A model generated the notes under the pieces. That model saw only the letters and a program-made list of their open reading frames with translations, was not told the DNA's origin and ran no database searches. DNA of 64,000 nt from a virus. Below, in pieces: positions 1-64,000 of this stretch (positions are counted from its first letter, which is position 1; the number at the start of each line of letters is the position of its first letter). The translations under genes were made by a program, and so were the position numbers. The stretch covers positions 34,280-98,279 of the IMG/VR virus record IMGVR_UViG_3300008448_000020. The stretch is one strand, 5' to 3'.

Positions 1-253
1 CGACATCGCCGTCAATATTAGTGTTTAGCCCGTGTAATACATTATACGCCTCATTACCGCTATCTATTTTTGCGGCAACCACTCCGATGCCATTAATGAA
101 AATATTTTCTACTACTGGTAAAATTAACTTTGCATCAGCATCTTCCTTAACACAATTGTTAACAAGCTTGCCGTTTTTTTTCTTAAGACCCCTCTTAACA
201 TACCCCTTCCAGCACTTTTTTTCATTAAAAAATTCTTTAAACGTTAATTGCAC
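1..253 (-). CDS. Partial late gene: CW-rich N-terminus plus aspartic-protease-like segment
   Basis: Only the first 84 codons are inside the window; the gene runs off the left edge. It starts with GTG at 253, 5 nt after a perfect TATAAATA late box on the reverse strand. The N-terminus reads MQLTFKEFFNEKKCWKGYV, followed by a Lys/Gly stretch and NNCV; I recall this CW-G-Y...C pattern at the start of many T4-like virion proteins. Further on, FINGIGVVAAKIDSGNEA followed by NVLHG resembles the flap-plus-catalytic 'DSG/DTG' region of retropepsin-like aspartic proteases. The protease idea is an inference from a short motif. FKEFFNE also fits the head-targeting tag seen on other late genes here. A forward frame covering 21-272 is the antisense shadow of this gene. 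Confidence 0.6.
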   Translation of the reverse strand, partial: MQLTFKEFFNEKKCWKGYVKRGLKKKNGKLVNNCVKEDADAKLILPVVENIFINGIGVVAAKIDSGNEAYNVLHGLNTNIDGDV

Positions 254-258
254 ACAAT

Positions 259-266
259 TATTTATA
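259..266 (-). promoter_or_regulatory. Late promoter box TATAAATA
   Basis: Perfect T4 late consensus on the reverse strand, 5 nt from the GTG at 253. A start site about 6 nt past the box would put +1 on the start codon. Confidence 0.75.
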
Positions 267-303
267 ATATAAATTGTAATATTTTAGTAGCCTAGAAATT
301 AAA

Positions 304-311
304 TATAAATA
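304..311 (+). promoter_or_regulatory. Late promoter box TATAAATA
   Basis: Perfect late consensus, 3 nt before the ATG at 315. It forms a divergent pair with the reverse box at 259-266. Confidence 0.7.
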
Positions 312-314
312 GCT

Positions 315-863
315 ATGTTCGCAAAAGATATTGAATTACTGAACGAAATCTACGTACAAAAAATAACCGAAATGGGTATCGGGCCGAGAGGTGATAATGA
401 CAGTATGCAACCATCAGTATCTAAGGTTAATCATGTTGAAATGCCTCCTCACAGACAGTGCGGTCAATGTAGTGATGAAGAATGTGAAGGTTCAGTAAAT
501 CATGAAGATACAAACGCGGGAATGGTTAAGCAAAGTTTATTTAGGCTTGTAAAGCTTTCAGCAATGTTACATGATTTAGTTGCAAAACATAGCAGCGCAG
601 AGCCGTGGGTATTAAGTAAAGTGACAGAAGCTCTTAATCACATCGAATCTGTTTATGGCTATATGGACTATGAAACATATCGTCAACAGGTCGATACGGA
701 TATAGAGAATATTGAAGAAGAAACAGAGCAAGATCTTTATAATTCTATAGCCAATGGCGGTGAGACGATTATTAATAAGATCCGTACAGTACTTTCAAGA
801 GAATCTAAAGAGCAAATAGAAGATTTTTTATATGAAGCTATTACAGCTCTCGAAAGCCGATAG
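315..863 (+). CDS. Probable internal virion protein with head-targeting-like N-terminus
   Basis: A 182-residue protein of unknown function driven by its own late box. The N-terminus MFAKDIELLNEIYVQKI contains LLNE, a good match to the [LI]xE cleavage consensus of T4-type prohead proteases. Residues 62-110 (SLFRLVKLSAMLHDLV then EPWVLSKVTEALNHIESV) match a recurring helical module (FRL-K-A-LHD...EPWV-KIT-A...I-SV) that I recall from T4-like and jumbo phage virion proteins. A cysteine cluster CGQCSDEEC lies near residue 50 and could bind metal. It ends tail to tail with the reverse gene at 864. No enzymatic motif is visible. Confidence 0.65.
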   Translation: MFAKDIELLNEIYVQKITEMGIGPRGDNDSMQPSVSKVNHVEMPPHRQCGQCSDEECEGSVNHEDTNAGMVKQSLFRLVKLSAMLHDLVAKHSSAEPWVLSKVTEALNHIESVYGYMDYETYRQQVDTDIENIEEETEQDLYNSIANGGETIINKIRTVLSRESKEQIEDFLYEAITALESR

Positions 864-1304
864 TTATTGAACGTACGGGCTCTTTTTCTTCATACTGTTA
901 ACAATAACATTATATTTTTGCATAAAATTATTCTCGTTAACAGAGTTAACAAACTTTTTAAAATTGGGGTTGTTGAGTCTCTCGATATTATCTGATTTCA
1001 CTTCATTTTCGTTCATTACAAACTTAAGTTTATTTTGTATATCGAATGCATTTTCTTTTGTGATATTGTCACCGGTGAAAATTGCGTCAATTTCACCAGC
1101 AGGTATATCCATCACTAATGCTTTAGCGAGCATTTTAACAAGACTTACATATCCCTCAGGAGCAACAGCTTGTGGAGTATTATCAGTAGCAGGCTTAGGT
1201 TGCGCATTAGGATCAGGTGTAGTGGCGTCCTGTGGACTACCTTGCTCTACATCTTGCTCTATTAATGTTGTAATATATTCATTATACTTTGTTAAAAAGG
1301 CCAT
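864..1304 (-). CDS. Probable internal head protein (tagged N-terminus, Pro/Ala linker)
   Basis: A 146-residue late protein. The N-terminus MAFLTKYNEYITTLIEQDVE resembles the short amphipathic tags of neighbouring late genes. A low-complexity Asp/Pro/Ala/Thr linker (residues 20-50) follows, then a helical domain ending in basic residues (KKKSPYV). The start is fixed by a CATAAATA late box 5 nt upstream of the ATG. Monocistronic or at the end of a reverse-strand group; the two genes upstream on the same strand are GIY-YIG and an unknown. No catalytic motif seen. Confidence 0.6.
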   Translation of the reverse strand: MAFLTKYNEYITTLIEQDVEQGSPQDATTPDPNAQPKPATDNTPQAVAPEGYVSLVKMLAKALVMDIPAGEIDAIFTGDNITKENAFDIQNKLKFVMNENEVKSDNIERLNNPNFKKFVNSVNENNFMQKYNVIVNSMKKKSPYVQ

Positions 1305-1309
1305 ATAGT

Positions 1310-1317
1310 TATTTATG
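1310..1317 (-). promoter_or_regulatory. Late promoter box CATAAATA
   Basis: One mismatch to TATAAATA, 5 nt from the ATG at 1304. It lies in the 16-nt gap between two reverse-strand genes. Confidence 0.65.
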
Positions 1318-1320
1318 TTA

Positions 1321-1872
1321 CTATGCTAATAGAAGCTGTTTTGCTTTAAGATCGGTTAACAATTGTTTATCGAGCAAGTAAAGGTCATGTCTTTTTATAA
1401 AAGAAATCGTCTTACTGAACGTGAAAGAACTAAAATCAATTTTGTTAGTATATTCAACAAGCTTTAAAATATACTCTCGTCTATTGCCACACTTATTATC
1501 TAAAAATTTTACATAATCGGCATACGAAACATTATCAATATTATACAACTTCATTGGTAGGAGTGAAGCAATTTTTTTAATACATTTTTGTAAAAAACCG
1601 TGAGGCAGAATACTATGCAAAGATGAAGATGTGTAAGTTGTATCATAATAAAATATAACCTTTACACCTAATTTCTGTGATACAGTAAATTTACATATGT
1701 TATATATCATGTAATGTAAACATATATTTTTAACATCGCTGGAAATTTTCGTTTTGACTTCAATATTATATTGAATAAAATTTGTACATATATCATCATA
1801 ACATTCATTAAGAATTGACCATATATCTACCGCACAAATATTATACTCTTTAATAAAGACAGTACTACTCAC
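1321..1872 (-). CDS. Unknown 183-residue protein downstream of GIY-YIG nuclease
   Basis: I do not recognise this protein. It is rich in Ile, Tyr, Lys and Cys (about eight Cys), with no signal peptide or clear membrane segment. Its start overlaps the end of the upstream GIY-YIG gene by 8 nt, so the two are probably co-transcribed and translationally coupled. A segment VKVIFYYDTTY could be a beta-strand followed by an acidic residue, but that is not enough to assign a fold. Confidence 0.6.
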   Translation of the reverse strand: MSSTVFIKEYNICAVDIWSILNECYDDICTNFIQYNIEVKTKISSDVKNICLHYMIYNICKFTVSQKLGVKVIFYYDTTYTSSSLHSILPHGFLQKCIKKIASLLPMKLYNIDNVSYADYVKFLDNKCGNRREYILKLVEYTNKIDFSSFTFSKTISFIKRHDLYLLDKQLLTDLKAKQLLLA

Positions 1873-2314
1873 TACCTACTATTGTAGCTTCTTTTTTTAG
1901 TTTTTCAAACTCACTTTTTGGCGGTCTGCCGATTCTTACGTTTAGTATGCCGTTATAATAATCATCTCTTACGATAACATCTTGTTTTATTTGCTCTTTT
2001 ATTTCATAATAAGCAAGAGCCCATTTTGAGTCACAAACTTTAATAATAGTAAAAATGAATGATTCTTTACCGTATTTTTCAATATCAATATTAAGATCTG
2101 TAGATGAACCGGTATATTCACGCCAATCAGATTCTCTATAATCAATCCGATTACGCTTTTTTCCCTTTAGCGGCCGTCGTTTTATTCTTGAATTACACTG
2201 CTTTTTACCAATATATTTCTTACCGGTAACAGTATTCTTTATTTCATATATAAAGCCAAAAGAATGGTCAGTAAAGATAACCCCCTCACTTAAAATCCAA
2301 TGACCTAAATTCAT
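1865..2314 (-). CDS. GIY-YIG family endonuclease
   Basis: A 149-residue protein. FGFIYEIKNTVTGKKYIGKK near residue 20 is the GIY-YIG core (here F-I-Y ... Y-I-G), followed by a basic K/R-rich stretch and SDWREYTGSS; a later E (YYEIKEQIK) sits where the family's metal-binding Glu is expected. The whole gene is the nuclease domain plus a short tail, as I recall for stand-alone phage copies, rather than a homing enzyme with a DNA-binding repeat domain. It follows the stop of the upstream reverse gene by 1 nt and is co-transcribed with it. Possible roles are host DNA breakdown or homing; the sequence does not decide. Confidence 0.8.
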   Translation of the reverse strand: MNLGHWILSEGVIFTDHSFGFIYEIKNTVTGKKYIGKKQCNSRIKRRPLKGKKRNRIDYRESDWREYTGSSTDLNIDIEKYGKESFIFTIIKVCDSKWALAYYEIKEQIKQDVIVRDDYYNGILNVRIGRPPKSEFEKLKKEATIVGSE

Positions 2315-2315
2315 A

Positions 2316-2552
2316 CTACATTACAGCAGGCGTACGTCTTGCGATTTTGAATTTTACTCGCTTTTTGCTTTTTTTACGGCCTAAAATTGCATCAACAGGG
2401 TTTATTGGTCTATTATCATTAGGGTTATAAGCTTTGCTGTTTTGACTAGGGAACTGATTACCAAATTCTCCTGTAGCATTTGGACCAAATGCACTACTTG
2501 CTGTCACATCTTCACTAAGTAAAGACTCAAAAATTCTATGAAAAATACTCAT
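2316..2552 (-). CDS. Small probable internal head protein with LLSE cleavage-like site
   Basis: A 78-residue late protein. The N-terminus MSIFHRIFESLLSEDV carries the IFES and LLSE pattern typical of the proposed head-targeting tags. It continues with AFGPNATGEFGNQF and ends in a very basic tail (KKSKKRVKFKIARR) suited to DNA contact inside the head. A TTG at 2558 lies 7 nt after the late box and the ATG at 2552 lies 13 nt after it. I chose ATG because it reproduces the tag motif, but TTG cannot be excluded. Confidence 0.6.
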   Translation of the reverse strand: MSIFHRIFESLLSEDVTASSAFGPNATGEFGNQFPSQNSKAYNPNDNRPINPVDAILGRKKSKKRVKFKIARRTPAVM

Positions 2553-2580
2553 TTGCAAATTTGTATATTTATACTATTAT
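2553..2580 (+). promoter_or_regulatory. Early sigma70-like promoter for the uvsY operon
   Basis: TTGCAA (2553-2558), 16-nt spacer, TATTAT (2575-2580), then ATG at 2592. The late box of the reverse gene lies inside its spacer. Confidence 0.5.
2566..2573 (-). promoter_or_regulatory. Late promoter box TATAAATA
   Basis: Perfect late consensus on the reverse strand, inside the forward early promoter. It probably serves the 2316-2552 gene. Confidence 0.65.
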
Positions 2581-2591
2581 TTAGTAAAATA

Positions 2592-2981
2592 ATGCTTGAA
2601 GACTACATAAAAGAGCTTGAGAATGATTTAAAAATTGATGAACTTAATCTCAAAGATTATCAATTAAGATTACCTGCTTTAAAACATAAATGGGCAGGTA
2701 GAATGATACGTCTTAAACTTGAAGTAGCTAATGATATTAAAGATAGTGAGAGTTTAAAAAAACTTCTAACTAATGAGATACAGAAAAATGCACCTGTAAA
2801 ACTATCATTACCAGCTATTAGTTCTGCAGTTGAAAAACATACACAATACAAACAATTAGTAGAAAAAATAAGTCATAAAAAATTGGTTATAGAATTGCTA
2901 GAAAAAACAGAGAAGACGCTGAGCAGTGCTACATATGATATTAAAAATCTCATAGAGATTATGAAATTAGAAATAACGTAA
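2592..2981 (+). CDS. uvsY: UvsY-like recombination mediator
   Basis: A 129-residue highly helical, charged protein. In T4 UvsY loads the UvsX recombinase onto gp32-coated single-stranded DNA. Support: size close to T4 UvsY (137), an N-terminal LEDYIKELENDLKID like the T4 start, a K-W-x-x-x-x-x-x-L-K motif (HKWAGRMIRLKLE), and a C-terminal YDIKNLIEIMKLE matching the family's 'IKN-I-Y--F' ending. It is immediately upstream of UvsW, the same recombination grouping as in T4. The ATG at 2592 is preferred over an upstream frame extension because the early promoter lies just before it. The stop overlaps the UvsW start. Confidence 0.7.
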   Translation: MLEDYIKELENDLKIDELNLKDYQLRLPALKHKWAGRMIRLKLEVANDIKDSESLKKLLTNEIQKNAPVKLSLPAISSAVEKHTQYKQLVEKISHKKLVIELLEKTEKTLSSATYDIKNLIEIMKLEIT

Positions 2982-4429
2982 TGATAAACGTTGGCTTTGA
3001 CAAAGCGAAAAGACTCGGTATAATATCAGGTGATCTGTTTCAGGAGATGCGCGAGTACTTTTCTGTTAAAAATGACGCAGCACGCTTTGCAAAACGTTAC
3101 AATAGATTCATACCGTCGCGTATATATGCTATAACACCAAACGGTCGATTCGAGCCAGGTATGTATAATGATATACGTCAATTTATTTTAAGTAAAAATT
3201 ATGTAGGTGATATAGTAGTAGATAAAGAATTTACAGATTTCTTAATACCGGCATTATCTACATGGCATACATCACCTAAATTTACTAATGAACCGTTACC
3301 GTTACTATTACCGCTGCGAGATTATCAGCGCGAAATAGTAAAGCGTAGCTTGGAGTACGGCAGAGGCACTATATTGCTTGCGACAGCAGGCGGTAAAACA
3401 CTAACAGCTGCCTCCATACTCACAAATATTTTTCATATATACGGCAGTAAGTTTAAATGTCTTTTTATTGTTCCTGATAGAGGTCTTGTAGAGCAGACGA
3501 GCTCAGATTTTGATCAATACGGTGTATCATTTACAGTCTCAAAATGGACAGGCGACGATCCTCTTGATAAAACCGCGAATGTTATTGTAGCAAATATCGG
3601 TATAATGCAAAGCAAGAATACTGATCTTTCTTGGTTATGTGAGGTTGATGTATTGTTTATAGACGAGTGCCATAGATTGAGAAAAGGAAATGAAATAAAC
3701 AATATTTTTAAAATATTAAAAACACCACACCGTTACGGTTTAACTGGTACAATGCCAGAAGGCCCTCTCGATCAATGGAATATAACAGGTAAAATAGGTC
3801 CTGTTATTTATAAAAAAGAGAGTATTGATTTGCGTAATGAAAGTTACATCTCCGGTGTTGAGATACAAATATTAAAGCTTAAACATAACAATCACAAACA
3901 TAATCTCACGTATAGAGAAGAAATAGAGACATTAATAACAAGTGATTACAGAAATAACACAATAAGCACTATCTCCTCGAAATTACAAAAGAACACTTTA
4001 GTATTGGTGGATTACATTGAGCACGGCAAACGTTTATATGATTCAATAACAAAAGCAGCACCTGCTAAACGTGTTTTTTTCATACACGGGGATATAGATG
4101 TCTCTGAGAGAGATAAAGTAAGACAGTTAATGGAAGAAGCAGACGATATTGTTGTAGTTGCTATCTCTAAAATATTCTCCACCGGTATTAACATTAAAAA
4201 TTTACACTATATTATTTTTGCTTGTGGTGGAAAAGCAAAGGTGAAGATAGTACAATCAATAGGTCGCGGTTTGAGACTGCACAAGGATAAGGATAAGCTG
4301 ATTATTTTTGATATTGCAGATGCTTACCACTACAGTTTAAGTCACCTTGAAAAACGAATTTTATTATATGAAAAAGAGCACATTAAATTCTCAATCAAAG
4401 AAATTGAAGAAAAAAAATCAGGAAATTAA
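2981..4429 (+). CDS. uvsW: UvsW-type SF2 RNA-DNA and branch-migration helicase
   Basis: A 482-residue superfamily 2 helicase. T4 UvsW unwinds R-loops and branched recombination intermediates and shifts the phage to recombination-dependent replication. Visible motifs: Q-motif-like LRDYQREIV (113-120), Walker A ATAGGKT (134-140), DECH box (228-231), motif III LTGTMPE (254-260), and C-terminal motif VI SIGRGLRL. The N-terminal 90 residues match the accessory domain of UvsW. Length is close to T4 UvsW (about 500). It starts one base before the UvsY stop and overlaps the gp55 start at its 3' end, so the operon is tightly coupled. Confidence 0.93.
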   Translation: MINVGFDKAKRLGIISGDLFQEMREYFSVKNDAARFAKRYNRFIPSRIYAITPNGRFEPGMYNDIRQFILSKNYVGDIVVDKEFTDFLIPALSTWHTSPKFTNEPLPLLLPLRDYQREIVKRSLEYGRGTILLATAGGKTLTAASILTNIFHIYGSKFKCLFIVPDRGLVEQTSSDFDQYGVSFTVSKWTGDDPLDKTANVIVANIGIMQSKNTDLSWLCEVDVLFIDECHRLRKGNEINNIFKILKTPHRYGLTGTMPEGPLDQWNITGKIGPVIYKKESIDLRNESYISGVEIQILKLKHNNHKHNLTYREEIETLITSDYRNNTISTISSKLQKNTLVLVDYIEHGKRLYDSITKAAPAKRVFFIHGDIDVSERDKVRQLMEEADDIVVVAISKIFSTGINIKNLHYIIFACGGKAKVKIVQSIGRGLRLHKDKDKLIIFDIADAYHYSLSHLEKRILLYEKEHIKFSIKEIEEKKSGN

Positions 4430-4985
4430 AGCACCAAAAAACAAAAAACCTAAAGTAAAAAGTATTAGTGCAACACGCAGTGATAACAAAGAGGTCGTAT
4501 TGAGGGGTGTTGATGCTGAGAAGATATCTGTGCAAGAGCCTGTAAGGAAGATTAAGCCGCGTGATAAGGAGCATTATGTTAATGGTAAGGAGTTTGAAGA
4601 AGAAATACGTCAATATTATAGTACCGGTGTAATTACTGTGAAGCTCGGTGAAAGTATTAATAAAATAGCGAGCGGTCTTTCTTACGCAACAAATTTCATC
4701 AATTATTCATACAAGGAGGATATGATAGGTGATGCTATTGTAAAAATGTTCTCTGCACTAAAAAACAAAAGCTTCAAGCTTGACTCGGGGTTTAGCCCGT
4801 TTTCATATTTTACTACCATTGCATTCCACGCTTTTATTAATAGAATTAAAAAAGAAAAAAAACATCACGAAGCTCTCAACGACTATAGAGATAAGGTCTA
4901 TACGGAGCTGATGATTGATAATAATGAAGTTAACGGGACACATGTATATGTTGATCCCACATACGCCAACGATGACGATTACTGA
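4368..4985 (+). CDS. 55: Late-transcription sigma factor gp55
   Basis: gp55 is the phage sigma subunit that directs host RNA polymerase to TATAAATA late promoters with the sliding clamp. The protein is about 205 residues. After a Lys-rich low-complexity N-terminus it has YVNGKEFEEEIRQYY and a sigma region 2-like part: EDMIGDAIVKMFSAL, FSPFSYFTTIAFHAFINRIK-KEKK. These match the T4 gp55 pattern (EMI-DGIE--L--F---Y-N--AYIT-ACFNAFV-RIKKE). The ATG at 4368 overlaps the UvsW 3' end by 62 nt; a TTG at 4347 is also in frame. Its presence agrees with the many late boxes in this window. Confidence 0.85.
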   Translation: MKKSTLNSQSKKLKKKNQEIKAPKNKKPKVKSISATRSDNKEVVLRGVDAEKISVQEPVRKIKPRDKEHYVNGKEFEEEIRQYYSTGVITVKLGESINKIASGLSYATNFINYSYKEDMIGDAIVKMFSALKNKSFKLDSGFSPFSYFTTIAFHAFINRIKKEKKHHEALNDYRDKVYTELMIDNNEVNGTHVYVDPTYANDDDY

Positions 4986-6030
4986 CCTTAGCACCAATAC
5001 ATCGAAAATTTGCTGTATTGCCGATTTACACATCGGTGTTCATCAAAATAATACACTATGGCATGATATAGCACTCAAATGGGCGAACTGGCTTAAAGGT
5101 GAACTAGAGAAGAAGAATATATATGATATATTCATACTTGGAGATGTTTATCATTATCGTGATGAAGTTGCTGTTAATACCATGCACGTTGTTAATCAGA
5201 TATTTTCGCTCTGGAAAGATTTTAATATTACTGTGCTGGTTGGTAATCATGACGCATATTATAAAGATAATTCTACAGTTAGCTCACTATCACTGCTTGA
5301 CGGCAAAAACAAAATACGCGTCATAGATACAACACAAACCTTTACACTTTACGGTAAAACGGTTACTTTTCTGCCGTGGGGTGCACCATTATCTGATGTA
5401 CCGAAATCCGACATATTGTTCGGACATCTTGAAGTTGAGAGCTTTAAGATGAATAGCTACAAGCTTTGTGAGCATGGTATCAAAACACAATCTTTATTTG
5501 ATAAAGCAAAGCTTGTAATGACAGGTCACTTTCATTTGCGTGAAGAACGGTCATATGATAAGGGCACAGTGATATACGTTGGCAATCCATATGAGATGGA
5601 TTATGGTGATTATAACTCTAAAAAAGGATACTATATTCTTGACATTAATGCGCTAACTTATGATTTTTGTGAAAATACATTATCACCGCGTCACAGTAAA
5701 ATAACTGTAACAGAACTGCAACAGTACTGTGATACAAAGAGAGATATTTCAGAACTATTTGCAAATAATATTGTGCGGGTGGTAGTCGATGGTAAGCATG
5801 GTGTAGATGATATAGATAAAGTTATAAAATATGCATCGGGATTAAATCCAGTTAATTTATCAATTGACTATTCATTACATGACACCACAATAGGTGTGAA
5901 TGAAGCATTATCCGTTTCTGATAGTGTTGATTTAGATCAGACACTGAGAGATTTTATTGCTACTTTAGATATTGAAGACAAGAGCGAAATAGAAGCATAT
6001 TGCATTGACGTATTGAAGAAAGTAAAATGA
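4972..6030 (+). CDS. 47: gp47 recombination nuclease subunit (Mre11/SbcD family)
   Basis: A 352-residue metallophosphoesterase that pairs with gp46 to resect DNA ends for recombination. Motifs: ADLHIG (metal ligands D18, H20), LGDVYHYRDE (D58), GNHDA (91-95), FGHLEV and MTGHFH, the full calcineurin-like set. T4 gp47 is 339 residues. The ATG at 4972 gives MTITDLST and overlaps gp55 by 14 nt; a more upstream in-frame ATG would overlap gp55 further and adds no conserved residues. It overlaps gp46 by 4 nt (ATGA), so the two subunits are translationally coupled. Confidence 0.95.
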   Translation: MTITDLSTNTSKICCIADLHIGVHQNNTLWHDIALKWANWLKGELEKKNIYDIFILGDVYHYRDEVAVNTMHVVNQIFSLWKDFNITVLVGNHDAYYKDNSTVSSLSLLDGKNKIRVIDTTQTFTLYGKTVTFLPWGAPLSDVPKSDILFGHLEVESFKMNSYKLCEHGIKTQSLFDKAKLVMTGHFHLREERSYDKGTVIYVGNPYEMDYGDYNSKKGYYILDINALTYDFCENTLSPRHSKITVTELQQYCDTKRDISELFANNIVRVVVDGKHGVDDIDKVIKYASGLNPVNLSIDYSLHDTTIGVNEALSVSDSVDLDQTLRDFIATLDIEDKSEIEAYCIDVLKKVK

Positions 6031-7838
6031 AAAATATTATTTTTAATCGAGTTAAAATACAAAATTTTCTTTCAGTTGGCAGTGAGCCTGTAGTTATTGA
6101 TTTTAACCCCGGCTTACACATTATTACAGGCGTTAATAGAGATAAAGAAGATAGGCGTAATGGTGTCGGCAAATCTACAATTGCTGACGCGATATATTTT
6201 GCAGTATTTGGTGAGACTTTACGCGATGTTAAAAAAGAGCATATTGTAAATAGTACCACAAAAAAAGGTTGTACCGTAGAATTAGAAATACAAGTTAAGA
6301 CTCTTACAGGTACTACAGGTGTCAGGATTGTCAGGACAATCGAGCCATCAAAGTGTTATATTCATATCGACGGAGAGGATAAGACACTTGACAGCATTTC
6401 AAGTACCAACACATTTATAAGAGAATTATTATCCTGCACTCCAGAAATTTTTCAAAATTGTGTTATAATGACGATTAATAACACAACGCCGTTTATGGCG
6501 AAAAAGAAACAAGAAAAGAGAGAATTTATTGAGAATATTTTTAATTTAAGTATCTTTAGTGATGCACTTGTTTATCTTAAAAGTGATCTGAGTGAGAAGA
6601 GAAAAGTATATGATATAGAGTTAGCGAAATATGAAGAAAATGATCGCTCTTTAAAGAGACAAGAAAAACAACACCTTGAAATGAGTTCTGAAAGAGAGCG
6701 CAAAAAAAATTCATTAATAGAAAGAAAAAAGCAAAACATAGCAGACATAGCAAAGTTACAAAAAGCAGCAGAAGACATAGTTTTGGAGTCTACAGATAGC
6801 ATTAAAAAGACAGTAACAGAGCTTGAAAATGGTATTATTAAAATAGATAGTATTGTACATAATCTTAATCAGGACAGAGCTGTACACAGCGCGAGTGCAC
6901 AACAGCTTAATAAGCAATTAAAACAAATCGGTACCGATGAATATACGTGTCCTGTATGCTTGAGAGCAATAGAAAAGCACGATAAGGAGCATATAGAGTC
7001 TGAAAAAGAAAAAATAACGGTATCAGTTACCGAGCATCTTCATAACATTCAAGATTGTGATAAAAAAATTACTGACTACCGTTCAAAGCGTAATAAAATA
7101 GAGACAAAGATCGCTGAGTTAAAGAACAATATACATAAAGTTGAATTAAAGATACAGGAAAAAAATAATTTTAGCATGCGTATAAAGCAGCTATCAGATA
7201 TACTTTTAACTATAGAGAGCGATATAAATGATGTAGAGAACTCCATCGTCAGTGTTAATCTTAATCTCGATGAGCAGAGAGCTGAACTTGTGCAAGCTCA
7301 AGATAAAATTAAAATTTTAAAAAGAGAGATATCAGTGATTGAAGCTGCAAAATTCGTTTTTTCAGAGGAGGGTGTAAAGTCAGTTGTTATTAAGAAGGTC
7401 CTGCAACTCTTTAACAGTAAACTTGCATATTATTTGAAAAAAATGGATGCAAATTGCACCTGTACGTTTAATGAATATTTTGAAGAAGAAATAAAAGATA
7501 TTAAGGGCAAAACATGCTCATATTTTAATTTTAGTGGTGCTGAGCGTAAAAATGTTGACCTAGCATGTTTATTCACCTTTATGGATATGCGCAGATTACA
7601 AGGCGACGTTTGTTTTAATTTCAGTATATATGATGAATTGTTTGACTCGAGTCTGGATGAACGTGGTGTAGATCTGGTGATAGGTATATTAAACGAAAGA
7701 GTTGAGCAGTTTAATGAAAGTATTATGGTAATAAGTCACCGCAAGGAAAGTATAAAAGCTGCTACCGGGGAAATTATTTTCCTTGAAAAGAAAAACAATA
7801 TTACCCGTAAAGTTGATTTTACGGGTACAACAACATAA
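6027..7838 (+). CDS. 46: gp46 recombination ATPase subunit (Rad50/SbcC family)
   Basis: A 603-residue SMC-like ATPase, partner of gp47. Order of parts: Walker A GVGKS (46-50) with TIADAI; long Lys/Glu-rich coiled coil; zinc hook CPVC (C308, C311) for dimerisation; second coiled coil; ABC signature FSGAERK near 503; Walker B region FSIYDELFDSS near 535; H-loop VISHRKE. T4 gp46 is 560 residues, so this is full length. The last codons contain a perfect 10-bp inverted repeat. Confidence 0.95.
   Translation: MKNIIFNRVKIQNFLSVGSEPVVIDFNPGLHIITGVNRDKEDRRNGVGKSTIADAIYFAVFGETLRDVKKEHIVNSTTKKGCTVELEIQVKTLTGTTGVRIVRTIEPSKCYIHIDGEDKTLDSISSTNTFIRELLSCTPEIFQNCVIMTINNTTPFMAKKKQEKREFIENIFNLSIFSDALVYLKSDLSEKRKVYDIELAKYEENDRSLKRQEKQHLEMSSERERKKNSLIERKKQNIADIAKLQKAAEDIVLESTDSIKKTVTELENGIIKIDSIVHNLNQDRAVHSASAQQLNKQLKQIGTDEYTCPVCLRAIEKHDKEHIESEKEKITVSVTEHLHNIQDCDKKITDYRSKRNKIETKIAELKNNIHKVELKIQEKNNFSMRIKQLSDILLTIESDINDVENSIVSVNLNLDEQRAELVQAQDKIKILKREISVIEAAKFVFSEEGVKSVVIKKVLQLFNSKLAYYLKKMDANCTCTFNEYFEEEIKDIKGKTCSYFNFSGAERKNVDLACLFTFMDMRRLQGDVCFNFSIYDELFDSSLDERGVDLVIGILNERVEQFNESIMVISHRKESIKAATGEIIFLEKKNNITRKVDFTGTTT
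7802..7827 (+). repeat. 10-bp inverted repeat at 3' end of gp46
   Basis: TACCCGTAAA (7802-7811) and TTTACGGGTA (7818-7827) with a 6-nt loop. No U-tract follows, so it is more likely an mRNA 3' stabiliser or processing site than a terminator. Confidence 0.5.
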
Positions 7839-7852
7839 CTACAAACAGTATC

Positions 7853-9061
7853 ATGATCGTTTCACCATTTGTATCACCTTTTCCAAGCCCTTTCGGCGGC
7901 TATACGTCTCCAGCGCCACAAGCGCAAAATTCACTTCCACCGCCACCAGAGTTAAGCCTTCAACGTGCTTTAAACTATTATGCGGATTATAGTGGATGTG
8001 GTTTTTGGCGTATGATCTGGCCAGAACATTTATTAAATGCACATCAAAAAATGACTGTACACGGTAGTACTGTTATGTGTTTTGATCCTAATTATTTTAG
8101 AAATGTAACAGCTGTACGTATTCAAAGACAAGCTACTGCACATCAACTTAGATTTATTCAATTTCTTAAAGATTTGAGCAGAGAGCATAAATTCCGCATA
8201 ATTTATGAAATTGATGATCTTGTCTTTAGTGAAGACATACCTGAATATAACAAATATAAACCCGCTTTTACAGATCCCGAAATAAGAAGAGTAGCGCAGT
8301 CAATTATGGAATTATGTGATGAGATAACTGTCACAAATAATTTCATGAAAGATTATTATATGAGTAAGACAGGTAATAAGAATATTACTGTTATACCAAA
8401 TTACCCACCAAAATTCTGGATGGGTAATTATTATAATGAAAAGAAAATTTCAGAAAATTACGATAAGTATCAAAAAAGACCGAGAGTACTCTATGCCGGC
8501 TCAGGTGCACACTTTGATGTAGAAAACCGTGTTGGTCAAAATGATGATTTCGCACATGTCTGTCGTGTCATTGAAGCGACAAAGCACAAGTACCAATGGG
8601 TATTCCTAGGAGCATACCCACTACCCCTTACACCTCTCGTACGCAGCGGTGAAGTTGAATTCCACCCATGGGAGAGGCTTTACACATACCCTGAAAAAAT
8701 ATTTAAGCTTAACGTTAATGCGATGGTAGCACCATTACAAGATAATACCTTTAATAAAGCAAAAAGCGATCTCAAGCTTATTGAAGCGAGTTGCTACGGT
8801 ATACCTATTGCATGTCAAGATCTCGTTACATATGAGAACGCACCGTTTAAGTTTAAGACAGGTGATGAGATGATCGATCAACTCGATGACATTCTCGGTA
8901 AAAAAGGTAAATACATGAATCTTTCTGCAAAGTTTAGAAAGATAGCTGAGACGCGGTGGTTGGAGCTTGATGAAAATATTGACAAGTATAGAGAGCTTTA
9001 TACATTGCCTTATGCACACCCTGATCGCAAGCTTCTTAATACCTTAAATCAAATTAGATAG
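7853..9061 (+). CDS. GT4-like (GT-B) glycosyltransferase
   Basis: A 402-residue protein. After a Pro-rich, probably disordered N-terminus (residues 1-35), the C-terminal half has GT-B features: RPRVLYAGSGAHFD (start of the donor domain), KYQWVFLGAYPLPL, and KSDLKLIEASCYGIPIAC, which is the family 4 E-x7-E/'GIP' donor-binding motif. The acceptor is unknown. Between gp46 and DNA polymerase it might act on modified phage DNA, as T4 glucosyltransferases do, but virion or host-envelope targets are equally possible. A weak TTGATT at 7813-7818 with a poor -10 could be its promoter. Confidence 0.8.
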   Translation: MIVSPFVSPFPSPFGGYTSPAPQAQNSLPPPPELSLQRALNYYADYSGCGFWRMIWPEHLLNAHQKMTVHGSTVMCFDPNYFRNVTAVRIQRQATAHQLRFIQFLKDLSREHKFRIIYEIDDLVFSEDIPEYNKYKPAFTDPEIRRVAQSIMELCDEITVTNNFMKDYYMSKTGNKNITVIPNYPPKFWMGNYYNEKKISENYDKYQKRPRVLYAGSGAHFDVENRVGQNDDFAHVCRVIEATKHKYQWVFLGAYPLPLTPLVRSGEVEFHPWERLYTYPEKIFKLNVNAMVAPLQDNTFNKAKSDLKLIEASCYGIPIACQDLVTYENAPFKFKTGDEMIDQLDDILGKKGKYMNLSAKFRKIAETRWLELDENIDKYRELYTLPYAHPDRKLLNTLNQIR

Positions 9062-9064
9062 TAT

Positions 9065-9091
9065 TTGATTTCATACTTATTTTCCTATACC
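9065..9091 (+). promoter_or_regulatory. Possible early promoter for DNA polymerase
   Basis: TTGATT (9065-9070), 15-nt spacer, TATACC (9086-9091), 10 nt before the ATG at 9102. The spacer is shorter than in the other early promoters here. Confidence 0.35.
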
Positions 9092-9101
9092 ATAACGGTA
9101 T

Positions 9102-11693
9102 ATGTTTAGAAATTGTGCTTATCTGCCAAAGGACCAGGCAATGCGTCTCTATACGTGGGACGAGAACGGTCAGCGAATCATAATTGATTCAACGTATGAG
9201 CCATACGTTTATTTAGAGACAACTCACAATGAAGATTGTATGAGTATCTTTAATACAAAGCTAAAAAAGAGGCGGTTTCGCAATCAATCAGACAGAGCTC
9301 AATATTTTAAAGACAATAACATTGTACGTGTCTTTGAGAATTTTGGTGTGCAGCAGCAATTTTTAATTGATTACTTCGGAGACCGTAATGAAGAGCCGGA
9401 TTTTGCTAAGCATCCATTGAAAGTATTCTTCTTAGATATAGAGACATATAGTCTAGATAGTTTTCCTAATATTGACGAAGCAAATCACGCAATTAATGTC
9501 ATAACGATATATGATACATTGCTTAAAAAATTTAAAACGTTTGGTACAAAGCAGTATACAGGCGGCGATGAGAATGTCGAATATGTGTATTGTAAGACAG
9601 AGAAAGAACTTCTTAGTAAATTTATTGATTTTTTTGTTAGTGATTATCCCGATATTCTCTCAGGATGGAACAGCGAATTCTTTGATGTACCCTATATTAT
9701 TAATAGAATAGTAAGATTGTTCGGGGAGAGTGAAGCAAACAGGCTATCACCGATAGGTCGTGTGAGATCAAGAATATTTCTTGGTAAATTCGGTAAGGAG
9801 CAGAAGAGATGGTATATAGAGGGAATATCGTGCGTCGACTATCTACAAATTTATAAAAGGTTTTGCCCTGTATTACGAGAGCGATATAAACTTGGGTACA
9901 TTGGTGAAGTAGAATTAGGGGAGAGCAAGATTGATTACGGTGATATAGATCTTGCAACACTTGCGGATACAGATTGGAATTTATTTGTAAAATACAACAT
10001 TCAAGACGTTAACCTTCTCGTAGAGCTTGAGAAGAAATTACAATACATACAACTGCTGCGTATGATTGCGTACGCTGGTCTTACTACGTTTGAAGGTGCT
10101 CTTGGCTCGTTAAGCGTCATTACCGGTCTTTGTGCGATTCGTGCACGGTCACGTAATCAACGCATACCAACCTTTAACAAAGGTAAAGTTAATGAGGACG
10201 GCGAGCAGAACGCAGGTGCATATGTCGGTGAACCGCAGCAAGGATTTCAAGAACATATAGTGTCGTTTGATGCTAACAGTCTGTATCCAAACGTAATGAT
10301 CACACTTAATCTATCACCAGAAACAAAGATAGGTACAATAACAGATATAACTGATGATGAGATTACAATAAAGCATGTTAACGGATCACACTTTACACTT
10401 ACAAAAGAAAAGTTTTCTTCATTTGTGAAACAGGAAGAAATAGCCATATCAAAAGCTAAAGTTTTATTCTCACAAAAGACAAAAGGTATTATACCTGAAG
10501 CAGTAGATCACTATTACAAGAAACGCGTCGAGATTAAAAAGCTACTTACTGCAGCTAAGCGTGAGCAATTAAACTGTGAGAAAGATACTAAAGAATATAA
10601 TGAAATGCAAAAGAAGGTTGAGAACCTCAATATTACGCAGCATACAATCAAGATTCTAATTAATACGATTTACGGGTATTTTGGTAACAAGCATAGTCCG
10701 CTCGGTGATGATGAGTTAGCAGAATCTATTACCTTAACTGGCCAAGCAACCATTAAGCAATCAAATCAATTATTGATGGATTACATTTGTGAACAAACTG
10801 GTCTGAAGCCTGAAGAATTAGAGAAAGACACCCCCATCATCTATAACGATACGGATAGTTCGTATATCTCTATTAAACATCTCATTAAGCATAAAAATAT
10901 AAAAATGTTTAATAAAGACGGTAAAATAACAAAGGAGTATTATGATGCAGTTAGGAATATTGAAGATTACTTGAACAAAGGTATTCAGGAATGGGGGTGT
11001 AAATCTCTCGGCTCAAAAGACTGTAGATTAAATTTTAAGAGAGAACGCATAGCAGATACAGGTTTATTTTTACAGAAGAAAAGATATGTATTGCATGTTT
11101 TAGACGAGGAAGGTATACCGTGCAGTAAATTTAAATATACCGGCGTAGAGGTGGTGAGAACGACGATGCCTGCCACTATTAAAGAGCATGTTAAGAAGAT
11201 TATCGAGACAATGCTAACAACAAAATCAAGAGCCGAAACTGATAAAGTATTCATTGAGACATACGATATATTCAAGACATTGAGCGTCGATGATATCTCT
11301 TCAGTAATGGGCATAAAGAATTACGAGAAGTATGCATCGCAGTGTGATCAGTTTAAAACTGTGAAAGGAATGCCTATTCACGTGAAAGCGGCATACTACT
11401 ATAATATGTTCGTTAAAAAACTTAATATCGAGAGAAAATATGAAACGATATCATCCGGTGATCATATTCGTTATTTTTATGTTAGAAAACCTAATAGGTA
11501 CGGTCTGTCGGTAATAGGATACAAGTACGAATATCCTAAGGAATTTGAAGGTATTTTCGAGCCAGATTACGAAATGATTTTTGAGAAGATTATACACTCA
11601 GTAATACAGCGTTTTTACGAAGCAGTAAAGTGGAAGCTTAAGACACCGAGTCAACAAGGTCAAACAGATTTATTTGATTTATTAGGTGTATAG
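9102..11693 (+). CDS. 43: Replicative DNA polymerase gp43 (family B)
   Basis: An 863-residue family B polymerase with proofreading domain. Exo I FFLDIETYS (D112, E114), Exo II GWNSEFFDVPYI, Exo III-like YNIQDVNLLVEL. Polymerase motif A SFDANSLYPN (about 388), motif B INTIYGYFGN, motif C NDTDSSY (582-588). The C-terminus QTDLFDLLGV looks like the clamp-binding tail of T4 gp43, which docks on gp45. Length is slightly below T4 gp43 (898). It lies in a run of forward replication genes, each with its own short upstream region. Confidence 0.97.
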   Translation: MFRNCAYLPKDQAMRLYTWDENGQRIIIDSTYEPYVYLETTHNEDCMSIFNTKLKKRRFRNQSDRAQYFKDNNIVRVFENFGVQQQFLIDYFGDRNEEPDFAKHPLKVFFLDIETYSLDSFPNIDEANHAINVITIYDTLLKKFKTFGTKQYTGGDENVEYVYCKTEKELLSKFIDFFVSDYPDILSGWNSEFFDVPYIINRIVRLFGESEANRLSPIGRVRSRIFLGKFGKEQKRWYIEGISCVDYLQIYKRFCPVLRERYKLGYIGEVELGESKIDYGDIDLATLADTDWNLFVKYNIQDVNLLVELEKKLQYIQLLRMIAYAGLTTFEGALGSLSVITGLCAIRARSRNQRIPTFNKGKVNEDGEQNAGAYVGEPQQGFQEHIVSFDANSLYPNVMITLNLSPETKIGTITDITDDEITIKHVNGSHFTLTKEKFSSFVKQEEIAISKAKVLFSQKTKGIIPEAVDHYYKKRVEIKKLLTAAKREQLNCEKDTKEYNEMQKKVENLNITQHTIKILINTIYGYFGNKHSPLGDDELAESITLTGQATIKQSNQLLMDYICEQTGLKPEELEKDTPIIYNDTDSSYISIKHLIKHKNIKMFNKDGKITKEYYDAVRNIEDYLNKGIQEWGCKSLGSKDCRLNFKRERIADTGLFLQKKRYVLHVLDEEGIPCSKFKYTGVEVVRTTMPATIKEHVKKIIETMLTTKSRAETDKVFIETYDIFKTLSVDDISSVMGIKNYEKYASQCDQFKTVKGMPIHVKAAYYYNMFVKKLNIERKYETISSGDHIRYFYVRKPNRYGLSVIGYKYEYPKEFEGIFEPDYEMIFEKIIHSVIQRFYEAVKWKLKTPSQQGQTDLFDLLGV

Positions 11694-11721
11694 TTGATTT
11701 TGCTACAAATATATGTAAAAT
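11694..11721 (+). promoter_or_regulatory. Early sigma70-like promoter
   Basis: TTGATT (11694-11699), 16-nt spacer, TAAAAT (11716-11721). It overlaps the gp43 stop and lies 13 nt before the ATG at 11735. Confidence 0.6.
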
Positions 11722-11734
11722 ACTATTTGAAATT

Positions 11735-12100
11735 ATGGAACAACAACTCATCACCTTCGTCGATCATATCGGCAGAACACTTATCGGTCTCCACCAAGGA
11801 GATACAGAGGACAAGCAGTCATTTTTAGTAAAAAATCCTGCAATAATTCACGTACAACCTACGCAGAATGGTCAACTCAACGTACAGACAATACCTCTTT
11901 ATTTTAGAGAATTTGTAGGTGAGAAGAGTAAAGTCGAGGGTACTACATGGAAGTTCCATTATTCATCTGTTGTACTCGGTGTAAACGTTGATAATGACGC
12001 TCGTCTCGTAGAGCAGTATCATAGATTGTTTGCTGCTGCACCAACTGCTGCAGCTGCGACAAATTCAGGTGATAAGGTCGTTAAGCTGTTTGACGAATAA
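11735..12100 (+). CDS. Conserved small phage protein, function unknown
   Basis: A 121-residue protein. The N-terminal part (TFVDHIGRTLIG, KNPAIIHVQP, NVQTIPLYFREF, TWKFHYSSVVLGV) has alternating beta-strand character like an Sm/OB-type small barrel, a pattern I recall from many large T4-like phages. The tail is Ala-rich and ends in acidic VKLFDE. It has its own early promoter and a strong terminator immediately after, so it is a single-gene unit between polymerase and UvsX. The early promoter and neighbours suggest a role in replication or gene expression rather than the virion. Confidence 0.7.
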   Translation: MEQQLITFVDHIGRTLIGLHQGDTEDKQSFLVKNPAIIHVQPTQNGQLNVQTIPLYFREFVGEKSKVEGTTWKFHYSSVVLGVNVDNDARLVEQYHRLFAAAPTAAAATNSGDKVVKLFDE

Positions 12101-12121
12101 TCAACTGACAGTCTAACTTTT

Positions 12122-12154
12122 AAAAAAGCGAAGATTAACCTCTTCGCTTTTTTT
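12122..12154 (+). terminator. Intrinsic terminator
   Basis: A 13-bp perfect stem (12122-12134 with 12141-12153), loop TTAACC, core GCGAAGA/TCTTCGC, followed by a T-run. The A-run on the 5' side makes it potentially bidirectional. It separates the 11735 gene from uvsX. Confidence 0.85.
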
Positions 12155-12156
12155 AT

Positions 12157-12184
12157 TTGATAAGCCGTGTATTTCATATATACT
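12157..12184 (+). promoter_or_regulatory. Early sigma70-like promoter for uvsX
   Basis: TTGATA (12157-12162), 16-nt spacer, TATACT (12179-12184), only 7 nt before the ATG at 12192. Directly downstream of the terminator. Confidence 0.75.
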
Positions 12185-12191
12185 ACTATGT

Positions 12192-13328
12192 ATGGAAAAA
12201 GAAATCGATAATATATTCAAGAAGCTAGATTCACTTAACAGCGAGGCAACATTCCTAGACGAGAATGCCCTATCAAATGTCGATACTTGGTATGACACAG
12301 GATGTTATGCACTGAATGCTATCCTTGGCGGTAGTTGTAGAAAAGGCGGTGTACCAAAGGGTAGAATTGTGGGATTCTCCGGTGAATCAATGACTGGAAA
12401 AACATTTATTGTGAATAAAATTTTAGCTAATGCTCAGAAGCAAGGCGTATATCCGGTCATTTTTGACACTGAATTTGCCATCGATGAAGGTTCAACAAAA
12501 GGCGTCGGTCTCGACCCTTCGAAAACGAAATATGTACCTGTTTATACGGTAGATCAGTGCAGGAATCAGCTATCTGCATTCTTGGATAGTGTTATTGAAA
12601 ATAAGCAAGAAGGTAAGTTTATTATTAGTATTGACAGTCTTGGCAATCTTTCCTCACAGAAAGAAATCGATGACATTGCAAAGGATAAATCTGCAGCAGA
12701 TATGGGGTTGAGAGCGAAATCTTTGAAGAGTTTACTACGCACTCTTACCTATAAGGCAGGGCGTGCTGGCGTGACGATTCTGTTTACCAACCATACGTAT
12801 GCTGATCCTGGTGCAATGTATCCATCGCTCATAAAAAACCAAGCAGGTGGGTCTGGACCGGTGTATATGGCGAGTATTCTAGTACAGCTCGCTAAACGCA
12901 ACGAGAAGGAAGGTGAGGGTGATGCAGGTGCAGTTAACACAACAAAACTTGCTGAAGCGAACAAATACTCAGGAACTACACTACGAGCATTGACTGTTAA
13001 AAATCGCTTTGTTCCACCGTTTCTTGAAGCAGAAATGTACCTCTCATTCAAGTCGGGTCTTAACAAGTATAGCGGGTTACTACAGATGGCAGCAGCACGA
13101 GGTATCGTTGAACAAACTGGTTCGACATATGTTGTAGGTGTTGATAGTGGTAAGTATAAAAAAGGTGAAAAACTGGGATATGCTAAGAATTTCGTGAAGG
13201 ATATCTCTTTCTTTGAAGACTTCTTGATACCAGAACTCGACAAGAGACTTACTGAAGATTACAAATACAACAGTAATGACGGTGAAACACAACCGAAGAT
13301 TGAAGAAGAATTTGTAGACAATGAATAA
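12192..13328 (+). CDS. uvsX: UvsX recombinase (RecA family)
   Basis: A 378-residue strand-exchange ATPase. Walker A GESMTGKT (64-71); catalytic Glu region FDTEFAID; Walker B FIISIDSLGNL; DNA-loop region KNQAGGSGPVYMAS; acidic C-terminal tail. T4 UvsX is 391 residues. It works with UvsY (2592) and gp32 (19281) for recombination-dependent replication. Its own early promoter precedes it and its end overlaps the queC start by 8 nt, so QueC is made from the same message. Confidence 0.96.
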   Translation: MEKEIDNIFKKLDSLNSEATFLDENALSNVDTWYDTGCYALNAILGGSCRKGGVPKGRIVGFSGESMTGKTFIVNKILANAQKQGVYPVIFDTEFAIDEGSTKGVGLDPSKTKYVPVYTVDQCRNQLSAFLDSVIENKQEGKFIISIDSLGNLSSQKEIDDIAKDKSAADMGLRAKSLKSLLRTLTYKAGRAGVTILFTNHTYADPGAMYPSLIKNQAGGSGPVYMASILVQLAKRNEKEGEGDAGAVNTTKLAEANKYSGTTLRALTVKNRFVPPFLEAEMYLSFKSGLNKYSGLLQMAAARGIVEQTGSTYVVGVDSGKYKKGEKLGYAKNFVKDISFFEDFLIPELDKRLTEDYKYNSNDGETQPKIEEEFVDNE

Positions 13329-14031
13329 GGTAGTTTTATCGTATTCTGGTGGTATGGACTCAACTGTCCTACTATATAAAGCACTACATGACTTTGACGT
13401 TGTACACACAGTTACCTTTAACTACGGTCAAAGGCACCACAAAGAGATTGAAATAGTAAAGAGTCAAATAGAACGTCATTCTAGCAAGAAATTAACGAAT
13501 GTTATACTTGATTTACCGTTCTTTCAGCAATTCAAAGGTTCATCATTACTCGATAATACCATTGACGTAGCCAAGGCAAAAGACGTTATGGGTGACCCAC
13601 AAACAGTAAACTATGTACCGTTCAGAAACACTATATTTTTGTCAATTTTGGCAGGGTATGCGGAAAGTGTAGGTGCTAAGACAGTATGGTACGGAGCAGC
13701 GCAAGCTGATAGTGTCGCGGGCTTCTACGACGGGAGCATTGAGTTTCTCGATCAAATCAACGATATTACAAAACTCAATAGGAGACACGTAATATCCATA
13801 GAAGCACCACTTATCGACCTATCTAAGAAAGAAATAATCAAACTCGGTCAACAGTATGATGTTGACTATACTGACACATGGACATGTTATGAAGGTAAGG
13901 ACGTGGCGTGTGGTGAATGCACGGCATGCGCACTACGTTTGAAAGGGTTTGTTGATGCAGGCATACCAGATCCTGTTCCGTACTCAAAAGTTATACCATG
14001 GGATAAGCTTATTAAGCTCCCTGCCAGATAG
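13321..14031 (+). CDS. queC: QueC, 7-cyano-7-deazaguanine (preQ0) synthase
   Basis: A 236-residue ATP-dependent enzyme converting carboxy-deazaguanine to preQ0. Seen: PP-loop SYSGGMDST (SGGMDS at 9-14), the GQRHHKEI motif, FRNTIFLSILAGYAE, and a zinc site of four Cys with family spacing (C189, C197, C200, C203). All key residues are present, so it should be active. Overlap with uvsX implies early expression. Phages use preQ0 and derivatives to modify DNA against restriction. QueD, QueE, FolE and DpdA are not in this window. See the amidotransferase at 15520 for a possible partner. Confidence 0.95.
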   Translation: MNKVVLSYSGGMDSTVLLYKALHDFDVVHTVTFNYGQRHHKEIEIVKSQIERHSSKKLTNVILDLPFFQQFKGSSLLDNTIDVAKAKDVMGDPQTVNYVPFRNTIFLSILAGYAESVGAKTVWYGAAQADSVAGFYDGSIEFLDQINDITKLNRRHVISIEAPLIDLSKKEIIKLGQQYDVDYTDTWTCYEGKDVACGECTACALRLKGFVDAGIPDPVPYSKVIPWDKLIKLPAR

Positions 14032-14512
14032 CAGTAATTTGCTGCTGCAACGGCTTTGGTGCGTACTTGCTTGCCTTCTTAGTTGTAGGGTTATATTTAG
14101 CCCAACCGGTGCCTGACCATATATACGGCTCGTTTTTAAACATTACTGTATCGCCGTTCTCTGGACTGTCTTTGCTAGTAAGCTCACCGGATTGCAACAA
14201 CTCACCGAGTGCAGTTTGTACCTTAGTTATTGTTGACTGTCTCACCTCACCTTTCGGTATTAATCCGAGCTTTTGTAAATCTTTAATTAAATTTGTCGAA
14301 GCAGATTTGACGATGTAGTTTAACTTGCCTGATGCATATGCATCACCAGAGCCTGTTGTAGCTTTACCGATTAGTGACTTACCAATATTTTTTGCATATG
14401 TACCAGCTGCAGTACTTGCACCAGCGACGCGTGCTCCAGCTCGCGACAGTATACCTTCATTAACGATTTGAGATTCGTAAAGCAAAGCAAGCTTGTTGGT
14501 ATCGTCAGTCAT
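14012..14512 (-). CDS. Probable internal head protein with IVNE cleavage-like site
   Basis: A 166-residue protein. The N-terminus MTDDTNKLALLYESQIVNEG contains LYES and IVNE, matching the proposed head-targeting tag. It continues with an Ala/Gly-rich amphipathic stretch (residues 20-45) and a C-terminal region with MFKNEPYIWSGTGWAKYN, reminiscent of small SH3-like strands. The 3' end overlaps queC by 20 nt tail to tail. There is no late box of its own; the start is 5 nt after the stop of the upstream reverse gene, so the two form a bicistronic late unit. Confidence 0.6.
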   Translation of the reverse strand: MTDDTNKLALLYESQIVNEGILSRAGARVAGASTAAGTYAKNIGKSLIGKATTGSGDAYASGKLNYIVKSASTNLIKDLQKLGLIPKGEVRQSTITKVQTALGELLQSGELTSKDSPENGDTVMFKNEPYIWSGTGWAKYNPTTKKASKYAPKPLQQQITAIWQGA

Positions 14513-14517
14513 TAATA

Positions 14518-15465
14518 TTAATTTTGCTGTGCCCAGTAAGATCTACCGGTCTGTGGCATAAAGTGCTTTGATGCATACTCTTCAGGATCGAGATTTACAT
14601 CTGTAGTGTCGCCTGCATCTTCTAAATCGTCGCCAGACTCACCAGGGACAACTTTTGACCCATCGGTATCAAATATACCTCTATTAATAAGGCCTTTTAT
14701 TAAACCTGTGGCTCGAGTTTCAGCGCTCTTGCTTGAGATTTCTGGATCACTCTGAACATAAAGTTGACCGATTTCTCTTGCAAGCTCAGACATCTCCATA
14801 CCACCTTCAACAGAATACACAAGCTTCTTAGCTGCTTCAATGTATTTGTTGCTTGTTGGCTCAGTGCTCGCAGCAGGGGCACCTGCTGCAGGCTCACTTA
14901 CTGCAGGTTCACCTTCTGGTGCTGCAACAGGTGCAGGTTTGTCAGCAGTTTGCTGTACTGCAGTAGCGACAGCACTTTGTACTTCACCTTCTGAAGGCGG
15001 CTCATCACCCTGTACTTCATCTTCAAGAGCCTGAACAACATCTTGTATAAAACCTCTAAAAATACGAGCAGTGTATCCATGAATAGCGCTAGAAGTTAAA
15101 CCTTTTACATTTTCAAGCTCAGGGTATGATGACTTAAGCTGTTGTATTACAGCAGGTAATTTTTGCTGAATAGCATTTTGCAATTTACCGAGCTGCTCTC
15201 TTTTATCACCAGAAGCAGCAAATTTTCCGCCGGGAAATAACTCATCATATATTGGTTTTGCAAGAATGTCAGCGACTTCTTCCGTCGATTTGTTTAATGC
15301 TGCTTTTAAAATCTTAAAAACATATGTATCATTTGTCTTTTCACGTTCACCGACACCTTTTGATACTGCAGATCCGAATGTCCCATATTCCGCACCGAGG
15401 TCGAGCTCATTCAATATAACACGGTTTTTATATTGTTCAAAAATTAAATTACAATCCTTATTCAT
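14518..15465 (-). CDS. Probable internal head protein, Pro/Ala linker
   Basis: A 315-residue late protein. The N-terminus MNKDCNLIFEQYKNRVILNE ends in ILNE, a good prohead-protease-type site. Residues 20-150 are helical; 150-205 is an acidic Pro/Ala/Glu linker (repeats of PAA and EP); 205-260 is a second helical domain; the tail is acidic and ends YWAQQN. Two reverse-strand AATAAATA boxes precede it at 15475-15482 and 15493-15500. It is first gene of a two-gene reverse unit inserted between queC and the amidotransferase. Function unknown; virion location is inferred from the tag and late promoter. Confidence 0.6.
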   Translation of the reverse strand: MNKDCNLIFEQYKNRVILNELDLGAEYGTFGSAVSKGVGEREKTNDTYVFKILKAALNKSTEEVADILAKPIYDELFPGGKFAASGDKREQLGKLQNAIQQKLPAVIQQLKSSYPELENVKGLTSSAIHGYTARIFRGFIQDVVQALEDEVQGDEPPSEGEVQSAVATAVQQTADKPAPVAAPEGEPAVSEPAAGAPAASTEPTSNKYIEAAKKLVYSVEGGMEMSELAREIGQLYVQSDPEISSKSAETRATGLIKGLINRGIFDTDGSKVVPGESGDDLEDAGDTTDVNLDPEEYASKHFMPQTGRSYWAQQN

Positions 15466-15468
15466 GGC

Positions 15469-15496
15469 TTGAAATATTTATTCTCTCGTATATATT
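15469..15496 (+). promoter_or_regulatory. Early sigma70-like promoter for the amidotransferase
   Basis: TTGAAA (15469-15474), 16-nt spacer, TATATT (15491-15496). It overlaps the reverse-strand late boxes. +1 near 15503 excludes the TTG at 15469 as start codon. Confidence 0.6.
15475..15482 (-). promoter_or_regulatory. Late promoter box AATAAATA
   Basis: 9 nt from the ATG at 15465 on the reverse strand. A second AATAAATA lies at 15493-15500. Confidence 0.5.
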
Positions 15497-15519
15497 TATT
15501 ACAGGGAGGCACGAAACTT

Positions 15520-16206
15520 ATTTGCTCGATATTTGGCTCAACAAAATTTACAACATATAAAAAATTATACGAAAAAGGAAGAACTAGAGGTGATTTCTCA
15601 TATGGAGGTCTTTTTGTTCGGAATAAAAATCTTGTTGTAACTATTAAAACAGAAGGCACAATAAATCTCGAAAAGACAGATCTATTAGTTAGTGAAAGTC
15701 ATGAGATACAGGTTAAAGATTTTAATTTATATCTCGGGCATACACAGGCACCTACAAGCTGTCAGCGAGAATATAATGCTGACACTACTCATCCTTTCTG
15801 CTGCAACGAGTGGTTAGTAGCGCATAATGGTGTATTAACGAACTGCGATAAAATAAAAAAGCGAATAAACGACGACACTTTGTACAACGTTGTAGATACA
15901 TCTCTTATACCTGCTCTTTTGTATACTCTTAGTGATGAAGGGTACGACGAGATTGAGTCAATAATAGAGACATTATCTTATATAGAAGGTACATACGGTC
16001 TCTGGATACATAATAAGCTGTCATGCAATACGTATATAGCGCGATGCGGTAGTACACTTTATAGTAATTTTCTAACAAACGACTTCTCATCCGTTGAGAC
16101 TAAAGGAATGCAACCTCTCACTGAGGGTACACTCTATCTTCTAACTCCGGAAGGTGTGACGGAAGTCGGTGGTTTTGATACAAATTCACCGTTTCTTGTA
16201 ATATGA
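15520..16206 (+). CDS. Class II (Ntn) glutamine amidotransferase, probable ATT start
   Basis: A 228-residue amidotransferase domain that would release ammonia from glutamine. Motifs: ICSIFGS (catalytic Cys normally directly after Met), GRTRGDFSYGG, LGHTQAPTS (the GHTRW-like loop), HPFCCNEWLVAHNGVLTN (HP...HNG oxyanion site). For an N-terminal nucleophile the Cys must be residue 2; the codon before it is ATT (15520-15522), with GGGAGG at 15504-15509. The only upstream alternative, TTG at 15469, lies in the -35 element. It overlaps the next glycosyltransferase by 4 nt. With no synthetase domain attached it needs a partner, possibly QueC. Confidence 0.8.
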   Translation: MCSIFGSTKFTTYKKLYEKGRTRGDFSYGGLFVRNKNLVVTIKTEGTINLEKTDLLVSESHEIQVKDFNLYLGHTQAPTSCQREYNADTTHPFCCNEWLVAHNGVLTNCDKIKKRINDDTLYNVVDTSLIPALLYTLSDEGYDEIESIIETLSYIEGTYGLWIHNKLSCNTYIARCGSTLYSNFLTNDFSSVETKGMQPLTEGTLYLLTPEGVTEVGGFDTNSPFLVI

Positions 16207-16889
16207 AAAAAGTAAAAATAGTTTCTTGCACGCAGCAAAGCGATTACAAAAAAACTACCTTGTATAAAAGCTTACAACAAATACAATCTGCTACCGAGGT
16301 ATATTTTGATGATATACATTTTTATACGGAAAATAAAGAAAGCTTAAGTAAGAGATACAATCAGTACTTAGAGCGCAACAAGGATAAAGATTCAATAGTT
16401 GTCTTTGCTCACGATGATGCGTGTATAGAGGATGGATTAATAGTAAAAAAACTACGCCAATATCACGAACAATATGATATAATTGGTGTTGCTGGTGGTG
16501 TCAATTTGCAAATAAAAGCACCAGCACTATGGCACATTATGTGTGGTGGATTCGGACCAAATTTAAGAGGATTTGCAGGTCATTATATAGAAAATACTAA
16601 CCAGAGTTTTATAACCAATTTCGGTCCAACACCAGCAAGAGTCACAGTCATCGACGGTCTTTTTATGTCTGTGAATACCGAAACGGCAAGCAAAACAGGT
16701 TGGAAATTTAACGAAAATTATTCTTTTCATCATTATGATATTGCAAGCTGCCTGGATGCAAATACTAAAAAATTAAAAATAGGTGTAGTGCCGATATGGG
16801 TTACACATCATTCACACGGGCTACGCGAATACAATAAAGTATTTACAACGAGCCAAGAAACATTCCTTGAAGAGTATAAGAGTTATTGA
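16203..16889 (+). CDS. GT-A-like glycosyltransferase-related protein
   Basis: A 228-residue protein. Features resemble small GT2-like (GT-A) domains: N-terminal VKIVSCTQ strand, SIVVFAHDDACIEDGL with a DD-acid motif near residue 75, VTVIDGLFMSVN in the acceptor-side position, and FHHYDIASCLDA followed by VVPIWVTHHSHG near the C-terminus, as I recall in the phage and bacterial 'glycosyltransferase, DD-x-D-x-G' group. Translationally coupled to the amidotransferase, so the two may act on the same substrate. Donor and acceptor are unknown. Confidence 0.7.
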   Translation: MKKVKIVSCTQQSDYKKTTLYKSLQQIQSATEVYFDDIHFYTENKESLSKRYNQYLERNKDKDSIVVFAHDDACIEDGLIVKKLRQYHEQYDIIGVAGGVNLQIKAPALWHIMCGGFGPNLRGFAGHYIENTNQSFITNFGPTPARVTVIDGLFMSVNTETASKTGWKFNENYSFHHYDIASCLDANTKKLKIGVVPIWVTHHSHGLREYNKVFTTSQETFLEEYKSY

Positions 16890-16914
16890 TTGCTATCAAT
16901 AATGATCATATAAT
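16886..16914 (+). promoter_or_regulatory. Early sigma70-like promoter for gp41
   Basis: TTGATT (16886-16891), 17-nt spacer, TATAAT (16909-16914), 8 nt before the ATG at 16923. It overlaps the end of the previous gene. Confidence 0.8.
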
Positions 16915-16922
16915 AATAATAC

Positions 16923-18245
16923 ATGTCGAAGATTGACTTAAATTTTTTTGAAACTATTGTTGCATATAAATCGCTTACTGATGAATCCTATTTGTCCTCC
17001 ATTATTGATCACGTTAAGCCAATATACTTTAAAGATAAAGATATAAGAGCTGTTTTTCTCTTAATACGTGACTTTTTTGAGAAGAGAGGTACCACACCAA
17101 CATTGACTGAACTTAAAGCTCATCTACTGACAGATGAGACGAAAGAATCTTTTAAAACAGTAGTAAAACGTTTTGCAGATATAGATACTAATTTTAATAA
17201 TGATGAATTAACTGCAAATACAGAGACATTTTTAAAAGAGAAGGCAGTATTTCATACAATGATGGATATTGCTGATAATATCAATAAAGAAGCAGTTGAC
17301 ACCTCAGCAATTCTCGACAAGTTTGAATCAGCATGTAATATTTCACTTACAACCGATACAGGATTAGATCTTTTTAATGATGTTGACACGATCATTGAAG
17401 AAATAAATTCTGAAACACGGTTTATTCCATCAAAATGGAACTGGTTTGATGAGAAGATTAGTGGTGGTTTCATTGAGTCAGGTAGAGCTTTGTATGTTTT
17501 TACCGGTGAAACAAATATCGGTAAAAGTATTTTTCTCGGCAACGTCGCGACAAATATTGCTAATCAAGGTAAGACTGTCTTGCTAATTTCTCTTGAAATG
17601 CCTGAATTAGTATACGCTCAAAGATTGAGTTCAAGTATTACAAAAATACCATTGAGTAAGCTTAAGTCAGAATCATCTACACTCAGGCAACAACTTAACG
17701 AGCATGCTGAAGCTAACCCCAAAGCAAAGATTTTAATTAAAGAGTTTCCGCCATCCACTATAACGTTACCGTACCTCAAGGCTTATATTAAGAAAATGTG
17801 TAGCAATGGATTAAAATTTGACGCTATTGTTGTTGATTATGTAAATTTATTGCATTCTACTACCGGTAACAATAGCTATGAAAGAGTTAAGCACGCTACA
17901 GAGCAGTTACGCGCTCTCTCTTACCATTTCAATTGCCCGATAATAACCGCTACACAGCTAAACCGATCTGGATTTTCAATATCTGACCCAGGTATGAATA
18001 CTATCTCAGAGAGTATGGGTCTTGCGATGACCGCAGATGTAATTGTTAGTATATGGCAGGAAGATACGGATCGTGAGCTCGGTGTAATCCGAATGGGTAT
18101 GATGAAAAACCGATTCGGGCCTGCTTTTGGTAATTGTTTATTGCGGATTGATTATTCTACACTTACGATAACTGAAGACGAGCATGTAAATGATACAGAG
18201 GCGAGCTCTTCTTCGGCAAATTTACTAGCAACCCTATCAAGGTAA
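16923..18245 (+). CDS. 41: Replicative DNA helicase gp41 (DnaB family)
   Basis: A 440-residue hexameric helicase; T4 gp41 is 475. N-terminal helical domain (1-150), then RecA-like core with Walker A GETNIGKS (195-202), VLLISLEMPELV (catalytic Glu), FDAIVVDYVNLLHS (Walker B), ITATQLNRSGF (sensor Gln) and the arginine-finger region GMMKNRFGPAF. It works with the gp61 primase (22538). The single upstream promoter has its -10 almost touching the ATG. Confidence 0.96.
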   Translation: MSKIDLNFFETIVAYKSLTDESYLSSIIDHVKPIYFKDKDIRAVFLLIRDFFEKRGTTPTLTELKAHLLTDETKESFKTVVKRFADIDTNFNNDELTANTETFLKEKAVFHTMMDIADNINKEAVDTSAILDKFESACNISLTTDTGLDLFNDVDTIIEEINSETRFIPSKWNWFDEKISGGFIESGRALYVFTGETNIGKSIFLGNVATNIANQGKTVLLISLEMPELVYAQRLSSSITKIPLSKLKSESSTLRQQLNEHAEANPKAKILIKEFPPSTITLPYLKAYIKKMCSNGLKFDAIVVDYVNLLHSTTGNNSYERVKHATEQLRALSYHFNCPIITATQLNRSGFSISDPGMNTISESMGLAMTADVIVSIWQEDTDRELGVIRMGMMKNRFGPAFGNCLLRIDYSTLTITEDEHVNDTEASSSSANLLATLSR

Positions 18246-18258
18246 TGTATTGATTTAT

Positions 18259-18290
18259 CCGGTCAGTCAATAATTAATAATATTGACCGG
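18259..18290 (+). repeat. Inverted repeat abutting a start codon
   Basis: CCGGTCA (18259-18265) and TGACCGG (18284-18290) around an AT-rich 18-nt loop. The stem ends 1 nt before the ATG at 18292. An alternative pairing TCAATA/TATTGA exists inside. Confidence 0.5.
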
Positions 18291-18291
18291 A

Positions 18292-18576
18292 ATGAACAAA
18301 CATTGCAGCAGTGCATTACTTGAATACGAATTAAACCATCTGTTTCTCTCGTTCTGTACTTTTATTACACTTACACATACTAAAAAGCTTAATCTAGCAA
18401 ACATATTTCTTCTTTTGTTGCAAGATAAAGAGTTGCGGTCATTTTTTAAAACTTATTGCGATATATCGAGTGATTTTGCAGTTGTACAGACATTTCTTAA
18501 GTTTGACCCCAGCCTTCACAAAAGTAAATATATTATGAAGTTCTTGAATAGTACAAAAAAGAAGATTATTATATAA
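18292..18576 (+). CDS. Small unknown protein in the position of T4 gp33
   Basis: A 94-residue protein, helical, Leu/Phe/Lys-rich, ending in a basic KKKIII. In T4 the late-transcription co-activator gp33 (112 residues) lies just upstream of gene 59 and then 32. Here the order is this gene, a gp59-sized gene, then gp32. That synteny makes gp33 a reasonable hypothesis, but no specific gp33 motif is recognised and the tail is basic rather than the hydrophobic-acidic clamp-binding end I would expect. The ATG at 18292 is chosen; an upstream ACG/TTG-type extension from 18283 falls in the inverted repeat. Confidence 0.55.
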   Translation: MNKHCSSALLEYELNHLFLSFCTFITLTHTKKLNLANIFLLLLQDKELRSFFKTYCDISSDFAVVQTFLKFDPSLHKSKYIMKFLNSTKKKIII

Positions 18577-18596
18577 CCTGTAATGGAATTACAGGT
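18576..18596 (+). repeat. 9-bp inverted repeat enclosing a start codon
   Basis: ACCTGTAAT (18576-18584) and ATTACAGGT (18588-18596) separated by GGA. The ATG at 18583-18585 lies in the stem and loop, so folding of the mRNA would block initiation. Confidence 0.65.
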
Positions 18597-19248
18597 ATCA
18601 GAATTTGAAGAGCATATATACAATTTACATCTCAAGACTACGAGACAGAAAAACAAGCAGCCGTACAAGCTAAGAAAAAACTTTGTATCCCTAGATGACA
18701 CTTCAAAGATATATTTGAAAAAGCTTTCAACCTTTTTTGCAAAACATAAACATATAGATATAGAAGAATTTTTTGTTGCACCATTTACTATCTATCCTGA
18801 TGAAACTTTTTTTGATCTACAATATTTTACAACACTAAAAGCTGTAAAATCATATACGTTATATCAAAAATATCTACAAAATCTTGCACCTGATAGCCCC
18901 GACCAGCTATTACGCATTCAAAAGTCAATAAAATTTATTCTTAATTTTTGCAAAGAAAATAAAATTAAAATAGACGACTATATTAGTCATAAGGAAGATA
19001 ATGTACCGTCATTTCTTATACATCTTAAAGAACATAAAATCAATACGTATACCCTCCACGGATTTAACAATTTCGAACAAATGTTTAGAAAAGTCGACAC
19101 AGAAATTATAAAATTTATGTTTGATGAACAAATATACGAGCAAGTACGGGTGACAAAAATAAAACTACATGGGTCAACAAAAGCAAAAGCGTTTGTTGAG
19201 TTAGGATTACAGAAAGCATCAGAAATTTTGAAAAAAACAGTTGATTAA
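18583..19248 (+). CDS. Probable gp59-type helicase loader (by position and size)
   Basis: A 221-residue basic, helical protein directly upstream of gp32. T4 gp59 (217 residues, also basic and all-helical) loads gp41 onto gp32-coated forks and sits at the same place. I see no single diagnostic motif, so the call rests on synteny, size, composition and the presence of gp41 and gp32 in the same region. The start codon lies in a perfect inverted repeat, suggesting translational control. The gp32 promoter -35 overlaps its stop codon. Confidence 0.55.
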   Translation: MELQVSEFEEHIYNLHLKTTRQKNKQPYKLRKNFVSLDDTSKIYLKKLSTFFAKHKHIDIEEFFVAPFTIYPDETFFDLQYFTTLKAVKSYTLYQKYLQNLAPDSPDQLLRIQKSIKFILNFCKENKIKIDDYISHKEDNVPSFLIHLKEHKINTYTLHGFNNFEQMFRKVDTEIIKFMFDEQIYEQVRVTKIKLHGSTKAKAFVELGLQKASEILKKTVD

Positions 19249-19269
19249 TGACCTATACTTTCTTACTAT
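19241..19269 (+). promoter_or_regulatory. Early sigma70-like promoter for gp32
   Basis: TTGATT (19241-19246), 17-nt spacer, TACTAT (19264-19269), 11 nt before the ATG at 19281. Confidence 0.65.
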
Positions 19270-19280
19270 AAAGACTAAAT

Positions 19281-20147
19281 ATGAGCACAACAGCATTTAC
19301 ATCCAATATGTTCGAAAGCATTAAATCCGCCCTTACTAAAGAAACGGCACCAACAACAAACAAGTATAAAGATATCCTCAAGACAGAAGCAGGTAATACA
19401 TACACCGTACGCCTACTTCCTAATGTTAAGGATCCTGCTAAGACTTTCTTTCATTATTATGCATATACATGGAAGAGTTTTGCAAACGGTCAGCTTATTA
19501 ATATTACAAGCCCTGCTACCTGGGGTAAGCGTGATTTGATCGCGGAAGAGCGTTATCGTATTCTTCGAACCGGTACTGAGGAAGAAAAAGCAAAAGCTGT
19601 TGCTTTGACGCGACGTGAAAGCTGGTATGTGAATGTTTATGTAGTTAATGATCCTGTAAATGAAGAAAATAATGGACAAGTTAAAGTTCTTCGCTTCGGT
19701 AAACAGCTCCATAAAATTATTATGGATGCTATGCAGGGTGAAGAAGCAGTTGACTTCGGACCAAGAATCTTTGATCTTTCTCCTAAGGGATGTAGCTTTA
19801 GAATTAAAGTAGAGAAGCAAGGTGATTACCCTACATACGTATCATCAAAATTCGCTCTACCGAAAGAAATACCTGGAGTTGAAGAGGATGATATTAAAGA
19901 AATCTATAACAAAGCATTTGATCTTGAGTCTTTTGTTACAATGAAAGATAATGATGAGATTAAACAGCTCCTCGATGAACATTACTACGGAATTGAAACA
20001 AGCGATGATGTCACAGAAGAGAGTAAGGATATAGAAGTGCCGCAACCTGTCAAGAGCGTACCTACACCAACACAACCGACACCACAGCAAACATCTTCAA
20101 CATTTGCTGATGATACAATCGAAGACCTTCTCAAGGGGCTTGAATAA
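19281..20147 (+). CDS. 32: Single-stranded DNA-binding protein gp32
   Basis: A 288-residue ssDNA-binding protein. OB-fold core: NTYTVRLLPN, FFHYYAYTWKS, WYVNVYVVND, GQVKVLRFGKQLHKII, GCSFRIKVEKQGDYPTY, matching the T4-like gp32 order. The C-terminus is a Pro/Gln/Thr linker ending in acidic DDTIEDLLKGLE, the protein-interaction tail. The zinc-binding Cys cluster of T4 gp32 is absent; there is a single Cys in the core. T4 gp32 is 301 residues. It has its own promoter and is followed after 2 nt by a Pro/Gln-rich gene. Confidence 0.93.
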   Translation: MSTTAFTSNMFESIKSALTKETAPTTNKYKDILKTEAGNTYTVRLLPNVKDPAKTFFHYYAYTWKSFANGQLINITSPATWGKRDLIAEERYRILRTGTEEEKAKAVALTRRESWYVNVYVVNDPVNEENNGQVKVLRFGKQLHKIIMDAMQGEEAVDFGPRIFDLSPKGCSFRIKVEKQGDYPTYVSSKFALPKEIPGVEEDDIKEIYNKAFDLESFVTMKDNDEIKQLLDEHYYGIETSDDVTEESKDIEVPQPVKSVPTPTQPTPQQTSSTFADDTIEDLLKGLE

Positions 20148-20149
20148 TA

Positions 20150-20581
20150 ATGGATGATGCATTTAGAGAGCCAACGCCCGCTGAAATTCAGCGGGCGGTA
20201 CTCCAATTCATGGGAGAGAATATAGGTGAATTAAAGACACTTGATTCACATATTATTAATAAAACTAATACACTTAACGGGATGATGCTTCAACCGGAAG
20301 CAGTACTAAGAAGCATCCCGCAACCGCAGAGTGTTATACAACCACCACCACAACCAGTTCCTCAGCAGCCTATCACAGCACCTGCAATACAACAATCACT
20401 ACCGCAGCCTGCACCAGAACAAGTAACAGATAATGGTCAGTTAGAGTTTGATTTTAATCCGAGCTATTACGAGGAGATAATGAAAGTCCTCAATTCACAT
20501 ACACGCGAATTGAGAGATCTTCACACATCCGTTCGCGAACTTACCGATATTATTACGTCAGCCAATAAAAAAAAGGACTGA
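20150..20581 (+). CDS. Unknown Pro/Gln-rich protein downstream of gp32
   Basis: A 143-residue protein: helical N-terminus (PAEIQRAVLQFMGENIGELK), a Pro/Gln-rich disordered centre (residues 65-100), and a C-terminal predicted coiled coil (EEIMKVLNSHTREL then RDLHTSVRELTDI). Co-transcribed with gp32 (2-nt gap). It may be an oligomeric partner of replication proteins, but nothing specific identifies it. A strong GC-rich hairpin lies in codons 9-16, which could reduce its translation relative to gp32. Confidence 0.65.
   Translation: MDDAFREPTPAEIQRAVLQFMGENIGELKTLDSHIINKTNTLNGMMLQPEAVLRSIPQPQSVIQPPPQPVPQQPITAPAIQQSLPQPAPEQVTDNGQLEFDFNPSYYEEIMKVLNSHTRELRDLHTSVRELTDIITSANKKKD
20175..20197 (+). repeat. 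Strong GC-rich inverted repeat just after gp32
   Basis: A 23-bp near-perfect palindrome, arms 20175-20185 and 20187-20197 (CGCCCGCTGAA/TTCAGCGGGCG). It is within the first codons of the 20150 gene and 28 nt past the gp32 stop. No T-run follows. Confidence 0.7.
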
Positions 20582-20589
20582 TACAGACG

Positions 20590-20617
20590 TTGCTTAGTCT
20601 GTTTAAATGTATATAAT
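20590..20617 (+). promoter_or_regulatory. Early sigma70-like promoter for gp45
   Basis: TTGCTT (20590-20595), 16-nt spacer, TATAAT (20612-20617), only 6 nt before the ATG at 20624. The predicted start site is on or next to the ATG. Confidence 0.8.
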
Positions 20618-20623
20618 AATGGT

Positions 20624-21355
20624 ATGAAATTAACAATTCCTAATAAGGATATATTTCTTAATAATTTTCTTATTTCAATAGGTAAGATAGCAGAAAGTGC
20701 TACTCTTAAGATTACACCGGGCAGAATCGATAGCTTGGTAAGCACAGCAGATAATACGAGTATTATTTCTATTAGCTATGAAGATGAAAGCATAGATTGT
20801 GAAGCTACTCTTAATATACCTGACGTAAAGAAATTATGTAGAGTAATTCAGTGTATTGAAACACCGGGTTTCGAATTAACATTAAGCAGTAATAATATAA
20901 GTTATAGCTCAAAAACGATACGTTTTAAATATCATTTATATGATGACGGTATTATTACTGTACCCAAGATAGATCTTAAAAAGCTTGAGACTATCGATTT
21001 TGATAGCAAATTTACTCTAGCATATGCATCAATATCATCCCTCGTAAAGGGTAGTACAATAGCTACTGATACAAATAAGATCTACTTGTCTTTTATTGAT
21101 AAAGAAGTACACGGTGAATTAACAGATCATGCAAGAGCGAACACTGACTCTTATGGGTTACTTATTTCATCAGATTATACAGGTAAACCAAACACCAAGC
21201 CACTACCATTGAATTTTGAGATATTTAGAATAATTTCTTCTATGAAATTTAATACATCAGTATGTAATATAGCATCGTCGCTAGGTGTTATGACTTTTAA
21301 CATTGAGCTTGAGAAAACGAAGATTAAATTTATTATATCAGCATTAGCAAATTAG
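20624..21355 (+). CDS. 45: Sliding clamp gp45
   Basis: A 243-residue processivity clamp; T4 gp45 is 228. Seen: alternating beta-strand pattern, SLVSTADNTSIISISY in the first domain, the conserved TKIYLSF-like segment TNKIYLSFIDKEVHGELTDH, and a C-terminal FNIELEKTKIKFIISALAN matching the family end. It holds DNA polymerase on DNA and, with gp55, activates late promoters. It heads an early operon with small genes reaching to 22315. Confidence 0.9.
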   Translation: MKLTIPNKDIFLNNFLISIGKIAESATLKITPGRIDSLVSTADNTSIISISYEDESIDCEATLNIPDVKKLCRVIQCIETPGFELTLSSNNISYSSKTIRFKYHLYDDGIITVPKIDLKKLETIDFDSKFTLAYASISSLVKGSTIATDTNKIYLSFIDKEVHGELTDHARANTDSYGLLISSDYTGKPNTKPLPLNFEIFRIISSMKFNTSVCNIASSLGVMTFNIELEKTKIKFIISALAN

Positions 21356-21356
21356 T

Positions 21357-21746
21357 ATGAGTAAGAACAAACTTAAAACACCGAGTTATTTTATAAAAAG
21401 ATTGCGTGATAACGGGTTTATAGCAATCAAGCTTTTCACAATGTATGATAAAGCTGATCCAAGACGATGGACAGCAATTGTTAATCCTGGTGAAAGATCT
21501 GTGTTTATTACTTGTTACAATAATAAAGATAGTCTCGGTGATGTTATGTTTGAATTTAACGACGGTGGTGTAAGTATGCCTAAAAATATTTTTCTTAACA
21601 CAAGCAGTATCGAAGTGATTATTGACTACTTGATAACCAAGGGTGTATCTAATACTCATTATCAAGGCAGATCACGATTTGTATCAAAAGAGATAAATAA
21701 TAATGATGAAGGACAAGAACAATCACAAGAAGCCTCAGGATCCTGA
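21357..21746 (+). CDS. Conserved T4-like hypothetical protein
   Basis: A 129-residue protein starting 1 nt after the gp45 stop. PSYFIKRLRDNGFIAIKLF, RRWTAIVNPGERSVFITCY and NDGGVSMPKNIFLNTSSIEVII form a compact alpha/beta pattern that I recall from T4-like phages near gp45. The C-terminus is acidic and disordered (NNDEGQEQSQEASGS). Function unknown; it could be a replisome accessory. No RegA or gp62 signature is seen. Confidence 0.7.
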   Translation: MSKNKLKTPSYFIKRLRDNGFIAIKLFTMYDKADPRRWTAIVNPGERSVFITCYNNKDSLGDVMFEFNDGGVSMPKNIFLNTSSIEVIIDYLITKGVSNTHYQGRSRFVSKEINNNDEGQEQSQEASGS

Positions 21747-22047
21747 TAACAATAATTCGTTTACACCGAATAAAGATGCATCAGCAAAAGAGGTTATCCA
21801 ATCTGCTCTTTCTAGCTTTTTGAAAGAAAAGATTCAGGAAAAAAATATTACTAAAAAAAATCTTGAATCGCTTATTGGTGTTATAGAAGAATTTTTAAAC
21901 TGCTTTATTGTTCTTGGTTATACTTTCGATGGTACACCAATTCAATACATTTGTGCACATACACAGCAAGAAGCTGATTCACTCGCTACACTCGTAAACA
22001 AGTTCTTTCAAAATGCTTCACTATCTGACGAAGATACTGACGAGTAA
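21703..22047 (+). CDS. Conserved small hypothetical protein
   Basis: A 114-residue protein overlapping the previous gene by 44 nt in another frame. After a polar N-terminus (residues 1-25) it is helical: EEFLNCFIVLGYTFDGTPI, then AHTQQEADSLATLVNKFF. The 'FLxxFIVLGYxFDG' pattern is one I recall in T4-like phages next to the clamp. Acidic C-terminus. Function unknown. It overlaps the next gene by 35 nt, giving a compact coupled cluster. Confidence 0.65.
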   Translation: MMKDKNNHKKPQDPDNNNSFTPNKDASAKEVIQSALSSFLKEKIQEKNITKKNLESLIGVIEEFLNCFIVLGYTFDGTPIQYICAHTQQEADSLATLVNKFFQNASLSDEDTDE

Positions 22048-22315
22048 GCTTTCGTCAGTACACCCTAAGAAAAGATACATATATGCGGTTACCGGTGGTG
22101 TATATCTAGGAGAACTCCTTGTCTACATCTCTACAAAAAAAGGTCAAAACGTTCACTCATTTCTTGTTTTACCGGAAATGAAGATACGTGAAATACCTAT
22201 TGATAAGTTTAATCTCGGGGTAAAAGAGCGTATAGTTGATGTTGTAGAGAAATTACCTAAATACGCTTATAAGGCTTGTGTGGCACAATATTTTAAAAAT
22301 ACCGCACAAGCATAA
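22013..22315 (+). CDS. Conserved small hypothetical protein
   Basis: A 100-residue protein. The core YIYAVTGGVYLGELLVYI and FLVLPEMKIREIPIDKFNLG is a beta-rich pattern followed by a helix VDVVEKLPKYAYKACVAQYF. I recall similar proteins in T4-like phages but no function. The ATG at 22013 overlaps the preceding gene; a later start would cut the first strand. Confidence 0.6.
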   Translation: MLHYLTKILTSKLSSVHPKKRYIYAVTGGVYLGELLVYISTKKGQNVHSFLVLPEMKIREIPIDKFNLGVKERIVDVVEKLPKYAYKACVAQYFKNTAQA

Positions 22316-22318
22316 ATA
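22311..22318 (+). promoter_or_regulatory. Late promoter box CATAAATA
   Basis: 5 nt before the ATG at 22324 and overlapping the stop region of the early gene upstream. Confidence 0.65.
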
Positions 22319-22323
22319 ATAAC

Positions 22324-22500
22324 ATGGATATAATTCAACCAAAGATCATCACATCACCTATAAGTGGACAGCCTTCTCGCCCTATTCTTAAAAAATATAT
22401 CCGAGAGGGTAAAGAAATTGTAGAAGCAGAGTATTACGATCCTGCTTCAGGTGCATTTATTCGTAAGGGTGTCGTTTCTGTAACAGATATACAAAAATAA
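22324..22500 (+). CDS. 58-residue late protein
   Basis: A short ORF beginning MDIIQPKIITSPISG and ending VVSVTDIQK, placed by a late box exactly 5 nt upstream. The middle reads ILKKYIREGKEIVEAEYYDP then ASGAFIRKG, two strands with a turn. I do not recognise it. The late box inside an early replication cluster suggests a small virion or assembly protein, but that is inference. Confidence 0.6.
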   Translation: MDIIQPKIITSPISGQPSRPILKKYIREGKEIVEAEYYDPASGAFIRKGVVSVTDIQK

Positions 22501-22503
22501 AGC

Positions 22504-22531
22504 TTGTAAATTCCCAGCAGTCATATATAGT
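22504..22531 (+). promoter_or_regulatory. Early sigma70-like promoter for the primase
   Basis: TTGTAA (22504-22509), 16-nt spacer, TATAGT (22526-22531), 6 nt before the GTG at 22538. Confidence 0.65.
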
Positions 22532-22537
22532 TAATAT

Positions 22538-23575
22538 GTGATATTACCGTTAGAGTATATTGTACAGAAATTCTATCAATATGCAGGGTTTCCGAAGTAC
22601 AAGAAGCTTTCTAAAGCTCATGAAGCGTGCTGTCCTATATGTCGTGAAGGTCGTTCATGGGGACGAAAAAAACGTTGTTACTATCTAATAGATAAAAATG
22701 CCATTTGCTGTCACAATTGTGGCTGGTATTCCAATCCCCTCGAATGGATAATGCAGGTATCAGGTCTCACTAGAGAAGAAATTTACAAAGAATCTCAGCA
22801 TTTCGATGTACTGCCGCTCGACATCTTACACTATGAAAGTGATATTGAGCCTACGAAGACCTATCAACACGTGTTGCCGCTTGATAGCATTAACCTATAT
22901 GATGAGAGTCAGCTACACTTTTATAACAAGAATAAAGTAGTAACTGATGCATTAAAGCTTATAAAGGAGAGACGTATTGATAAGGCAGTAAACAGACCTG
23001 ATACTCTTTGGCTCTCTTTAACAGATAAAGTACATAAGAACCGCATCATTATACCATTTTACAACGAAGATGGTGATATTATCTTTTACCAGACAAGAGC
23101 TATATATGAAAAAGATACATACCTCAGACCAAAGTATCTCGGTAAAATAAACGGGGAAAGATCTTTATTCAATATTAATAAAATTGACCCATCATTAGAT
23201 TATATTTTTATTTTTGAAGGACCTATCGATGCTTTCTTTGTACGTAATGCAACAGCCGTTGCAGGCATCCAAGAGAAAAGCAGCAAGACATTCACTGTTC
23301 TACAAGAACAACAATTGTCACTTTTTAGACTGTATAAAAAGATATGGGTCTTAGATAGTCAGTGGTTAGATAATGCTAGTCACAAAAAAACAGAAATTTT
23401 AATTGATCAAGGTGAAACAGTATTTATATGGCCTGAGCAGATAGGGAGACAATTTAAAGACATAAACGATCTTTGTATTGCCTGTGACAGGTATGAAATA
23501 CAACCATCACTTTTTATTAAGAACAGTTTTTCAGGTATAAAAGCAAAATTAATGCTCAGTAATATTAATCGTTAG
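22538..23575 (+). CDS. 61: DNA primase gp61
   Basis: A 345-residue DnaG-type primase; T4 gp61 is 342. N-terminal zinc ribbon: CCPICREG (C32, C35) paired with CCHNCGW (C58, C61). TOPRIM core: FIFEGPIDAFFV near residue 225 and KIWVLDSQW (D) with a later acidic segment. The start is GTG (an ATG two bases upstream is out of frame), supported by the adjacent promoter. It makes primers with gp41. The 3' end overlaps the reverse gene at 23565 by 11 nt, tail to tail. Confidence 0.93.
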   Translation: MILPLEYIVQKFYQYAGFPKYKKLSKAHEACCPICREGRSWGRKKRCYYLIDKNAICCHNCGWYSNPLEWIMQVSGLTREEIYKESQHFDVLPLDILHYESDIEPTKTYQHVLPLDSINLYDESQLHFYNKNKVVTDALKLIKERRIDKAVNRPDTLWLSLTDKVHKNRIIIPFYNEDGDIIFYQTRAIYEKDTYLRPKYLGKINGERSLFNINKIDPSLDYIFIFEGPIDAFFVRNATAVAGIQEKSSKTFTVLQEQQLSLFRLYKKIWVLDSQWLDNASHKKTEILIDQGETVFIWPEQIGRQFKDINDLCIACDRYEIQPSLFIKNSFSGIKAKLMLSNINR

Positions 23576-23963
23576 CGGATATTTTGTATCCTTTGAATGA
23601 TTCACTTAACGAGCTTAATTCAGCAGCAAGACGTGAGATTTTTTTCTTTTCACTACGTGCAATGTCTTGAAAGATAGTTTCGCAAGGAGCTTCATGTAAT
23701 TTTGACTGAATAGACTCTGGCGATGTACCGTTTAAAAATTCAATAAAGGAATCGAGCTGCGCAATCCATTCATCGAGTTGCTTAATTTGATTAGCTTTAT
23801 GTTGATCTACTAATTGCGCTCTTCCTGCTTGCTGTACATCAAAATCACTTGGTCTTGCTGTATCAAGTTGTTGAGCCATCGCTTCACGATCACTAGCAGG
23901 CGCTGGTTGTGGCTCTTCATCAGCTTCGAGTATATAATTAAATTTTTTGCTAAACAAACTCAT
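23565..23963 (-). CDS. Probable internal head protein with tagged N-terminus
   Basis: A 132-residue late protein. The N-terminus MSLFSKKFNYILEADEE matches the head-tag pattern, with a candidate ILE site. An acidic Pro/Ala linker (residues 14-35) is followed by a helical, coiled-coil-like domain (QHKANQIKQLDEWIAQLDSF then FLNGTSPES). The start is fixed by TATAAATA 5 nt upstream. It is divergent from the 23996 gene across 32 nt. Confidence 0.6.
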   Translation of the reverse strand: MSLFSKKFNYILEADEEPQPAPASDREAMAQQLDTARPSDFDVQQAGRAQLVDQHKANQIKQLDEWIAQLDSFIEFLNGTSPESIQSKLHEAPCETIFQDIARSEKKKISRLAAELSSLSESFKGYKISAND

Positions 23964-23968
23964 ATAAT

Positions 23969-23976
23969 TATTTATA
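23969..23976 (-). promoter_or_regulatory. Late promoter box TATAAATA
   Basis: Perfect consensus, 5 nt from the ATG at 23963. Back to back with the forward box at 23983-23990. Confidence 0.75.
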
Positions 23977-23982
23977 CAACGT

Positions 23983-23990
23983 ATTAAATA
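23983..23990 (+). promoter_or_regulatory. Late promoter box ATTAAATA
   Basis: 5 nt before the GTG at 23996. Variant consensus; position supports it. Confidence 0.6.
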
Positions 23991-23995
23991 TTTTT

Positions 23996-24397
23996 GTGAA
24001 AAATAAGCTGTTATTTGAAGATGCTACAATGTACTATAATAAATGGGTACAAGGTATTGCTGGAAAAGAGTTTGGCACACAGCAGTTAAAATTTAAAGAT
24101 ATAGTAAATGCGAATAAAGACCACGAGTCGCAAAGCCCTAACACTGCAAAAGCGGGTAATGTTATGCCATACCCGCTTCCAAACACTGTCTCAATTTTTG
24201 GTGACTTAATTATCGGTACATCAAATGCACTTACAATGTTTAAAAATGCTCTTAAAAATCCTGCAATAAAGCAAAATAAACAAATGGAGGAAGAAATTAC
24301 TGAGATTATTACCGCTTTAAAAAAATCACTTTTTGAGTTAAATTCTTATTTTGCTAAAGCAAAAGAAAGAGTTGAAAAAGCGCCACCTGTTTCTTAA
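23996..24397 (+). CDS. Probable late head protein with LFED tag
   Basis: A 133-residue protein starting with GTG, 5 nt past a late box. The N-terminus MKNKLLFEDATMYYNKWVQG has the short LFE tag. Middle: NVMPYPLPNTVSIFGDLII, then helical KNPAIKQNKQMEEEITEII. Function unknown. It heads a forward late unit running to 25772. Confidence 0.55.
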   Translation: MKNKLLFEDATMYYNKWVQGIAGKEFGTQQLKFKDIVNANKDHESQSPNTAKAGNVMPYPLPNTVSIFGDLIIGTSNALTMFKNALKNPAIKQNKQMEEEITEIITALKKSLFELNSYFAKAKERVEKAPPVS

Positions 24398-24406
24398 GTT
24401 AATTGT

Positions 24407-24829
24407 GTGAAAACACTTATAAAGCAGCTTTTACTGCTTATTACAATAACATCGGCTATTACACTTTTCTTTGTAACTGTTGGTGTAAATATATTTGTAT
24501 CAGTAATTACTAGTCTTGTTATACAATTTGCATTATATAACGGGTTTAATTATATTGTCGATAGTATTACTATTTTACGGGTACGTAAAATAGAACTCGA
24601 GCAGCTCAAAGAACTTAGCTTCCAGACAACCGAGGTAACGTGTCCATGTTCTGCGAATCACAAGCAAATCGTTCCACTAAGATTTAACACTGACAATCAG
24701 TATACATGCGTTACTTGCCAAAAACTTATTAAAGTATATATTAATATTGACACGGCTCTTGCAACTCAACCTATACTTGAGACAAGTACACAAAAAATTA
24801 GCATACCGAAAATAGATGATACCAAATAG
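24407..24829 (+). CDS. Two-helix membrane protein with Cys-motif cytoplasmic part
   Basis: A 140-residue protein. Two hydrophobic segments (about residues 7-28 and 30-50; LLLLITITSAITLFFVTV, IFVSVITSLVIQFALY) are followed by a soluble part with CPCSANHK and CVTCQK, a possible zinc ribbon. GTG start; no promoter of its own, so it is read from the upstream late box. Holin-like topology is possible, but the Cys-rich domain is not typical of holins. Function unknown. Confidence 0.6.
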   Translation: MKTLIKQLLLLITITSAITLFFVTVGVNIFVSVITSLVIQFALYNGFNYIVDSITILRVRKIELEQLKELSFQTTEVTCPCSANHKQIVPLRFNTDNQYTCVTCQKLIKVYINIDTALATQPILETSTQKISIPKIDDTK

Positions 24830-25280
24830 TATAGCTAATATTACGACGGAAAAACCTAACGATATTTTTTCGCAAAAATTGCAGCCTGAAGCTGTCGACT
24901 ACGATCGACTCACAATGCAATTGAAGCAATTTTTAACTATTGATCAAGCAAAAAAATTTGATGAAGGTTATACATTTTATAAAGCATCAACAACGTACAA
25001 CTTATTTTTAAAAAATATTATTTTATTGTATATTAATACTATAATTTCAGCATTTAAAAAAAATATAACTGATGATAAAGAAAGATTACTAGCTATTTCA
25101 ATATATGAAAATGCTCAAAAAACAATAATATCTTTTTTTGAAACTCTATATGTAGCGACAGAAACTTTATCTGTCGACGAAAAAAATATTGACGTACAGG
25201 ATATTTCATGTATATTACTCGGGTATGCAACAGAAACACTCAAACGAGCACATAACAATAAATACATCAAAGGGCAGTGA
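24816..25280 (+). CDS. Unknown helical protein
   Basis: A 154-residue protein overlapping the preceding gene by 14 nt. Mostly helical, with FLKNIILLYINTIISAF near residue 65 and ISFFETLYVATETLS near 108. No motif recognised. Membership of the same forward unit as the membrane protein suggests a shared late role. Confidence 0.55.
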   Translation: MIPNSIANITTEKPNDIFSQKLQPEAVDYDRLTMQLKQFLTIDQAKKFDEGYTFYKASTTYNLFLKNIILLYINTIISAFKKNITDDKERLLAISIYENAQKTIISFFETLYVATETLSVDEKNIDVQDISCILLGYATETLKRAHNNKYIKGQ

Positions 25281-25284
25281 GACA

Positions 25285-25542
25285 ATGTCGAAAAATGAAT
25301 ATACACGTTGGCTTTGTCTACTTGAAGCTGTCGACATTGTTTCAGGTAAAATGAAACAGCTCGGTCACCGCTTGCAGAATGAAGATATGGATTGGATTAA
25401 GCCGCTTGCTTTTCAAAAATATATTACAGAACGATATGAATCTATGAAGTGTGAACTTGAGATTCTCGAACAAAATGATGATCAAATTGACTTTACATGC
25501 ACTACATTACCGGTACACAATTCACAGTTAATTCACAGTTAA
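25285..25542 (+). CDS. Unknown small protein
   Basis: An 85-residue protein starting MSKNEYTRWLCLLEAVDIV, 4 nt after the upstream stop. A helical hairpin is likely. AAGGGC upstream is one of few SD-like sequences in the window. The ATG at 25285 is chosen over an in-frame start at 25189, which would overlap the previous gene by 92 nt. Function unknown. Confidence 0.55.
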   Translation: MSKNEYTRWLCLLEAVDIVSGKMKQLGHRLQNEDMDWIKPLAFQKYITERYESMKCELEILEQNDDQIDFTCTTLPVHNSQLIHS

Positions 25543-25772
25543 GAATACGACAAACACAGACGGGTGAAAAACTGATACCCGGTACTACTTATTTTATTCT
25601 AAAAATCGAGAAAGAAGAGAACGGGCTTATTTATACATTTGTTGATACACAGCGCAATAGGGTAAAAATACCGTTTAGTAGTTGCAGAGAAGCAGATAAG
25701 ATGATAGGTATTTACCGAAATGAGCGAGTGCCGGATTACGATGCTTTTTATAGTAGAAGTACCGACACTTAA
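25497..25772 (+). CDS. Unknown small beta-rich protein
   Basis: A 91-residue protein overlapping the previous gene by 46 nt. The segment PGTTYFILKIEKEENGLIYTF then VDTQRNRVKIPFSSC reads as a small beta barrel. Ends tail to tail with the reverse neck gene, overlapping by 4 nt. Function unknown. Confidence 0.55.
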   Translation: MHYITGTQFTVNSQLRIRQTQTGEKLIPGTTYFILKIEKEENGLIYTFVDTQRNRVKIPFSSCREADKMIGIYRNERVPDYDAFYSRSTDT

Positions 25773-26506
25773 TAATATCCACCGTAAACGTCGCTATAAT
25801 CAGTTTTTGAATAATCAAAAATGGTCTTAGACTCAACATCGACATTGAACGAGTAAGGCTTATTTGCACCCGACATCGCCGTCAAAGAAGTATTCTTTGT
25901 ATCATCATATACCTGATTATTAACAGCGTCAGCTGATAACCCCGGCTCAAACGATGTCTCAAATCGTTTACCTTTAATCAACCAGACATAATGACCGGCG
26001 AGTGCATTTATTTGTGCGACATCTTCATCAAGTCGCTCCGTTATTTCAAAAAACTTACCATCACGTCCACCTGGTCTATCTCTACCATATTCAATTAACT
26101 GAAACACATCACCTGATTTTGGCTCCTTATCGTAACCGAAGGTAGCGTAAAACCCACTTATATGAATAAATGCTGTTAGTTCATCTTCTGAAAGAAGACC
26201 GTACTTACTCAACATTAAAGCATTATCATTAAGATTGACAGCCGCCAATATTGCAACAGGTGGTGAGAATTTTTGTAATGGCTCTTCACCATACAATAAA
26301 TCTGCAGATGATAGAGCGAAATTATTAACGTAATAATTAATTTTTTGACCGTAAAGATTTATTAATTCACGCCAGTAATTTGATACAAGTAAGCGCTCTG
26401 ACTCATTATTATCTTTATCAGTAATACGAAAACACTCGTTATCCTGAAAAGACATAGGATATACACTTGTCTCAATACCGCCTGTATAATAATCTTTTGT
26501 CTCCAT
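25769..26506 (-). CDS. 14: Probable neck protein gp14
   Basis: A 245-residue protein. In T4, gp13 and gp14 close the head and join it to the tail. The part from about residue 80 matches the gp14 layout: PPVAILAAVNLNDNALMLSKYG, LSEDELTAFIHISGFY, GDVFQLIEYGR, KFFEITERLD, and AGHYVWLIKGKRFETSFEPG, i.e. 'GD--...FEI--...YVW-IK-kR-E-SFEP'. T4 gp14 is 256 residues. The tail is Tyr/Gly-rich and ends VYGGYY. Co-directional with two other reverse late genes. Confidence 0.65.
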   Translation of the reverse strand: METKDYYTGGIETSVYPMSFQDNECFRITDKDNNESERLLVSNYWRELINLYGQKINYYVNNFALSSADLLYGEEPLQKFSPPVAILAAVNLNDNALMLSKYGLLSEDELTAFIHISGFYATFGYDKEPKSGDVFQLIEYGRDRPGGRDGKFFEITERLDEDVAQINALAGHYVWLIKGKRFETSFEPGLSADAVNNQVYDDTKNTSLTAMSGANKPYSFNVDVESKTIFDYSKTDYSDVYGGYY

Positions 26507-26511
26507 TGTGT

Positions 26512-26841
26512 TTATTTTTCAATAATAGGTCTATTCATAGAAGCATCAAACCGTAGTGTAACACCTGTATTACCTATCTTTTTGGGTTTATTAGGGTCAA
26601 ATCTCAAAGGCGGAAATTCACCTTCAATTTGTGCTATATCTTTTTTACTCAAAACTGCCTTACCTGATTGCTGCTTCATGAGAGTGTTAAGCTTTTGATT
26701 CTTATGTATAGTACGATGCATATCAGGTACAAATTTACCCGGTGATTGTGGATGTGATGAAACATCGCGACCTATAGGATGCATATGTCGTTTCTTTGTC
26801 GGCTCAACACTCTTCGTATTAAAATAGTCTTTAAAATTCAC
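26512..26841 (-). CDS. Small basic late protein
   Basis: A 109-residue Lys/His/Pro-rich protein (pattern KKRHMHPIGRDVSSHPQSP). GTG start, 5 nt after TATAAATA. MNFKDYFNTKS resembles the beginning of the head tags but has no acidic cleavage site. The segment LSKKDIAQIEGEFPPLRFDP is the only structured-looking part. Probably co-transcribed with the neck gene downstream (5-nt gap). Function unknown. Confidence 0.6.
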   Translation of the reverse strand: MNFKDYFNTKSVEPTKKRHMHPIGRDVSSHPQSPGKFVPDMHRTIHKNQKLNTLMKQQSGKAVLSKKDIAQIEGEFPPLRFDPNKPKKIGNTGVTLRFDASMNRPIIEK

Positions 26842-26846
26842 AGAAA

Positions 26847-26854
26847 TATTTATA
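26847..26854 (-). promoter_or_regulatory. Late promoter box TATAAATA
   Basis: Perfect consensus, 5 nt from the GTG at 26841. It begins just after the reverse-strand terminator ends. Confidence 0.75.
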
Positions 26855-26890
26855 CAAAAAAAAGAGCCTTATTCGAAAATAAGGCTCTTT
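26853..26890 (-). terminator. Strong intrinsic terminator
   Basis: A 13-bp perfect stem (26861-26873 with 26878-26890), loop CGAA, core AAGAGCC/GGCTCTT. On the reverse strand it is followed by an eight-T run, so it ends transcription of the acidic core-like gene immediately before the next late promoter. Confidence 0.85.
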
Positions 26891-26911
26891 ATAATCTATT
26901 TTTTATTTATC

Positions 26912-27487
26912 TTACTTGAGACCAGCGAGATATTCGCCGACCTTTGATGCCTTACCGGCAACTTTATTATTCTTACCCTTGAGGTTGCCGGAATCTGTAT
27001 CTGAGACAATGGCATGCTTACCAGTGCTCTTTGAGCTTACTTCATCAGTTACTTTTCCTTCTCCGCCACCTTTTGATGTGAGCTTACCAGTTACATCGCC
27101 GACCTTGTTATTTTTGCTCTGTAAGGATTCACCTTTACCTTTAAGCTCTTTAATATCTGTTGCTTCACCGAGTGTGTCGCTATCTTCATCATCAACTTCT
27201 TCTTCTTCGTCTTTTTCTTCAGCGTCTTCACTCATCTCACCGCCCATTTCAGGCTCTTCTTCAACGGCTGGCTCTTCTTCGCCACCGAGAACACCCATTA
27301 AAAGATCATGTAATTTTTGTGCTGTTTCACGATCCATGGTAAGTGTGACAGTATCTTCACCTTCCATCTCACCCTCGCCTTCGCCTTCACCAGGCAAGCC
27401 GAGAGCCTCAGCATCATTAACTTCTGTATCATCGAGGCGTTCAGACATTACATCCTCGTAAAGCTTATCAAAAATAGATTTGTTCAT
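26912..27487 (-). CDS. Acidic prohead-core-like protein, short form from internal late promoter
   Basis: A 191-residue product starting at an in-frame internal ATG (27487), 5 nt after TATAAATA. The N-terminus MNKSIFDKLYEDVMSERLDD carries the LYE head tag. Then a Gly/Glu run (residues 30-42), a helix TMDRETAQKLHDLLMGVLGG, a strongly acidic stretch (about 80-120), and a Lys/Gly/Ser-rich tail with repeated KNNKV. An acidic tagged protein next to the terminase recalls T4 core proteins such as gp67, but this is analogy, not homology that I can show. Confidence 0.65.
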   Translation of the reverse strand: MNKSIFDKLYEDVMSERLDDTEVNDAEALGLPGEGEGEGEMEGEDTVTLTMDRETAQKLHDLLMGVLGGEEEPAVEEEPEMGGEMSEDAEEKDEEEEVDDEDSDTLGEATDIKELKGKGESLQSKNNKVGDVTGKLTSKGGGEGKVTDEVSSKSTGKHAIVSDTDSGNLKGKNNKVAGKASKVGEYLAGLK

Positions 27488-27766
27488 AAAATTATTTATA
27501 TTTTGTGTTTCTGTTTTTTCATTATTTTGAGAAAATTTTTTAGGCTCAAAGAAGTTATTCTTTTTTGAGGTTTTAGGATCTATAGTTTCTTCCTTAATAC
27601 CTTCAGCTTCTGCAGGGCCAGACGGTGATGATACAAAAGGCTTTTTGCCTTTACCTTTTGCAGGTGCAGCTTTTTTCGAAGTTTCAACCTGAAACGTATC
27701 TTTTGGTAAAGTTACTTTTTCTTCATATAGCTCACCGAGCTGTTCCATTGTACGAGTTAAGTTCAT
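26912..27766 (-). CDS. Long form of the same frame, 93-residue N-terminal extension
   Basis: The same reading frame is open from an ATG at 27766. The extra 93 residues (MNLTRTMEQLGELYEEKV..., a KKAAPAKGKGKK basic run, and a Pro/Ser/Ala segment) look coding and contain their own LYEE. The start lies 18 nt from the divergent terminase start in an AT-alternating stretch, where no canonical late box fits well. Whether the long form is made, or only the short form, cannot be settled from sequence. Confidence 0.45.
   Translation of the reverse strand: MNLTRTMEQLGELYEEKVTLPKDTFQVETSKKAAPAKGKGKKPFVSSPSGPAEAEGIKEETIDPKTSKKNNFFEPKKFSQNNEKTETQNINNFMNKSIFDKLYEDVMSERLDDTEVNDAEALGLPGEGEGEGEMEGEDTVTLTMDRETAQKLHDLLMGVLGGEEEPAVEEEPEMGGEMSEDAEEKDEEEEVDDEDSDTLGEATDIKELKGKGESLQSKNNKVGDVTGKLTSKGGGEGKVTDEVSSKSTGKHAIVSDTDSGNLKGKNNKVAGKASKVGEYLAGLK
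27493..27500 (-). promoter_or_regulatory. Late promoter box TATAAATA inside a reading frame
   Basis: Perfect consensus, 5 nt from the internal ATG at 27487. It encodes part of NINN of the long form. Confidence 0.75.
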
Positions 27767-27784
27767 GTATATATACTTATATAT

Positions 27785-29494
27785 ATGGCGACTAAAAAAC
27801 AAAAAAAAGAATACTATTTAGGTAACGAGCAGTTACCGACACCAGATGCTACATTTGATTATGCAGATCACCCGGAGTGGGTAATTGATATAGAAAAATG
27901 TAGAAAAAACATATTATATTTTGCGGAAAATTTTTTTTATATTACAAACCTCGATCGCGGTAAAATAAAAATTGAACTTCATCCATTTCAAAAAAGAATA
28001 TTGCGTGCTTTAAGAGATAGTAGGTTTGTTGTATTACTTGCAAGTAGACAGATAGGTAAAACAACACTTATGACTATTTATGCATTATGGAATTCATGCT
28101 TTTTTGAAGATCAGCGTACATTAATTGTAGCTAACAAAGAAGTAACTGCTATGAATATTTTTAAACGGGTACGTACTGCATATGAAAAACTACCCAATTA
28201 CTTAAAACCAGGTGTTTTAGAGTATGGTAAAACATCTATGTCATTGGCAAACGGGTCAAGTATAGGTATATCTACTACAAGTAGTGATGCAGGTCGTGGT
28301 GACAGCTGTAACTGTCTAATTCTTGATGAGCTTGCGTTTATTGATAATCACCTTGTTGAAGACTTTTGGAACTCTGTTTACCCTATTATTTCTTCATCCA
28401 AAAAATCAAAAATATTTGTAGCTTCAACACCAAAGGGTACAGGCAATTTATTTCACAAACTTTATTCTGAAGCAACAGAAGGTAAAAATGATTGGCACGC
28501 AGAACGTGTTGATTGGTGGGATGTACCCGGACGTGATGAGGTATGGAAAGAAAAAACTATTAGATCTTTAGGAAATCGTGAAGCATTTGATCAAGAATTT
28601 GGTAATGTTTTTGTTGAAACAGGTGAAAGTGCGGTAGATGAAAAATTATTTGAGGAATTACGTGCAGATTGCTGCGACCCTACATTGGTATATGACGAAG
28701 GTAAGTATCTGCTTTGGGATGAACCAAAAAGTGACAGATTATATGTAGCAGGCGTCGACGTAAGTGAGGGTGTTGGTGAAGCAGCTAGTGTTGTTCAGGT
28801 ATTAGATATAACCGAATTACAAAATATTAGACAAGTCGCCGTTTATCATGATAAAACTATAAGCCCCTTTAATTTTACTACAAAATTACACGAAATATTA
28901 CAACACTGGGGGTCACCACCTGCATTAATTGAAAGAAATAACTGCGGTGCGCAAGTAGTAGATCAGTTAAAGCATACACATAACTATGAGAATATCGTAA
29001 GTTACGGCGTTAAGGCAGGTAATCTATCTTTTAATAAAATAGGTATCGTAGCTCATACAAATACCAAATATAAAGGTGTTACTAATATGAGATATTTTGT
29101 AAACGAGCTAAAAAGTGTGCGGATACACGATATTCGCACATTAAACGAATTAAAAAACTTTGTAAGATATCCAAACGGCACGTGGTCTGCAAAACCAGGG
29201 ACCGATATTCATGATGATAGAGTAATGAGTCTTATATGGGCTCTTATTATATTAGAAAATGAATTAGTTGAAAAATATTTTGAGATAGAAGAATATGATG
29301 ATAATAAAAGACCATTAAAAATACGAACATTAGATTACGGTATTAAATATTTCATAAACCCTACATCAATGTATAGTAATCAACAAAATAGTGATGAAGC
29401 AGCACCACCGCTACCTATACTTTTTGATGAAAACCTTGAAGAAAATGCAGAGATGTTGACTTTAGAGAGTGAAGGGTGGAAACCACTATATTAA
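27785..29494 (+). CDS. 17: Large terminase subunit gp17
   Basis: A 569-residue packaging motor. ATPase: Walker A SRQIGKTT (87-94), Walker B CLILDELAF (D181, E182), coupling motif FVASTPKGTG. RNase H-like nuclease: VAGVDVSEG (about D325), IERNNCGAQVVD (E), IHDDRVMSLIWA (D). T4 gp17 is 610. It is divergent from the acidic core-like gene and starts the main forward structural run. The adjoining AT-rich stretch probably contains its promoter, but no clean late box is seen. Confidence 0.96.
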   Translation: MATKKQKKEYYLGNEQLPTPDATFDYADHPEWVIDIEKCRKNILYFAENFFYITNLDRGKIKIELHPFQKRILRALRDSRFVVLLASRQIGKTTLMTIYALWNSCFFEDQRTLIVANKEVTAMNIFKRVRTAYEKLPNYLKPGVLEYGKTSMSLANGSSIGISTTSSDAGRGDSCNCLILDELAFIDNHLVEDFWNSVYPIISSSKKSKIFVASTPKGTGNLFHKLYSEATEGKNDWHAERVDWWDVPGRDEVWKEKTIRSLGNREAFDQEFGNVFVETGESAVDEKLFEELRADCCDPTLVYDEGKYLLWDEPKSDRLYVAGVDVSEGVGEAASVVQVLDITELQNIRQVAVYHDKTISPFNFTTKLHEILQHWGSPPALIERNNCGAQVVDQLKHTHNYENIVSYGVKAGNLSFNKIGIVAHTNTKYKGVTNMRYFVNELKSVRIHDIRTLNELKNFVRYPNGTWSAKPGTDIHDDRVMSLIWALIILENELVEKYFEIEEYDDNKRPLKIRTLDYGIKYFINPTSMYSNQQNSDEAAPPLPILFDENLEENAEMLTLESEGWKPLY

Positions 29495-29497
29495 TAC

Positions 29498-30085
29498 ATG
29501 GCAAACGAAATAACATACATACAAAGCCCATTAAACAAATCGAGAAAAGACAAATTTCTCATGGTTATTAATATACCCCCGGCATTACGTGAGATATCAT
29601 CAAAACAAATACGTTCTCCTGATACTATAATACCAGAAAGTCTACAATTTTCAATATATGGTCATATAGTACCTGATATTGAGGTACCTGCAGTTACAAC
29701 ACCTTATGCAGGTCACTCTCTATTACATACAAGCCATGCAAGAAAACCATATCAACCTAACTCTGTAAAATTTACTATAGATAATAGATTTAATAACTAC
29801 TGGTTTATATATAAATGGTTAAAACTTTTAAATGATGATCAGATAGGTGTATACGATATACAAGATTTAACAAGCAATAAATCAAATCTTGAGTATAGGT
29901 GTGATATTTCCATTTTTGGGTTAGATGAATATAACAAAAAAATTATAGAATTTAAATATATTCAATCATTCCCTACTGGTCTTGGAGGTATAGAGTATGA
30001 TTACCGTAATTCAAATGAAATGGAATCATCTTTTACATATGATTATTCACAATTAATAGTTGAACCTTTAAACGACTATATATAA
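29498..30085 (+). CDS. Tail-tube-like (gp19 fold) protein
   Basis: A 195-residue protein 3 nt after gp17. The C-terminal half has the gp19-type pattern: VKFTIDNRFNNYWFIYKWL, CDISIFGLDEYNKKIIEFKY, FPTGLGGIEYDY, MESSFTYDYSQL, i.e. 'LD---K-I--F-----FP--LG-I-YD-----E---F-V-F-Y'. It is distinct from the main tube protein at 32485. It may be a tail terminator or tube-end ring. Low-level certainty on exact role. Confidence 0.6.
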   Translation: MANEITYIQSPLNKSRKDKFLMVINIPPALREISSKQIRSPDTIIPESLQFSIYGHIVPDIEVPAVTTPYAGHSLLHTSHARKPYQPNSVKFTIDNRFNNYWFIYKWLKLLNDDQIGVYDIQDLTSNKSNLEYRCDISIFGLDEYNKKIIEFKYIQSFPTGLGGIEYDYRNSNEMESSFTYDYSQLIVEPLNDYI

Positions 30086-30130
30086 ATTTTCAGAATAGTT
30101 TGTCATTTTTTAAAAAGTAAAACTAAAAGC

Positions 30131-30138
30131 CATAAATA
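30131..30138 (+). promoter_or_regulatory. Late promoter box CATAAATA
   Basis: 6 nt before the sheath ATG at 30145. Confidence 0.65.
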
Positions 30139-30144
30139 ATTTAT

Positions 30145-32457
30145 ATGGCAAGAACGATACAGAGTCCCGGTGTTCAGATTAATGAAGTAGATCTCTCATT
30201 GAGAGCGGTAGGTGCACCGCCTACAACGGTTTTTATTCCCGGCTTTGCCGCAAAAGGGCCGACATCAGAACCTATACAAATAGGATCACTCTCAGAATAT
30301 GAGCGTATTTTTGGTGTACCAACCAATTCTGCAGAGAGATATTTCTATCATACCGTAAAAGCGGTATCAAAAACACCAGCAGATGTACTTGTTTATAGAT
30401 TGCCATACGGTGAAAACCAAGGTGTTGACTTTAGCAGCACATATAGTGCTCTTGTATACCCAACCAAAACATACAACTCAACATCAGGTCTTTCTTCAAC
30501 AAACTTTGATATTGCAAATGGTACATATTTCTTCGGTAAACCAACTCACGTAAAATTAACAAAAGAACAATATCTTGGTATTTTACGCGGTGATGCATTT
30601 ACTTGGTCTGCAAGCGGCAAAGCTACGCCAGGTTTTACAAGTGTAAGTGATTTTGGAAAAGCTGGTCTTATAGTGCTTAATAAAGCACAGACAACAATTA
30701 ATAGTAAGTTTGAAGGTTACTATGTTGGTCTTATAGATAACTCAAACCTCAACCCTGCTACTACTTTCGATAATATTATTAACGTATTATCCATTAATAA
30801 TACTCTTACTTCTATATATGACGGTGGTACAAGCACGTACGTTGAAGTACCGACAACACGTCTCAATTTCCCGCTTTCCGCAGCAGCCGAAGGTGTGGTT
30901 GATAGTGTTTCTGAGGTAATGGAAAACTTGCCATCCTTTAATATAAGCTCTAAAGTTGACAACGATACTGTCGCCTTTGGTTTATTTAAATTACGTCAAT
31001 CAATTTTCTCACCTGATACAATCGCACTTGACTTTATTCTTGAAGAGAGCTATGTAGCTTCACTCGATTACTATAGTCAAATTAACGATCCAAACGGTGG
31101 ACCAGCAAAAACATTCTTCCTCGAAAATCTTGACGACAGCTCTAAAAATATTATTACTCTTGTAAACCCTTACATCTCTAATAAAAATAAAGGTGTCTCG
31201 TGGGATGATATTAACGGTGTACCAACAAAAAACGTCCGCTTCTTAAGTGGACCACGCGTCGCACCGTTAGCAGATGACACAGTCTCATCATACACAACAC
31301 GTATGGGTGCACCTTCTGCTGTTGTACAAGCGATGGTTAACGATCTCAAGACAACAAACCATCTTTTTGCAGTAAGTGATTATGTAGAGCAAAGCCTCGA
31401 CACAAAGAAAATCGGTAATGTACCAGCGAAAGTACAGACATGTCTCGATAAAATCGAAAATAGCGAAATATATCCGCTTAGCATCACCTGCGAAGCTGGT
31501 CTCGGTACAGTATATGTAAACTCACTTAACCCTTCAACAAGTGGTTATTTTGACGACATGGTACCGTATACAAACCTTACAAACGGGTTAACAGCACAAA
31601 GTGAGGATACCATACCGCAAGCAGCACAATACTACCTTGCAGTTGCAAACGAATTTATCACCTTTGCAGATAATAAGCGTAAAGATCACTTATTTATTGC
31701 AGATCCTCTTACAAATATATTTGTTGAAGGTAATGATATTAAAACATTAGATGACCCAGAGAAAAACTTCTCACAACACATTTACTGGCCGTTAAGAAAT
31801 CAATTTGCAGGTATTAATTCAAGCTATGTAGCAATATATGCTAACATTGCAAAAGTTGCAGACATGACTTCTAATAGACAAACATGGGTACCATTCTCAG
31901 GTTTTGCAGCAGCCTCGATGGCTGAAACAGATACTAACTTCTATCCATGGTTTGCACCTGCAGGGTTTACGAGAGGTGTAGTGACAGGTATAACTGATCT
32001 CGGATTTTTCCCGAAACAAAAACAACGTGATCAATTGTATAAGCTATCACTTAACCCTGTAGTATTCTTCCCGAATGAAGGGTTTGTAATCTTCGGTCAA
32101 AAGACATCACTTAAGAGACCAAGTGCATTTGATAGAGTAAACGTACGCCGTCTATTCTTATACCTCGAAGTGCAGACAAAAAATACAGTGAGATATTTTG
32201 TATTTGAACCTAACACACTGTTTACAAGAACAAATGTTAAAAACGTTCTCTCACCTATATTTGATCTCGCCAAAAATACACAAGGTGTATATGACTACTT
32301 GATCATATGCGATGAAAGAAACAATACACCTGATGTTATCGATCAAAACGAACTTATAGTTGACATATATCTCAAACCAGTGAGAGCTGCAGAGTTTATT
32401 CTTGTCAACTTCTATGCAACAAGAACAGGAGCTAATTTCCAAGAAATTGTTGCCTAA
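30145..32457 (+). CDS. 18: Contractile tail sheath gp18
   Basis: A 770-residue sheath protein. N-terminal SPGVQINEVDLS and FIPGFAAKGPTSEPIQIGS are hallmarks of sheath proteins. The C-terminal third has the conserved core: HIYWPLRNQFAG, WVPFSGFAA, WFAPAGFTRGV, QRDQLYKLSLNPVVFF, VIFGQKTSLKRPSAFDRVNV, RRLFLYLE. Longer than T4 gp18 (659), probably by an enlarged surface domain in residues 90-430. Own late promoter, with tube gene directly after. Confidence 0.96.
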   Translation: MARTIQSPGVQINEVDLSLRAVGAPPTTVFIPGFAAKGPTSEPIQIGSLSEYERIFGVPTNSAERYFYHTVKAVSKTPADVLVYRLPYGENQGVDFSSTYSALVYPTKTYNSTSGLSSTNFDIANGTYFFGKPTHVKLTKEQYLGILRGDAFTWSASGKATPGFTSVSDFGKAGLIVLNKAQTTINSKFEGYYVGLIDNSNLNPATTFDNIINVLSINNTLTSIYDGGTSTYVEVPTTRLNFPLSAAAEGVVDSVSEVMENLPSFNISSKVDNDTVAFGLFKLRQSIFSPDTIALDFILEESYVASLDYYSQINDPNGGPAKTFFLENLDDSSKNIITLVNPYISNKNKGVSWDDINGVPTKNVRFLSGPRVAPLADDTVSSYTTRMGAPSAVVQAMVNDLKTTNHLFAVSDYVEQSLDTKKIGNVPAKVQTCLDKIENSEIYPLSITCEAGLGTVYVNSLNPSTSGYFDDMVPYTNLTNGLTAQSEDTIPQAAQYYLAVANEFITFADNKRKDHLFIADPLTNIFVEGNDIKTLDDPEKNFSQHIYWPLRNQFAGINSSYVAIYANIAKVADMTSNRQTWVPFSGFAAASMAETDTNFYPWFAPAGFTRGVVTGITDLGFFPKQKQRDQLYKLSLNPVVFFPNEGFVIFGQKTSLKRPSAFDRVNVRRLFLYLEVQTKNTVRYFVFEPNTLFTRTNVKNVLSPIFDLAKNTQGVYDYLIICDERNNTPDVIDQNELIVDIYLKPVRAAEFILVNFYATRTGANFQEIVA

Positions 32458-32471
32458 ATAGCTAACATTTA

Positions 32472-32479
32472 ACTAAATA
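32472..32479 (+). promoter_or_regulatory. Late promoter box ACTAAATA
   Basis: Variant consensus, 5 nt before the tube ATG at 32485. Confidence 0.55.
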
Positions 32480-32484
32480 ATTAT

Positions 32485-33048
32485 ATGGCAGACGTAAATC
32501 AACTAATCCAAGACTTCTACAGAGTAGCACGTGAAAGAGAATTCGCTCGCGATTTTAATTTCCGTGTATTACAAATCAATACAGGTAGTGCAGTAAACGC
32601 TGCAGGACAACCAATTGTTTTTGATAATTCTGATCTTGTATATGTCAAAACTGCGACATTACCTGAAAGAGCAATAACAAATGTACCTGTACCGTTTATG
32701 GGTCTTAACTTTAACGTACCAGGTAATGCAGTATACCCAGGTAGCGATAGCTACTCACTTACCTTCTATGCTGATGCAAAATCACAAATACGCCAAAAAT
32801 TCGAAGACTGGTCAAGATATACGTTTGATGATGCAACCAGCACAGGTGATTACCTCACACCAAGGCAAACATCATACATCACTCTCGTTCAGCTCGACAA
32901 TAAAATGCTTAAAGTCGCAGAGTACACACTAGTCGGTGTATCACCGAGATCTGTTGGTGCATTAAATTATAATATTGCAGCAGGTACAGGTGAAACAGTA
33001 GAGTTTACTACTACATTATCTTATCACTACTTCACGAGATCAGCGTAG
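32485..33048 (+). CDS. 19: Tail tube protein gp19
   Basis: A 187-residue tube subunit; T4 gp19 is 163. The N-terminus NQLIQDFYRVAREREFARDF then FNFRVLQIN, the strand ATLPERAITNVPVPFMGLNF, and SYSLTFYADAKSQIRQKFEDW match the family. It sits immediately after the sheath as in T4, with its own late box. Confidence 0.9.
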   Translation: MADVNQLIQDFYRVAREREFARDFNFRVLQINTGSAVNAAGQPIVFDNSDLVYVKTATLPERAITNVPVPFMGLNFNVPGNAVYPGSDSYSLTFYADAKSQIRQKFEDWSRYTFDDATSTGDYLTPRQTSYITLVQLDNKMLKVAEYTLVGVSPRSVGALNYNIAAGTGETVEFTTTLSYHYFTRSA

Positions 33049-33052
33049 ACTT

Positions 33053-33060
33053 AATAAATA
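33053..33060 (+). promoter_or_regulatory. Late promoter box AATAAATA
   Basis: 5 nt before the GTG at 33066. Confidence 0.6.
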
Positions 33061-33065
33061 ATTAA

Positions 33066-33953
33066 GTGACAGATCCAATAACTAGCGCGCTAAACAACGC
33101 TGTGGGGTTAATTAACGGTACTAACCCGCCGTTTGCTCCACAAATCACCGAACTCATTGGTACTAATATACCTGGTCAACCTCTTATAAGTGCACGGGAT
33201 TATTTTCTCGCGCAGATGGATTCGTGGATTACAGCAACACCGCTATCAACACAGTGGATTGTCCTCATTGAAAGTTTACCTCGAAATCTGACCACAGAAG
33301 TTCTTCAGACGCTTGAACGAACAGACGGTAGTAAGCACGGGTTTGATATTGACGTTGCAAAAAACACGACATATAATCATGCAACACAAAGAATAGTAGG
33401 ATGTCTGTTTACCTACAGCGCTACTCTACCTAATGAACAGTATGATGTCGGATCTATAAGCGTACCAAACAATCGCGGTTTTACGCCAGGCATAATAGCT
33501 AACGGGAGACAAATCGAGCCGCCAACACTTGCGCTTGAGTTTAGAGAGACTAATACATCATTCGTTGATTTCGTAATAAGACCATGGGTAATACTCGCTT
33601 CACATTACGGTCTTGCAGCGAGACCTGGAGATACACCAATAACACGAGATCCGAAGAATGTAAAAGCAAACGTGATGGTGATGCAATACTCACGATCATT
33701 AGCTAATATGTCAATGATCCCACGTAAAGTGTGGCAATTTTATAATTGTGTACCTTATAACGTCGGTGAGCAGACACTCGACTACACTGAGGAAAAACTT
33801 TCGACAATTACAACACGCTGGACATACTCTCATTATACAGTCGCCAATAACTCTTATTTCCCGATCATCAGCATCATTAACAACATTTCTAAAAACGGTT
33901 TCCCTAAAATAACAGGCGGTGCGTTTAACATTAACAGCTTTACACCGCTGTAA
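33066..33953 (+). CDS. Second tube-like protein, probable gp54-type tube initiator
   Basis: A 295-residue protein with GTG start. The core STQWIVLIESLPRN, CLFTYSATLPNEQYDVGSIS, PPTLALEFRETNTSFVDFVIRPW and KVWQFYNCVPYNVGEQTLDY is the tube fold with extra loops. The last part is the characteristic 'W-F--C-P-----L-Y' of baseplate tube initiators. T4 gp54 (320 residues) is the baseplate protein from which tube assembly starts. A role in the tail-tube end is fairly sure; gp54 identity is inferred. Confidence 0.6.
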   Translation: MTDPITSALNNAVGLINGTNPPFAPQITELIGTNIPGQPLISARDYFLAQMDSWITATPLSTQWIVLIESLPRNLTTEVLQTLERTDGSKHGFDIDVAKNTTYNHATQRIVGCLFTYSATLPNEQYDVGSISVPNNRGFTPGIIANGRQIEPPTLALEFRETNTSFVDFVIRPWVILASHYGLAARPGDTPITRDPKNVKANVMVMQYSRSLANMSMIPRKVWQFYNCVPYNVGEQTLDYTEEKLSTITTRWTYSHYTVANNSYFPIISIINNISKNGFPKITGGAFNINSFTPL

Positions 33954-33990
33954 TTATTGAGTTATACAGAAATAGCATTAATTATTATCA

Positions 33991-34863
33991 ATGCTTTCTT
34001 TTTATTATACAGTATATATACCCAGCCAGCAACGCACTATAAGACTAAAAGAGTTAACGTTTAAAGAATATAAAAGTATAGTAAAGACTATAACAAACGA
34101 CAACAACGCATTAATTGAAGTTGCGTTTAATGAGCTTATTGAAAAAGCCACCGATCAGAAACACGAAACCTTTACATTTCTTGATAAGCTGCTTATACTG
34201 CTTACAATCCGTTCAGTTTGCATACTTTCTGACATAGAACTAATCGTGACATCGCCAGAAACAGAAAAAAAGTTTAACGTAAATTACCGTATTTACGATA
34301 TTATACAAAAGCTTGCTGAACTCGATTTAACAGGATATGATACGATTATAAAAACATATAATGCTATACTTGAAGTTACTTTTGGTATACCAAATAATTT
34401 ATTTATTGATAAAACTAACGAATCATTATTTACAACAATAAGACAAATAAAAATTAATAATATTGTAGTACCGTTAGAGAGAGACGATATAGTAGAACGA
34501 TTACCGGTAAATGTTTTTAAAGACGCTAAGAATTTTTTAACAGAACTAGAGAGCAAAATAAATGGTATAAATTTAATGACAGTTATGGCGCCGGATACAT
34601 CACCTGATAATTCTCTAGAAGTACCGTTAACCCTTGTTGAAAATTCAGTACTCGAATTTCTTAAATTATGCTATAAAAGGGAGTTGCTGTCTATATATGA
34701 GCTTGAATATATTTTAACATCAAAGTTAAAACTACCCTACGATGTAGTGTATGGATCGACACCGGCAGAGCTTATGCTGTATATTAATTTTTATAATAAG
34801 GAAAAAAGCGAACAACAAAAACAACAGAACCGGTCGGTAATGATCGGACCACCACCTCAATAG
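33991..34863 (+). CDS. Tape-measure or hub chaperone, first of two paralogues
   Basis: A 290-residue protein. The N-terminus VYIPSQQRTIRLKELTFKEY then KSIVKTI matches the T4-like gp26/gp51-type hub assembly pattern 'P---R-I--K-LT-KE-K-L-K'. FLDKLLILLTIRSVCI and a C-terminal FLKLCYKRELLSIYELEYIL follow. The next gene is clearly related. In myophages, such proteins upstream of the tape measure act as assembly chaperones. Disordered Gln-rich tail. Confidence 0.6.
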   Translation: MLSFYYTVYIPSQQRTIRLKELTFKEYKSIVKTITNDNNALIEVAFNELIEKATDQKHETFTFLDKLLILLTIRSVCILSDIELIVTSPETEKKFNVNYRIYDIIQKLAELDLTGYDTIIKTYNAILEVTFGIPNNLFIDKTNESLFTTIRQIKINNIVVPLERDDIVERLPVNVFKDAKNFLTELESKINGINLMTVMAPDTSPDNSLEVPLTLVENSVLEFLKLCYKRELLSIYELEYILTSKLKLPYDVVYGSTPAELMLYINFYNKEKSEQQKQQNRSVMIGPPPQ

Positions 34864-34911
34864 CGTATATAGGTTGAATACTATATAGTTTTGATTATAT
34901 ATAATAAAGAC

Positions 34912-35664
34912 ATGAATGCAAATGTTAATGACTTACTAAAGCAGCTTGATAATATTAACCAGCAAGCTCTTATCGATGTTTTTATACCGACGTTAAAAAG
35001 AACTGTCAAATTTAAAAATCTTACACTAAAGCAACAGAAAAATTTACTTAAATCAGCTATAGATGAATCTCTTACTAAACTTTCGTTTAATGCTAACATA
35101 TACAACATTATAAAAGAAAATAGTACAGAGAGCATAGACATTAATACGCTAACAACTATTGATCGTGTAGTTATAGCGCTTACATTACGTTCAACTGGTA
35201 TTGATAAATCTTATAACAACGGTGAAAGGGATATAAACTTAGAAGAAGTTATTGCTAACGCTCCTTCAATTGAACTAACAAATCTTGAACACACTTTTAC
35301 AAGCGATAACATAACCATAAGCTTAGTAGCACCACAGCTTAAAACCGACTTTGAGTTGAGTAATTATTCGCTAAATAAACTTAAACAACAGGGTGCAGAT
35401 TTAAAGTCTGTTATCGGTGAGTTATTTATATACGAGCTTTTAAAATTTATAAAATCTGTTACTATAAAGAACGGTGAAGAAGTTACTGAGGTAATATTTA
35501 GCACTATAAGAATTGAAGATAGAATCGCTATTGCTGAAAAATTTTCTTCTAATATTACAAATATTATTTTAGACTTTATAAAAGCTTATAGAATCTTAGA
35601 AAATAAATTCTGTAAAATAGGTGATACAACAATAGATATCGACGGATCGTTTTTTACCATTTAA
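34912..35664 (+). CDS. Tape-measure or hub chaperone, second paralogue
   Basis: A 250-residue protein. VFIPTLKRTVKFKNLTLKQQ then KNLLKSAI and TIDRVVIALTLRSTGI align by eye with the previous gene in the same order, so the two arose by duplication. The ATG at 34912 is preferred to a TTG-type start at 34891. A TATAAT at 34900-34905 lies 6 nt upstream, with a TTGAAT at 34874-34879 at a long 20-nt spacing; promoter status is uncertain. It directly precedes the tape measure. Confidence 0.6.
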   Translation: MNANVNDLLKQLDNINQQALIDVFIPTLKRTVKFKNLTLKQQKNLLKSAIDESLTKLSFNANIYNIIKENSTESIDINTLTTIDRVVIALTLRSTGIDKSYNNGERDINLEEVIANAPSIELTNLEHTFTSDNITISLVAPQLKTDFELSNYSLNKLKQQGADLKSVIGELFIYELLKFIKSVTIKNGEEVTEVIFSTIRIEDRIAIAEKFSSNITNIILDFIKAYRILENKFCKIGDTTIDIDGSFFTI

Positions 35665-35673
35665 TATTTTTTT

Positions 35674-35681
35674 ATTAAATA
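35674..35681 (+). promoter_or_regulatory. Late promoter box ATTAAATA
   Basis: 6 nt before the ATG at 35688. Confidence 0.55.
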
Positions 35682-35687
35682 TATTAA

Positions 35688-38288
35688 ATGAACGAGGTAA
35701 ATGCAGAACAGCTTCAATCTATATTCGGCACTGTTGCTAACATTGAAAAAGAAGTCAGATCACAGCAGCGCGTCATTGAAAAAACAGCACACGTACTCGG
35801 TGACAAATTACCCGATATTACTAAGCATTTAACTGCATTACGCGATGTAAAAGAGATTGTTAGCGAGCTTGTACGAACATCACATAAAAATGAACAAGCT
35901 GTAACATCAGCAGGTGAAAAGACCGTTGATGAGCTTAATAAAATTAACACCAATATCGTTTCTACCAACAAAGAAATAGGCAAAAACATTAATAACGAGC
36001 TTAATAAGTACGGTACAAAACAAGAAGAAACGATCGATAAATTACAAACAACATTATCATCAAATTTTAAAACAGTAAGTGAAACATTTCTCTCAAAATC
36101 ACAAGAAGGTAAAGAAGATCCATTTAAAGCATATATAGATAACATCGTTACTGTACTTGGTGGTAAACTCGACAACGTAACATCATCTATAGCTCAATTA
36201 AAAGATAGGGTATCAACGGGTAAATCTGGTAATGTAAATGTTAAAGGTGATGCAGCTAATATATTAAAGCAACAAATTAATATTTTAAACTCGTTTAAGT
36301 CTTCATCCGATAAAAAGCTTACTTCTATATTTGAAGCTATTACAAGCGCTAATCAGCGGACGGCTGCAAGAGAGCGCAAAGAAAAAACAACTCCTCCGGA
36401 GATTAATTTATCGAGAAAAGATAGAAGATTATTAACATCACTTGACAACGCTACAAAATTTGACGCACTCTTGCATGAGGTTAAAGACTCAAAAAAAGCC
36501 GATGGTAAGTCCCCTCTACTAAAATTAATATCACCTCTTATGCTCTTGCTCGGAGGTGTTGGTGCTCTTGCTTTTGGTGTATTTAAATTTCCAACAGTAA
36601 AGAAAATGTTTGATGCATTTACCAAGACTTCAATGGGTGGTGGCATAATGTCGTTCTTTCAATCACTTGGCCCAAAAAATAAAAGCGTAAAAGAAATTAT
36701 TAGAAATATACCTTTCATAGGTAGAATGGTTGACCTATGGGATGCATTGAGTTTAATGCATAAAGGTAATTATAAAGCAGGCTTTAAACAGCTTGCGTTT
36801 GCTATACCTGGCGCTGAATACCTCGCACTATTGCTCGATACTTCAAAAGAAAGATTGCTTGGCGCTGCATATGATAAAGCCGGTGATAAGAGCATGAAAA
36901 TACCGTTTATTGGAGCAACTGTTGAGCAATTATATCACGGTGTATTTGGCGGTATTGCTAATATATTTCAACCTGTAATTACATTTTTTAGAGATGGGTT
37001 TGGTGCATTAGGTGATGTATTTAACTTATTAAAGAAAGGTACAGACATTAACTACAATGATGTCGCAACAGCATTAGACAGTATTACTACAAATTACTTC
37101 CCTTCATTAAAGCCAGTTGCAGAAATATTTAAATCTCTTGCAAAAAGTTCGTTTGATTGGACAGCAGCAAAGATGGGTGTCAAGCCAGATGCAGGCAAAG
37201 AAGTAAAACCAATTAATATTGGCGATATGTTTAACACTGTGTTTACTACTATAAGCGAAAAAATCACCAAAGCATTTAGCACTATTTCAGAATTATTAAG
37301 TGGTCTTGGAATGGTGTTTAGCGGCGACGAAAGAACGCAGCATCGTGGATTACTTATACTTGATAGATACGCACCAGGCATTACACAAGGCATTCGTACT
37401 TTTCTTAACGTAATGGATAGTTTAAAACAAGTCGTAACACCTGATGGTAAAATATCAACACTAAAATTACTTACTACAGATTTCTCAACAGAAGGTAAGT
37501 ATAGTAGACAAGCAAGCTATATGAGCGTTATACCCGAAGAACAAAAAAAGCAGCTCGAACAATTTGAAGCATACAAAGCACAAATAAAAGAACAACAAGA
37601 AGAAATAAATAAACGAGGTAAAGATAAAAAAACACGAGAAGATCTTACAACATCACAGGGCTTTCAAAATTTAATTTTTTCTGGTTCTTTATTTGAAGGC
37701 TTAATAGACCCTTCTATAACCGGTAACTTATATAATACACAAAAAGAACGTGATATGGCTTTAAAGAAAATTAAAGAGCTCAAAGAAAAGCAAAAAAATG
37801 TAGGTGATATATTGGTAGATAAAGCAGGTATACCAGAAGAGTACTTATTTCCAAAAATGGATATATACTCCTCCCCTGCACCTGTAAACGTTCGACAAAC
37901 TACAAGCCAACCTACAGAAAATTTAATAACAGCAACTCCGTTTAACAGATTAAATCAAGCTCCTGATAAGTTTGAAATGCAAACAAGCACATATCGAGGT
38001 TTACTTGTAAAGGAAGAACAAGACAGTAAACAACAGTTTGAAACACAAGAAAAATTATATCAGCTTATTAATGGCCCGATTTTAAATATGCTGAAAGAAT
38101 CTGCTTTTAATAGCAAAGCACAAGTCTCGCATCTCGAGCAAACATCAAAAGGAATTGCATCCCTCGGTAATGCACCAAGAAATAATGTCGTAGTTAGTAG
38201 TGTTAAAAACTCTATAAATTCGTTCGGCAATACAAGCACATTACATTCTAAAATGAATGCATTAAACGCTGCAGGCATAGCACCTTAA
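35688..38288 (+). CDS. Tape measure protein (gp29 position)
   Basis: An 866-residue protein. N-terminal 220 residues are coiled coil (Glu/Lys/Thr-rich, e.g. EKTVDELNKINTNIVSTNKE). A hydrophobic helix LISPLMLLLGGVGALAFGVF lies near 280-300, followed by amphipathic helical regions (FIGRMVDLWDALSLM) and a polar C-terminus. Such hydrophobic segments in a long helical protein between tail chaperones and tube cap are typical of tape measures. T4 gp29 is 590, so a longer tail is implied if length scales. Confidence 0.75.
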   Translation: MNEVNAEQLQSIFGTVANIEKEVRSQQRVIEKTAHVLGDKLPDITKHLTALRDVKEIVSELVRTSHKNEQAVTSAGEKTVDELNKINTNIVSTNKEIGKNINNELNKYGTKQEETIDKLQTTLSSNFKTVSETFLSKSQEGKEDPFKAYIDNIVTVLGGKLDNVTSSIAQLKDRVSTGKSGNVNVKGDAANILKQQINILNSFKSSSDKKLTSIFEAITSANQRTAARERKEKTTPPEINLSRKDRRLLTSLDNATKFDALLHEVKDSKKADGKSPLLKLISPLMLLLGGVGALAFGVFKFPTVKKMFDAFTKTSMGGGIMSFFQSLGPKNKSVKEIIRNIPFIGRMVDLWDALSLMHKGNYKAGFKQLAFAIPGAEYLALLLDTSKERLLGAAYDKAGDKSMKIPFIGATVEQLYHGVFGGIANIFQPVITFFRDGFGALGDVFNLLKKGTDINYNDVATALDSITTNYFPSLKPVAEIFKSLAKSSFDWTAAKMGVKPDAGKEVKPINIGDMFNTVFTTISEKITKAFSTISELLSGLGMVFSGDERTQHRGLLILDRYAPGITQGIRTFLNVMDSLKQVVTPDGKISTLKLLTTDFSTEGKYSRQASYMSVIPEEQKKQLEQFEAYKAQIKEQQEEINKRGKDKKTREDLTTSQGFQNLIFSGSLFEGLIDPSITGNLYNTQKERDMALKKIKELKEKQKNVGDILVDKAGIPEEYLFPKMDIYSSPAPVNVRQTTSQPTENLITATPFNRLNQAPDKFEMQTSTYRGLLVKEEQDSKQQFETQEKLYQLINGPILNMLKESAFNSKAQVSHLEQTSKGIASLGNAPRNNVVVSSVKNSINSFGNTSTLHSKMNALNAAGIAP

Positions 38289-38294
38289 TAAATA
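38287..38294 (+). promoter_or_regulatory. Late promoter box AATAAATA
   Basis: 9 nt before the ATG at 38304, overlapping the stop codon of the tape measure gene. Confidence 0.5.
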
Positions 38295-38303
38295 ATATTA
38301 CGT

Positions 38304-39434
38304 ATGAGTTTATGGTCAATAAGAAGGAGTGCACTTGATGTACCTGCAACCGGTGTACCATCTACTAGTGTTAATGACGCTGTTGCTCTACCTATAATAC
38401 AACCGCTTCCTTTACCGGTTGATGTTGTTCGTCATTATTATTGGACTCATTCACCGAGACCTGCTTCACGTGAGGAAGTTCCGTATATAAAATTAACTGA
38501 AAAGAGATTACGTACCAACGCTCTTATTGCGCAATTAAAGTACTCTCTCGGGTTAACTGCTAATGGTGCAAACGAGATAGCTCAACAACTAGCAAGTAGA
38601 CCCGATGCAAGTAAATTACTTAAAACTATTGCTAGCGATGTGCAGACTGGCGCAGGTCTTATAACAGCAGTCAGCGATAGAGTGTTACCTGGTAACGCTA
38701 ACGATACTGCTTGGAATTCACCCTACCTAGTACCATATAGAAATCTTTATTTAACAGAAAATACCGGATGGAAATTTTACTTACCATACTTTGAAAATGC
38801 ATGGGACGGTATACAGAATCAGTTTAGCTCTTCAGGTCCTACTAACGTACTTGGCAGTATGGCACAAGCAGGTTCCGAGTTTCTTACAGGTGTAACTGAA
38901 ATGTTAGCAGCAACAAATAGACCTTTTGAAGTTACATATGTTGAAAGGTCTAAATTTTTTAATTATTCAGACGACGGTGAAGATATTGTTGTTACATTTC
39001 CATTAATAAATACCGGTCAAGTAGACTTTAATGACGTATTTAACAATTGGCAGCTTATATTCTTGTTAATGTATAATAACAGACCCGGTAAAACAAGCAT
39101 CAACACTGTTGAGCAACCGGTTATTTACGAGGCTGAAATACCAGGAGTAAAATTCTTTCCATACGCTTATATATCAAGTTTATCTGTTGATTTTCAAGGA
39201 TCACGTCGTCGATTAATATTTGATGTACCGTATGCTGAAACACAGACAACAGTGGATACTACAACAGATGGAACAAGAGCTGTAAGTCAGCTTACGTCAT
39301 CGCACAAGGTAGAAGCAATAGTACCAGATGCTTATATGGTTAAAATAACCTTACATGGACTTAATTCAACAACACGTAACTTTATGTATCACATGCTTAC
39401 AAAACAAGAAGTTGTTCAAGCAGGAGAAACATAA
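38304..39434 (+). CDS. Probable tail tube cap gp48-like baseplate protein
   Basis: A 376-residue protein. NTGWKFYLPYFENAWDGIQN, FEVTYVERSKFFNYSDDGED, VTFPLINTGQVDFNDVFNNW, FFPYAYISSLSVDFQGSRRR and VPDAYMVKITLHGLNSTTRN resemble the T4-like gp48/gp54 class ('Y--P-------I-FPL-NT-----------I-L-NQN--R-----P-VYEV-IPG---FPY----S--V--LG--R'). Position between tape measure and gp53 agrees with T4 baseplate clusters. Own late box. Confidence 0.6.
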   Translation: MSLWSIRRSALDVPATGVPSTSVNDAVALPIIQPLPLPVDVVRHYYWTHSPRPASREEVPYIKLTEKRLRTNALIAQLKYSLGLTANGANEIAQQLASRPDASKLLKTIASDVQTGAGLITAVSDRVLPGNANDTAWNSPYLVPYRNLYLTENTGWKFYLPYFENAWDGIQNQFSSSGPTNVLGSMAQAGSEFLTGVTEMLAATNRPFEVTYVERSKFFNYSDDGEDIVVTFPLINTGQVDFNDVFNNWQLIFLLMYNNRPGKTSINTVEQPVIYEAEIPGVKFFPYAYISSLSVDFQGSRRRLIFDVPYAETQTTVDTTTDGTRAVSQLTSSHKVEAIVPDAYMVKITLHGLNSTTRNFMYHMLTKQEVVQAGET

Positions 39435-39458
39435 TTAGGCGCAATTTAATAGTTTTTA

Positions 39459-39466
39459 GTTAAATA
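39459..39466 (+). promoter_or_regulatory. Late promoter box GTTAAATA
   Basis: Variant consensus, 6 nt before the ATG at 39473. Confidence 0.5.
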
Positions 39467-39472
39467 ATTCTA

Positions 39473-39835
39473 ATGATAGGGTTATTTCAAAATCAAATAA
39501 AGGATTTACCTGCACTTAATAGATATAGATACGAAAAAATCTTTCGTATCTATAAAAATAACGGCGTTCATTATTTTTACAATTTATTACAAACGCTTTA
39601 TTTACCTGATCAAATTGATCAAACAAAAATTTATTATATTACTGCAAAACAAAAAGAACCATGGACAATGATAAGCTTTAGAGCGTATAAAACTATAGAA
39701 TTATGGTGGCTTATCTGCTTAGTAAATAAAATCTATAACCCGCTTCTATTCCCTGAATCTGGTACAACAATAAAAATTTTAAGACCACAATATTTACCTG
39801 AGCTTTTTAATGAAATAGAAACGCAACTTGTATAA
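39473..39835 (+). CDS. 53: Baseplate wedge protein gp53
   Basis: A 120-residue protein. KQKEPWTMISFRAYKTIELW and WLICLVNKIYNPLLFPESGT then IKILRPQYLPELFNEI is the conserved gp53 signature (W--IS---Y-T---WW-I---N-I-NP------G--I-I--P-Y). T4 gp53 is 196; this is a shorter version lacking a C-terminal part. It joins wedges to the hub. Confidence 0.8.
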   Translation: MIGLFQNQIKDLPALNRYRYEKIFRIYKNNGVHYFYNLLQTLYLPDQIDQTKIYYITAKQKEPWTMISFRAYKTIELWWLICLVNKIYNPLLFPESGTTIKILRPQYLPELFNEIETQLV

Positions 39836-39838
39836 CAA

Positions 39839-41497
39839 ATGGATTACCCTGATTTACCAACAAACGATTCATTGGTATATAGAATCAATAATACCTATTA
39901 TAGATTCGATGTATCTATTGTTAATCTAGAAGGACGTATGCAGGTAGTAAAACCATCTGCTATTAAGAGATTAGTTATTGAAGATTCTTTTGAAAATTTT
40001 TATCATAAAGGGTATATCGTAATTGATAATACTTTTGATATGATTGAGCGTGACTATACGGGAGCTAATACACCTGCTACACCTCAGTATTACAACAGTA
40101 TTAACAACCCGTCATACGCTCCAAGTACACAGCCAGGAGGCAGCATACCTTCGAACGGATTTATCTTCAAAGGCGATAGTCGTGATATCTTACGAGTTGA
40201 TATAATGCCGAGTCTTGACGCTACAAATCCTGGAAACATAGGCAACAAACAATCACAAGAAAATTTTAGAATGTTATATGATTTTGCAATATATCATTCC
40301 GAAGACATAGAAGGCGATACACCTGACGTAAAGCATAAGAAATTATATTTTTGGGATCTTTATTATGAATTGCTGCGTACTCAAAATACATATTTTACAA
40401 CAGCGCAATATACAAAAAATAAAAATATTGTAAATTCGACAAATACAGGTAGAGGTATAAAAACTGGTCTAGCTATAAAAGAATTATTAAAAGAGACGTT
40501 TAATAATCCAGAAGTTGGTGTCGACAAATATAACGTAGACTTTTTACCACCGCAATTGCCAGCAACACCAACCCCTAATATACCTACAGAAGAACAGGAT
40601 ATTAATTGGGATGCCGGTGGGACATCAGCTTTCTTTTCAGCACCCGCGCAATATAAAGCTCTCGATGCATTAAATTATCTTTTAAGTAGACATGTATCAA
40701 ATGCTGAAAGTGATTTCGATCAGTGCTTCTTACGTATTGAAAGAAGTCCGAGAGTATTTACTTTTAAAAGCTTAAAGAATTATTTTAAAGATAGCTATTC
40801 ACGTAGCGCAGATGCTGGTGGCCCGCTTTATTTAGAAACTGTAAAAATTGGCGGGTTTACTCAAATTGATAACGAAGCTGTTGCAGGTTTTCTGTATAAG
40901 CTTGAAGTGGTGCCGAGTAAGTCTTTGTATTTTGAAAGAATAGGTACCATACGTAATTTTAATTTTAGCGATATGTCAGGTGTTTTTTCGCAAAAAGAAC
41001 TTACTTCAAAAATTGTACATAGCTATAATTTTGAAAATAGTACATTTCAAATTGATTCACAAAAAGGTGACATAGAAGAGACATTAAAAGTCTATAAATC
41101 GAATTATGTTGACCCGTTAAAAGGCGGCTATATACAAAATTTTAACCCCGGTCTTATTCGTAATGAACGCAAAAATACACAAAATGTTTTTTCTGTAGTA
41201 GAAGCTGAAAAAGATCAAAGACTTGCAACAGGTAGAAACAAAACACTATATGCGAGTATTTTTACTAATGCTACTGTTACGTTTAGACTACCGGGTTCAA
41301 CCCACAGGCAGGCTGGGCGCTTTATAGGTATAAACAGAGACGGTGCATTAGAGGCGAGTGCATTTGATAACAAAATATTAGGTATTTATTTTATTATAGG
41401 CGTTGAACATCATTTTATTAATGGTGAATATTATACGGATATAAGATGTGTAAAGACATACCTAAAGAATCAATTAAATAGTGATACAAGTATATGA
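39839..41497 (+). CDS. Baseplate hub protein, gp27-like
   Basis: A 552-residue protein. The N-terminus contains RLVIEDSFENFYHKGYIVID, typical of hub beta-barrels, and GDSRDILRVDIMPS. The C-terminus TVTFRLPGSTHRQAGRFIGI, then FDNKILGIYFIIGVEHHFIN and YTDIRCVKTYLKN match the T4-like hub gp27 end ('G---R-PG------P---D----G-Y-V--V-H-F-----Y-T---'). T4 gp27 is 391, so this one has insertions near 60-110 and 180-240. It overlaps the next gene by 4 nt. Confidence 0.7.
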   Translation: MDYPDLPTNDSLVYRINNTYYRFDVSIVNLEGRMQVVKPSAIKRLVIEDSFENFYHKGYIVIDNTFDMIERDYTGANTPATPQYYNSINNPSYAPSTQPGGSIPSNGFIFKGDSRDILRVDIMPSLDATNPGNIGNKQSQENFRMLYDFAIYHSEDIEGDTPDVKHKKLYFWDLYYELLRTQNTYFTTAQYTKNKNIVNSTNTGRGIKTGLAIKELLKETFNNPEVGVDKYNVDFLPPQLPATPTPNIPTEEQDINWDAGGTSAFFSAPAQYKALDALNYLLSRHVSNAESDFDQCFLRIERSPRVFTFKSLKNYFKDSYSRSADAGGPLYLETVKIGGFTQIDNEAVAGFLYKLEVVPSKSLYFERIGTIRNFNFSDMSGVFSQKELTSKIVHSYNFENSTFQIDSQKGDIEETLKVYKSNYVDPLKGGYIQNFNPGLIRNERKNTQNVFSVVEAEKDQRLATGRNKTLYASIFTNATVTFRLPGSTHRQAGRFIGINRDGALEASAFDNKILGIYFIIGVEHHFINGEYYTDIRCVKTYLKNQLNSDTSI

Positions 41498-44400
41498 GTA
41501 GAAGAGGTAACAAAAATGTTATTATAGGTAGTCAAAACATTGCGGATGCTAATGTTACCGGTTCACTTGTATATTTAAATAACGGTGCTGTAAAATTAAA
41601 AAGTGGTCTTGGTAAATTAGCGAGTGAGAAGGAAATAAAAAGTGCTGTAAATTTCCGTAATGCGTTTAAAGCGGGAAATGTTGCAACGGCACTTAATTCA
41701 TTTTTTTCAAATATTGAAAGTCAATATAAGTCATTTAGCTTTGCAAATGATTCAATATTATATTGGGTTGTAAAAAAGAAATATTCGTATAGAGAAATAG
41801 TTCGTTATAGCAGCACAGGTAGTTTATTTACACAAGGATTTTTATCAAAAATAGTACCGCAAGGACTTACAAGATTTGCAAGCGAAGCTGCTACAAGTTT
41901 ACAGAACTTTGCAAATAATCCACTCGTACAAGCAGGCTCTTCTATTATTGGTGTATCACCCATAAATACCGGTACTGCAGATCTCAGTGATTTTAATGAC
42001 GCTACAAGCGACAGTATAGGTGTTATGGCTAACACCAAGTACATGCAACTTGATTCAACACTACCACTTATTGATATAACACAAGAACGTTACGGTGTAC
42101 CTATTCCATTTTCAGCGTCAACTGAAAATAAAATAAGCCCTACTACAAGAAACATAATGTATAATTTGAGCAAATTTAATACTGCTCTAATGAGACGTAA
42201 TCTTATACCTGTAGCATATGGTAATACTACAGTTACTGCAAATCTAGCTGTTGATGCAACTCTTGCTCACGGCGTTAACTTAATTAATGATTTACCAACA
42301 TTTGTAAAATTAAATTCCGGTATAGGTGCATTAATCTCAGCACTTGTAAGTGTAATTTCAAATCCAAGGATTTTTCAATACATTAGTTACCTGAGTAACA
42401 TAGGTAATAAATCAGGCTTTAATTATCGTGATAACAGACCAGCAATGGCATCAGATAAAGATTTTATTTTATTAAAAGGAGAAGAGCAAGCCGCAGGTAT
42501 TGTTAATGAAATAAATGAAATGGCAAGTTTAGCTCAGGCTCAAGCTAAAATTCAGCAACTTACCCAAAGTTCAGTTATTGAGGAATACTTTTCTGGCAGA
42601 TCTTCTGTCGTGCTACCGCGCAATACAGTATCAGCATCCGGTCAAACAGGTATTTACGCTGCTGCAGAAGGCAATATCTCTACAACTGCAACCGCACAAG
42701 ATGCTGGACAAATAACATCATTTTCGTTTAATAATGATGGAAATACTACTCAAGATACCACACTTTCAAATACGTATCTCGGTCAAACAGCATCCGGTAT
42801 ACCCAATGATAGTGAAATACTCGGTTATACAATACCGCTAGATTCCTCACTTAAAAAAATACAGTTAGATGCAAATGGAAATCCCGTAGCGCGTTTACGT
42901 CAACCTGCTATTGTTACATTTACAGATGCAAACGGTAATAGTTACAAAATACTTGCCGTTGGTAATGATACAGGAGGTAAGTGGGTCGGTAATAACAGCT
43001 CGCAACGTACGTGGGGAGAGTTTGGGTCTAATACATACCGTGCACTGCAAAGTCAAGGGCTTGGTGTTGAAGTGGGCAGAAACTCAAGCGGAACACCGTT
43101 CCTTAATATGCCAAAAGGTACAACTGCTTCTTTTGAATTTCTTGAAGGTAGCGTCACTAGTGTTGAACAATACAGAGAACTACAATCACAACTCTCTACT
43201 CAAGGTCGTATTGGTACTTCTTATCAAGCTAATTCAAATGCCGGTGCTAACGTAAAAGCGGTAACGCAAGCTGCATCACAAGCTGCAGCAATACAAAATG
43301 AGAGTATAGTAGAACCACCACTACCTGATTGGCCAGAATCAGGCGCAACAAATACTCAAAGTAATATATTGGCTCCATCACCAGGAGCAACAGCAAGTAA
43401 TGACGTTGCTCCGACAACTTTTAGGGGCAACCAAGAAGTGGTAGATATTGACGCTCTAATGAATGAAGCTTCTTCAGAAAATTCTTCTGATACCGATGCA
43501 ATACTTCTACCTGCAGGCGCTGATTTATCCTATCAACTGCCTGCAACCAGTACCCCTTCTAAAGCAGATGACTTTGCACCCACAACACTAGCGTTAAATA
43601 CACCTGGAACTATTACAGCACCAGGGTTTAACAATGCACAACAACAAGCAGCAACTGGTACATCTTTACTTCAGGATGTTGTTTCTCTTATGAGCGGTCT
43701 CGGCTCTGGTAAGTTCAGTAACAGACAAACAGCCGATATTTTTACATTCTTTATTAATGTTGAAGGTGTATATCAAAAAGTAGACTACTTATTAAAGAGC
43801 GTTAGAACAGGCTTTAACCCAAGTAAAGCCATACAACAACGTCTCTCAACAACAGCAGCAACAGCAGCTTCTAATAGACTCGATACATCATCACCTGCTA
43901 CCGCTGCAGCACAATTATCATTACTGGGTGTACCAGAAGGGTTAGCGGATGCAGCAAGCACTTTAATCGGTGGTATGTTCGATAATGATCAATCAAACGA
44001 TGTCATAAGCGGTTTGATACAAAAAAATTACGATGGCTTTATTGACGGTGCCCTTGAAAATCCTATTGCACAGACGATAACCGGTTATTACGACGGCGCT
44101 GCTGGCTCTATTAACCAACTCGGTGGGTTATTAGGAGGCGATCCGACTCTCGGTCCTCTCTTACCTACCAGCTCCGAGCTTATCGATGTACTCGATCCAA
44201 GCCTTATTTTTGATGACTTACAGCTGCCACCTATATTACCTTCTGTTGATATCGGCTCAATTAAAGATCTGCTAAGCCTTGCTGCTAGTGTCGCTACATC
44301 TGGTCCCCCAACAAGCTTGACAGGGTTTATTAAAATGCAAGAGCAGCTTTATTCTATTATCTGTAACTTCCAGCTACCAATTATTACGTTCCCTGATGTT

Positions 44401-44634
44401 AAAGCATTGCTAGAAATGGACTTTAAAGAAGTAAAGGAAAAAATTGGTGAAATGGTTGAGCGGTTTGTTAATAGAATTATCGAGCGGTTTAATATTGTTA
44501 AATTACTCAAACAACTCAACAAATCATTTAAAGAAACACTTGAAGAGATTGGGAAGAAATTTATTAAACAATTTCTCAGCTGTGAAAAATACAAGAAAGC
44601 TGATAAATCAGGTAAACCGTCAGCTGGCGGTTAA
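41494..44634 (+). CDS. Large hub-associated protein with DTGG beta-barrel-like segment
   Basis: A 1046-residue protein. N-terminal 330 residues are mixed; Gln/Ala-rich helices follow near 340-370. Residues about 450-550 contain RLRQPAIVTFTDANGNSYKI then LAVGNDTGGKW and TYRALQSQGLGVEVGRN; the VxxNDTGG pattern recalls double-psi barrels (3D or MltA-type) that cut peptidoglycan. Then a Ser/Ala/Pro-rich low-complexity stretch and a C-terminal amphipathic coiled coil (KEVKEKIGEMVERFVNRII). Position after the hub suggests a spike or gp5-like role. The enzymatic idea is an inference from one motif. Confidence 0.55.
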   Translation: MSRRGNKNVIIGSQNIADANVTGSLVYLNNGAVKLKSGLGKLASEKEIKSAVNFRNAFKAGNVATALNSFFSNIESQYKSFSFANDSILYWVVKKKYSYREIVRYSSTGSLFTQGFLSKIVPQGLTRFASEAATSLQNFANNPLVQAGSSIIGVSPINTGTADLSDFNDATSDSIGVMANTKYMQLDSTLPLIDITQERYGVPIPFSASTENKISPTTRNIMYNLSKFNTALMRRNLIPVAYGNTTVTANLAVDATLAHGVNLINDLPTFVKLNSGIGALISALVSVISNPRIFQYISYLSNIGNKSGFNYRDNRPAMASDKDFILLKGEEQAAGIVNEINEMASLAQAQAKIQQLTQSSVIEEYFSGRSSVVLPRNTVSASGQTGIYAAAEGNISTTATAQDAGQITSFSFNNDGNTTQDTTLSNTYLGQTASGIPNDSEILGYTIPLDSSLKKIQLDANGNPVARLRQPAIVTFTDANGNSYKILAVGNDTGGKWVGNNSSQRTWGEFGSNTYRALQSQGLGVEVGRNSSGTPFLNMPKGTTASFEFLEGSVTSVEQYRELQSQLSTQGRIGTSYQANSNAGANVKAVTQAASQAAAIQNESIVEPPLPDWPESGATNTQSNILAPSPGATASNDVAPTTFRGNQEVVDIDALMNEASSENSSDTDAILLPAGADLSYQLPATSTPSKADDFAPTTLALNTPGTITAPGFNNAQQQAATGTSLLQDVVSLMSGLGSGKFSNRQTADIFTFFINVEGVYQKVDYLLKSVRTGFNPSKAIQQRLSTTAATAASNRLDTSSPATAAAQLSLLGVPEGLADAASTLIGGMFDNDQSNDVISGLIQKNYDGFIDGALENPIAQTITGYYDGAAGSINQLGGLLGGDPTLGPLLPTSSELIDVLDPSLIFDDLQLPPILPSVDIGSIKDLLSLAASVATSGPPTSLTGFIKMQEQLYSIICNFQLPIITFPDVKALLEMDFKEVKEKIGEMVERFVNRIIERFNIVKLLKQLNKSFKETLEEIGKKFIKQFLSCEKYKKADKSGKPSAGG

Positions 44635-45101
44635 TTTTCGAGTTGCTTATTTTCAACAACCTGCCCTTCAATAGGTTTTGCTTCCTTAAAGAGCATCTTA
44701 AATATATCTTCTCTCTTGAGAGCTATTTTAAGATTTTCATCAGCAGTTTGTAATTCCTTCTTTACTGCAACATCCATTTCTTTAATTTTTACAGACGTTT
44801 CATTTTTCTTATTTGAAATAACAATTTTGTTTAGTGTCTCGATAGCTGATGATGCAGCATTTATTAATTCAGCCATCGAAGAAACATCTTTGCTTTCAGG
44901 TGCTGATGTAATATAATCGCGAACATTTGTTATCATGTTAAGAGTCTCGTCAACAAGGGTACTGCTTTTTTGGATTACAAAATCTTCTAAATCCTCCTTA
45001 CGTAAAGGTGGTCTAGGCTCTTCGATTTGTCTCTCTGAAGTAGCAGGAGCCTGTAATTGAGCGAGTAAATCTTCAACTGTAACTTTAGGTTCGTCTTCCA
45101 T
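44631..45101 (-). CDS. Probable small terminase subunit gp16
   Basis: A 156-residue acidic, helical protein. After an N-terminal Pro/Glu-rich part, DFVIQKSSTLVDETLNMITN, DYITSAPESKDVSSMAELIN and AASSAIETLNKIVISNKKNE follow the T4 gp16 layout (helix, 'SP---E----L----- -N--LL-L-K', coiled coil). T4 gp16 is 164. It is encoded far from gp17 and on the reverse strand, with its own late box 10 nt from the ATG. An alternative is an unrelated coiled-coil virion protein. Confidence 0.5.
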   Translation of the reverse strand: MEDEPKVTVEDLLAQLQAPATSERQIEEPRPPLRKEDLEDFVIQKSSTLVDETLNMITNVRDYITSAPESKDVSSMAELINAASSAIETLNKIVISNKKNETSVKIKEMDVAVKKELQTADENLKIALKREDIFKMLFKEAKPIEGQVVENKQLEN

Positions 45102-45111
45102 ACGCGAAAAT

Positions 45112-45119
45112 TATTTATA
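45112..45119 (-). promoter_or_regulatory. Late promoter box TATAAATA
   Basis: Perfect consensus, 10 nt from the ATG at 45101. It lies next to the divergent early promoter at 45125. Confidence 0.65.
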
Positions 45120-45124
45120 CCAGG

Positions 45125-45152
45125 TTGATTTTTTATACAGCAAAATTATAAT
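45125..45152 (+). promoter_or_regulatory. Early sigma70-like promoter for dut and gp44
   Basis: TTGATT (45125-45130), 16-nt spacer, TATAAT (45147-45152), 7 nt before the ATG at 45160. Confidence 0.8.
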
Positions 45153-45159
45153 AACGTGC

Positions 45160-45624
45160 ATGAATTATAATGATACGAAAGATAAAGTTGTCCAATACTT
45201 ACCGGTAATGAAATTCGAGCAGACACATCCAGATGCGAAGCTGCCGAGTAAGAATCACGAGAGTGATACGGGATATGATGTTTATAGTGTAGAGGAAGTT
45301 GTAATACCAGCAAGAGGCAGTGCGGTAGTTAATGTAGGGTTGAAGTTTGCTTTTATCCCAGAAGGTTATTGGGTTAAAGTTGAATCGAGAAGTGGGCTAG
45401 GATTTAAACACGGTGTTTCAGCGCATCCTGGTATTATCGACAACGGATATAGGGGTGATGCAGGTATTAAGCTGTATAATAATACTGACGTTGAATATAA
45501 AGTACAAAAAGGTGATAGAATTGCGCAGTTCGTATTGTATTTTAATATACATATGCCTGTTGAATGGGGAAAGGTAGTTGAAAGTGATAGAGGTGAAAAG
45601 GGGTTTGGTTCATCAGGCAAATAA
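45160..45624 (+). CDS. dut: dUTPase
   Basis: A 154-residue trimeric dUTP pyrophosphatase. All five motifs are present: DTGYDVYS (1), ESRSGLGFKHG (2), GIIDNGYRGD (3), KGDRIAQFVL (4), RGEKGFGSSGK (5, P-loop-like tail). It lowers dUTP and supplies dUMP for dTTP synthesis. Followed after 3 nt by the clamp loader, with a shared early promoter. Confidence 0.95.
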   Translation: MNYNDTKDKVVQYLPVMKFEQTHPDAKLPSKNHESDTGYDVYSVEEVVIPARGSAVVNVGLKFAFIPEGYWVKVESRSGLGFKHGVSAHPGIIDNGYRGDAGIKLYNNTDVEYKVQKGDRIAQFVLYFNIHMPVEWGKVVESDRGEKGFGSSGK

Positions 45625-45627
45625 TAT

Positions 45628-46554
45628 ATGGCATATGACTTCAATTCTTTATGGTGTGAAAAATACCGACCAGCTACATTAGATAATTATGTATGCACAG
45701 ATTCTGTACGGGAGTTTTTTACTTCAGTAAAAGCAAAGAAAGAAATACCTAATCTTCTCTTTATTGGTACACCGGGTCTAGGCAAGACATCGCTCGCTAA
45801 AATCATCGTAAATGACATTCTACAGTGTCAATATCTATACATTAACGCAAGTGATGAGAATGGTATTGATACTATACGTACTAAGGTAACAAGCTTTGCA
45901 CAAACAAGAAGCTTTGATGGAAAGACTAAAGTTATCATACTCGACGAGTGTGATGGTCTCACAATAGATGCACAACGAGTACTCCGCAATACAATGGAAG
46001 AATATGCAAAGTTAACACGCTTTATTCTAACAGCAAACTACAAGTACAGAGTAATTCCTGCTCTTCAGAGCAGATGCCAATCATTCGACCTTACACCAAC
46101 ACTCGAGAGTGTTCTTAAGCGTTGTGTTGTAGTTCTTAAATCAGAAAATATTAGTGTTGCTGATGATCAAAAACCTAAGCTTGTTGAACTAATAAAAAAC
46201 AATTACCCTGATCTAAGAAAATGTATTAACGAATTACAAAAAAATTCTTCTACAGGTGTTCTTAAACTCGATAGTTTAAAGAATGATGAGACGCTTGAAC
46301 TAATCTTTAAAGAGGTGCAAAAAAAGAATATCAATCACATCCGCAGAGTTCTTATTGAGAATGAGCATACTTTTAGTAGCGATTATGTTGCGTTAATGCG
46401 TGATCTCTTTAATTTTATTGATTCAAGAGAACAAGATGCTGAAAGAAAAAAGAATTACTTGATCACCCTTGCAGAGTATATCTATAGATCGAGTTTTGTT
46501 ATTGATCAGGAGATAAATTGTTATTCCTGTTTAATAAAGCTATCTGAGATTTAA
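45628..46554 (+). CDS. 44: Clamp loader large subunit gp44
   Basis: A 308-residue AAA+ ATPase that loads gp45. CEKYRPATLDNYV (N-terminal loader motif), Walker A GTPGLGKT (47-54), Walker B VIILDECDG (D106, E107), sensor 1 FILTANY, arginine-finger motif ALQSRC (SRC), sensor 2 DLRKCINELQ. T4 gp44 is 319. The partner gp62 is not recognisable next to it or elsewhere in the window. It ends 1 nt before the reverse gene at 46556. Confidence 0.95.
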   Translation: MAYDFNSLWCEKYRPATLDNYVCTDSVREFFTSVKAKKEIPNLLFIGTPGLGKTSLAKIIVNDILQCQYLYINASDENGIDTIRTKVTSFAQTRSFDGKTKVIILDECDGLTIDAQRVLRNTMEEYAKLTRFILTANYKYRVIPALQSRCQSFDLTPTLESVLKRCVVVLKSENISVADDQKPKLVELIKNNYPDLRKCINELQKNSSTGVLKLDSLKNDETLELIFKEVQKKNINHIRRVLIENEHTFSSDYVALMRDLFNFIDSREQDAERKKNYLITLAEYIYRSSFVIDQEINCYSCLIKLSEI

Positions 46555-46555
46555 C

Positions 46556-47152
46556 TTAAGGTAGATAAGCTGCAGTATAGCTTGCAGGATCTTTTGCACC
46601 TTTAGCAGGCATACTTGGTATCTTCACGTTTTTACCGGAAAGATTAGTTTCACTTTTTGAATCTTTACCATTACCTAAATCCGCGGTACGCGTTCTACCA
46701 GGAGAGAAGAACGGAACCTCTTCACCCTCATCTTTAACAGGTTTAGCATCGATATGTGATTTATCTTCATATCTGTGTTTTGCAGGTACTTCAGGCAAAT
46801 TAGGATATGAATCCACACGTACTAAGAGATGTACAGGTACAGTTATTGCATCATTTGAAAATCTACCAGGTGCAATTTCACGGCATACTTCAGCATTAAA
46901 GCTATATCCATTATTATCAGTATTACCAGCACCCATTACTGCTGGCATAGCAGATTTAATATTTTTAATACGTAAAGTATCGCCAGATGTAATATATCTT
47001 TCTACTTCTTTCTTATAGTCATCTTGGACCTCTTTAAAAAATGGATCACGCAAGGCGCCATCAGCAAATTTTACAACATCATTGGCGAGAAATCCGCCAT
47101 TAGTATAACGGGTACGAATGCTCTCATAAAGCTTTACGAATTTTTTATTCAT
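46556..47152 (-). CDS. Conserved T4-like virion protein with LYES tag
   Basis: A 198-residue late protein. MNKKFVKLYESIRTRYTNGG begins with the head-tag pattern; GGFLANDVVKFADGALRDPF then FKEVQDDYKKEV and a DTLRIKNIKSAMPAVMGAGN segment match a conserved domain I recall in T4-like phages, often listed as structural. The C-terminal third is disordered and Lys/Ser/Gly-rich. AATAAATA lies 6 nt upstream of the ATG. Function unknown. Confidence 0.65.
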   Translation of the reverse strand: MNKKFVKLYESIRTRYTNGGFLANDVVKFADGALRDPFFKEVQDDYKKEVERYITSGDTLRIKNIKSAMPAVMGAGNTDNNGYSFNAEVCREIAPGRFSNDAITVPVHLLVRVDSYPNLPEVPAKHRYEDKSHIDAKPVKDEGEEVPFFSPGRTRTADLGNGKDSKSETNLSGKNVKIPSMPAKGAKDPASYTAAYLP

Positions 47153-47158
47153 TATAAT

Positions 47159-47166
47159 TATTTATT
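47159..47166 (-). promoter_or_regulatory. Late promoter box AATAAATA
   Basis: 6 nt from the ATG at 47152; divergent from the box at 47208. Confidence 0.55.
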
Positions 47167-47207
47167 ATTTAGGTATAGGAGAAACATTTTTTAAAAATAA
47201 AAAACGT

Positions 47208-47215
47208 CATAAATA
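47208..47215 (+). promoter_or_regulatory. Late promoter box CATAAATA
   Basis: 5 nt before the gp25 ATG at 47221. Confidence 0.65.
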
Positions 47216-47220
47216 TTTAT

Positions 47221-47763
47221 ATGGCGAGTATTAAGCTCAACTCTATACAGCAACCCAAAAAACCTATATCTACATTTACGTATAGTGATCTTTATCTTGA
47301 TCTTAAGATGAATTATACGAAAAACAACGAGTTATTAAAACAATCTGAAGTTAAAGATTTAACGCTGAGTTATGATTACGGTGCTATAAAAAATTCACTG
47401 TTTAACCTCTTTACAACAGTACCAGGTCAAAAATTGCTTAACCCTTTCTTTGGCATTAATTTAATACAATACATATTTGAACCATGCTCTAAAGACACTG
47501 CAGAACTTATAGGTCAAGCTATATATGAAGGGATAACAACGTTTGAACCGCGAGTCGAGGTTAAAAAGGTACAAGTTGTTGCAGTTACTGCAAAAGGACG
47601 TGCAAAAGACCCTACATCTCCAATCGACGTTAGGTTTATACCCGCAGATGCAGATTCTAATCAATATCAAATTACACTTATTATAAATATACCCACCATA
47701 TCTCAGAATAGCTTTACACTCGTCGGTACATTAAATAATTCCGGTTTCTTCTTTAATACATAA
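47221..47763 (+). CDS. 25: Baseplate wedge gp25
   Basis: A 180-residue protein. DYGAIKNSLFNLFTTVPGQK then LLNPFFGINLIQYIFEP is the gp25/GpW-type core (I--SL-NLL-T-PGER---P-FG----L-FE), followed by the beta hairpin EVKKVQVVAV. T4 gp25 is 132. In contractile injection systems this protein starts sheath assembly at the baseplate. It heads the wedge operon with gp6. Confidence 0.88.
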   Translation: MASIKLNSIQQPKKPISTFTYSDLYLDLKMNYTKNNELLKQSEVKDLTLSYDYGAIKNSLFNLFTTVPGQKLLNPFFGINLIQYIFEPCSKDTAELIGQAIYEGITTFEPRVEVKKVQVVAVTAKGRAKDPTSPIDVRFIPADADSNQYQITLIINIPTISQNSFTLVGTLNNSGFFFNT

Positions 47764-47764
47764 T

Positions 47765-49621
47765 ATGAACAACAACTTTGCAGAATTTACTCTACCGCTA
47801 GACGGGTATGCAGCATTTGATGCGCTAAGCTTAAAAAGCTTAATTATCAAGCGTCTCAGTACGAATAAGATCTTTACAGATCAAAATTTTGAAGGTAGTA
47901 ATTTATCATCAGTAATTGATATTATCGGTTATGCGTACCATGTATTGCTTTTTTATCTTAACAGAACAGGTGCGGAAAGTACTTTCTCAACAGCAGATTT
48001 ATATGAAAATATAAACAGAATAGTTAAAATATTAAACTATGCACCTATAGGTTACCAGACCGCTATATTACCTTTTAAAGCGTCAGGTACAACAGCGCTT
48101 CCCGCTGGTACATACACAATACCAAGGTATGCATATTTCACTATTAATGGGCTTTCATTTTCTTTTAATAAAGATATAACATTTACAAAAGCAACAGACA
48201 GTTTAGAAGAACTTACAAAGTTTCAAGAAGAGAATCTTTTATATCAAGGCCTTTATCGTGAATACCCTACATATTATGCAACTGGAGAACCATACGAAGT
48301 CGTAACACCGACTATAGTTGGTATTGACGGGAGTGCTCCGTATATAGATCACTTTAATATCGATGTCTATGTAAAAGACAATACACTTGCAAATCCTAAA
48401 TGGGAAAAATGGAAAGCAACACAGTCACTTTTCCTTGAGAGAGCAAATGCAAAAACTTATGAAATAAGACTCAATGAAAATTTGAGGTATGAAATAAAAT
48501 TCGGTAACAATATTACTGGTAAGCAATTAAGCCCAAATGATGAAGTTGCTATTTATTATCTACAATCTGATGGTGCACAAGGTGAGTCGGGTCCTAATAC
48601 TATCAATGGTAACAGATTATTTTTATATAATACCGCAAGATTTAGCAGTATACAAACAGATACCACACCACCCAATCTTTCCCTAATAACTACTAGTCAG
48701 GTAGCGAGTTTATTATTCACTAATACTGATCCCACAACGCGATTTGTAGATATCGAGACAGCGAGTAGTATTAAAACCAACGCTACTAATACTTTTAAAT
48801 CACAGTATCGATTAATTACATCGTCTGATTTTGAAAACTACATTTCAAAAAATTATGGTAATATTATAGCGTCAACAAAAGCTGTTAATAATTGGGCATA
48901 TATTTCCGGACACTTAAAATATTATTTTGATCTCGGTGTTACAAAACCTAATCTCGAATCGAGAGTTTTGTATAGTCAAGTTAAATTTGCTGATGCAAGT
49001 AACTCGAACAATGTTTATATATACTCAGTACCTAAACTTGAAAAAATAAATTCCATCGCAACAAGAAACAATTATTTAAATAGCGCTCAAAAACAAATAT
49101 TATTAAATGATTTACAGCAAATTAAACTTACAACATCAGAGATAATAATAAATGACCCAGTTTATACTGCTGTTGATATCGGTGTACGGGTTGCCGGTGT
49201 AACACCAACACCCGAGACAAGTGATATTACAGTGCTTGAAGTTCTACGTAACCCGTCTTCATCTCGTAGTTCAGAAGCAGTACAAGAGCTTGTATATAAG
49301 GTATTTGCTAACTATTTTTCAACAACACGTGATAACCTTGGATTATATATATCTCTTACAGATATTACAAACGAGATATTATCTATCGAAGGTGTAATAG
49401 GTGTAAATACAGCTACAACAATTGACAACATAGTATATTCAACTCCCGGTGTCAGTCTTTTATTGTATAACCCCGTTTACCCTTATAACGATATAACTAT
49501 TACTGCACAAGATTTGCAGCTGCCATATTTTAAATATCCTTATTTAAATAATGTTACAGAATTTATTAATAAAATATCTGTAGTATCGCCTTCGATTCAA
49601 CTCGTTAATCAAGAATATTAA
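47765..49621 (+). CDS. 6: Baseplate wedge gp6 (baseplate J family)
   Basis: A 618-residue protein. Conserved parts: SSVIDIIGYAYHVLLFYLNR, SFLSTA-like TFSTADLYENINRIVKILNY, APIGYQTA, SDFENYISKNYGNIIASTKA, and VFANYFSTTRDNLG with a C-terminal SLLLYNPVYPYND. T4 gp6 is 660. It forms the wedge ring around the hub with gp25 and gp53. Begins 1 nt after gp25 and its stop overlaps the next start. Confidence 0.88.
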   Translation: MNNNFAEFTLPLDGYAAFDALSLKSLIIKRLSTNKIFTDQNFEGSNLSSVIDIIGYAYHVLLFYLNRTGAESTFSTADLYENINRIVKILNYAPIGYQTAILPFKASGTTALPAGTYTIPRYAYFTINGLSFSFNKDITFTKATDSLEELTKFQEENLLYQGLYREYPTYYATGEPYEVVTPTIVGIDGSAPYIDHFNIDVYVKDNTLANPKWEKWKATQSLFLERANAKTYEIRLNENLRYEIKFGNNITGKQLSPNDEVAIYYLQSDGAQGESGPNTINGNRLFLYNTARFSSIQTDTTPPNLSLITTSQVASLLFTNTDPTTRFVDIETASSIKTNATNTFKSQYRLITSSDFENYISKNYGNIIASTKAVNNWAYISGHLKYYFDLGVTKPNLESRVLYSQVKFADASNSNNVYIYSVPKLEKINSIATRNNYLNSAQKQILLNDLQQIKLTTSEIIINDPVYTAVDIGVRVAGVTPTPETSDITVLEVLRNPSSSRSSEAVQELVYKVFANYFSTTRDNLGLYISLTDITNEILSIEGVIGVNTATTIDNIVYSTPGVSLLLYNPVYPYNDITITAQDLQLPYFKYPYLNNVTEFINKISVVSPSIQLVNQEY

Positions 49622-52600
49622 TGAATACTGATTTTAAACGTTCGTATCTTTATTTCTATATAAATGACCACACCGGTAAAAATTCGCTGTCATCATATAC
49701 CCTTGAAAATACGCCGCTAATTTTTAAACCTGATTTATCGACATCAGATCTCTTGTCAGGAGCGTTAAGTGTATCAAATAAAGTTGTAAGATGGGATTTC
49801 GGTGATGGTACCTATTCAACTGATTTAACAGCGAGTCATGTATATCAATGGCCTGGTGAATATAAAGTCAATCTCACCATACTTGATGTTAACGGTGAAG
49901 CATACGAGAGTATATATTCACCCACAGTAAACATATATGACTTTATACCGTTTGATTATATTTTTGATGATATAGGTAAATTGGTGTATGATGTTCCCGC
50001 AAGCAAGATAGGTGACCCTCTCAAAATAATTATACGTGATAGCTGGCAAAACTATCATGCAGTAAGCGCTACCGGCCACACTTTTTATCTTTACGCTTCT
50101 GGTTCATCTGGAGATTATCAAAATATCGATAATTTTTTTAATGACAAATGGTCGCACCTACGTCTTTTAAGTCGGTTTAAAATTAAACAAAAAATTGGTA
50201 GTAGAGAGTTTTATACTGATACGGATACTTTAACAGCTGATCTTACTGAAATTTATACAAGATACAACAAGTCTCAAAATCGATTTGAAATATGTTCAAA
50301 AAACGATGAAGACAGTGTATTTGCCGGTGTAACAGGGTCTGCAGAATTTTATTATGTAGATGAAAGAGCAAAAAACTATACATCCCGCGAAAACCCTATC
50401 TTTGTTTTTGCAACACCAAACAACGTCCAACTTAACGACAGGTTTACACAGTATAACAACGTCTATGACACTATCAGGCTGCAGCCTGCTCATTTTCAAA
50501 CAATAAAATCACTATCACAGCCGGTTGTAAAAGTCAGACATAACCCTGCAGACAAATTATCAATAACTACGACAGGTATTGACGGCGAGGGTACATTATC
50601 CACAACAAAATTCGAAATGCCAGAGATAAGCTGGCAGCACACACCAGTGCCATTTGTGATAAAATTAAAGGATACTGAAAATTTCACTACAAAAACCTAT
50701 CCACCACTGTCGTCAATGACAGTACATCCTGAACTATCAACAGCTATCGTCAATTCTTTTAGTACCGGGTTAGTAGAAGTAACACAAAACGGATTAAGGC
50801 CTATTACTAACGTAAAATTTTATGACGATTTTGATGATCAAATACCACAATCAGTAGGCGGTTTTTACAAAGGTTACTTCGTATCATCAGATACAGCAAT
50901 AAACTGCGCTCTAACAGCTGCAATTACGCTTATCGAACCAATTAACTACCCAAAAGATGCATTATTAGGCTATGTTGCTGTACCGCAATACAGCTATTTG
51001 ATGCAAATACTTAAACAGCAAGTTTATGACAGTTGTTCTGGCTTTGTATCAATGACTCTTACTGCTGCTCAAATATTTTTAAAAACTACAGAGCATCGAA
51101 ACATATTAGCTATCTCACTTGCACCATCCGGCGCCGGTAAGAATAACGATTATCAAGCATGGGTTGCAGATTCAACAAACGACACTATTCTTAATTATAG
51201 AGCTGATGGTACACTGTTAAAGCAATTTAGATTATCAGCATGCCCTACGCTAGTTAACAATCTCATATATCAACGTGACTACAGACTACATGCTCCGCTA
51301 AGCGCAGCACCTCTCTCACCGGTAGCAGCAGCACCGAGTAGTATAGCGCTTGATAGTAAGCAGAATGTATGGTGTGCTTTATATGAGACAGGTATAGTAA
51401 TAAAAATAGATAATATAAAACAATATGTAACAAACGTTGCACTACCTCCGTTTAATAATACCTTTTATTATGAAGGTAGTTCATATAATATACGTGCACT
51501 GAGTGGTTATACTGGCGAATCAACGTTGTTACCAGCAAGTGTAGAGACGGATAGATTAGACAATATATGGGTTGCATACACCCACCCACTATCAAATTAC
51601 TTGTGTAAGTATAATACTTACGGGACACTATTAACCACCATACCGTTCCCGAACAGAATACAGCCTGTAGAGATATGTGCTGATAGAAATTTTTATATTT
51701 GGGTTACTGCAATAAATAACACTACAGGCAGCACGCTCACTGCACACAATGACCTTGTATATAAATTCAATCAAGACGGTAGTCTTGTTTCAGGTTACCC
51801 TCTTTCAGGGTTTAGAATGATCGGCAACATAGCAGTTGACGGTAGTCAAAACGCATGGGTAGCACACAATAAACATACAGTAACAAAAATTGATGGCATA
51901 ACACGCAATACCACCAACTATATTGCAGGATCTGCAGGAAACGAAACATCCTACATAGGCAGTATAGTAGGCATAGCTTGTGATACCGGTGATTATATAT
52001 GGGTTATTAATAATATGGATCGCAAGGCTTACGTTCTTGACAGTACTAAGCCACCGACAACCGCGTTTGAAGTTGAGACATATTTAGATTTAAAATACCC
52101 ACCTTTGCTCTCCTCATATCCATTATCGGCGTTTGAGACAGAGCAGTTTCAAGCGTACGGTGACTGGTTTGGTCAAAGATGGATTAACAAATACATGGTA
52201 CCTTCAACAACCGTTAAGTACCTCACCGGTCAATCTAATATCTTTAACGTATTCCCCTCAAAAGGAATGTACAATATTACAAAAATTAACGAAAACTACG
52301 ACTTAGCTGAGTATTACAAGTCATTAAGACATCAAGAAATGCTATTAGACAAAGATGTATTTTTTAATGATTTTCTTGGGACAATTGTCGGCGATATTGA
52401 TTCAATGCCTTACGAGCTCGGAAAAACAATATATGAAAAAATAGCAAATTTCGTCGCTAATAAAGCAGATATTACAACTTGCACTCTTGAGACGCTTCTG
52501 TCATTTTGCACCGAATTTATTGTAGCTTTTGAAAAACACAATTACTCCTATCCACCACAAATACGACGTGTAATCGATATACTCTCTATAAAACATAAAC

Positions 52601-53112
52601 ATCTTTACGGTGATATTAATGCTTACAACGAAAATTTCGATTATAAATTTACAATACCTTCAAATACAAAATATGGTGTAAATCTCGGAAATGAAATATC
52701 ACCAATATCCGGTGTTATTACATCTGGTAAAACAATTGTTGCATACGAGAAATTTTCTGAAAAATATACTACAGTTAATGATAAATGTATAAACAACTAT
52801 GCTCTTTCGAGTATTTTACCGCTGTCTACATTTTCATATTTCTGGGGATGGAATTTGGTGGCACCACCTGCAGTTTCTGGTACGGATATAAGCACATATT
52901 ATAAATTTTACGAATTTAAACCAACCTATGAAGGTACAGTGTATAATAATGTAATAAATTGGAAGGATCCGCTGACAACTCTAACCTACAATCAAAGTAC
53001 ATTTGAATCGTGGAGTAAAGATAACGGTATCGCGCAAACACTTTTAAGTTACGAGCTAACAAAAGGTCTGCTATTATTTACTTCTGCCGCTAATATTACG
53101 TATAATAATTAA
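49621..53112 (+). CDS. Large baseplate protein with PKD domain and beta-propeller (gp7 position)
   Basis: A 1163-residue protein directly after gp6, the place of T4 gp7 (1032). Residues 50-110 form a PKD domain: VVRWDFGDGTYST (55-67) and HVYQWPGEYKVNLTI (73-87). Residues about 505-815 contain repeats such as YQAWVADSTNDTILNYRADG, NIWVAYTHP, YIWVTAI, NAWVAHNKHTVTKIDG and YIWVINNMD, an NHL/Vgb-like beta-propeller of perhaps six blades. C-terminal 250 residues are helical. PKD and propeller folds suggest carbohydrate or surface contact at the baseplate periphery. gp7 equivalence is positional only. Confidence 0.6.
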   Translation: MNTDFKRSYLYFYINDHTGKNSLSSYTLENTPLIFKPDLSTSDLLSGALSVSNKVVRWDFGDGTYSTDLTASHVYQWPGEYKVNLTILDVNGEAYESIYSPTVNIYDFIPFDYIFDDIGKLVYDVPASKIGDPLKIIIRDSWQNYHAVSATGHTFYLYASGSSGDYQNIDNFFNDKWSHLRLLSRFKIKQKIGSREFYTDTDTLTADLTEIYTRYNKSQNRFEICSKNDEDSVFAGVTGSAEFYYVDERAKNYTSRENPIFVFATPNNVQLNDRFTQYNNVYDTIRLQPAHFQTIKSLSQPVVKVRHNPADKLSITTTGIDGEGTLSTTKFEMPEISWQHTPVPFVIKLKDTENFTTKTYPPLSSMTVHPELSTAIVNSFSTGLVEVTQNGLRPITNVKFYDDFDDQIPQSVGGFYKGYFVSSDTAINCALTAAITLIEPINYPKDALLGYVAVPQYSYLMQILKQQVYDSCSGFVSMTLTAAQIFLKTTEHRNILAISLAPSGAGKNNDYQAWVADSTNDTILNYRADGTLLKQFRLSACPTLVNNLIYQRDYRLHAPLSAAPLSPVAAAPSSIALDSKQNVWCALYETGIVIKIDNIKQYVTNVALPPFNNTFYYEGSSYNIRALSGYTGESTLLPASVETDRLDNIWVAYTHPLSNYLCKYNTYGTLLTTIPFPNRIQPVEICADRNFYIWVTAINNTTGSTLTAHNDLVYKFNQDGSLVSGYPLSGFRMIGNIAVDGSQNAWVAHNKHTVTKIDGITRNTTNYIAGSAGNETSYIGSIVGIACDTGDYIWVINNMDRKAYVLDSTKPPTTAFEVETYLDLKYPPLLSSYPLSAFETEQFQAYGDWFGQRWINKYMVPSTTVKYLTGQSNIFNVFPSKGMYNITKINENYDLAEYYKSLRHQEMLLDKDVFFNDFLGTIVGDIDSMPYELGKTIYEKIANFVANKADITTCTLETLLSFCTEFIVAFEKHNYSYPPQIRRVIDILSIKHKHLYGDINAYNENFDYKFTIPSNTKYGVNLGNEISPISGVITSGKTIVAYEKFSEKYTTVNDKCINNYALSSILPLSTFSYFWGWNLVAPPAVSGTDISTYYKFYEFKPTYEGTVYNNVINWKDPLTTLTYNQSTFESWSKDNGIAQTLLSYELTKGLLLFTSAANITYNN

Positions 53113-53115
53113 ATA
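53108..53115 (+). promoter_or_regulatory. Late promoter box ATTAAATA
   Basis: 5 nt before the ATG at 53121, overlapping the stop of the upstream gene. Confidence 0.55.
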
Positions 53116-53120
53116 CATAT

Positions 53121-56100
53121 ATGTCAGATATTACAAGGTTCATAGATGATAGAATACCTAATTCAATAACATCGTTGACCCCATCACAAGCACCCGTAGA
53201 TAGTGATGAGCCGCTTTCTTTTATTGATTGGGCGAAATTTGGTGGTGAAGTAATATCTGCAGGTACAGAAGAATATCTTGCGAGATACAGCTCTTATTTA
53301 AACAACTGGTTCATACAGAAAAAAGTATCAAAAATTGATAGTCAAGCGACAATACAAAAACTGTATATAAGCCTAATAAACGACATAGTTATTAACTATT
53401 CGACTGTTGATGAGCAGCGATTTCTTAAAAACATTGATCCTACAAATCAACGCGATTTAGCAGCTGCAGTTCCGTTTTTTGCTAAGAAATTAAAAGACAT
53501 CTGTCTATATTACTCTACTCTACGCGATAAAGTCCAATATACTGCAATTGCTAACAACCTCAATGGTTCAAATTACGGTATTCAAAAATTAATTTATAAT
53601 GCTATAATAGAGACAGTAACAACTGATGATTATGTTAAAGATATATCGTCACTCTATACACCGATCTCTACCATAAAAAATGATACGGTAATAGAAGTGG
53701 AGGATATATATGACACGTATTCAAACTACTACGACATAACACCGACATTACCTAGCTCTGCATACAGCGCTAATAATGACATTAGATCAAAATATTTTAA
53801 TCTCAATCAATATAATGTTGATCCATATTTATTTTTAAATATCGATGAAAGTATCCTTAGAGCTATCTTTCAATATCCTTTTTATCTTATAGAACTCGGT
53901 GAAAATTTAACAATTGACCCTGCTGTAAATTCTAATCAATTAGGTTTTTTAAAAGATAATGACTATACAAAGCTCATTAATATTGAGCAGCGTCAAGAAT
54001 TAAACTTAACCGATCAAAAAGAATTTATAACAAAGTTTATTGGTACCGACTTTTATTATATACAAACCAATTCATCAGGCAGTGTAGGTGTTTCAGGTAT
54101 TCTTTTTGAGGCAGAAAGTGAATTTGCTAACGTTCTTAACAAACGCTATCCAAGTATTGCAGCAATTCCTAGTGAAGAATTTTTAAAGACAGGTAAAGAA
54201 ATAGGGTTATTCTTTAAACCTGACAAACAAGGGCTTTTGCATTTTACAAACTTTAAGTTTACACCTGTACTTAAAGATGGTTTAGAACCTAATACTGTTT
54301 ACTATTTTCCAGATCCTTCAAAATACGGTAACATAACGAGCAATACACAACAAGATTTTAAGACACCGTTTGTATTTCGTGAAGAAAATCATTTTAATAA
54401 AATTGACTTTTCAAATCAATACGCTTTTGGTGATGTGCAGTCAGATTCTCAACTTCATACATTTAGAGCATATCAATCACGTGAGCAGAGCCTAAACATT
54501 TCAAACTTTGGTGTTGTACGTTATTCTGACCCACAAGAATTTTTTAAAGGTGATAAGAAGAATATATGGGCAAATGGTGATGTTTACCCACTAATACCTG
54601 CTAACCAGTTTCCGATCGATGAGCGTATACAGAAACAGCTACCCATTAACAAGACCTTAATACAATATAAGAGTGATATTTACGGTAACGATTACGGTCT
54701 ATACAAAGATGTTGAGCCGTACAAAGTAACTCAAGAATTAAACAAAACATCAACATTACCCTTTCAATGCTTGGTTCTCGATGGTCATCTTTTCTATGAT
54801 TCCTTATCGGGGTACAACTTTAATTATAATGTTGTAGATGAAGAAAAAGGTTATTCAGGTGTTATTCTTAAGACCTCAACATCAACACTCAATAACACAC
54901 CTTCAGGAAACGGTATGTTTCCGTTATCCGGTGTAGATTACGTAATAGCCTCGTATGACTTTCAACCAGAGAGCTTTTGCAGTGATTATATTGACGTAAA
55001 ATACGATTGTAATGTAAAAGATGGTCAGACGTTTACTCTATCAAATGATGCACAGTTACCTGATGTACCATCAGACAGTCCTTCCTATGATCCTAACGAT
55101 GCTGGTCTTTATTATCAAGAACTTGTTGATGGTGGTGTCAATCACTTAAACTTACCAACATACCGCGCTACATTCGCTTACCCAGGTGAATTCACATACA
55201 CACCACCCTTTACATCTATTGGTGATTATGATGGTAGTTTTTATTTTGTTGCAAATAGTGGTGCACCTTGTGGTGCGGAAAGTGCACCAACGCTTTACAC
55301 AGAGACATCCTTCTTCCTCGACTACCATATTCCGTTACGTGAAACTGTTGTCGATACTACATCCTCTTATGTAACAGAAAATAAAACTATATATGACGCA
55401 GAGTTTAAAGCATACGGTGATATGTATTTTAGACGTGCATCAGACTCTGAAGTAATACCTCTTTCATCAGCTCTTAGTGCGATTTTTGTAAAGTATAACT
55501 ACGATATACAGCAAGAAATATATAGTAAAGTAATTAACTTCGACATTTACTATGATACTATATTAATTGAGACAGAAAATTATGCTGTCTTTGATGCAGT
55601 TGTACCATCACCGGACGGTAACACGATATACAGTAACACCGGCACCATGAACGCCATTTCAAAAGGTGTTAATATTAATTTTGAAAAATTATCAACAGTA
55701 TGGTTTGATGAGATTAATAATAATCTTTTAGTCTGTAAGATGTGCATCTTACCAGAACTAAGTGCATCAAACTACAAAATAATTTACCCAAAAATCTTTA
55801 TACACGACATAGGTACTAAAGAATTTTCACAGGTATATCCGCAAGAACGCGATGAGACTCTTACCTTTGAAATGTTGCGCGGATTCTCATTAATTGACAA
55901 GAGTATTGAGCTTAATATTGTTGAGATTGATAAACCTGTATTAACTTATAATAGCGATACTGATATATACAAATTAACATACGTCGGACGTGATGTGTCG
56001 TGTATGTTTTATATTTTTGTTATAGAATTTGCATATATAAACGGCGCTGTAGCCATAAAAACACAGACAATGTACATGCCAACAATGGATGTGCTGAATT

Positions 56101-56291
56101 TAAATTTTGCGAACCCTGTATTTTTAACAGAATTTGACAATTACGCTACTCTTGGTACAAGAACAGGAAGCATAGACGAATCTGATAACGCATTTGTTTG
56201 GGGACACATTGACCCGCCGGTACCTTACATTACTTTTGAAGGTGAATATATAGTAACAGAGGACGGTTTAAATATAATGTACACCCTATAA
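53121..56291 (+). CDS. Large baseplate or fibre-connector protein
   Basis: A 1056-residue protein, not recognised by motif. The N-terminus (DDRIPNSITSLTPSQAP, then SFIDWAKFGGE) and many Tyr/Asp-rich beta segments suggest an elongated structural protein. QCLVLDGHLFYDSLSGYNF near 550 and repeated FYDTI-type strands near 810 look like beta-sandwich domains. It lies between the PKD protein and the fibre genes and is therefore likely to be a wedge component or the anchor for fibres. Confidence 0.6.
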   Translation: MSDITRFIDDRIPNSITSLTPSQAPVDSDEPLSFIDWAKFGGEVISAGTEEYLARYSSYLNNWFIQKKVSKIDSQATIQKLYISLINDIVINYSTVDEQRFLKNIDPTNQRDLAAAVPFFAKKLKDICLYYSTLRDKVQYTAIANNLNGSNYGIQKLIYNAIIETVTTDDYVKDISSLYTPISTIKNDTVIEVEDIYDTYSNYYDITPTLPSSAYSANNDIRSKYFNLNQYNVDPYLFLNIDESILRAIFQYPFYLIELGENLTIDPAVNSNQLGFLKDNDYTKLINIEQRQELNLTDQKEFITKFIGTDFYYIQTNSSGSVGVSGILFEAESEFANVLNKRYPSIAAIPSEEFLKTGKEIGLFFKPDKQGLLHFTNFKFTPVLKDGLEPNTVYYFPDPSKYGNITSNTQQDFKTPFVFREENHFNKIDFSNQYAFGDVQSDSQLHTFRAYQSREQSLNISNFGVVRYSDPQEFFKGDKKNIWANGDVYPLIPANQFPIDERIQKQLPINKTLIQYKSDIYGNDYGLYKDVEPYKVTQELNKTSTLPFQCLVLDGHLFYDSLSGYNFNYNVVDEEKGYSGVILKTSTSTLNNTPSGNGMFPLSGVDYVIASYDFQPESFCSDYIDVKYDCNVKDGQTFTLSNDAQLPDVPSDSPSYDPNDAGLYYQELVDGGVNHLNLPTYRATFAYPGEFTYTPPFTSIGDYDGSFYFVANSGAPCGAESAPTLYTETSFFLDYHIPLRETVVDTTSSYVTENKTIYDAEFKAYGDMYFRRASDSEVIPLSSALSAIFVKYNYDIQQEIYSKVINFDIYYDTILIETENYAVFDAVVPSPDGNTIYSNTGTMNAISKGVNINFEKLSTVWFDEINNNLLVCKMCILPELSASNYKIIYPKIFIHDIGTKEFSQVYPQERDETLTFEMLRGFSLIDKSIELNIVEIDKPVLTYNSDTDIYKLTYVGRDVSCMFYIFVIEFAYINGAVAIKTQTMYMPTMDVLNLNFANPVFLTEFDNYATLGTRTGSIDESDNAFVWGHIDPPVPYITFEGEYIVTEDGLNIMYTL

Positions 56292-56294
56292 ATA
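56287..56294 (+). promoter_or_regulatory. Late promoter box TATAAATA
   Basis: Perfect consensus, 5 nt before the ATG at 56300. Confidence 0.75.
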
Positions 56295-56299
56295 ATAGT

Positions 56300-58276
56300 A
56301 TGGCTTTTAGTACAAAGAAATTTTCAGATTTCACGCTTAAAAACAAGAATAATTTAATTCTTTCTAGCTATTTCGTCGGCTATGAAGATACCGGTGTAAA
56401 ATCTGAATTAAGAATACCTGTATTAGACCTACTTAATAACGTATACAATACGACACAGACGCTCATATATGGATCAAGCGGGCTCTGGAACACTGCCTCC
56501 ACATCGTACGTCACGAACAGCGGTAATTTTCAGTCTACTTACCAGACTGTAAGAACTCTTAGTGCCGGCTGGGGTGGCCTCAATACTATAGATTGGGATA
56601 ACACATACAATATCATGCGCGCTAATAGTGCGGGTTGGAATGATGTGGAGAGTCTCTTTGCATTAAATAGCGGCGGATGGGCAGACACTGAGACTACAAT
56701 GCGCAGTGAATCTGCTACATGGGATAATACCTCTTTTCTTTTTAATAGCAATTATAATATATGGAATGATAGTACCGCTATATTAAATGCCAATTCCGGA
56801 GCATGGTCCGATACTTCATCTATTGTAAATGCTAACTCGGCACAGTGGGCATCCAACGATACAGCTCTTATATCACTTACAGGCAACTGGGAGAACACAT
56901 ATACCAACGTCATTAGTAACAGCGGAACATGGTCCGATACTTCTTCCATTGTAAATGCTAATTCAGCTCAATGGGCATCCAACGATACAGCTCTTATATC
57001 ACTTACTGGTAACTGGGAAAATACATATACCAACGTTAATAATAACAGTGGAACATGGAATAATACCTTTACTGTTGTAAATGCTAACTCGGCACAGTGG
57101 GCTATTGATAATTCTACAGATTTTGGGGTAAGAGCGCTTACAGGAAACTGGCAGAATACATACACTAATGTAAGAACCAACAGTAGTACATGGATTGATA
57201 TATCGACTACTGTACAAAACAACTCTGCTCAATGGGCATCCAACGATACAGCTCTTATATCACTTACAGGCAACTGGGAGGATACATATAGTACTGTACA
57301 AACAAACTCAGCATTTTGGTCATATAATGGAACCGATATTAAAGTGCTTACGGGTAGGTGGGAAAGTACATATACAACTGTTAATAGCACCAGCGCTAAT
57401 TGGAGCAGTGTTTACAGCGCGGTGCGCACTAATTCCAGCAGCTGGGGATATACGGGCACTGATGTTAAAGTATTAACAAGCAATTGGGAAAACACATATA
57501 ATACGGTATTAGCGAATAGTGCAACATGGAATGCTGATTACGGTGTAAGAGCTCTAACAGGAAACTGGCAAAATACCTATAATACTGTCAATAACAATTA
57601 TCTTAATTGGAATGCTGCACATAATACAGTAAACTTACTTTCAGGAACCTGGGATTATACATCAACTTTTGTAAGAAATAACTCTGCTTCATGGGATTAT
57701 AATGGTACAGATCTTAAAGCATTAACTAGTAATTGGGAAAATACATATACTAACGTTAATAGCAATTCCGCAAAATGGAATACCACAGCAACCCTCTTTA
57801 GCCAACAAAGTGCTGTAAACTTACAGGTACAGAGCGCGGTAACAGCAGGTAGTGCAGCTTGGAATGATACAAATACAACTGTCTGGACATATAGTGCTGT
57901 ATGGAGTACCCCTATTGACGTTACTAGATATGACAGTACATATTCAAGTGTTTATAATTTAAGCGCAGGGTGGCAGGGTGCAGTTAATGCATCACCGCGC
58001 TGGGAATCAACATACAGCACTGTTGCGACAAATTCTGCAAATTGGCAATTGGCATATACAAATCAGGTTAACTATCTACCTCTTGCAGGGGGCATACTTA
58101 CAGGGCAAGTGGATTTTAATGCGGATGTTTATCTTAACGCTAATACTCAATTGCGTAATGCATCAATAACACACGCTACATTAAGCACATTTACTACACC
58201 AGTTACTGCAAGTGGTACATTTTTAGTTATGTCAATAAATGGTGTAAATCGGGCTTTACGTTTGTGGGATTTTTAA
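56300..58276 (+). CDS. Repeat-rich tail fibre 1
   Basis: A 658-residue fibre. Conserved N-terminal attachment part (KKFSDFTLKNKNNLILSSYF then VGYEDTG) is followed by about 450 residues of W/N/S/T repeats of the type NSAxWxxxxTxVxxL-TGNWENTYTxV. A 42-residue unit is repeated almost exactly three times. The C-terminus has YLPLAGGILTGQVDF (a common fibre head motif) and ends with INGVNRALRLWDF, shared with the next fibre. Trimeric, rod-like adhesin is expected. Confidence 0.85.
   Translation: MAFSTKKFSDFTLKNKNNLILSSYFVGYEDTGVKSELRIPVLDLLNNVYNTTQTLIYGSSGLWNTASTSYVTNSGNFQSTYQTVRTLSAGWGGLNTIDWDNTYNIMRANSAGWNDVESLFALNSGGWADTETTMRSESATWDNTSFLFNSNYNIWNDSTAILNANSGAWSDTSSIVNANSAQWASNDTALISLTGNWENTYTNVISNSGTWSDTSSIVNANSAQWASNDTALISLTGNWENTYTNVNNNSGTWNNTFTVVNANSAQWAIDNSTDFGVRALTGNWQNTYTNVRTNSSTWIDISTTVQNNSAQWASNDTALISLTGNWEDTYSTVQTNSAFWSYNGTDIKVLTGRWESTYTTVNSTSANWSSVYSAVRTNSSSWGYTGTDVKVLTSNWENTYNTVLANSATWNADYGVRALTGNWQNTYNTVNNNYLNWNAAHNTVNLLSGTWDYTSTFVRNNSASWDYNGTDLKALTSNWENTYTNVNSNSAKWNTTATLFSQQSAVNLQVQSAVTAGSAAWNDTNTTVWTYSAVWSTPIDVTRYDSTYSSVYNLSAGWQGAVNASPRWESTYSTVATNSANWQLAYTNQVNYLPLAGGILTGQVDFNADVYLNANTQLRNASITHATLSTFTTPVTASGTFLVMSINGVNRALRLWDF
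56802..57179 (+). repeat. Three 126-bp tandem repeats in fibre gene
   Basis: Copies begin at 56802, 56928 and 57054, each starting CATGG, with 42-codon period. Copies 1 and 2 are close to identical (parts such as the ATCCAACGATACAGC run are unchanged); copy 3 diverges after the first third. A further partial copy starts near 57230. Confidence 0.75.
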
Positions 58277-58305
58277 TAAAATACACATTATTTCATTATC
58301 AATAA

Positions 58306-58313
58306 TATAAATA
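58306..58313 (+). promoter_or_regulatory. Late promoter box TATAAATA
   Basis: Perfect consensus, 9 nt before the ATG at 58323 (3 nt before an in-frame GTG at 58317). Confidence 0.7.
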
Positions 58314-58322
58314 CTAGTGTAT

Positions 58323-59861
58323 ATGGCACTCGAAATTTATAAAAATGACGTTCAATTTAACGGGTCATTGACCCACACCGGAGTTAATGTTGTTATACCA
58401 AAATATGATAAAGTTTTAACAACTGTAAATTCAAATTCTGGAAACTGGCAAAGCAATTATTCCTCAATGCAGAGTAATTCTGCAAATTGGCAGAGCACAT
58501 ACTCTTCAATGCAAAGCAGCTCTGCAAATTGGGAATCTGCATATTCAAAACAAAGCAACTACTTGCCGCTTTCCGGTGGTAGGCTTACTGGCGACGTATT
58601 CTTCAATCAGAACGTGACTATATACGGGGATCTTTCCTGTACCGGTACTCAGACTTTTAAAAATACCGTATTTTCAACAACAAGTGCATTAAGCGTTATT
58701 AATACCGGTGGCGGTGAAGCACTTTGGGTTGGTCAAACAGGCGCAGGTGACATTGCTTCCTTTTATGACGTCGATTCAAATATAGAAATACTTCATATTG
58801 GCGGACACAACTCCATTTACCCAAATGTCGGTGTAAAGGTTTCAAATCCTAATAAAGATTTTACAGTAAAAGGAGAGTTAAGCGCATCAAGCGATATATG
58901 GACATCAGGAAGAATAATGTCTGGTGGACAAGAGCTTATTACCGGGGTATTAGGCGGTACTTTACAGCGTTTTGATTCAACAAATAGTGCAGTATATTCA
59001 AATAGCGCTAATTGGAATTCAGTTTACAGCAATGTCAACAGTACCTCTGCAAATACTGCTGCAAAATTAGATTCTGTATATAGCTCTGTAAATAGTACAT
59101 CAGCTAACTGGAATGCTGCATATAATTCACTCGCAACAACATCTGCAAAATTAGACTCTGTATACAATAACGTCAATAGCGCTTCTGCTAATTGGAATAG
59201 CGTTTACAGTAATGTTAATAGTGCATCTGCTAGCTGGAACTCTGTATACAGCAACGTTAATAGCGCTTCAGCTAATTGGAATAGCGTTTACAGTAATGTT
59301 AACAGTACATCCGCTAATATCGCTGCAAAGCTTGATTCAGTTTACAGTAATGTTAACAGTACCTCTGCAAATACTGCTGCAAAATTAGACTCAGTATACA
59401 ATAACGTCAATAGTGCTTCTGCAAATTGGAATTCTGTATATAGCTCTGTAAATAGTACATCAGCTAACTGGAATGCTGCATATAACTCACTTACTAATAC
59501 AGCCGCTAAATTAGATTCAGTTTATAGTAACGTTAATAGCTCTTCAGCTAATTGGAATAGTGTTTATAGTAATGTAAATAGTACATCCAGCAGGTGGGAA
59601 AGTGTATATAGCAATGTAAATTCAACGAGTGCAGAGAATGCAACACGTAGTTACGTTTACAATAACTTCTTACCACTTACAGGAGGTACAATTACCGGTA
59701 ATATTACAGCAAGTAATTTACAAGCAAATACTTTGCGTTTAAACACTGTTAATATCACTGGCAACACAACAATTGCTACATCAATAACTGCTGATAACAC
59801 ATTTATACAGATTACTCTTAACGGCGTGAATAAATATATAAGACTATACGACATTGAGTAA
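58323..59861 (+). CDS. Repeat-rich tail fibre 2
   Basis: A 512-residue fibre. The N-terminus MALEIYKNDVQFNGSLTHTG resembles the start of the 59864 gene (MAIETLKNAVDVRG), which supports ATG 58323 over GTG 58317. Includes YLPLSGGRLTGDVFF near 80, a beta region NTGGGEALWVGQTGAGDI, and from about 215 to 440 a 14-residue repeat SVYSNVNSTSANWN (two heptads, coiled-coil compatible), with TAAKLD variants. A second FLPLTGGTITGNI leads to the end INGVN-like LNGVNKYIRLYDIE. Confidence 0.85.
   Translation: MALEIYKNDVQFNGSLTHTGVNVVIPKYDKVLTTVNSNSGNWQSNYSSMQSNSANWQSTYSSMQSSSANWESAYSKQSNYLPLSGGRLTGDVFFNQNVTIYGDLSCTGTQTFKNTVFSTTSALSVINTGGGEALWVGQTGAGDIASFYDVDSNIEILHIGGHNSIYPNVGVKVSNPNKDFTVKGELSASSDIWTSGRIMSGGQELITGVLGGTLQRFDSTNSAVYSNSANWNSVYSNVNSTSANTAAKLDSVYSSVNSTSANWNAAYNSLATTSAKLDSVYNNVNSASANWNSVYSNVNSASASWNSVYSNVNSASANWNSVYSNVNSTSANIAAKLDSVYSNVNSTSANTAAKLDSVYNNVNSASANWNSVYSSVNSTSANWNAAYNSLTNTAAKLDSVYSNVNSSSANWNSVYSNVNSTSSRWESVYSNVNSTSAENATRSYVYNNFLPLTGGTITGNITASNLQANTLRLNTVNITGNTTIATSITADNTFIQITLNGVNKYIRLYDIE
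58986..59640 (+). repeat. 42-bp tandem repeats (14-residue heptad pairs)
   Basis: About a dozen degenerate copies of a 42-bp unit encoding SVYSNVNS[TA]SANWN, interrupted by units with TAAKLD. Codon use differs between copies, so the array is old enough to have drifted. Confidence 0.75.
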
Positions 59862-59863
59862 TT

Positions 59864-60283
59864 ATGGCTATTGAAACACTTAAAAATGCTGTTGATGTTC
59901 GCGGTATATTAACATTATCAGGCTATACTGCCGATTTTAGTCGATATAACGCAACATATACAACTGTTAATGCAAATTCCGGGGTCTGGAGCATCGATAA
60001 TGAAAAAATTTATAAAAATACAAACTTTAACGCTGAAAAGGGATATTCATATGTCATTGATACGTCAACTAATACTGTGACTGCAACCTTACCAAGTTCT
60101 CCTTCAATAGGTGATACTATACTATTTCAAGATTTTAACCTAACATGGAAAAACAATAATTTTACAATAAATAGTATTATGGATAAAATTCAGTCTCTTA
60201 ATGAACTGTTGAATTGCGATTTAAATGGTTTATGCTTTTCTTTAACTTATTTTGGCAATGTTAATGGGTGGAGAATAGATTAA
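59864..60283 (+). CDS. Short fibre-associated protein
   Basis: A 139-residue protein. The N-terminus MAIETLKNAVDVRGILTLSG matches the start of fibre 2, and NATYTTVNANSGVWSIDNEK is one fibre-type repeat. The rest (KGYSYVIDTSTNTVTATLPS then IGDTILFQDF and NNFTINSI) is a compact beta domain like receptor-binding tips. It starts 2 nt after fibre 2. It may form a fibre tip or an exchangeable adhesin. Confidence 0.7.
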   Translation: MAIETLKNAVDVRGILTLSGYTADFSRYNATYTTVNANSGVWSIDNEKIYKNTNFNAEKGYSYVIDTSTNTVTATLPSSPSIGDTILFQDFNLTWKNNNFTINSIMDKIQSLNELLNCDLNGLCFSLTYFGNVNGWRID

Positions 60284-60284
60284 T

Positions 60285-60881
60285 ATGAGTAATTTTTCAT
60301 CACTTTTATTTCCGTTATCGGTAACAATTACAAATTATCCATCTGATGATAAAATTAATTCTTTATTTTCAACTGTTCAAACTAATAGTTCTACAAACTG
60401 GAATTACCAAGGAACTGATATTAAAGTTCTTACTGCCGGCTGGGTCGGTGGTAGTGATGCCTATACTAATTTAGTAGCTAACTCAGCTGCATATTTGAGC
60501 AGTTCTGATTTAAGTTTCTTAAGTGTATCAGCTAACTGGAATTCTACATACACAACGGTTCAATCTAATAGCTCAACCTGGGGTACAGGTGGCGGTGGGT
60601 CAGGTTCTGACGTAACCAGTCTTTCTGGTAATTGGGAGTCTACATATACTACAGTTAATTCTAATTCTGCAACAACCTGGAATTATCAAGGAACAGACTT
60701 AAAATCTCTCTCGGCTAATTGGCAAAGTACATATACTACACTTTCATCGAATAGCGCCTCTTATATAAGAACAAATACTTCTGATACTACACCGGTGTAT
60801 TTTATTCGCGCCTTGACTCAAACACAATATGATGCGATAAGCATTAAGGATCCAAATACACTTTATTTTATAACAACATAA
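60285..60881 (+). CDS. Short tail fibre with conserved C-terminal adaptor motif
   Basis: A 198-residue protein with the same W-N-S-T repeats (SANWNSTYTTVQSNSSTW, SGNWESTYTTVNSNSAT). The C-terminus IRALTQTQYDAISIKDPNTL then YFIT is a motif I recall at the ends of many phage structural proteins ('LTQAEYDAL--KD-NTLYFI'), probably for docking. Co-transcribed with the neighbouring fibre genes. Confidence 0.75.
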   Translation: MSNFSSLLFPLSVTITNYPSDDKINSLFSTVQTNSSTNWNYQGTDIKVLTAGWVGGSDAYTNLVANSAAYLSSSDLSFLSVSANWNSTYTTVQSNSSTWGTGGGGSGSDVTSLSGNWESTYTTVNSNSATTWNYQGTDLKSLSANWQSTYTTLSSNSASYIRTNTSDTTPVYFIRALTQTQYDAISIKDPNTLYFITT

Positions 60882-60882
60882 T

Positions 60883-62214
60883 ATGGCAACATATATAAAA
60901 GCTTATCTTGGTAGCAAACCATTATTTACAACCGATACCGCATCGTTATCTTCTGCATGGGTTCGCCCTTACGACTGGTTAGCATTACCATCCGCCGCGT
61001 CAGGAACCGTTAAAGCTCTTCATGCCGTTTTTAATTCTCCAACAAATTTCGCAGCAGTAAAATTTTCAACAAGCAATGGTGCAAATTACACTATAGATTG
61101 GGGAGATGGTATAGTTGAATCTGCCGCAAACAATACTGTTATTAATCACAATTATGATTGGAATAATGTTTCATCCGCTACAATCACATCTGGTGGATAT
61201 AGGCAAGCAATAGTAACAATAACACCACCAGCAGGAGCATCTTTTTCACAATGCTCGATGTCAGAAAAATATACAGGAGTTAGTATTCCTGCAAATAATT
61301 TATATTCCACAGGTTGGTTAGACATGGAGATAAATTTACCAAATTTAGCTTCTGGACAAAGGCTTTTTATAGGAAACTCTTCCCTAAGATGTGGTTATCT
61401 CGAAAGAGTAAATATTACCTCATGGGGAAATATAACTAGTCTTAATAATTTATTTTATAGTTGTGTTGCGTTGAGACAGATTAATTCAGCAGAATGGAAC
61501 ATGACAAACATTACGAACGCTTCATTTATGTTCTTTCAATGTTTCTCTTTACAGTATATTGATGCTTCAACCTGGAATACAGCAAACGTTACGACGTTTG
61601 CAGGTTTTGTTAGAGCATGTTACGGCTTGATGGAGATCAAATGCTCTAACTGGAATATGGCGAACGTAACAGATTTGTCGTTTTTTGCGTTTACTTGCTA
61701 CGCTTTAGCTAAACTTGATGTAACAAACTGGAACGCTTCAAATGTAACTACAATTGCAAATGCCTTTGTAGGATGCAATGCTATTACAGAATTAAATATT
61801 GGAAGTTGGAATCTTGCAAAAGTAACTAACGCTACACAAGCATTTCAAGATTGTTTTTCTTTAAGAAAAACAGGAATAACGACCCTATCTCTCCCAGCTT
61901 GTACGAATACTCAAGCAATGTTTAATAACTGCAATACTCTTGTAAGCACCGGTACTATTAATTTGTCGGCGTCAACAAACTGTACAAACATGTATCAAAA
62001 TTGCTACAGTTTAAAAACTGTAGGTTTAAGCGGAATAAATGCTTCTATAAGTTTCCTCAATGCTAGTTTATCAGGATCGGAATTAAACAACCTCTATTAC
62101 GGGTTGAGTGCGCAGCCTACAGGTGGAAAAGTAATTACTGTAACCGGAAACTTCGGGACAGCGACACATAATCCAGCTATAGCAACTGCAAAAAATTGGA
62201 CAGTAACAGTTTAA
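60883..62214 (+). CDS. BspA-type leucine-rich repeat adhesin
   Basis: A 443-residue protein. Residues about 60-95 hold a PKD-like strand pair (ANYTIDWGDGIVES). From about 185 to 350 there are six to seven repeats of 23-24 residues with consensus WN--NVT----F---C--L--I (e.g. WNTANVTTFAGFVRACYGLM, WNMANVTDLSFFAFTCYALA), typical of BspA/DUF285 leucine-rich repeats used by bacteria for surface attachment. The C-terminal domain ends TATAKNWTVTV. The first line YIKAYLGSKPLF is a fibre-like N-terminus. Likely receptor-binding. Confidence 0.75.
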   Translation: MATYIKAYLGSKPLFTTDTASLSSAWVRPYDWLALPSAASGTVKALHAVFNSPTNFAAVKFSTSNGANYTIDWGDGIVESAANNTVINHNYDWNNVSSATITSGGYRQAIVTITPPAGASFSQCSMSEKYTGVSIPANNLYSTGWLDMEINLPNLASGQRLFIGNSSLRCGYLERVNITSWGNITSLNNLFYSCVALRQINSAEWNMTNITNASFMFFQCFSLQYIDASTWNTANVTTFAGFVRACYGLMEIKCSNWNMANVTDLSFFAFTCYALAKLDVTNWNASNVTTIANAFVGCNAITELNIGSWNLAKVTNATQAFQDCFSLRKTGITTLSLPACTNTQAMFNNCNTLVSTGTINLSASTNCTNMYQNCYSLKTVGLSGINASISFLNASLSGSELNNLYYGLSAQPTGGKVITVTGNFGTATHNPAIATAKNWTVTV

Positions 62215-62218
62215 TCGT

Positions 62219-62413
62219 ATGGAAGAAGAAATAGAACAAGATACATCGGGATTTTACAAACAAGATCAAAGTGGCGAAATATTTTTTGGACCGAGTGCTG
62301 TATATAATAAAGATTATACTTTACTAAGAGATGAAAAAGACATGCATACATACCCGGTGGATGGGTGGTTTTGGTTTAACTCGCGTGAAGAGGCGGAAAA
62401 ACACTTTATATAA
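62219..62413 (+). CDS. Small acidic protein between adhesin and hydrolase
   Basis: A 64-residue protein: SGEIFFGPSAVYNKDYTLLR then GWFWFNSREEAEKHF. The second part recalls the end of small tail-fibre assembly or hinge proteins ('GW-WF-S-EEA--F'). It begins 4 nt after the adhesin and ends 2 nt before the hydrolase. Function is uncertain; a fibre chaperone is a reasonable guess. Confidence 0.6.
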   Translation: MEEEIEQDTSGFYKQDQSGEIFFGPSAVYNKDYTLLRDEKDMHTYPVDGWFWFNSREEAEKHFI

Positions 62414-62415
62414 TC

Positions 62416-63903
62416 ATGCCTGGTATCATATTTGGATCTACAACCCTGTCTCCTCTATCTACGAACCCCGATAGTTATACTACTGATTATTTGTCAATAA
62501 CAGGATCGAATGGTGAATTAATTTATTGTACAGATGGCAATGGTTTAACGGTTGCTAATTCTACAGCAATAAGTGGTACGTATGCTTATAAACGAAACGG
62601 AGAGTGGTACAAGACAGATAATACAAACCTGATTGCAAATGGTGCATCTTTATGGAGGAAAGGATATTCATTTGCAAAGTTCGATCCTACTGAAGCTGGC
62701 AACGGACCATTTAATCCTCAAGTCATTGAGGATACTACCGCTGACGGGCTCAGAAAAAGAAAACTGTATATTGATATAACTTTTTCCGGGTATACTTTTA
62801 GATTATTTTGCTACTACGTTGTCCCTACTAGTACTCCTCCCGCCGGAGGGTTTCCTTGCTTGTTTGTAGCGCAGGGATGGCAAAGCTATCTTCAAGACTA
62901 CCCGTCATATACATCTGCTGGGTGGGCCACATTTGGATATGACTACGCTGGCAAAAGACCGGATGCTTTACCGGTAACTGAATATCCGCCGGCCTTATCA
63001 TACGGTATTCACAGATCTACTGAAGGCGGATATACAATTAACACAACCCTCTCAGGTGGCGGTCAAATTAGTGATGCTAGACAAACAAGCGAATATTTGT
63101 GGGCATGTGTTATGCGTAGAGCATTTGAGTATCTTTTAACTCAGCCTGAAATAAACGTTAATAAAATTGGTATGAGAGGCCACTCTTATGGTGGTACGAT
63201 GTCGTGGAGCATGGCAATGGATGATAGAATAAAAGCCGTAGTTTCGTACTTTGGAAACGGATGGACAACATACTATCGTGATAAAAATCTTTGGAAATAC
63301 AAGGTACCTGCAACTACATATCCAGCATGGCTTTCAGGTGAGAGAATTTATTTAAATGCCCCTACAGCTGAGATGGAAGCAAATTTTACACGTGTTCCAA
63401 TTTTATTGATTAACGGCTCTAATGATCACCACGGGGGACACGATAGAGTAGACGATACTTTCTCAAAAATACCATCTGGTATTCCATGGGACTTTTCCCA
63501 TGATGCAAACAAGATGCACGATGTGACCTTAAACGTTGGTAATGAAGCTCTATGGCTTAATAAATATGTTCTTAGTGCAGCTATTACTTGGCCGAATAGA
63601 CCAACAGCTTGGTTTACAAAACCTGCGGGTATACCGCAATTTAATGTAAAGCCTGATACTATTTCAGTTCCTGTTTCTGCGGTTCAATTCTGGACATGTC
63701 AGGTTGAGCCTTTTAATTTCTCACGTACTTGGATACAAGTTCCAACAGTATCAGCAACCGACCTTAATGGTGTTGTAACATGGACTGGAACAATGACAGC
63801 GGCAGATTATTCAAAATACTTGTTCGGGTATGGTAATATTATATACCAAAACGGTGTAGTTACATCTACAAACTTTAACGCCGTCATACCAAACAACATT
63901 TAA
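62416..63903 (+). CDS. Tail-associated alpha/beta hydrolase (esterase or peptidase)
   Basis: A 495-residue protein. The N-terminal 100 residues are a fibre-like beta region (FGSTTLSPLSTNPDSYTTDY). Residues about 110-385 form an alpha/beta hydrolase: GFPCLFVAQGW, nucleophile elbow GMRGHSYGG (Ser257), acid INGSNDHHG (Asp337) and His368 (KMHDV; His362 also possible). The Ser-Asp-His order and GHSYGG are close to dienelactone hydrolase, acetyl-xylan-esterase and S9 peptidase groups. C-terminal 100 residues are a beta domain. Last gene of the fibre cluster, so it may deacylate or cut host surface polymer. Confidence 0.75.
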   Translation: MPGIIFGSTTLSPLSTNPDSYTTDYLSITGSNGELIYCTDGNGLTVANSTAISGTYAYKRNGEWYKTDNTNLIANGASLWRKGYSFAKFDPTEAGNGPFNPQVIEDTTADGLRKRKLYIDITFSGYTFRLFCYYVVPTSTPPAGGFPCLFVAQGWQSYLQDYPSYTSAGWATFGYDYAGKRPDALPVTEYPPALSYGIHRSTEGGYTINTTLSGGGQISDARQTSEYLWACVMRRAFEYLLTQPEINVNKIGMRGHSYGGTMSWSMAMDDRIKAVVSYFGNGWTTYYRDKNLWKYKVPATTYPAWLSGERIYLNAPTAEMEANFTRVPILLINGSNDHHGGHDRVDDTFSKIPSGIPWDFSHDANKMHDVTLNVGNEALWLNKYVLSAAITWPNRPTAWFTKPAGIPQFNVKPDTISVPVSAVQFWTCQVEPFNFSRTWIQVPTVSATDLNGVVTWTGTMTAADYSKYLFGYGNIIYQNGVVTSTNFNAVIPNNI

Positions 63904-63920
63904 TGTTATAGAGTAGTATT

Positions 63921-64000
63921 TTATATTTTATTCTGCCTCGGGTAGCCACGAAGCTTACGTTTAGTTATATAACGATAGACGACAACAGGCTCATTGCGTG
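63921..64000 (-). CDS. 3' end of a reverse-strand gene (partial)
   Basis: The reverse frame ends ...NEPVVVYRYITKRKLRGYPR then QNKI and stop at 63921. The composition is protein-like and basic. Only 26 codons are visible, so no function can be given. Confidence 0.45.
   Translation of the reverse strand, partial: RNEPVVVYRYITKRKLRGYPRQNKI

Follow-up and report, generated by a model that had tools for sequence, protein, structure and literature searches.

A set of late proteins of an uncultured T4-like virus of bacteria appear to be head proteins of the T4 capsid-targeting sequence (CTS) kind, cut by the phage's own gp21, and one of them appears to mimic the N-terminal arm of the major capsid protein (MCP); we put the probability of this reading at roughly 0.8. 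The sequence analysed, here called the window, is a 64,000-nt stretch (C1:34280-98279) of a virus record of 98,279 bases. About ten genes of this genome would be marked with a CTS, an N-terminal tag of 8-20 residues with early aromatics and the end [LIVF]xE. By analogy with T4, the tags would recruit these late proteins to the prohead's scaffold core, where the phage's gp21-type protease would then remove them while the bodies stay in the head. Once it had lost its tag, the mimic would start with ~35-45 residues of mature MCP N-terminus. The protease, the motif, its conservation and the identity of the arm can be read in the sequence itself, and it is from T4 that we infer binding of the tag to the core, cutting and retention in the head.

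Pfam calls in the record are those of a T4-like myovirus (family B DNA polymerase, T4-type terminase, tail sheath and UvsY), and the virus has relatives in IMG/VR that number in the hundreds. For comparison we read eight genomes in full, the window's own and seven long IMG/VR relatives (108-230 kb). The head genes (MCP, portal, protease and scaffold) lie in the left third of the record, outside the window. The original prediction called for a prohead protease elsewhere in the genome, and a T4-type enzyme is indeed encoded at C1:5512-5952 (Peptidase_S77/PF03420, Pfam E = 1.4e-36), as it is in 12/12 relatives examined. The MCP falls in PHROG 138 (E = 1.4e-83) and reaches about 34% identity at most to those of cultured phages; the putative scaffold gene was identified by its position in a T4-like gene order and by its N-terminus. 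The protease, scaffold and MCP of this genome carry the same kind of Glu site. In the MCPs of the clade it reads WCFE↓A (↓ denotes the predicted cut), with C instead of L/I at P3, and CINE↓ or CLNE↓ in relatives; this departure counts against the main reading. A second full-length MCP of the gp24 type was not found in the eight genomes, in which only the arm mimic is present.

In the 78-residue product of 2316-2552, the tag is followed from the cut onward by a copy of the N-terminal arm of mature MCP and then by a Lys-rich tail. Mimic and MCP of the relatives alike read E↓(x)NVAGGxGSVFG...GNQFPSQNDxAYAPGDARxPKIL. The copy extends over ~35-45 residues, and the capsid fold is replaced by the tail: where the MCP enters its fold (IPMIRRTFPEL), the mimic has a Lys-rich stretch followed by xQRR(P/S)LPGL. 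In each of the eight MCPs, residues ~57-105 are matched by an HMM of the mimic family (E = 2e-18 for the best), and a search of the window's own genome with its MCP arm finds the mimic (E = 4e-5). Because the two proteins align from the same Glu, the cut position is pinned in both; no other sequence evidence in this analysis speaks as strongly for the tag Glu as a protease site. In 8/8 clade genomes the locus has the same gene context, with uvsY/uvsW and a gene for a SegE-type endonuclease as neighbours, and IMG/VR holds 47 distinct members of the family. The window mimic matched no PHROG, PHROG 1823 included. Within the lineage, mimics prefer the MCP of their own phage only marginally (permutation P = 0.03 and 0.15), so we make no case for tight co-evolution inside a lineage.

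Searched with its own MCP arm, T4 yielded one other place, gene 61.1 (E = 0.001). The 54 residues of gp61.1 (MKTFKEFIKE↓DMVAGDSGGNPENISIGTTSGAVVNKGPEQIPKKKKEESKEKEE) comprise a T4 CTS, the arm and a Lys-rich tail; the arm is identical to that of gp23 (E↓AEIGGDHGYNATNIAAGQTSGAVTQIGPA) at 14 of 28 positions, and gp23 is the first match of gp61.1 in the whole PDB (E = 0.007). Judged by sequence, gp61.1 and the window mimic are proteins of one kind: in both, a Glu-ended tag or propeptide precedes a copy of the N-arm of mature MCP and a Lys-rich tail. The two differ in that their arm letters track different MCP lineages, and in that the T4 gene lies between 61 and 61.2 whereas the window mimic adjoins uvsY. 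The T4 arm query also found an arm copy in seven other Straboviridae, in six of which the protein is longer, with a front part of ~100 residues that ends near a Glu just before the arm; gp61.1 corresponds to PHROG 1823, and the long form to PHROG 2086 in RB43-type phages. Three of four cyanophages tested have a mimic, each a copy of the phage's own, quite different MCP arm: S-SM2 (MKTLKQFLKE↓TPTNSVGNGGYTSAGGQTVAGYD; own-arm search E = 4e-11), P-HM2 (E = 2e-9, with no tag in front) and S-B43 (E = 9e-9). None was found in the fourth, C48C1. In the literature searched, gp61.1 appears by name only. It is named 'major capsid domain-containing protein' in some GenBank records, an indication that annotators had already noticed the similarity.

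After expansion of the head, the mimic might dock in N-arm sites that are empty of an MCP arm, for example around the portal vertex, and its basic tail would then contact the DNA; we give this roughly one chance in three. About as likely is a decoy role, in which the 2552 protein and gp61.1 would compete with the MCP during assembly, controlling size or timing, and would not be parts of the shell. A protein with the same N-arm and no capsid fold would suit such a role, as would the behaviour of the T4 gp23* N-termini, which are disordered in the prohead and, once it expands, become N-arms and an N-fist, the latter 25 residues long and in contact with four subunits (PMC9958956). The predicted protease cut and the Lys-rich tail, however, suit a protein that persists near DNA, and we treat both roles as tentative. 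As a wider proposition, to which we give slightly less than even odds, T4-like phages in general would have a dedicated small head protein with a cleavable leader, an MCP-arm copy and a DNA-binding tail, matched to the MCP of each lineage, which fills open N-arm sites or ties the shell to DNA.

The mimic is one of the predicted tagged proteins collected in Table 1, where all ten N-terminal peptides of the original prediction are present; genes are named below by the position of their start codon.

Table 1. Predicted tagged proteins of the window (↓, predicted cut)
Feature	Position	Strand	Tag	Remarks
Predicted capsid N-arm mimic	2316..2552	-	MSIFHRIFESLLSE↓DV	MCP-arm copy DVTASSAFGPNATGEFGNQFPSQNSKAYNPNDNRP; Lys-rich tail
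Tagged protein	23565..23963	-	MSLFSKKFNYILE↓AD	TATAAATA at -13
Tagged protein	864..1304	-	MAFLTKYNEYITTLIE↓QD	57/60 distinct homologues with late promoter
Tagged protein	46556..47152	-	MNKKFVKLYE↓SI	Late promoter
Tagged protein, class B tag	14518..15465	-	MNKDCNLIFE↓QY...RVILNE↓LD	Peptide originally listed: MNKDCNLIFEQYKNRVILNE↓LD; late promoter
Tagged protein	14012..14512	-	MTDDTNKLALLYESQIVNE↓GI	Directly behind 14518-15465; no late promoter of its own found
Tagged protein, class B-like	315..863	+	MFAKDIELLNE↓IY	Late promoter
Tagged protein	23996..24397	+	VKNKLLFE↓DA	GTG start
Acidic protein, likely two nested products	26912..27766	-	MNKSIFDKLYE↓DV	Tag at inner start 27487
Retropepsin-like (PF05618) protein, 5' part	1..253	-	(V)QLTFKEFFNE↓KKCWKGY...	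GTG start; TATAAATA at -13
Degenerate member	26512..26841	-	MNFKDYFNTK	Relatives MKSFKDFIFE↓ or SLLE↓; late promoter

PHROG and Pfam searches with nine of the window genes, scanned whole, gave no match. The gene at 253, which exceeds the window and continues to C1:34038, matched only PF05618 (Pfam E = 4.2e-7) and PHROGs of unknown function in the same databases, and tblastn of three tagged proteins against cultured phages gave no match. A model of the 23963 protein has a helix at 2-13 that ends at the tag Glu (with modest confidence in the tag), a loose linker and then helices at 45-131; this helical bundle had no significant match in a search of the PDB. AlphaFold gave a weak model of the 47152 protein (pLDDT 61), for which the closest viral fold, that of a T4 motB-region protein (E = 0.005), was unconvincing as a match. 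Tags are also seen outside the window, at C1:26496-26711 (conserved in five to six genomes), C1:32909-33331 (conserved in 8/8) and C1:32349-32912 (a gene without a relative).

Several of the tags are conserved in large families. F4, F8 and E13 are invariant among all 65 distinct homologues of 23963, with L/I at 12 and drift at most other tag positions, and F5 and E10 are invariant in 57/57 distinct homologues of 47152. The 1304 family keeps the tag Glu in 60/60 distinct N-termini, at 15-17, while residues elsewhere vary widely; 54 of the 60 fit [LIVMF]xE and the remaining six have the Glu at the same place. Distinct N-termini of the 2552 family end the tag in [LIVMF]xE in 47/49 cases, and the Glu stays as tag length varies (mainly 14, 16 or 17, but two relatives have 10). 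For the smaller comparisons, the tag of 15465 is found in 8/8 relatives, in whose alignment N2, D4, LIFE, Y12 and a second Glu (E20) do not vary; [LIVF]xE is kept in 8/8 for 23996, ahead of a conserved YNKWV core, and [LI]xE in 7/8 for 315. Conservation has its limits: the tag Glu of 253 is missing in 3/8 relatives, and for 14512 no relative was found in any of the seven other genomes. The tag site of 26841 is likewise not kept in all relatives. The predicted gene start at 27487 lies inside a longer ORF that begins at 27766, yet this inner ATG has (A)TAAATA just upstream in 8/8 genomes. Such a conserved late-promoter box makes it likely that there are two nested products, for which the annotations of T4 genes 17 and 49 provide precedents; a TAAATA-type site precedes the outer start in most genomes but is absent in the window's own.

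The proposal of a T4-type packaged set draws support from the protease, the layout of the tags, near-copies of the T4 tag in relatives (MKTFKQYIQE, MKSFKDFIFE) and the Glu that 2552 shares with the MCP. It had, however, envisaged ten unknown injected proteins, which is too uniform a description of a set that mixes a capsid mimic, an acidic core-like nested protein, a protease-like enzyme and the relative-less 14512. It is possible, though we doubt it, that the tags target and are cut while most of their carriers are core or scaffold helpers lost before DNA packaging rather than injected cargo. In T4, gp22, gp67 and gp68 end up as peptides (PMC9958956), and the acidic nested gene at 26912-27766 is core-like by composition. 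Most carriers, by contrast, combine one clean site with a conserved body, as T4 internal proteins do, and one (253, PF05618) is enzyme-like.

We also compared the tag pattern with chance. Genes were called in the eight genomes, with a start-codon choice that favoured a TAAATA box, and sorted by the presence or absence of a T4-type late promoter; the motif was defined as [LIVMF]xE within residues 1-24, preceded by another hydrophobic residue and without Pro. The favoured box could inflate the late-promoter peak, which was kept on a re-count with plain first-ATG ORFs (68 at -11 and 52 at -12, against a mean of 1.7). The motif is present in 120/330 late-promoter genes (36%), compared with 11% of the same N-termini after shuffling, 11.5% of internal stretches and 19% of other genes (Fisher P = 1e-9), the last contrast being less clean than the shuffle control because the favoured TAAATA may sharpen start calls for late genes relative to others. 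With one vote per homology cluster, the late-gene excess still gives P = 0.002. It amounts to ~10 genes per genome across the eight, in agreement with the earlier estimate of about ten. In tagged late clusters, Phe is enriched at positions 3-5 and at 9; the search had required only a nearby hydrophobic residue, not Phe at those positions. The listed peptides had also been called similar, and they are alike as a pattern but hardly as sequence within the window genome, where we found 6 similar pairs of N-termini versus 1 in each shuffle. One relative, G008, has 18 strong similar pairs versus 0-1; at least eight of its otherwise unrelated proteins start with variants of MNKDSHLIFEAY, and unrelated G008 proteins have MNxDSxLIFEAY in common.

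Some motif matches are surely due to chance, for example that of a 1056-aa tail-region protein. The whole pattern could in principle be noise, in which ordinary amphipathic starts supply an [LI]xE that is common in helices: the motif is short, its background is 11-20%, 19% of non-late genes match, and the tags of the window genome are barely alike in sequence. We consider this very improbable given the three-fold excess in late genes, a Glu that is invariant across several large unrelated families, a MNxDSxLIFEAY start common to unrelated proteins, and a 2552 protein that matches the MCP from the Glu onward. We give next to no credence to the arm copies being leftovers of recombination with the MCP gene; the arm does derive from, or track, each lineage's MCP, and gene position differs among T4, the cyanophages and the window's clade, but the gene is intact and keeps its place by uvsY/uvsW in 8/8 clade genomes, the family has 47 distinct IMG/VR members, tag and tail are conserved, and arm copies are widespread in Straboviridae.

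The main new result is the predicted capsid N-arm mimic, and the tagged proteins are probably new additions to the T4 CTS group. For T4 gene 61.1, so far annotated simply as 'hypothetical', the mimic leads to a definite prediction: its product, in the phage head that has been studied best, would be a gp21 substrate, a head protein and a copy of the capsid N-arm. Together, these findings would extend the head-targeting code of T4 to a phage clade that is abundant but has no close relative in culture, and they supply about ten candidate head proteins.

Like the CTSs of T4 IPI-III and Alt, the tags described here are ~10-20 aa long, with early aromatics and a final [LI]xE, and they occur with a gp21-type protease on unrelated bodies; T4 controls show the same form (MKTYQEFIAE↓A, MELITELFDE↓D, MLKEQLIAE↓A and LLIE↓T). 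Mutagenesis of the T4 tag assigned targeting to residues 4 and 7 and processing to residues 8 and 10, at an L/I-X-E site (PMC9026906). In T4 IPIII, replacement of the Glu by Asp prevents cleavage, whereas entry still takes place (PMC9026906). The corresponding aromatics near 4 and 7 are F4/F8 in the 23963 family and F5 in 47152, and the N-terminal peptides of ~10-20 aa that end in [LI]xE have L/I/V/F, sometimes Y, at P3. The window set differs from the T4 internal proteins and Alt in having about ten carriers, tags that are in some cases longer or two-site (MNKDSxLIFEAY...LNE), and bodies with no similarity to IPI-III or Alt (no PHROG/Pfam match). The ejection proteins of phiKZ and SPN3US belong to the head and are cleaved behind a Glu by an enzyme related to gp21, as proposed here, but most of their propeptides are longer than 100 residues, and phiKZ has the motif S/A-X-E (PMC5694885, PMC9026906). 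Finally, the T4 vertex protein gp24 is an MCP paralogue cut by gp21, as we propose for the mimic; gp24 has a full-length capsid fold, whereas the window mimic has the arm only.

The module KCWKGYxxxGxxxKxGKxVxNCV, which follows the tag in the retropepsin-like protein, also occurs in other phage proteins, either internally or at their end (PHROG matches; G008_8086 and G008_215683). Common N-termini of other kinds begin proteins in relatives: a second type, MADVTISxL, is shared by about ten proteins of genome G003 (stretch L101, G003:C1:110-15516), and MPNVPDFRDL begins three proteins of genome G001 (stretch L091, G001:C1:148199-153652). These N-termini may represent a docking tag on the tail side. 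QueC, together with the QueE- and FolE-like proteins, points to possible 7-deazaguanine modification of DNA.

Features and their coordinates (bare numbers, window positions; L003, positions in a DNA stretch of that name)
Feature	Coordinates	Remarks
QueC	13321-14031	Pfam match
QueE- and FolE-like proteins	L003:12382-13140; L003:16391-17044	outside window; recognised by eye
Retropepsin-like protein	1-253; L003:17039-17533	tag N-terminal to module, body after
Alpha/beta hydrolase (dienelactone hydrolase / S9 type)	62416-63903	downstream of tail genes
Two repeat-built proteins	56300-59861	repeat units of type TVNSNSANWNSVYS
Example genes with late promoter boxes (start and strand)	23963-, 253-, 33066+, 56300+	TATAAATA / TAATAAATA, 11-13 bases upstream of start codon

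The ORF at 26912-27766 probably gives two in-frame products, one nested in the other, and the late-promoter box belonging to the inner start (27487) is kept in 8/8 genomes. Across the whole record, start codons are preceded by T4-type late promoter boxes (TATAAATA / TAATAAATA), and only a few genes have a Shine-Dalgarno site. The boxes in this record stand 11-13 bases before the start codon; the T4 late promoter box lies at about -35. Late mRNAs in this virus clade may be leaderless.

Follow-up and report, generated by a model that had tools for sequence, protein, structure and literature searches.

A candidate head gene with two in-frame starts and two late-type promoter boxes in uncultivated T4-like viruses

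Gene layout at the locus

The window analysed here is a 64,000-nt stretch of DNA (bases 34,280-98,279 of an uncultivated, 98,279-nt virus record), and positions refer to it unless another source is given. T4-type genes on the contig include those for a gp17 terminase, a gp44 clamp loader, baseplate proteins, a family-B DNA polymerase and a RecA-like protein, while the left part of the contig encodes a gp23 major head protein, a gp21 protease (PF03420, E 2.6e-35; phrog_207, E 9.4e-56), a gp20 portal and a gp4-type head closure protein. The terminase is less than 40% identical to that of the nearest isolates (phiM9, Pootjesviridae), and the virus thus belongs to a distant, uncultivated group. 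The lineage that carries the gene described below consists of widespread, uncultivated T4-like viruses that are common in aquatic metagenomes.

Several observations concern the wider gene content. The assignment of 20624-21355 as a sliding clamp was not confirmed. The tail tube family phrog_45 is matched by two different ORFs (29498-30085 and 33066-33953). QueC is encoded at 13321-14031 (PF06508, E 1.1e-60). Together with a QueE-like radical-SAM protein (weak Pfam match) at L072:9384-10139, it makes 7-deazaguanine DNA modification possible.

The gene under study is read from the minus strand and diverges from the terminase gene. Its parts, and the genes and signals that bear on it, are as follows.

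27785-29494, plus strand: gp17-type large terminase gene, the divergent neighbour
27774-27781, minus strand: TATAAGTA, a late-type box (1 mismatch) at the long start, 7 nt upstream of ATG 27766
26912-27766, minus strand: long form, an ORF of 284 aa plus stop from ATG 27766; both parts present in 71/71 homologues
27722-27766, minus strand: MNLTRTMEQLGELYE, the tag-like N-terminus of the long form, which contains the sites L-G-E and L-Y-E and is predicted to be helical at residues 7-17
27488-27721, minus strand: remaining extension, residues 16-93, predicted mostly disordered with low pLDDT
27493-27500, minus strand: putative internal late promoter box, exact TATAAATA, 5 nt (ATTTT) upstream of ATG 27487
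26912-27487, minus strand: short form, a nested in-frame ORF of 191 aa from ATG 27487; internal Met invariant in 32/32 aligned homologues
27455-27487, minus strand: internal tag MNKSIFDKLYE, with a conserved F-D-[KR]-L-[YF]-E and a predicted helix at residues 98-107
27167-27454, minus strand: acidic core, residues 105-200, with a single confident helix at 146-160
26915-27166, minus strand: C-terminal Gly/Lys repeats (KNNKV), slightly basic
26861-26890, minus strand: intrinsic-terminator-like hairpin directly 3' of the stop and upstream of the next late promoter (1 found; shuffles mean 1.0)
26847-26854, minus strand: next putative late promoter, TATAAATA, 5 nt upstream of the downstream gene's GTG 26841
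4557-4973, plus strand: gp55-type late sigma factor (phrog_234, E 3.5e-27), the expected reader of the late boxes

The initial annotation had reported an exact TATAAATA in frame 5 nt before an internal ATG, and we confirm this arrangement (27500-27493, minus strand). ATG 27487 is in frame with the long ORF as residue 94, and the box itself codes for the conserved residues Ile-Asn-Asn. With a net charge of -30, the protein that begins there is strongly acidic. The extension had been described as basic, but it is near neutral (net charge +2) and thus not clearly so. An alternative in-frame start at 27448 with an upstream GAGG was rejected, as most relatives lack the GAGG. The 18-nt space beside the divergent terminase start holds the long-form promoter (27767-27790), so that the promoter regions of the two genes overlap.

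Conservation of the nested layout in homologues

Homologues were collected through the terminase, through the ORF and by alignment. The alignment search found 399 stretches in the collection that encode relatives, from which the best 80 of 399 were kept, and the non-redundant set comprises 71 homologues (less than 85% identity over 150 aa). Internal starts were placed by the F-D-[KR]-L-type peptide tag and the nearest Met, independently of the promoter.

The initial annotation had proposed that a late promoter embedded in the frame gives rise to a nested short product, and the layout that this proposal requires is retained throughout, with promoter, start Met and both parts of the frame kept in 71/71 homologues. 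ATAAATA precedes the internal ATG in every member of this set (by exactly 5 nt in 66 and by 8 nt in 5), though the homologues share ancestry and thus do not amount to 71 independent events, and L061-L070 are partly conditioned on the promoter in that one of the six peptides used in the ORF search (TQNINNFM) overlaps the promoter codons. Loci from the terminase and alignment searches are not conditioned on these codons. The codon pair within the box is ATA AAT in 71/71, while elsewhere in the same ORFs ATA accounts for 160/559 Ile codons (~29%). Within a 33-sequence codon alignment, only 4 of ~60 conserved degenerate columns are invariant, and 2 of these are the ATA AAT pair. The constraint therefore acts on the DNA and not just on the encoded residues.

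The codons that follow the internal ATG (27487-27450; AAATCTATTTTTGAT) are also unusually conserved, with K96 encoded by AAA in 31/33 sequences and F99 by TTT in 33/33. Leaderless initiation, or the DNA that is transcribed first, perhaps requires these codons.

The long start is likewise accompanied by a late-type box of its own (NATAAATA, NATAAGTA or NTTAAATA) 3-13 nt upstream in 70/71 homologues, the exception being cut by a contig end. This box is an exact NATAAATA in many relatives, compared with the imperfect TATAAGTA of the window, and its spacing is far more variable than that of the box at the internal start. The extension could have been a separate ORF in relatives, which the initial annotation had suggested checking, but it is fused in frame in every homologue found. 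It also evolves under purifying selection (dN/dS 0.04-0.22 in 13 pairs), which argues that the long and short forms are both probably real. These are in-frame nested genes with an internal promoter-like box, in which each of two in-frame starts has a conserved box in 70-71 of 71 homologues, and on this sequence evidence both versions of the candidate head protein are probably made.

Late boxes and predicted leaderless messages

We found that the position of the box, as opposed to its abundance, distinguishes it. An enrichment of the motif count itself was rejected, with 15 copies of TATAAATA in the window against 13.6 expected. Across the 98-kb contig, however, a gap of 5 nt to the start codon forms the clear peak. 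Of 61 NATAAATA sites, 8 have precisely this gap to an ORF of at least 60 aa that starts with ATG, where permuted motifs average 0.86. The pattern extends to 40 relative loci, in which 75 of 247 sites fall at a gap of 5 nt and 46 at a gap of 6 nt (permuted motifs average 6.1 at gap 5). Virion genes with NATAAATA 5-6 nt before the start include those at window positions 23963, 26841, 253, 56300, 30145, 33066 and 47221. The box occurs upstream of structural genes and is absent from 12/12 replication-type genes examined.

T4 late promoters and a cyanophage NATAAATA motif share the same 8-bp box (PMC2988020, PMC2984593), and gp55 is present here as well, on the contig of the window and in 7/7 relatives searched. 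(The gp55 match in the relative L076, at G001:C1:93717-94160, contains an in-frame TGA, which may be a sequencing error or a real change.) The placement of the box differs. The T4 box mostly lies 21-30 nt before the ATG and leaves room for a leader, whereas the box-to-ATG gap here is 5-6 nt, a spacing found at 119/177 sites across relatives versus 0/18 in the T4 late region (10/18 there at 21-30 nt). T4 late mRNAs have leaders with Shine-Dalgarno sites. Shine-Dalgarno-like sites precede only 3/81 contig genes and 19/316 genes of relatives, versus 23/35 in T4.

The usual T4 register, in which the late box covers about -13 to -6, would place the 5' end on the A of the ATG when the gap is 5 nt. 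In T4, late transcripts start about one helical turn downstream of the TATA box (PMC2988020). A 5-nt spacing has no room for a leader or a Shine-Dalgarno site, and the short mRNA should therefore be leaderless, with a predicted 5' end at about 27487. Applied to the lineage as a whole, the layout predicts leaderless late mRNAs as a general rule for late genes, a prediction drawn from box placement. The lineage appears to have shifted a T4-type late box until it almost abuts the start codon. A point against this prediction is that in Escherichia coli leaderless AUG messages are, as a rule, translated poorly.

The spacing recurs in a cultured virus. In Pelagibacter phage HTVC008M (NC_020484; our locus L098), NATAAATA lies at precisely this 5-nt distance upstream of the ATG of seven ORFs (6280, 7562, 18916, 16007, 19456, 31132 and 49760), among them those for the DNA end protector, tail tube cap, baseplate wedge and tape measure. 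Leaderless late translation is thus testable in a cultured system.

Because promoter and start together fit in ~16 bp, such a cassette can hide inside a reading frame, which is how a single gene could yield two head proteins at a fixed ratio. Boxes of this kind would escape any promoter finder that disregards sites within ORFs. We judge the odds to be about even that, in a large T4-like lineage, leaderless mRNAs serve the entire late (virion) programme and a gp55-type box is fused to the start codon, such that promoter-plus-start cassettes fit inside frames. The nested head gene would be one such case, in which the two boxes determine how much tagged long precursor is made relative to tagged core and the prohead protease cuts both to a common product.

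Three readings would deprive the internal box of its role as a promoter of the short form. That it is a chance AT-rich 8-mer in an AT-rich genome would agree with its unremarkable count in the window, yet the conservation of position and codons in 71/71 homologues excludes this, and we regard the idea as negligible. It is also very improbable that only the long protein is made, with the internal ATAAATA kept for downstream genes or as a DNA signal and the Met present by chance or protein need. In its favour, the motif could serve as promoter for any gene further along, and the protein may require Met94. Against it, the ORF is separated from the next gene by a terminator-like hairpin and another late box, and the distance from motif to ATG is fixed at 5 nt (66/71) or 8 nt, a spacing identical to that which marks ordinary late genes. 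Very improbable, too, is that ATAAATA-N5-ATG is no promoter but a signal for starting translation, in a host that works without Shine-Dalgarno sites. The scarcity of such sites on the contig (3/81 genes) and the AT-rich start regions found everywhere would suit this idea. Against it, the motif is the T4/cyanophage late box NATAAATA (PMC2984593), a gp55 is encoded, and 0/12 replication-type genes carry the motif although they too mostly lack Shine-Dalgarno sites, which indicates that translation does not require the motif.

Tags, candidate head role and related systems

The internal start was initially annotated as beginning with a head-tag motif. This claim is partly supported, as N-termini of the F..[LI].E type are enriched in late-promoter ORFs. 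Specifically, [FYL]..[LIFY].E occurs at the N-termini of 6/26 such ORFs on the contig (0.9 for internal stretches) and of 29/111 in relatives (5.1 for internal stretches), an enrichment to be taken as descriptive, since the material used to measure it also supplied the pattern. Targeting to the head is suggested by resemblance. The sequence [LI]xE is the T4 gp21 cleavage rule, and T4 offers a precedent for a tag combined with cleavage (PMC9026906). The internal tag has an L/I-x-E protease-type site ending at residue 104, and [LI]xE falls within the first 18 residues of 32/33 short forms (shuffle mean 6.1).

The long form has a tag-like N-terminus as well. Its conserved N-terminal helix with an L/I-x-E site resembles the internal tag in style, and [LI]xE falls within its first 24 residues in 29/33 homologues (shuffle mean 5.5). 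AlphaFold2 places helices at residues 7-17 and 98-107, covering both tags, in a model of mean pLDDT 52 that contains only short helices and is otherwise mostly of low confidence. The initial annotation had placed the tag of the long form internally and raised possible escape from the head. With a tag-like N-terminus of its own the long form need not escape, and this outcome is possible but less likely.

Searches of PHROGs and Pfam with the ORF and all 32 homologues returned no significant match, and a role in the head therefore rests on tag resemblance and neighbours. The same searches found no homology to the gp67, gp68, IPI-III or gp22 families, and we do not file the gene as a member of any of them. 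T4 gp67/gp68 and internal proteins with a capsid targeting sequence (PMC9026906) share with the present case a short N-terminal L/I-x-E tag, a small charged protein and a gp21-type protease; they differ in that homology is undetectable, that two tags occur here in one gene and that targeting is here a prediction. A candidate for the main scaffold, recognised by position only, is encoded on the contig between the genes for the protease and gp23. The product of the nested gene is thus more likely a further component of the core or a further internal protein, comparable in role to gp67/gp68 or the internal proteins, without detectable homology to them.

We consider it likely that one gene yields two in-frame late proteins from two late boxes, both tagged and with a common mature core. 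Under this model, host RNA polymerase directed by gp55 would initiate at the late box before 27766 to produce the long form, and a second initiation at the internal TATAAATA would give an mRNA with its 5' end at, or 1-2 nt from, ATG 27487. Leaderless translation of this mRNA would yield the short acidic form. Both transcripts would end at a terminator 3' of the stop, and the hairpin found there, ahead of the next late box, suggests that they probably do so. Each form would start with a short helical tag bearing an L/I-x-E site. Most likely both would enter the prohead core, where a gp21-type protease would remove the tags. Cutting at the internal L-Y-E of the long form would release the ~100-aa extension as a separate peptide and leave a core identical to that of the short form, in which case the ratio of extension to core would be fixed by the two promoters.

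An unlikely but more serious rival, which follows the idea of the initial annotation, holds that both forms are made and that only the short form enters the head, the long form remaining outside or doing another job (for example as an anchor or regulator). The two tags differ in type (LxE-I/M-..-Y in the long form and FDKLYE in the short), such that their destinations need not match, and four homologues (L019, L020, L021 and L039) have no [LI]xE site in the N-terminus of the long form. The presence of this site in 29/33 long forms argues against this reading, as does ORF 315 on the contig, which has its own late box and a similar N-terminus, LLNEIYVQKITE.

The reading with two tagged forms and a common core has partial parallels in known systems. 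T4 likewise has in-frame internal starts in late genes, namely the gene 17 products 17'A, 17'B and 17'' together with 21' and 26' (AF158101), and for gene 17 this record states internal transcription. The remark in the initial annotation that T4 nested starts differ in layout is fair. The recorded 17'A, 17'B, 17'' and 21' starts have no TATAAATA within 60 nt upstream, their layout is not leaderless and they have no second head tag. The T4 nested genes are moreover terminase, protease and baseplate genes, whereas the gene here encodes an acidic tagged protein. Shigella virF (VirF30/VirF21) resembles the present case in its gene-internal promoter and shorter in-frame form, and VirF21 has been experimentally shown to undergo leaderless translation from an mRNA whose 5' end lies 1-2 nt before the in-frame ATG (PMC5101355). 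Unlike here, virF is a bacterial regulator gene with no phage late promoter and no head tag.

Among the nearest isolates, the nested gene was not seen next to the terminase in the annotations of phiM9, P10VF, Atu_ph04 (for which annotation is sparse), SH-Ab 15599 or Cr30, while XG4 carries no annotation. An alignment-based search of T4, P-HM1, HTVC008M and phiM9 found no homologue, though this search had no positive control and is weak, and the absence of a counterpart in HTVC008M is to be read accordingly. DNA and protein searches of a phage collection with the ORF gave no match.

Internal in-frame T4 products are thus already known, as is a gene-internal promoter with a leaderless shorter form in Shigella VirF. 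What is new is the combination, its strict conservation across a wide lineage, the paired tags and the lineage-wide leaderless-type late layout; no earlier description of leaderless late mRNAs in T4-like phages or of the nested gene was found in the open-licence literature searched. In lambda C/Nu3, a head-assembly protein is also nested in frame in a longer one, with Nu3 made from an internal start on a shared message and not from an internal late promoter.
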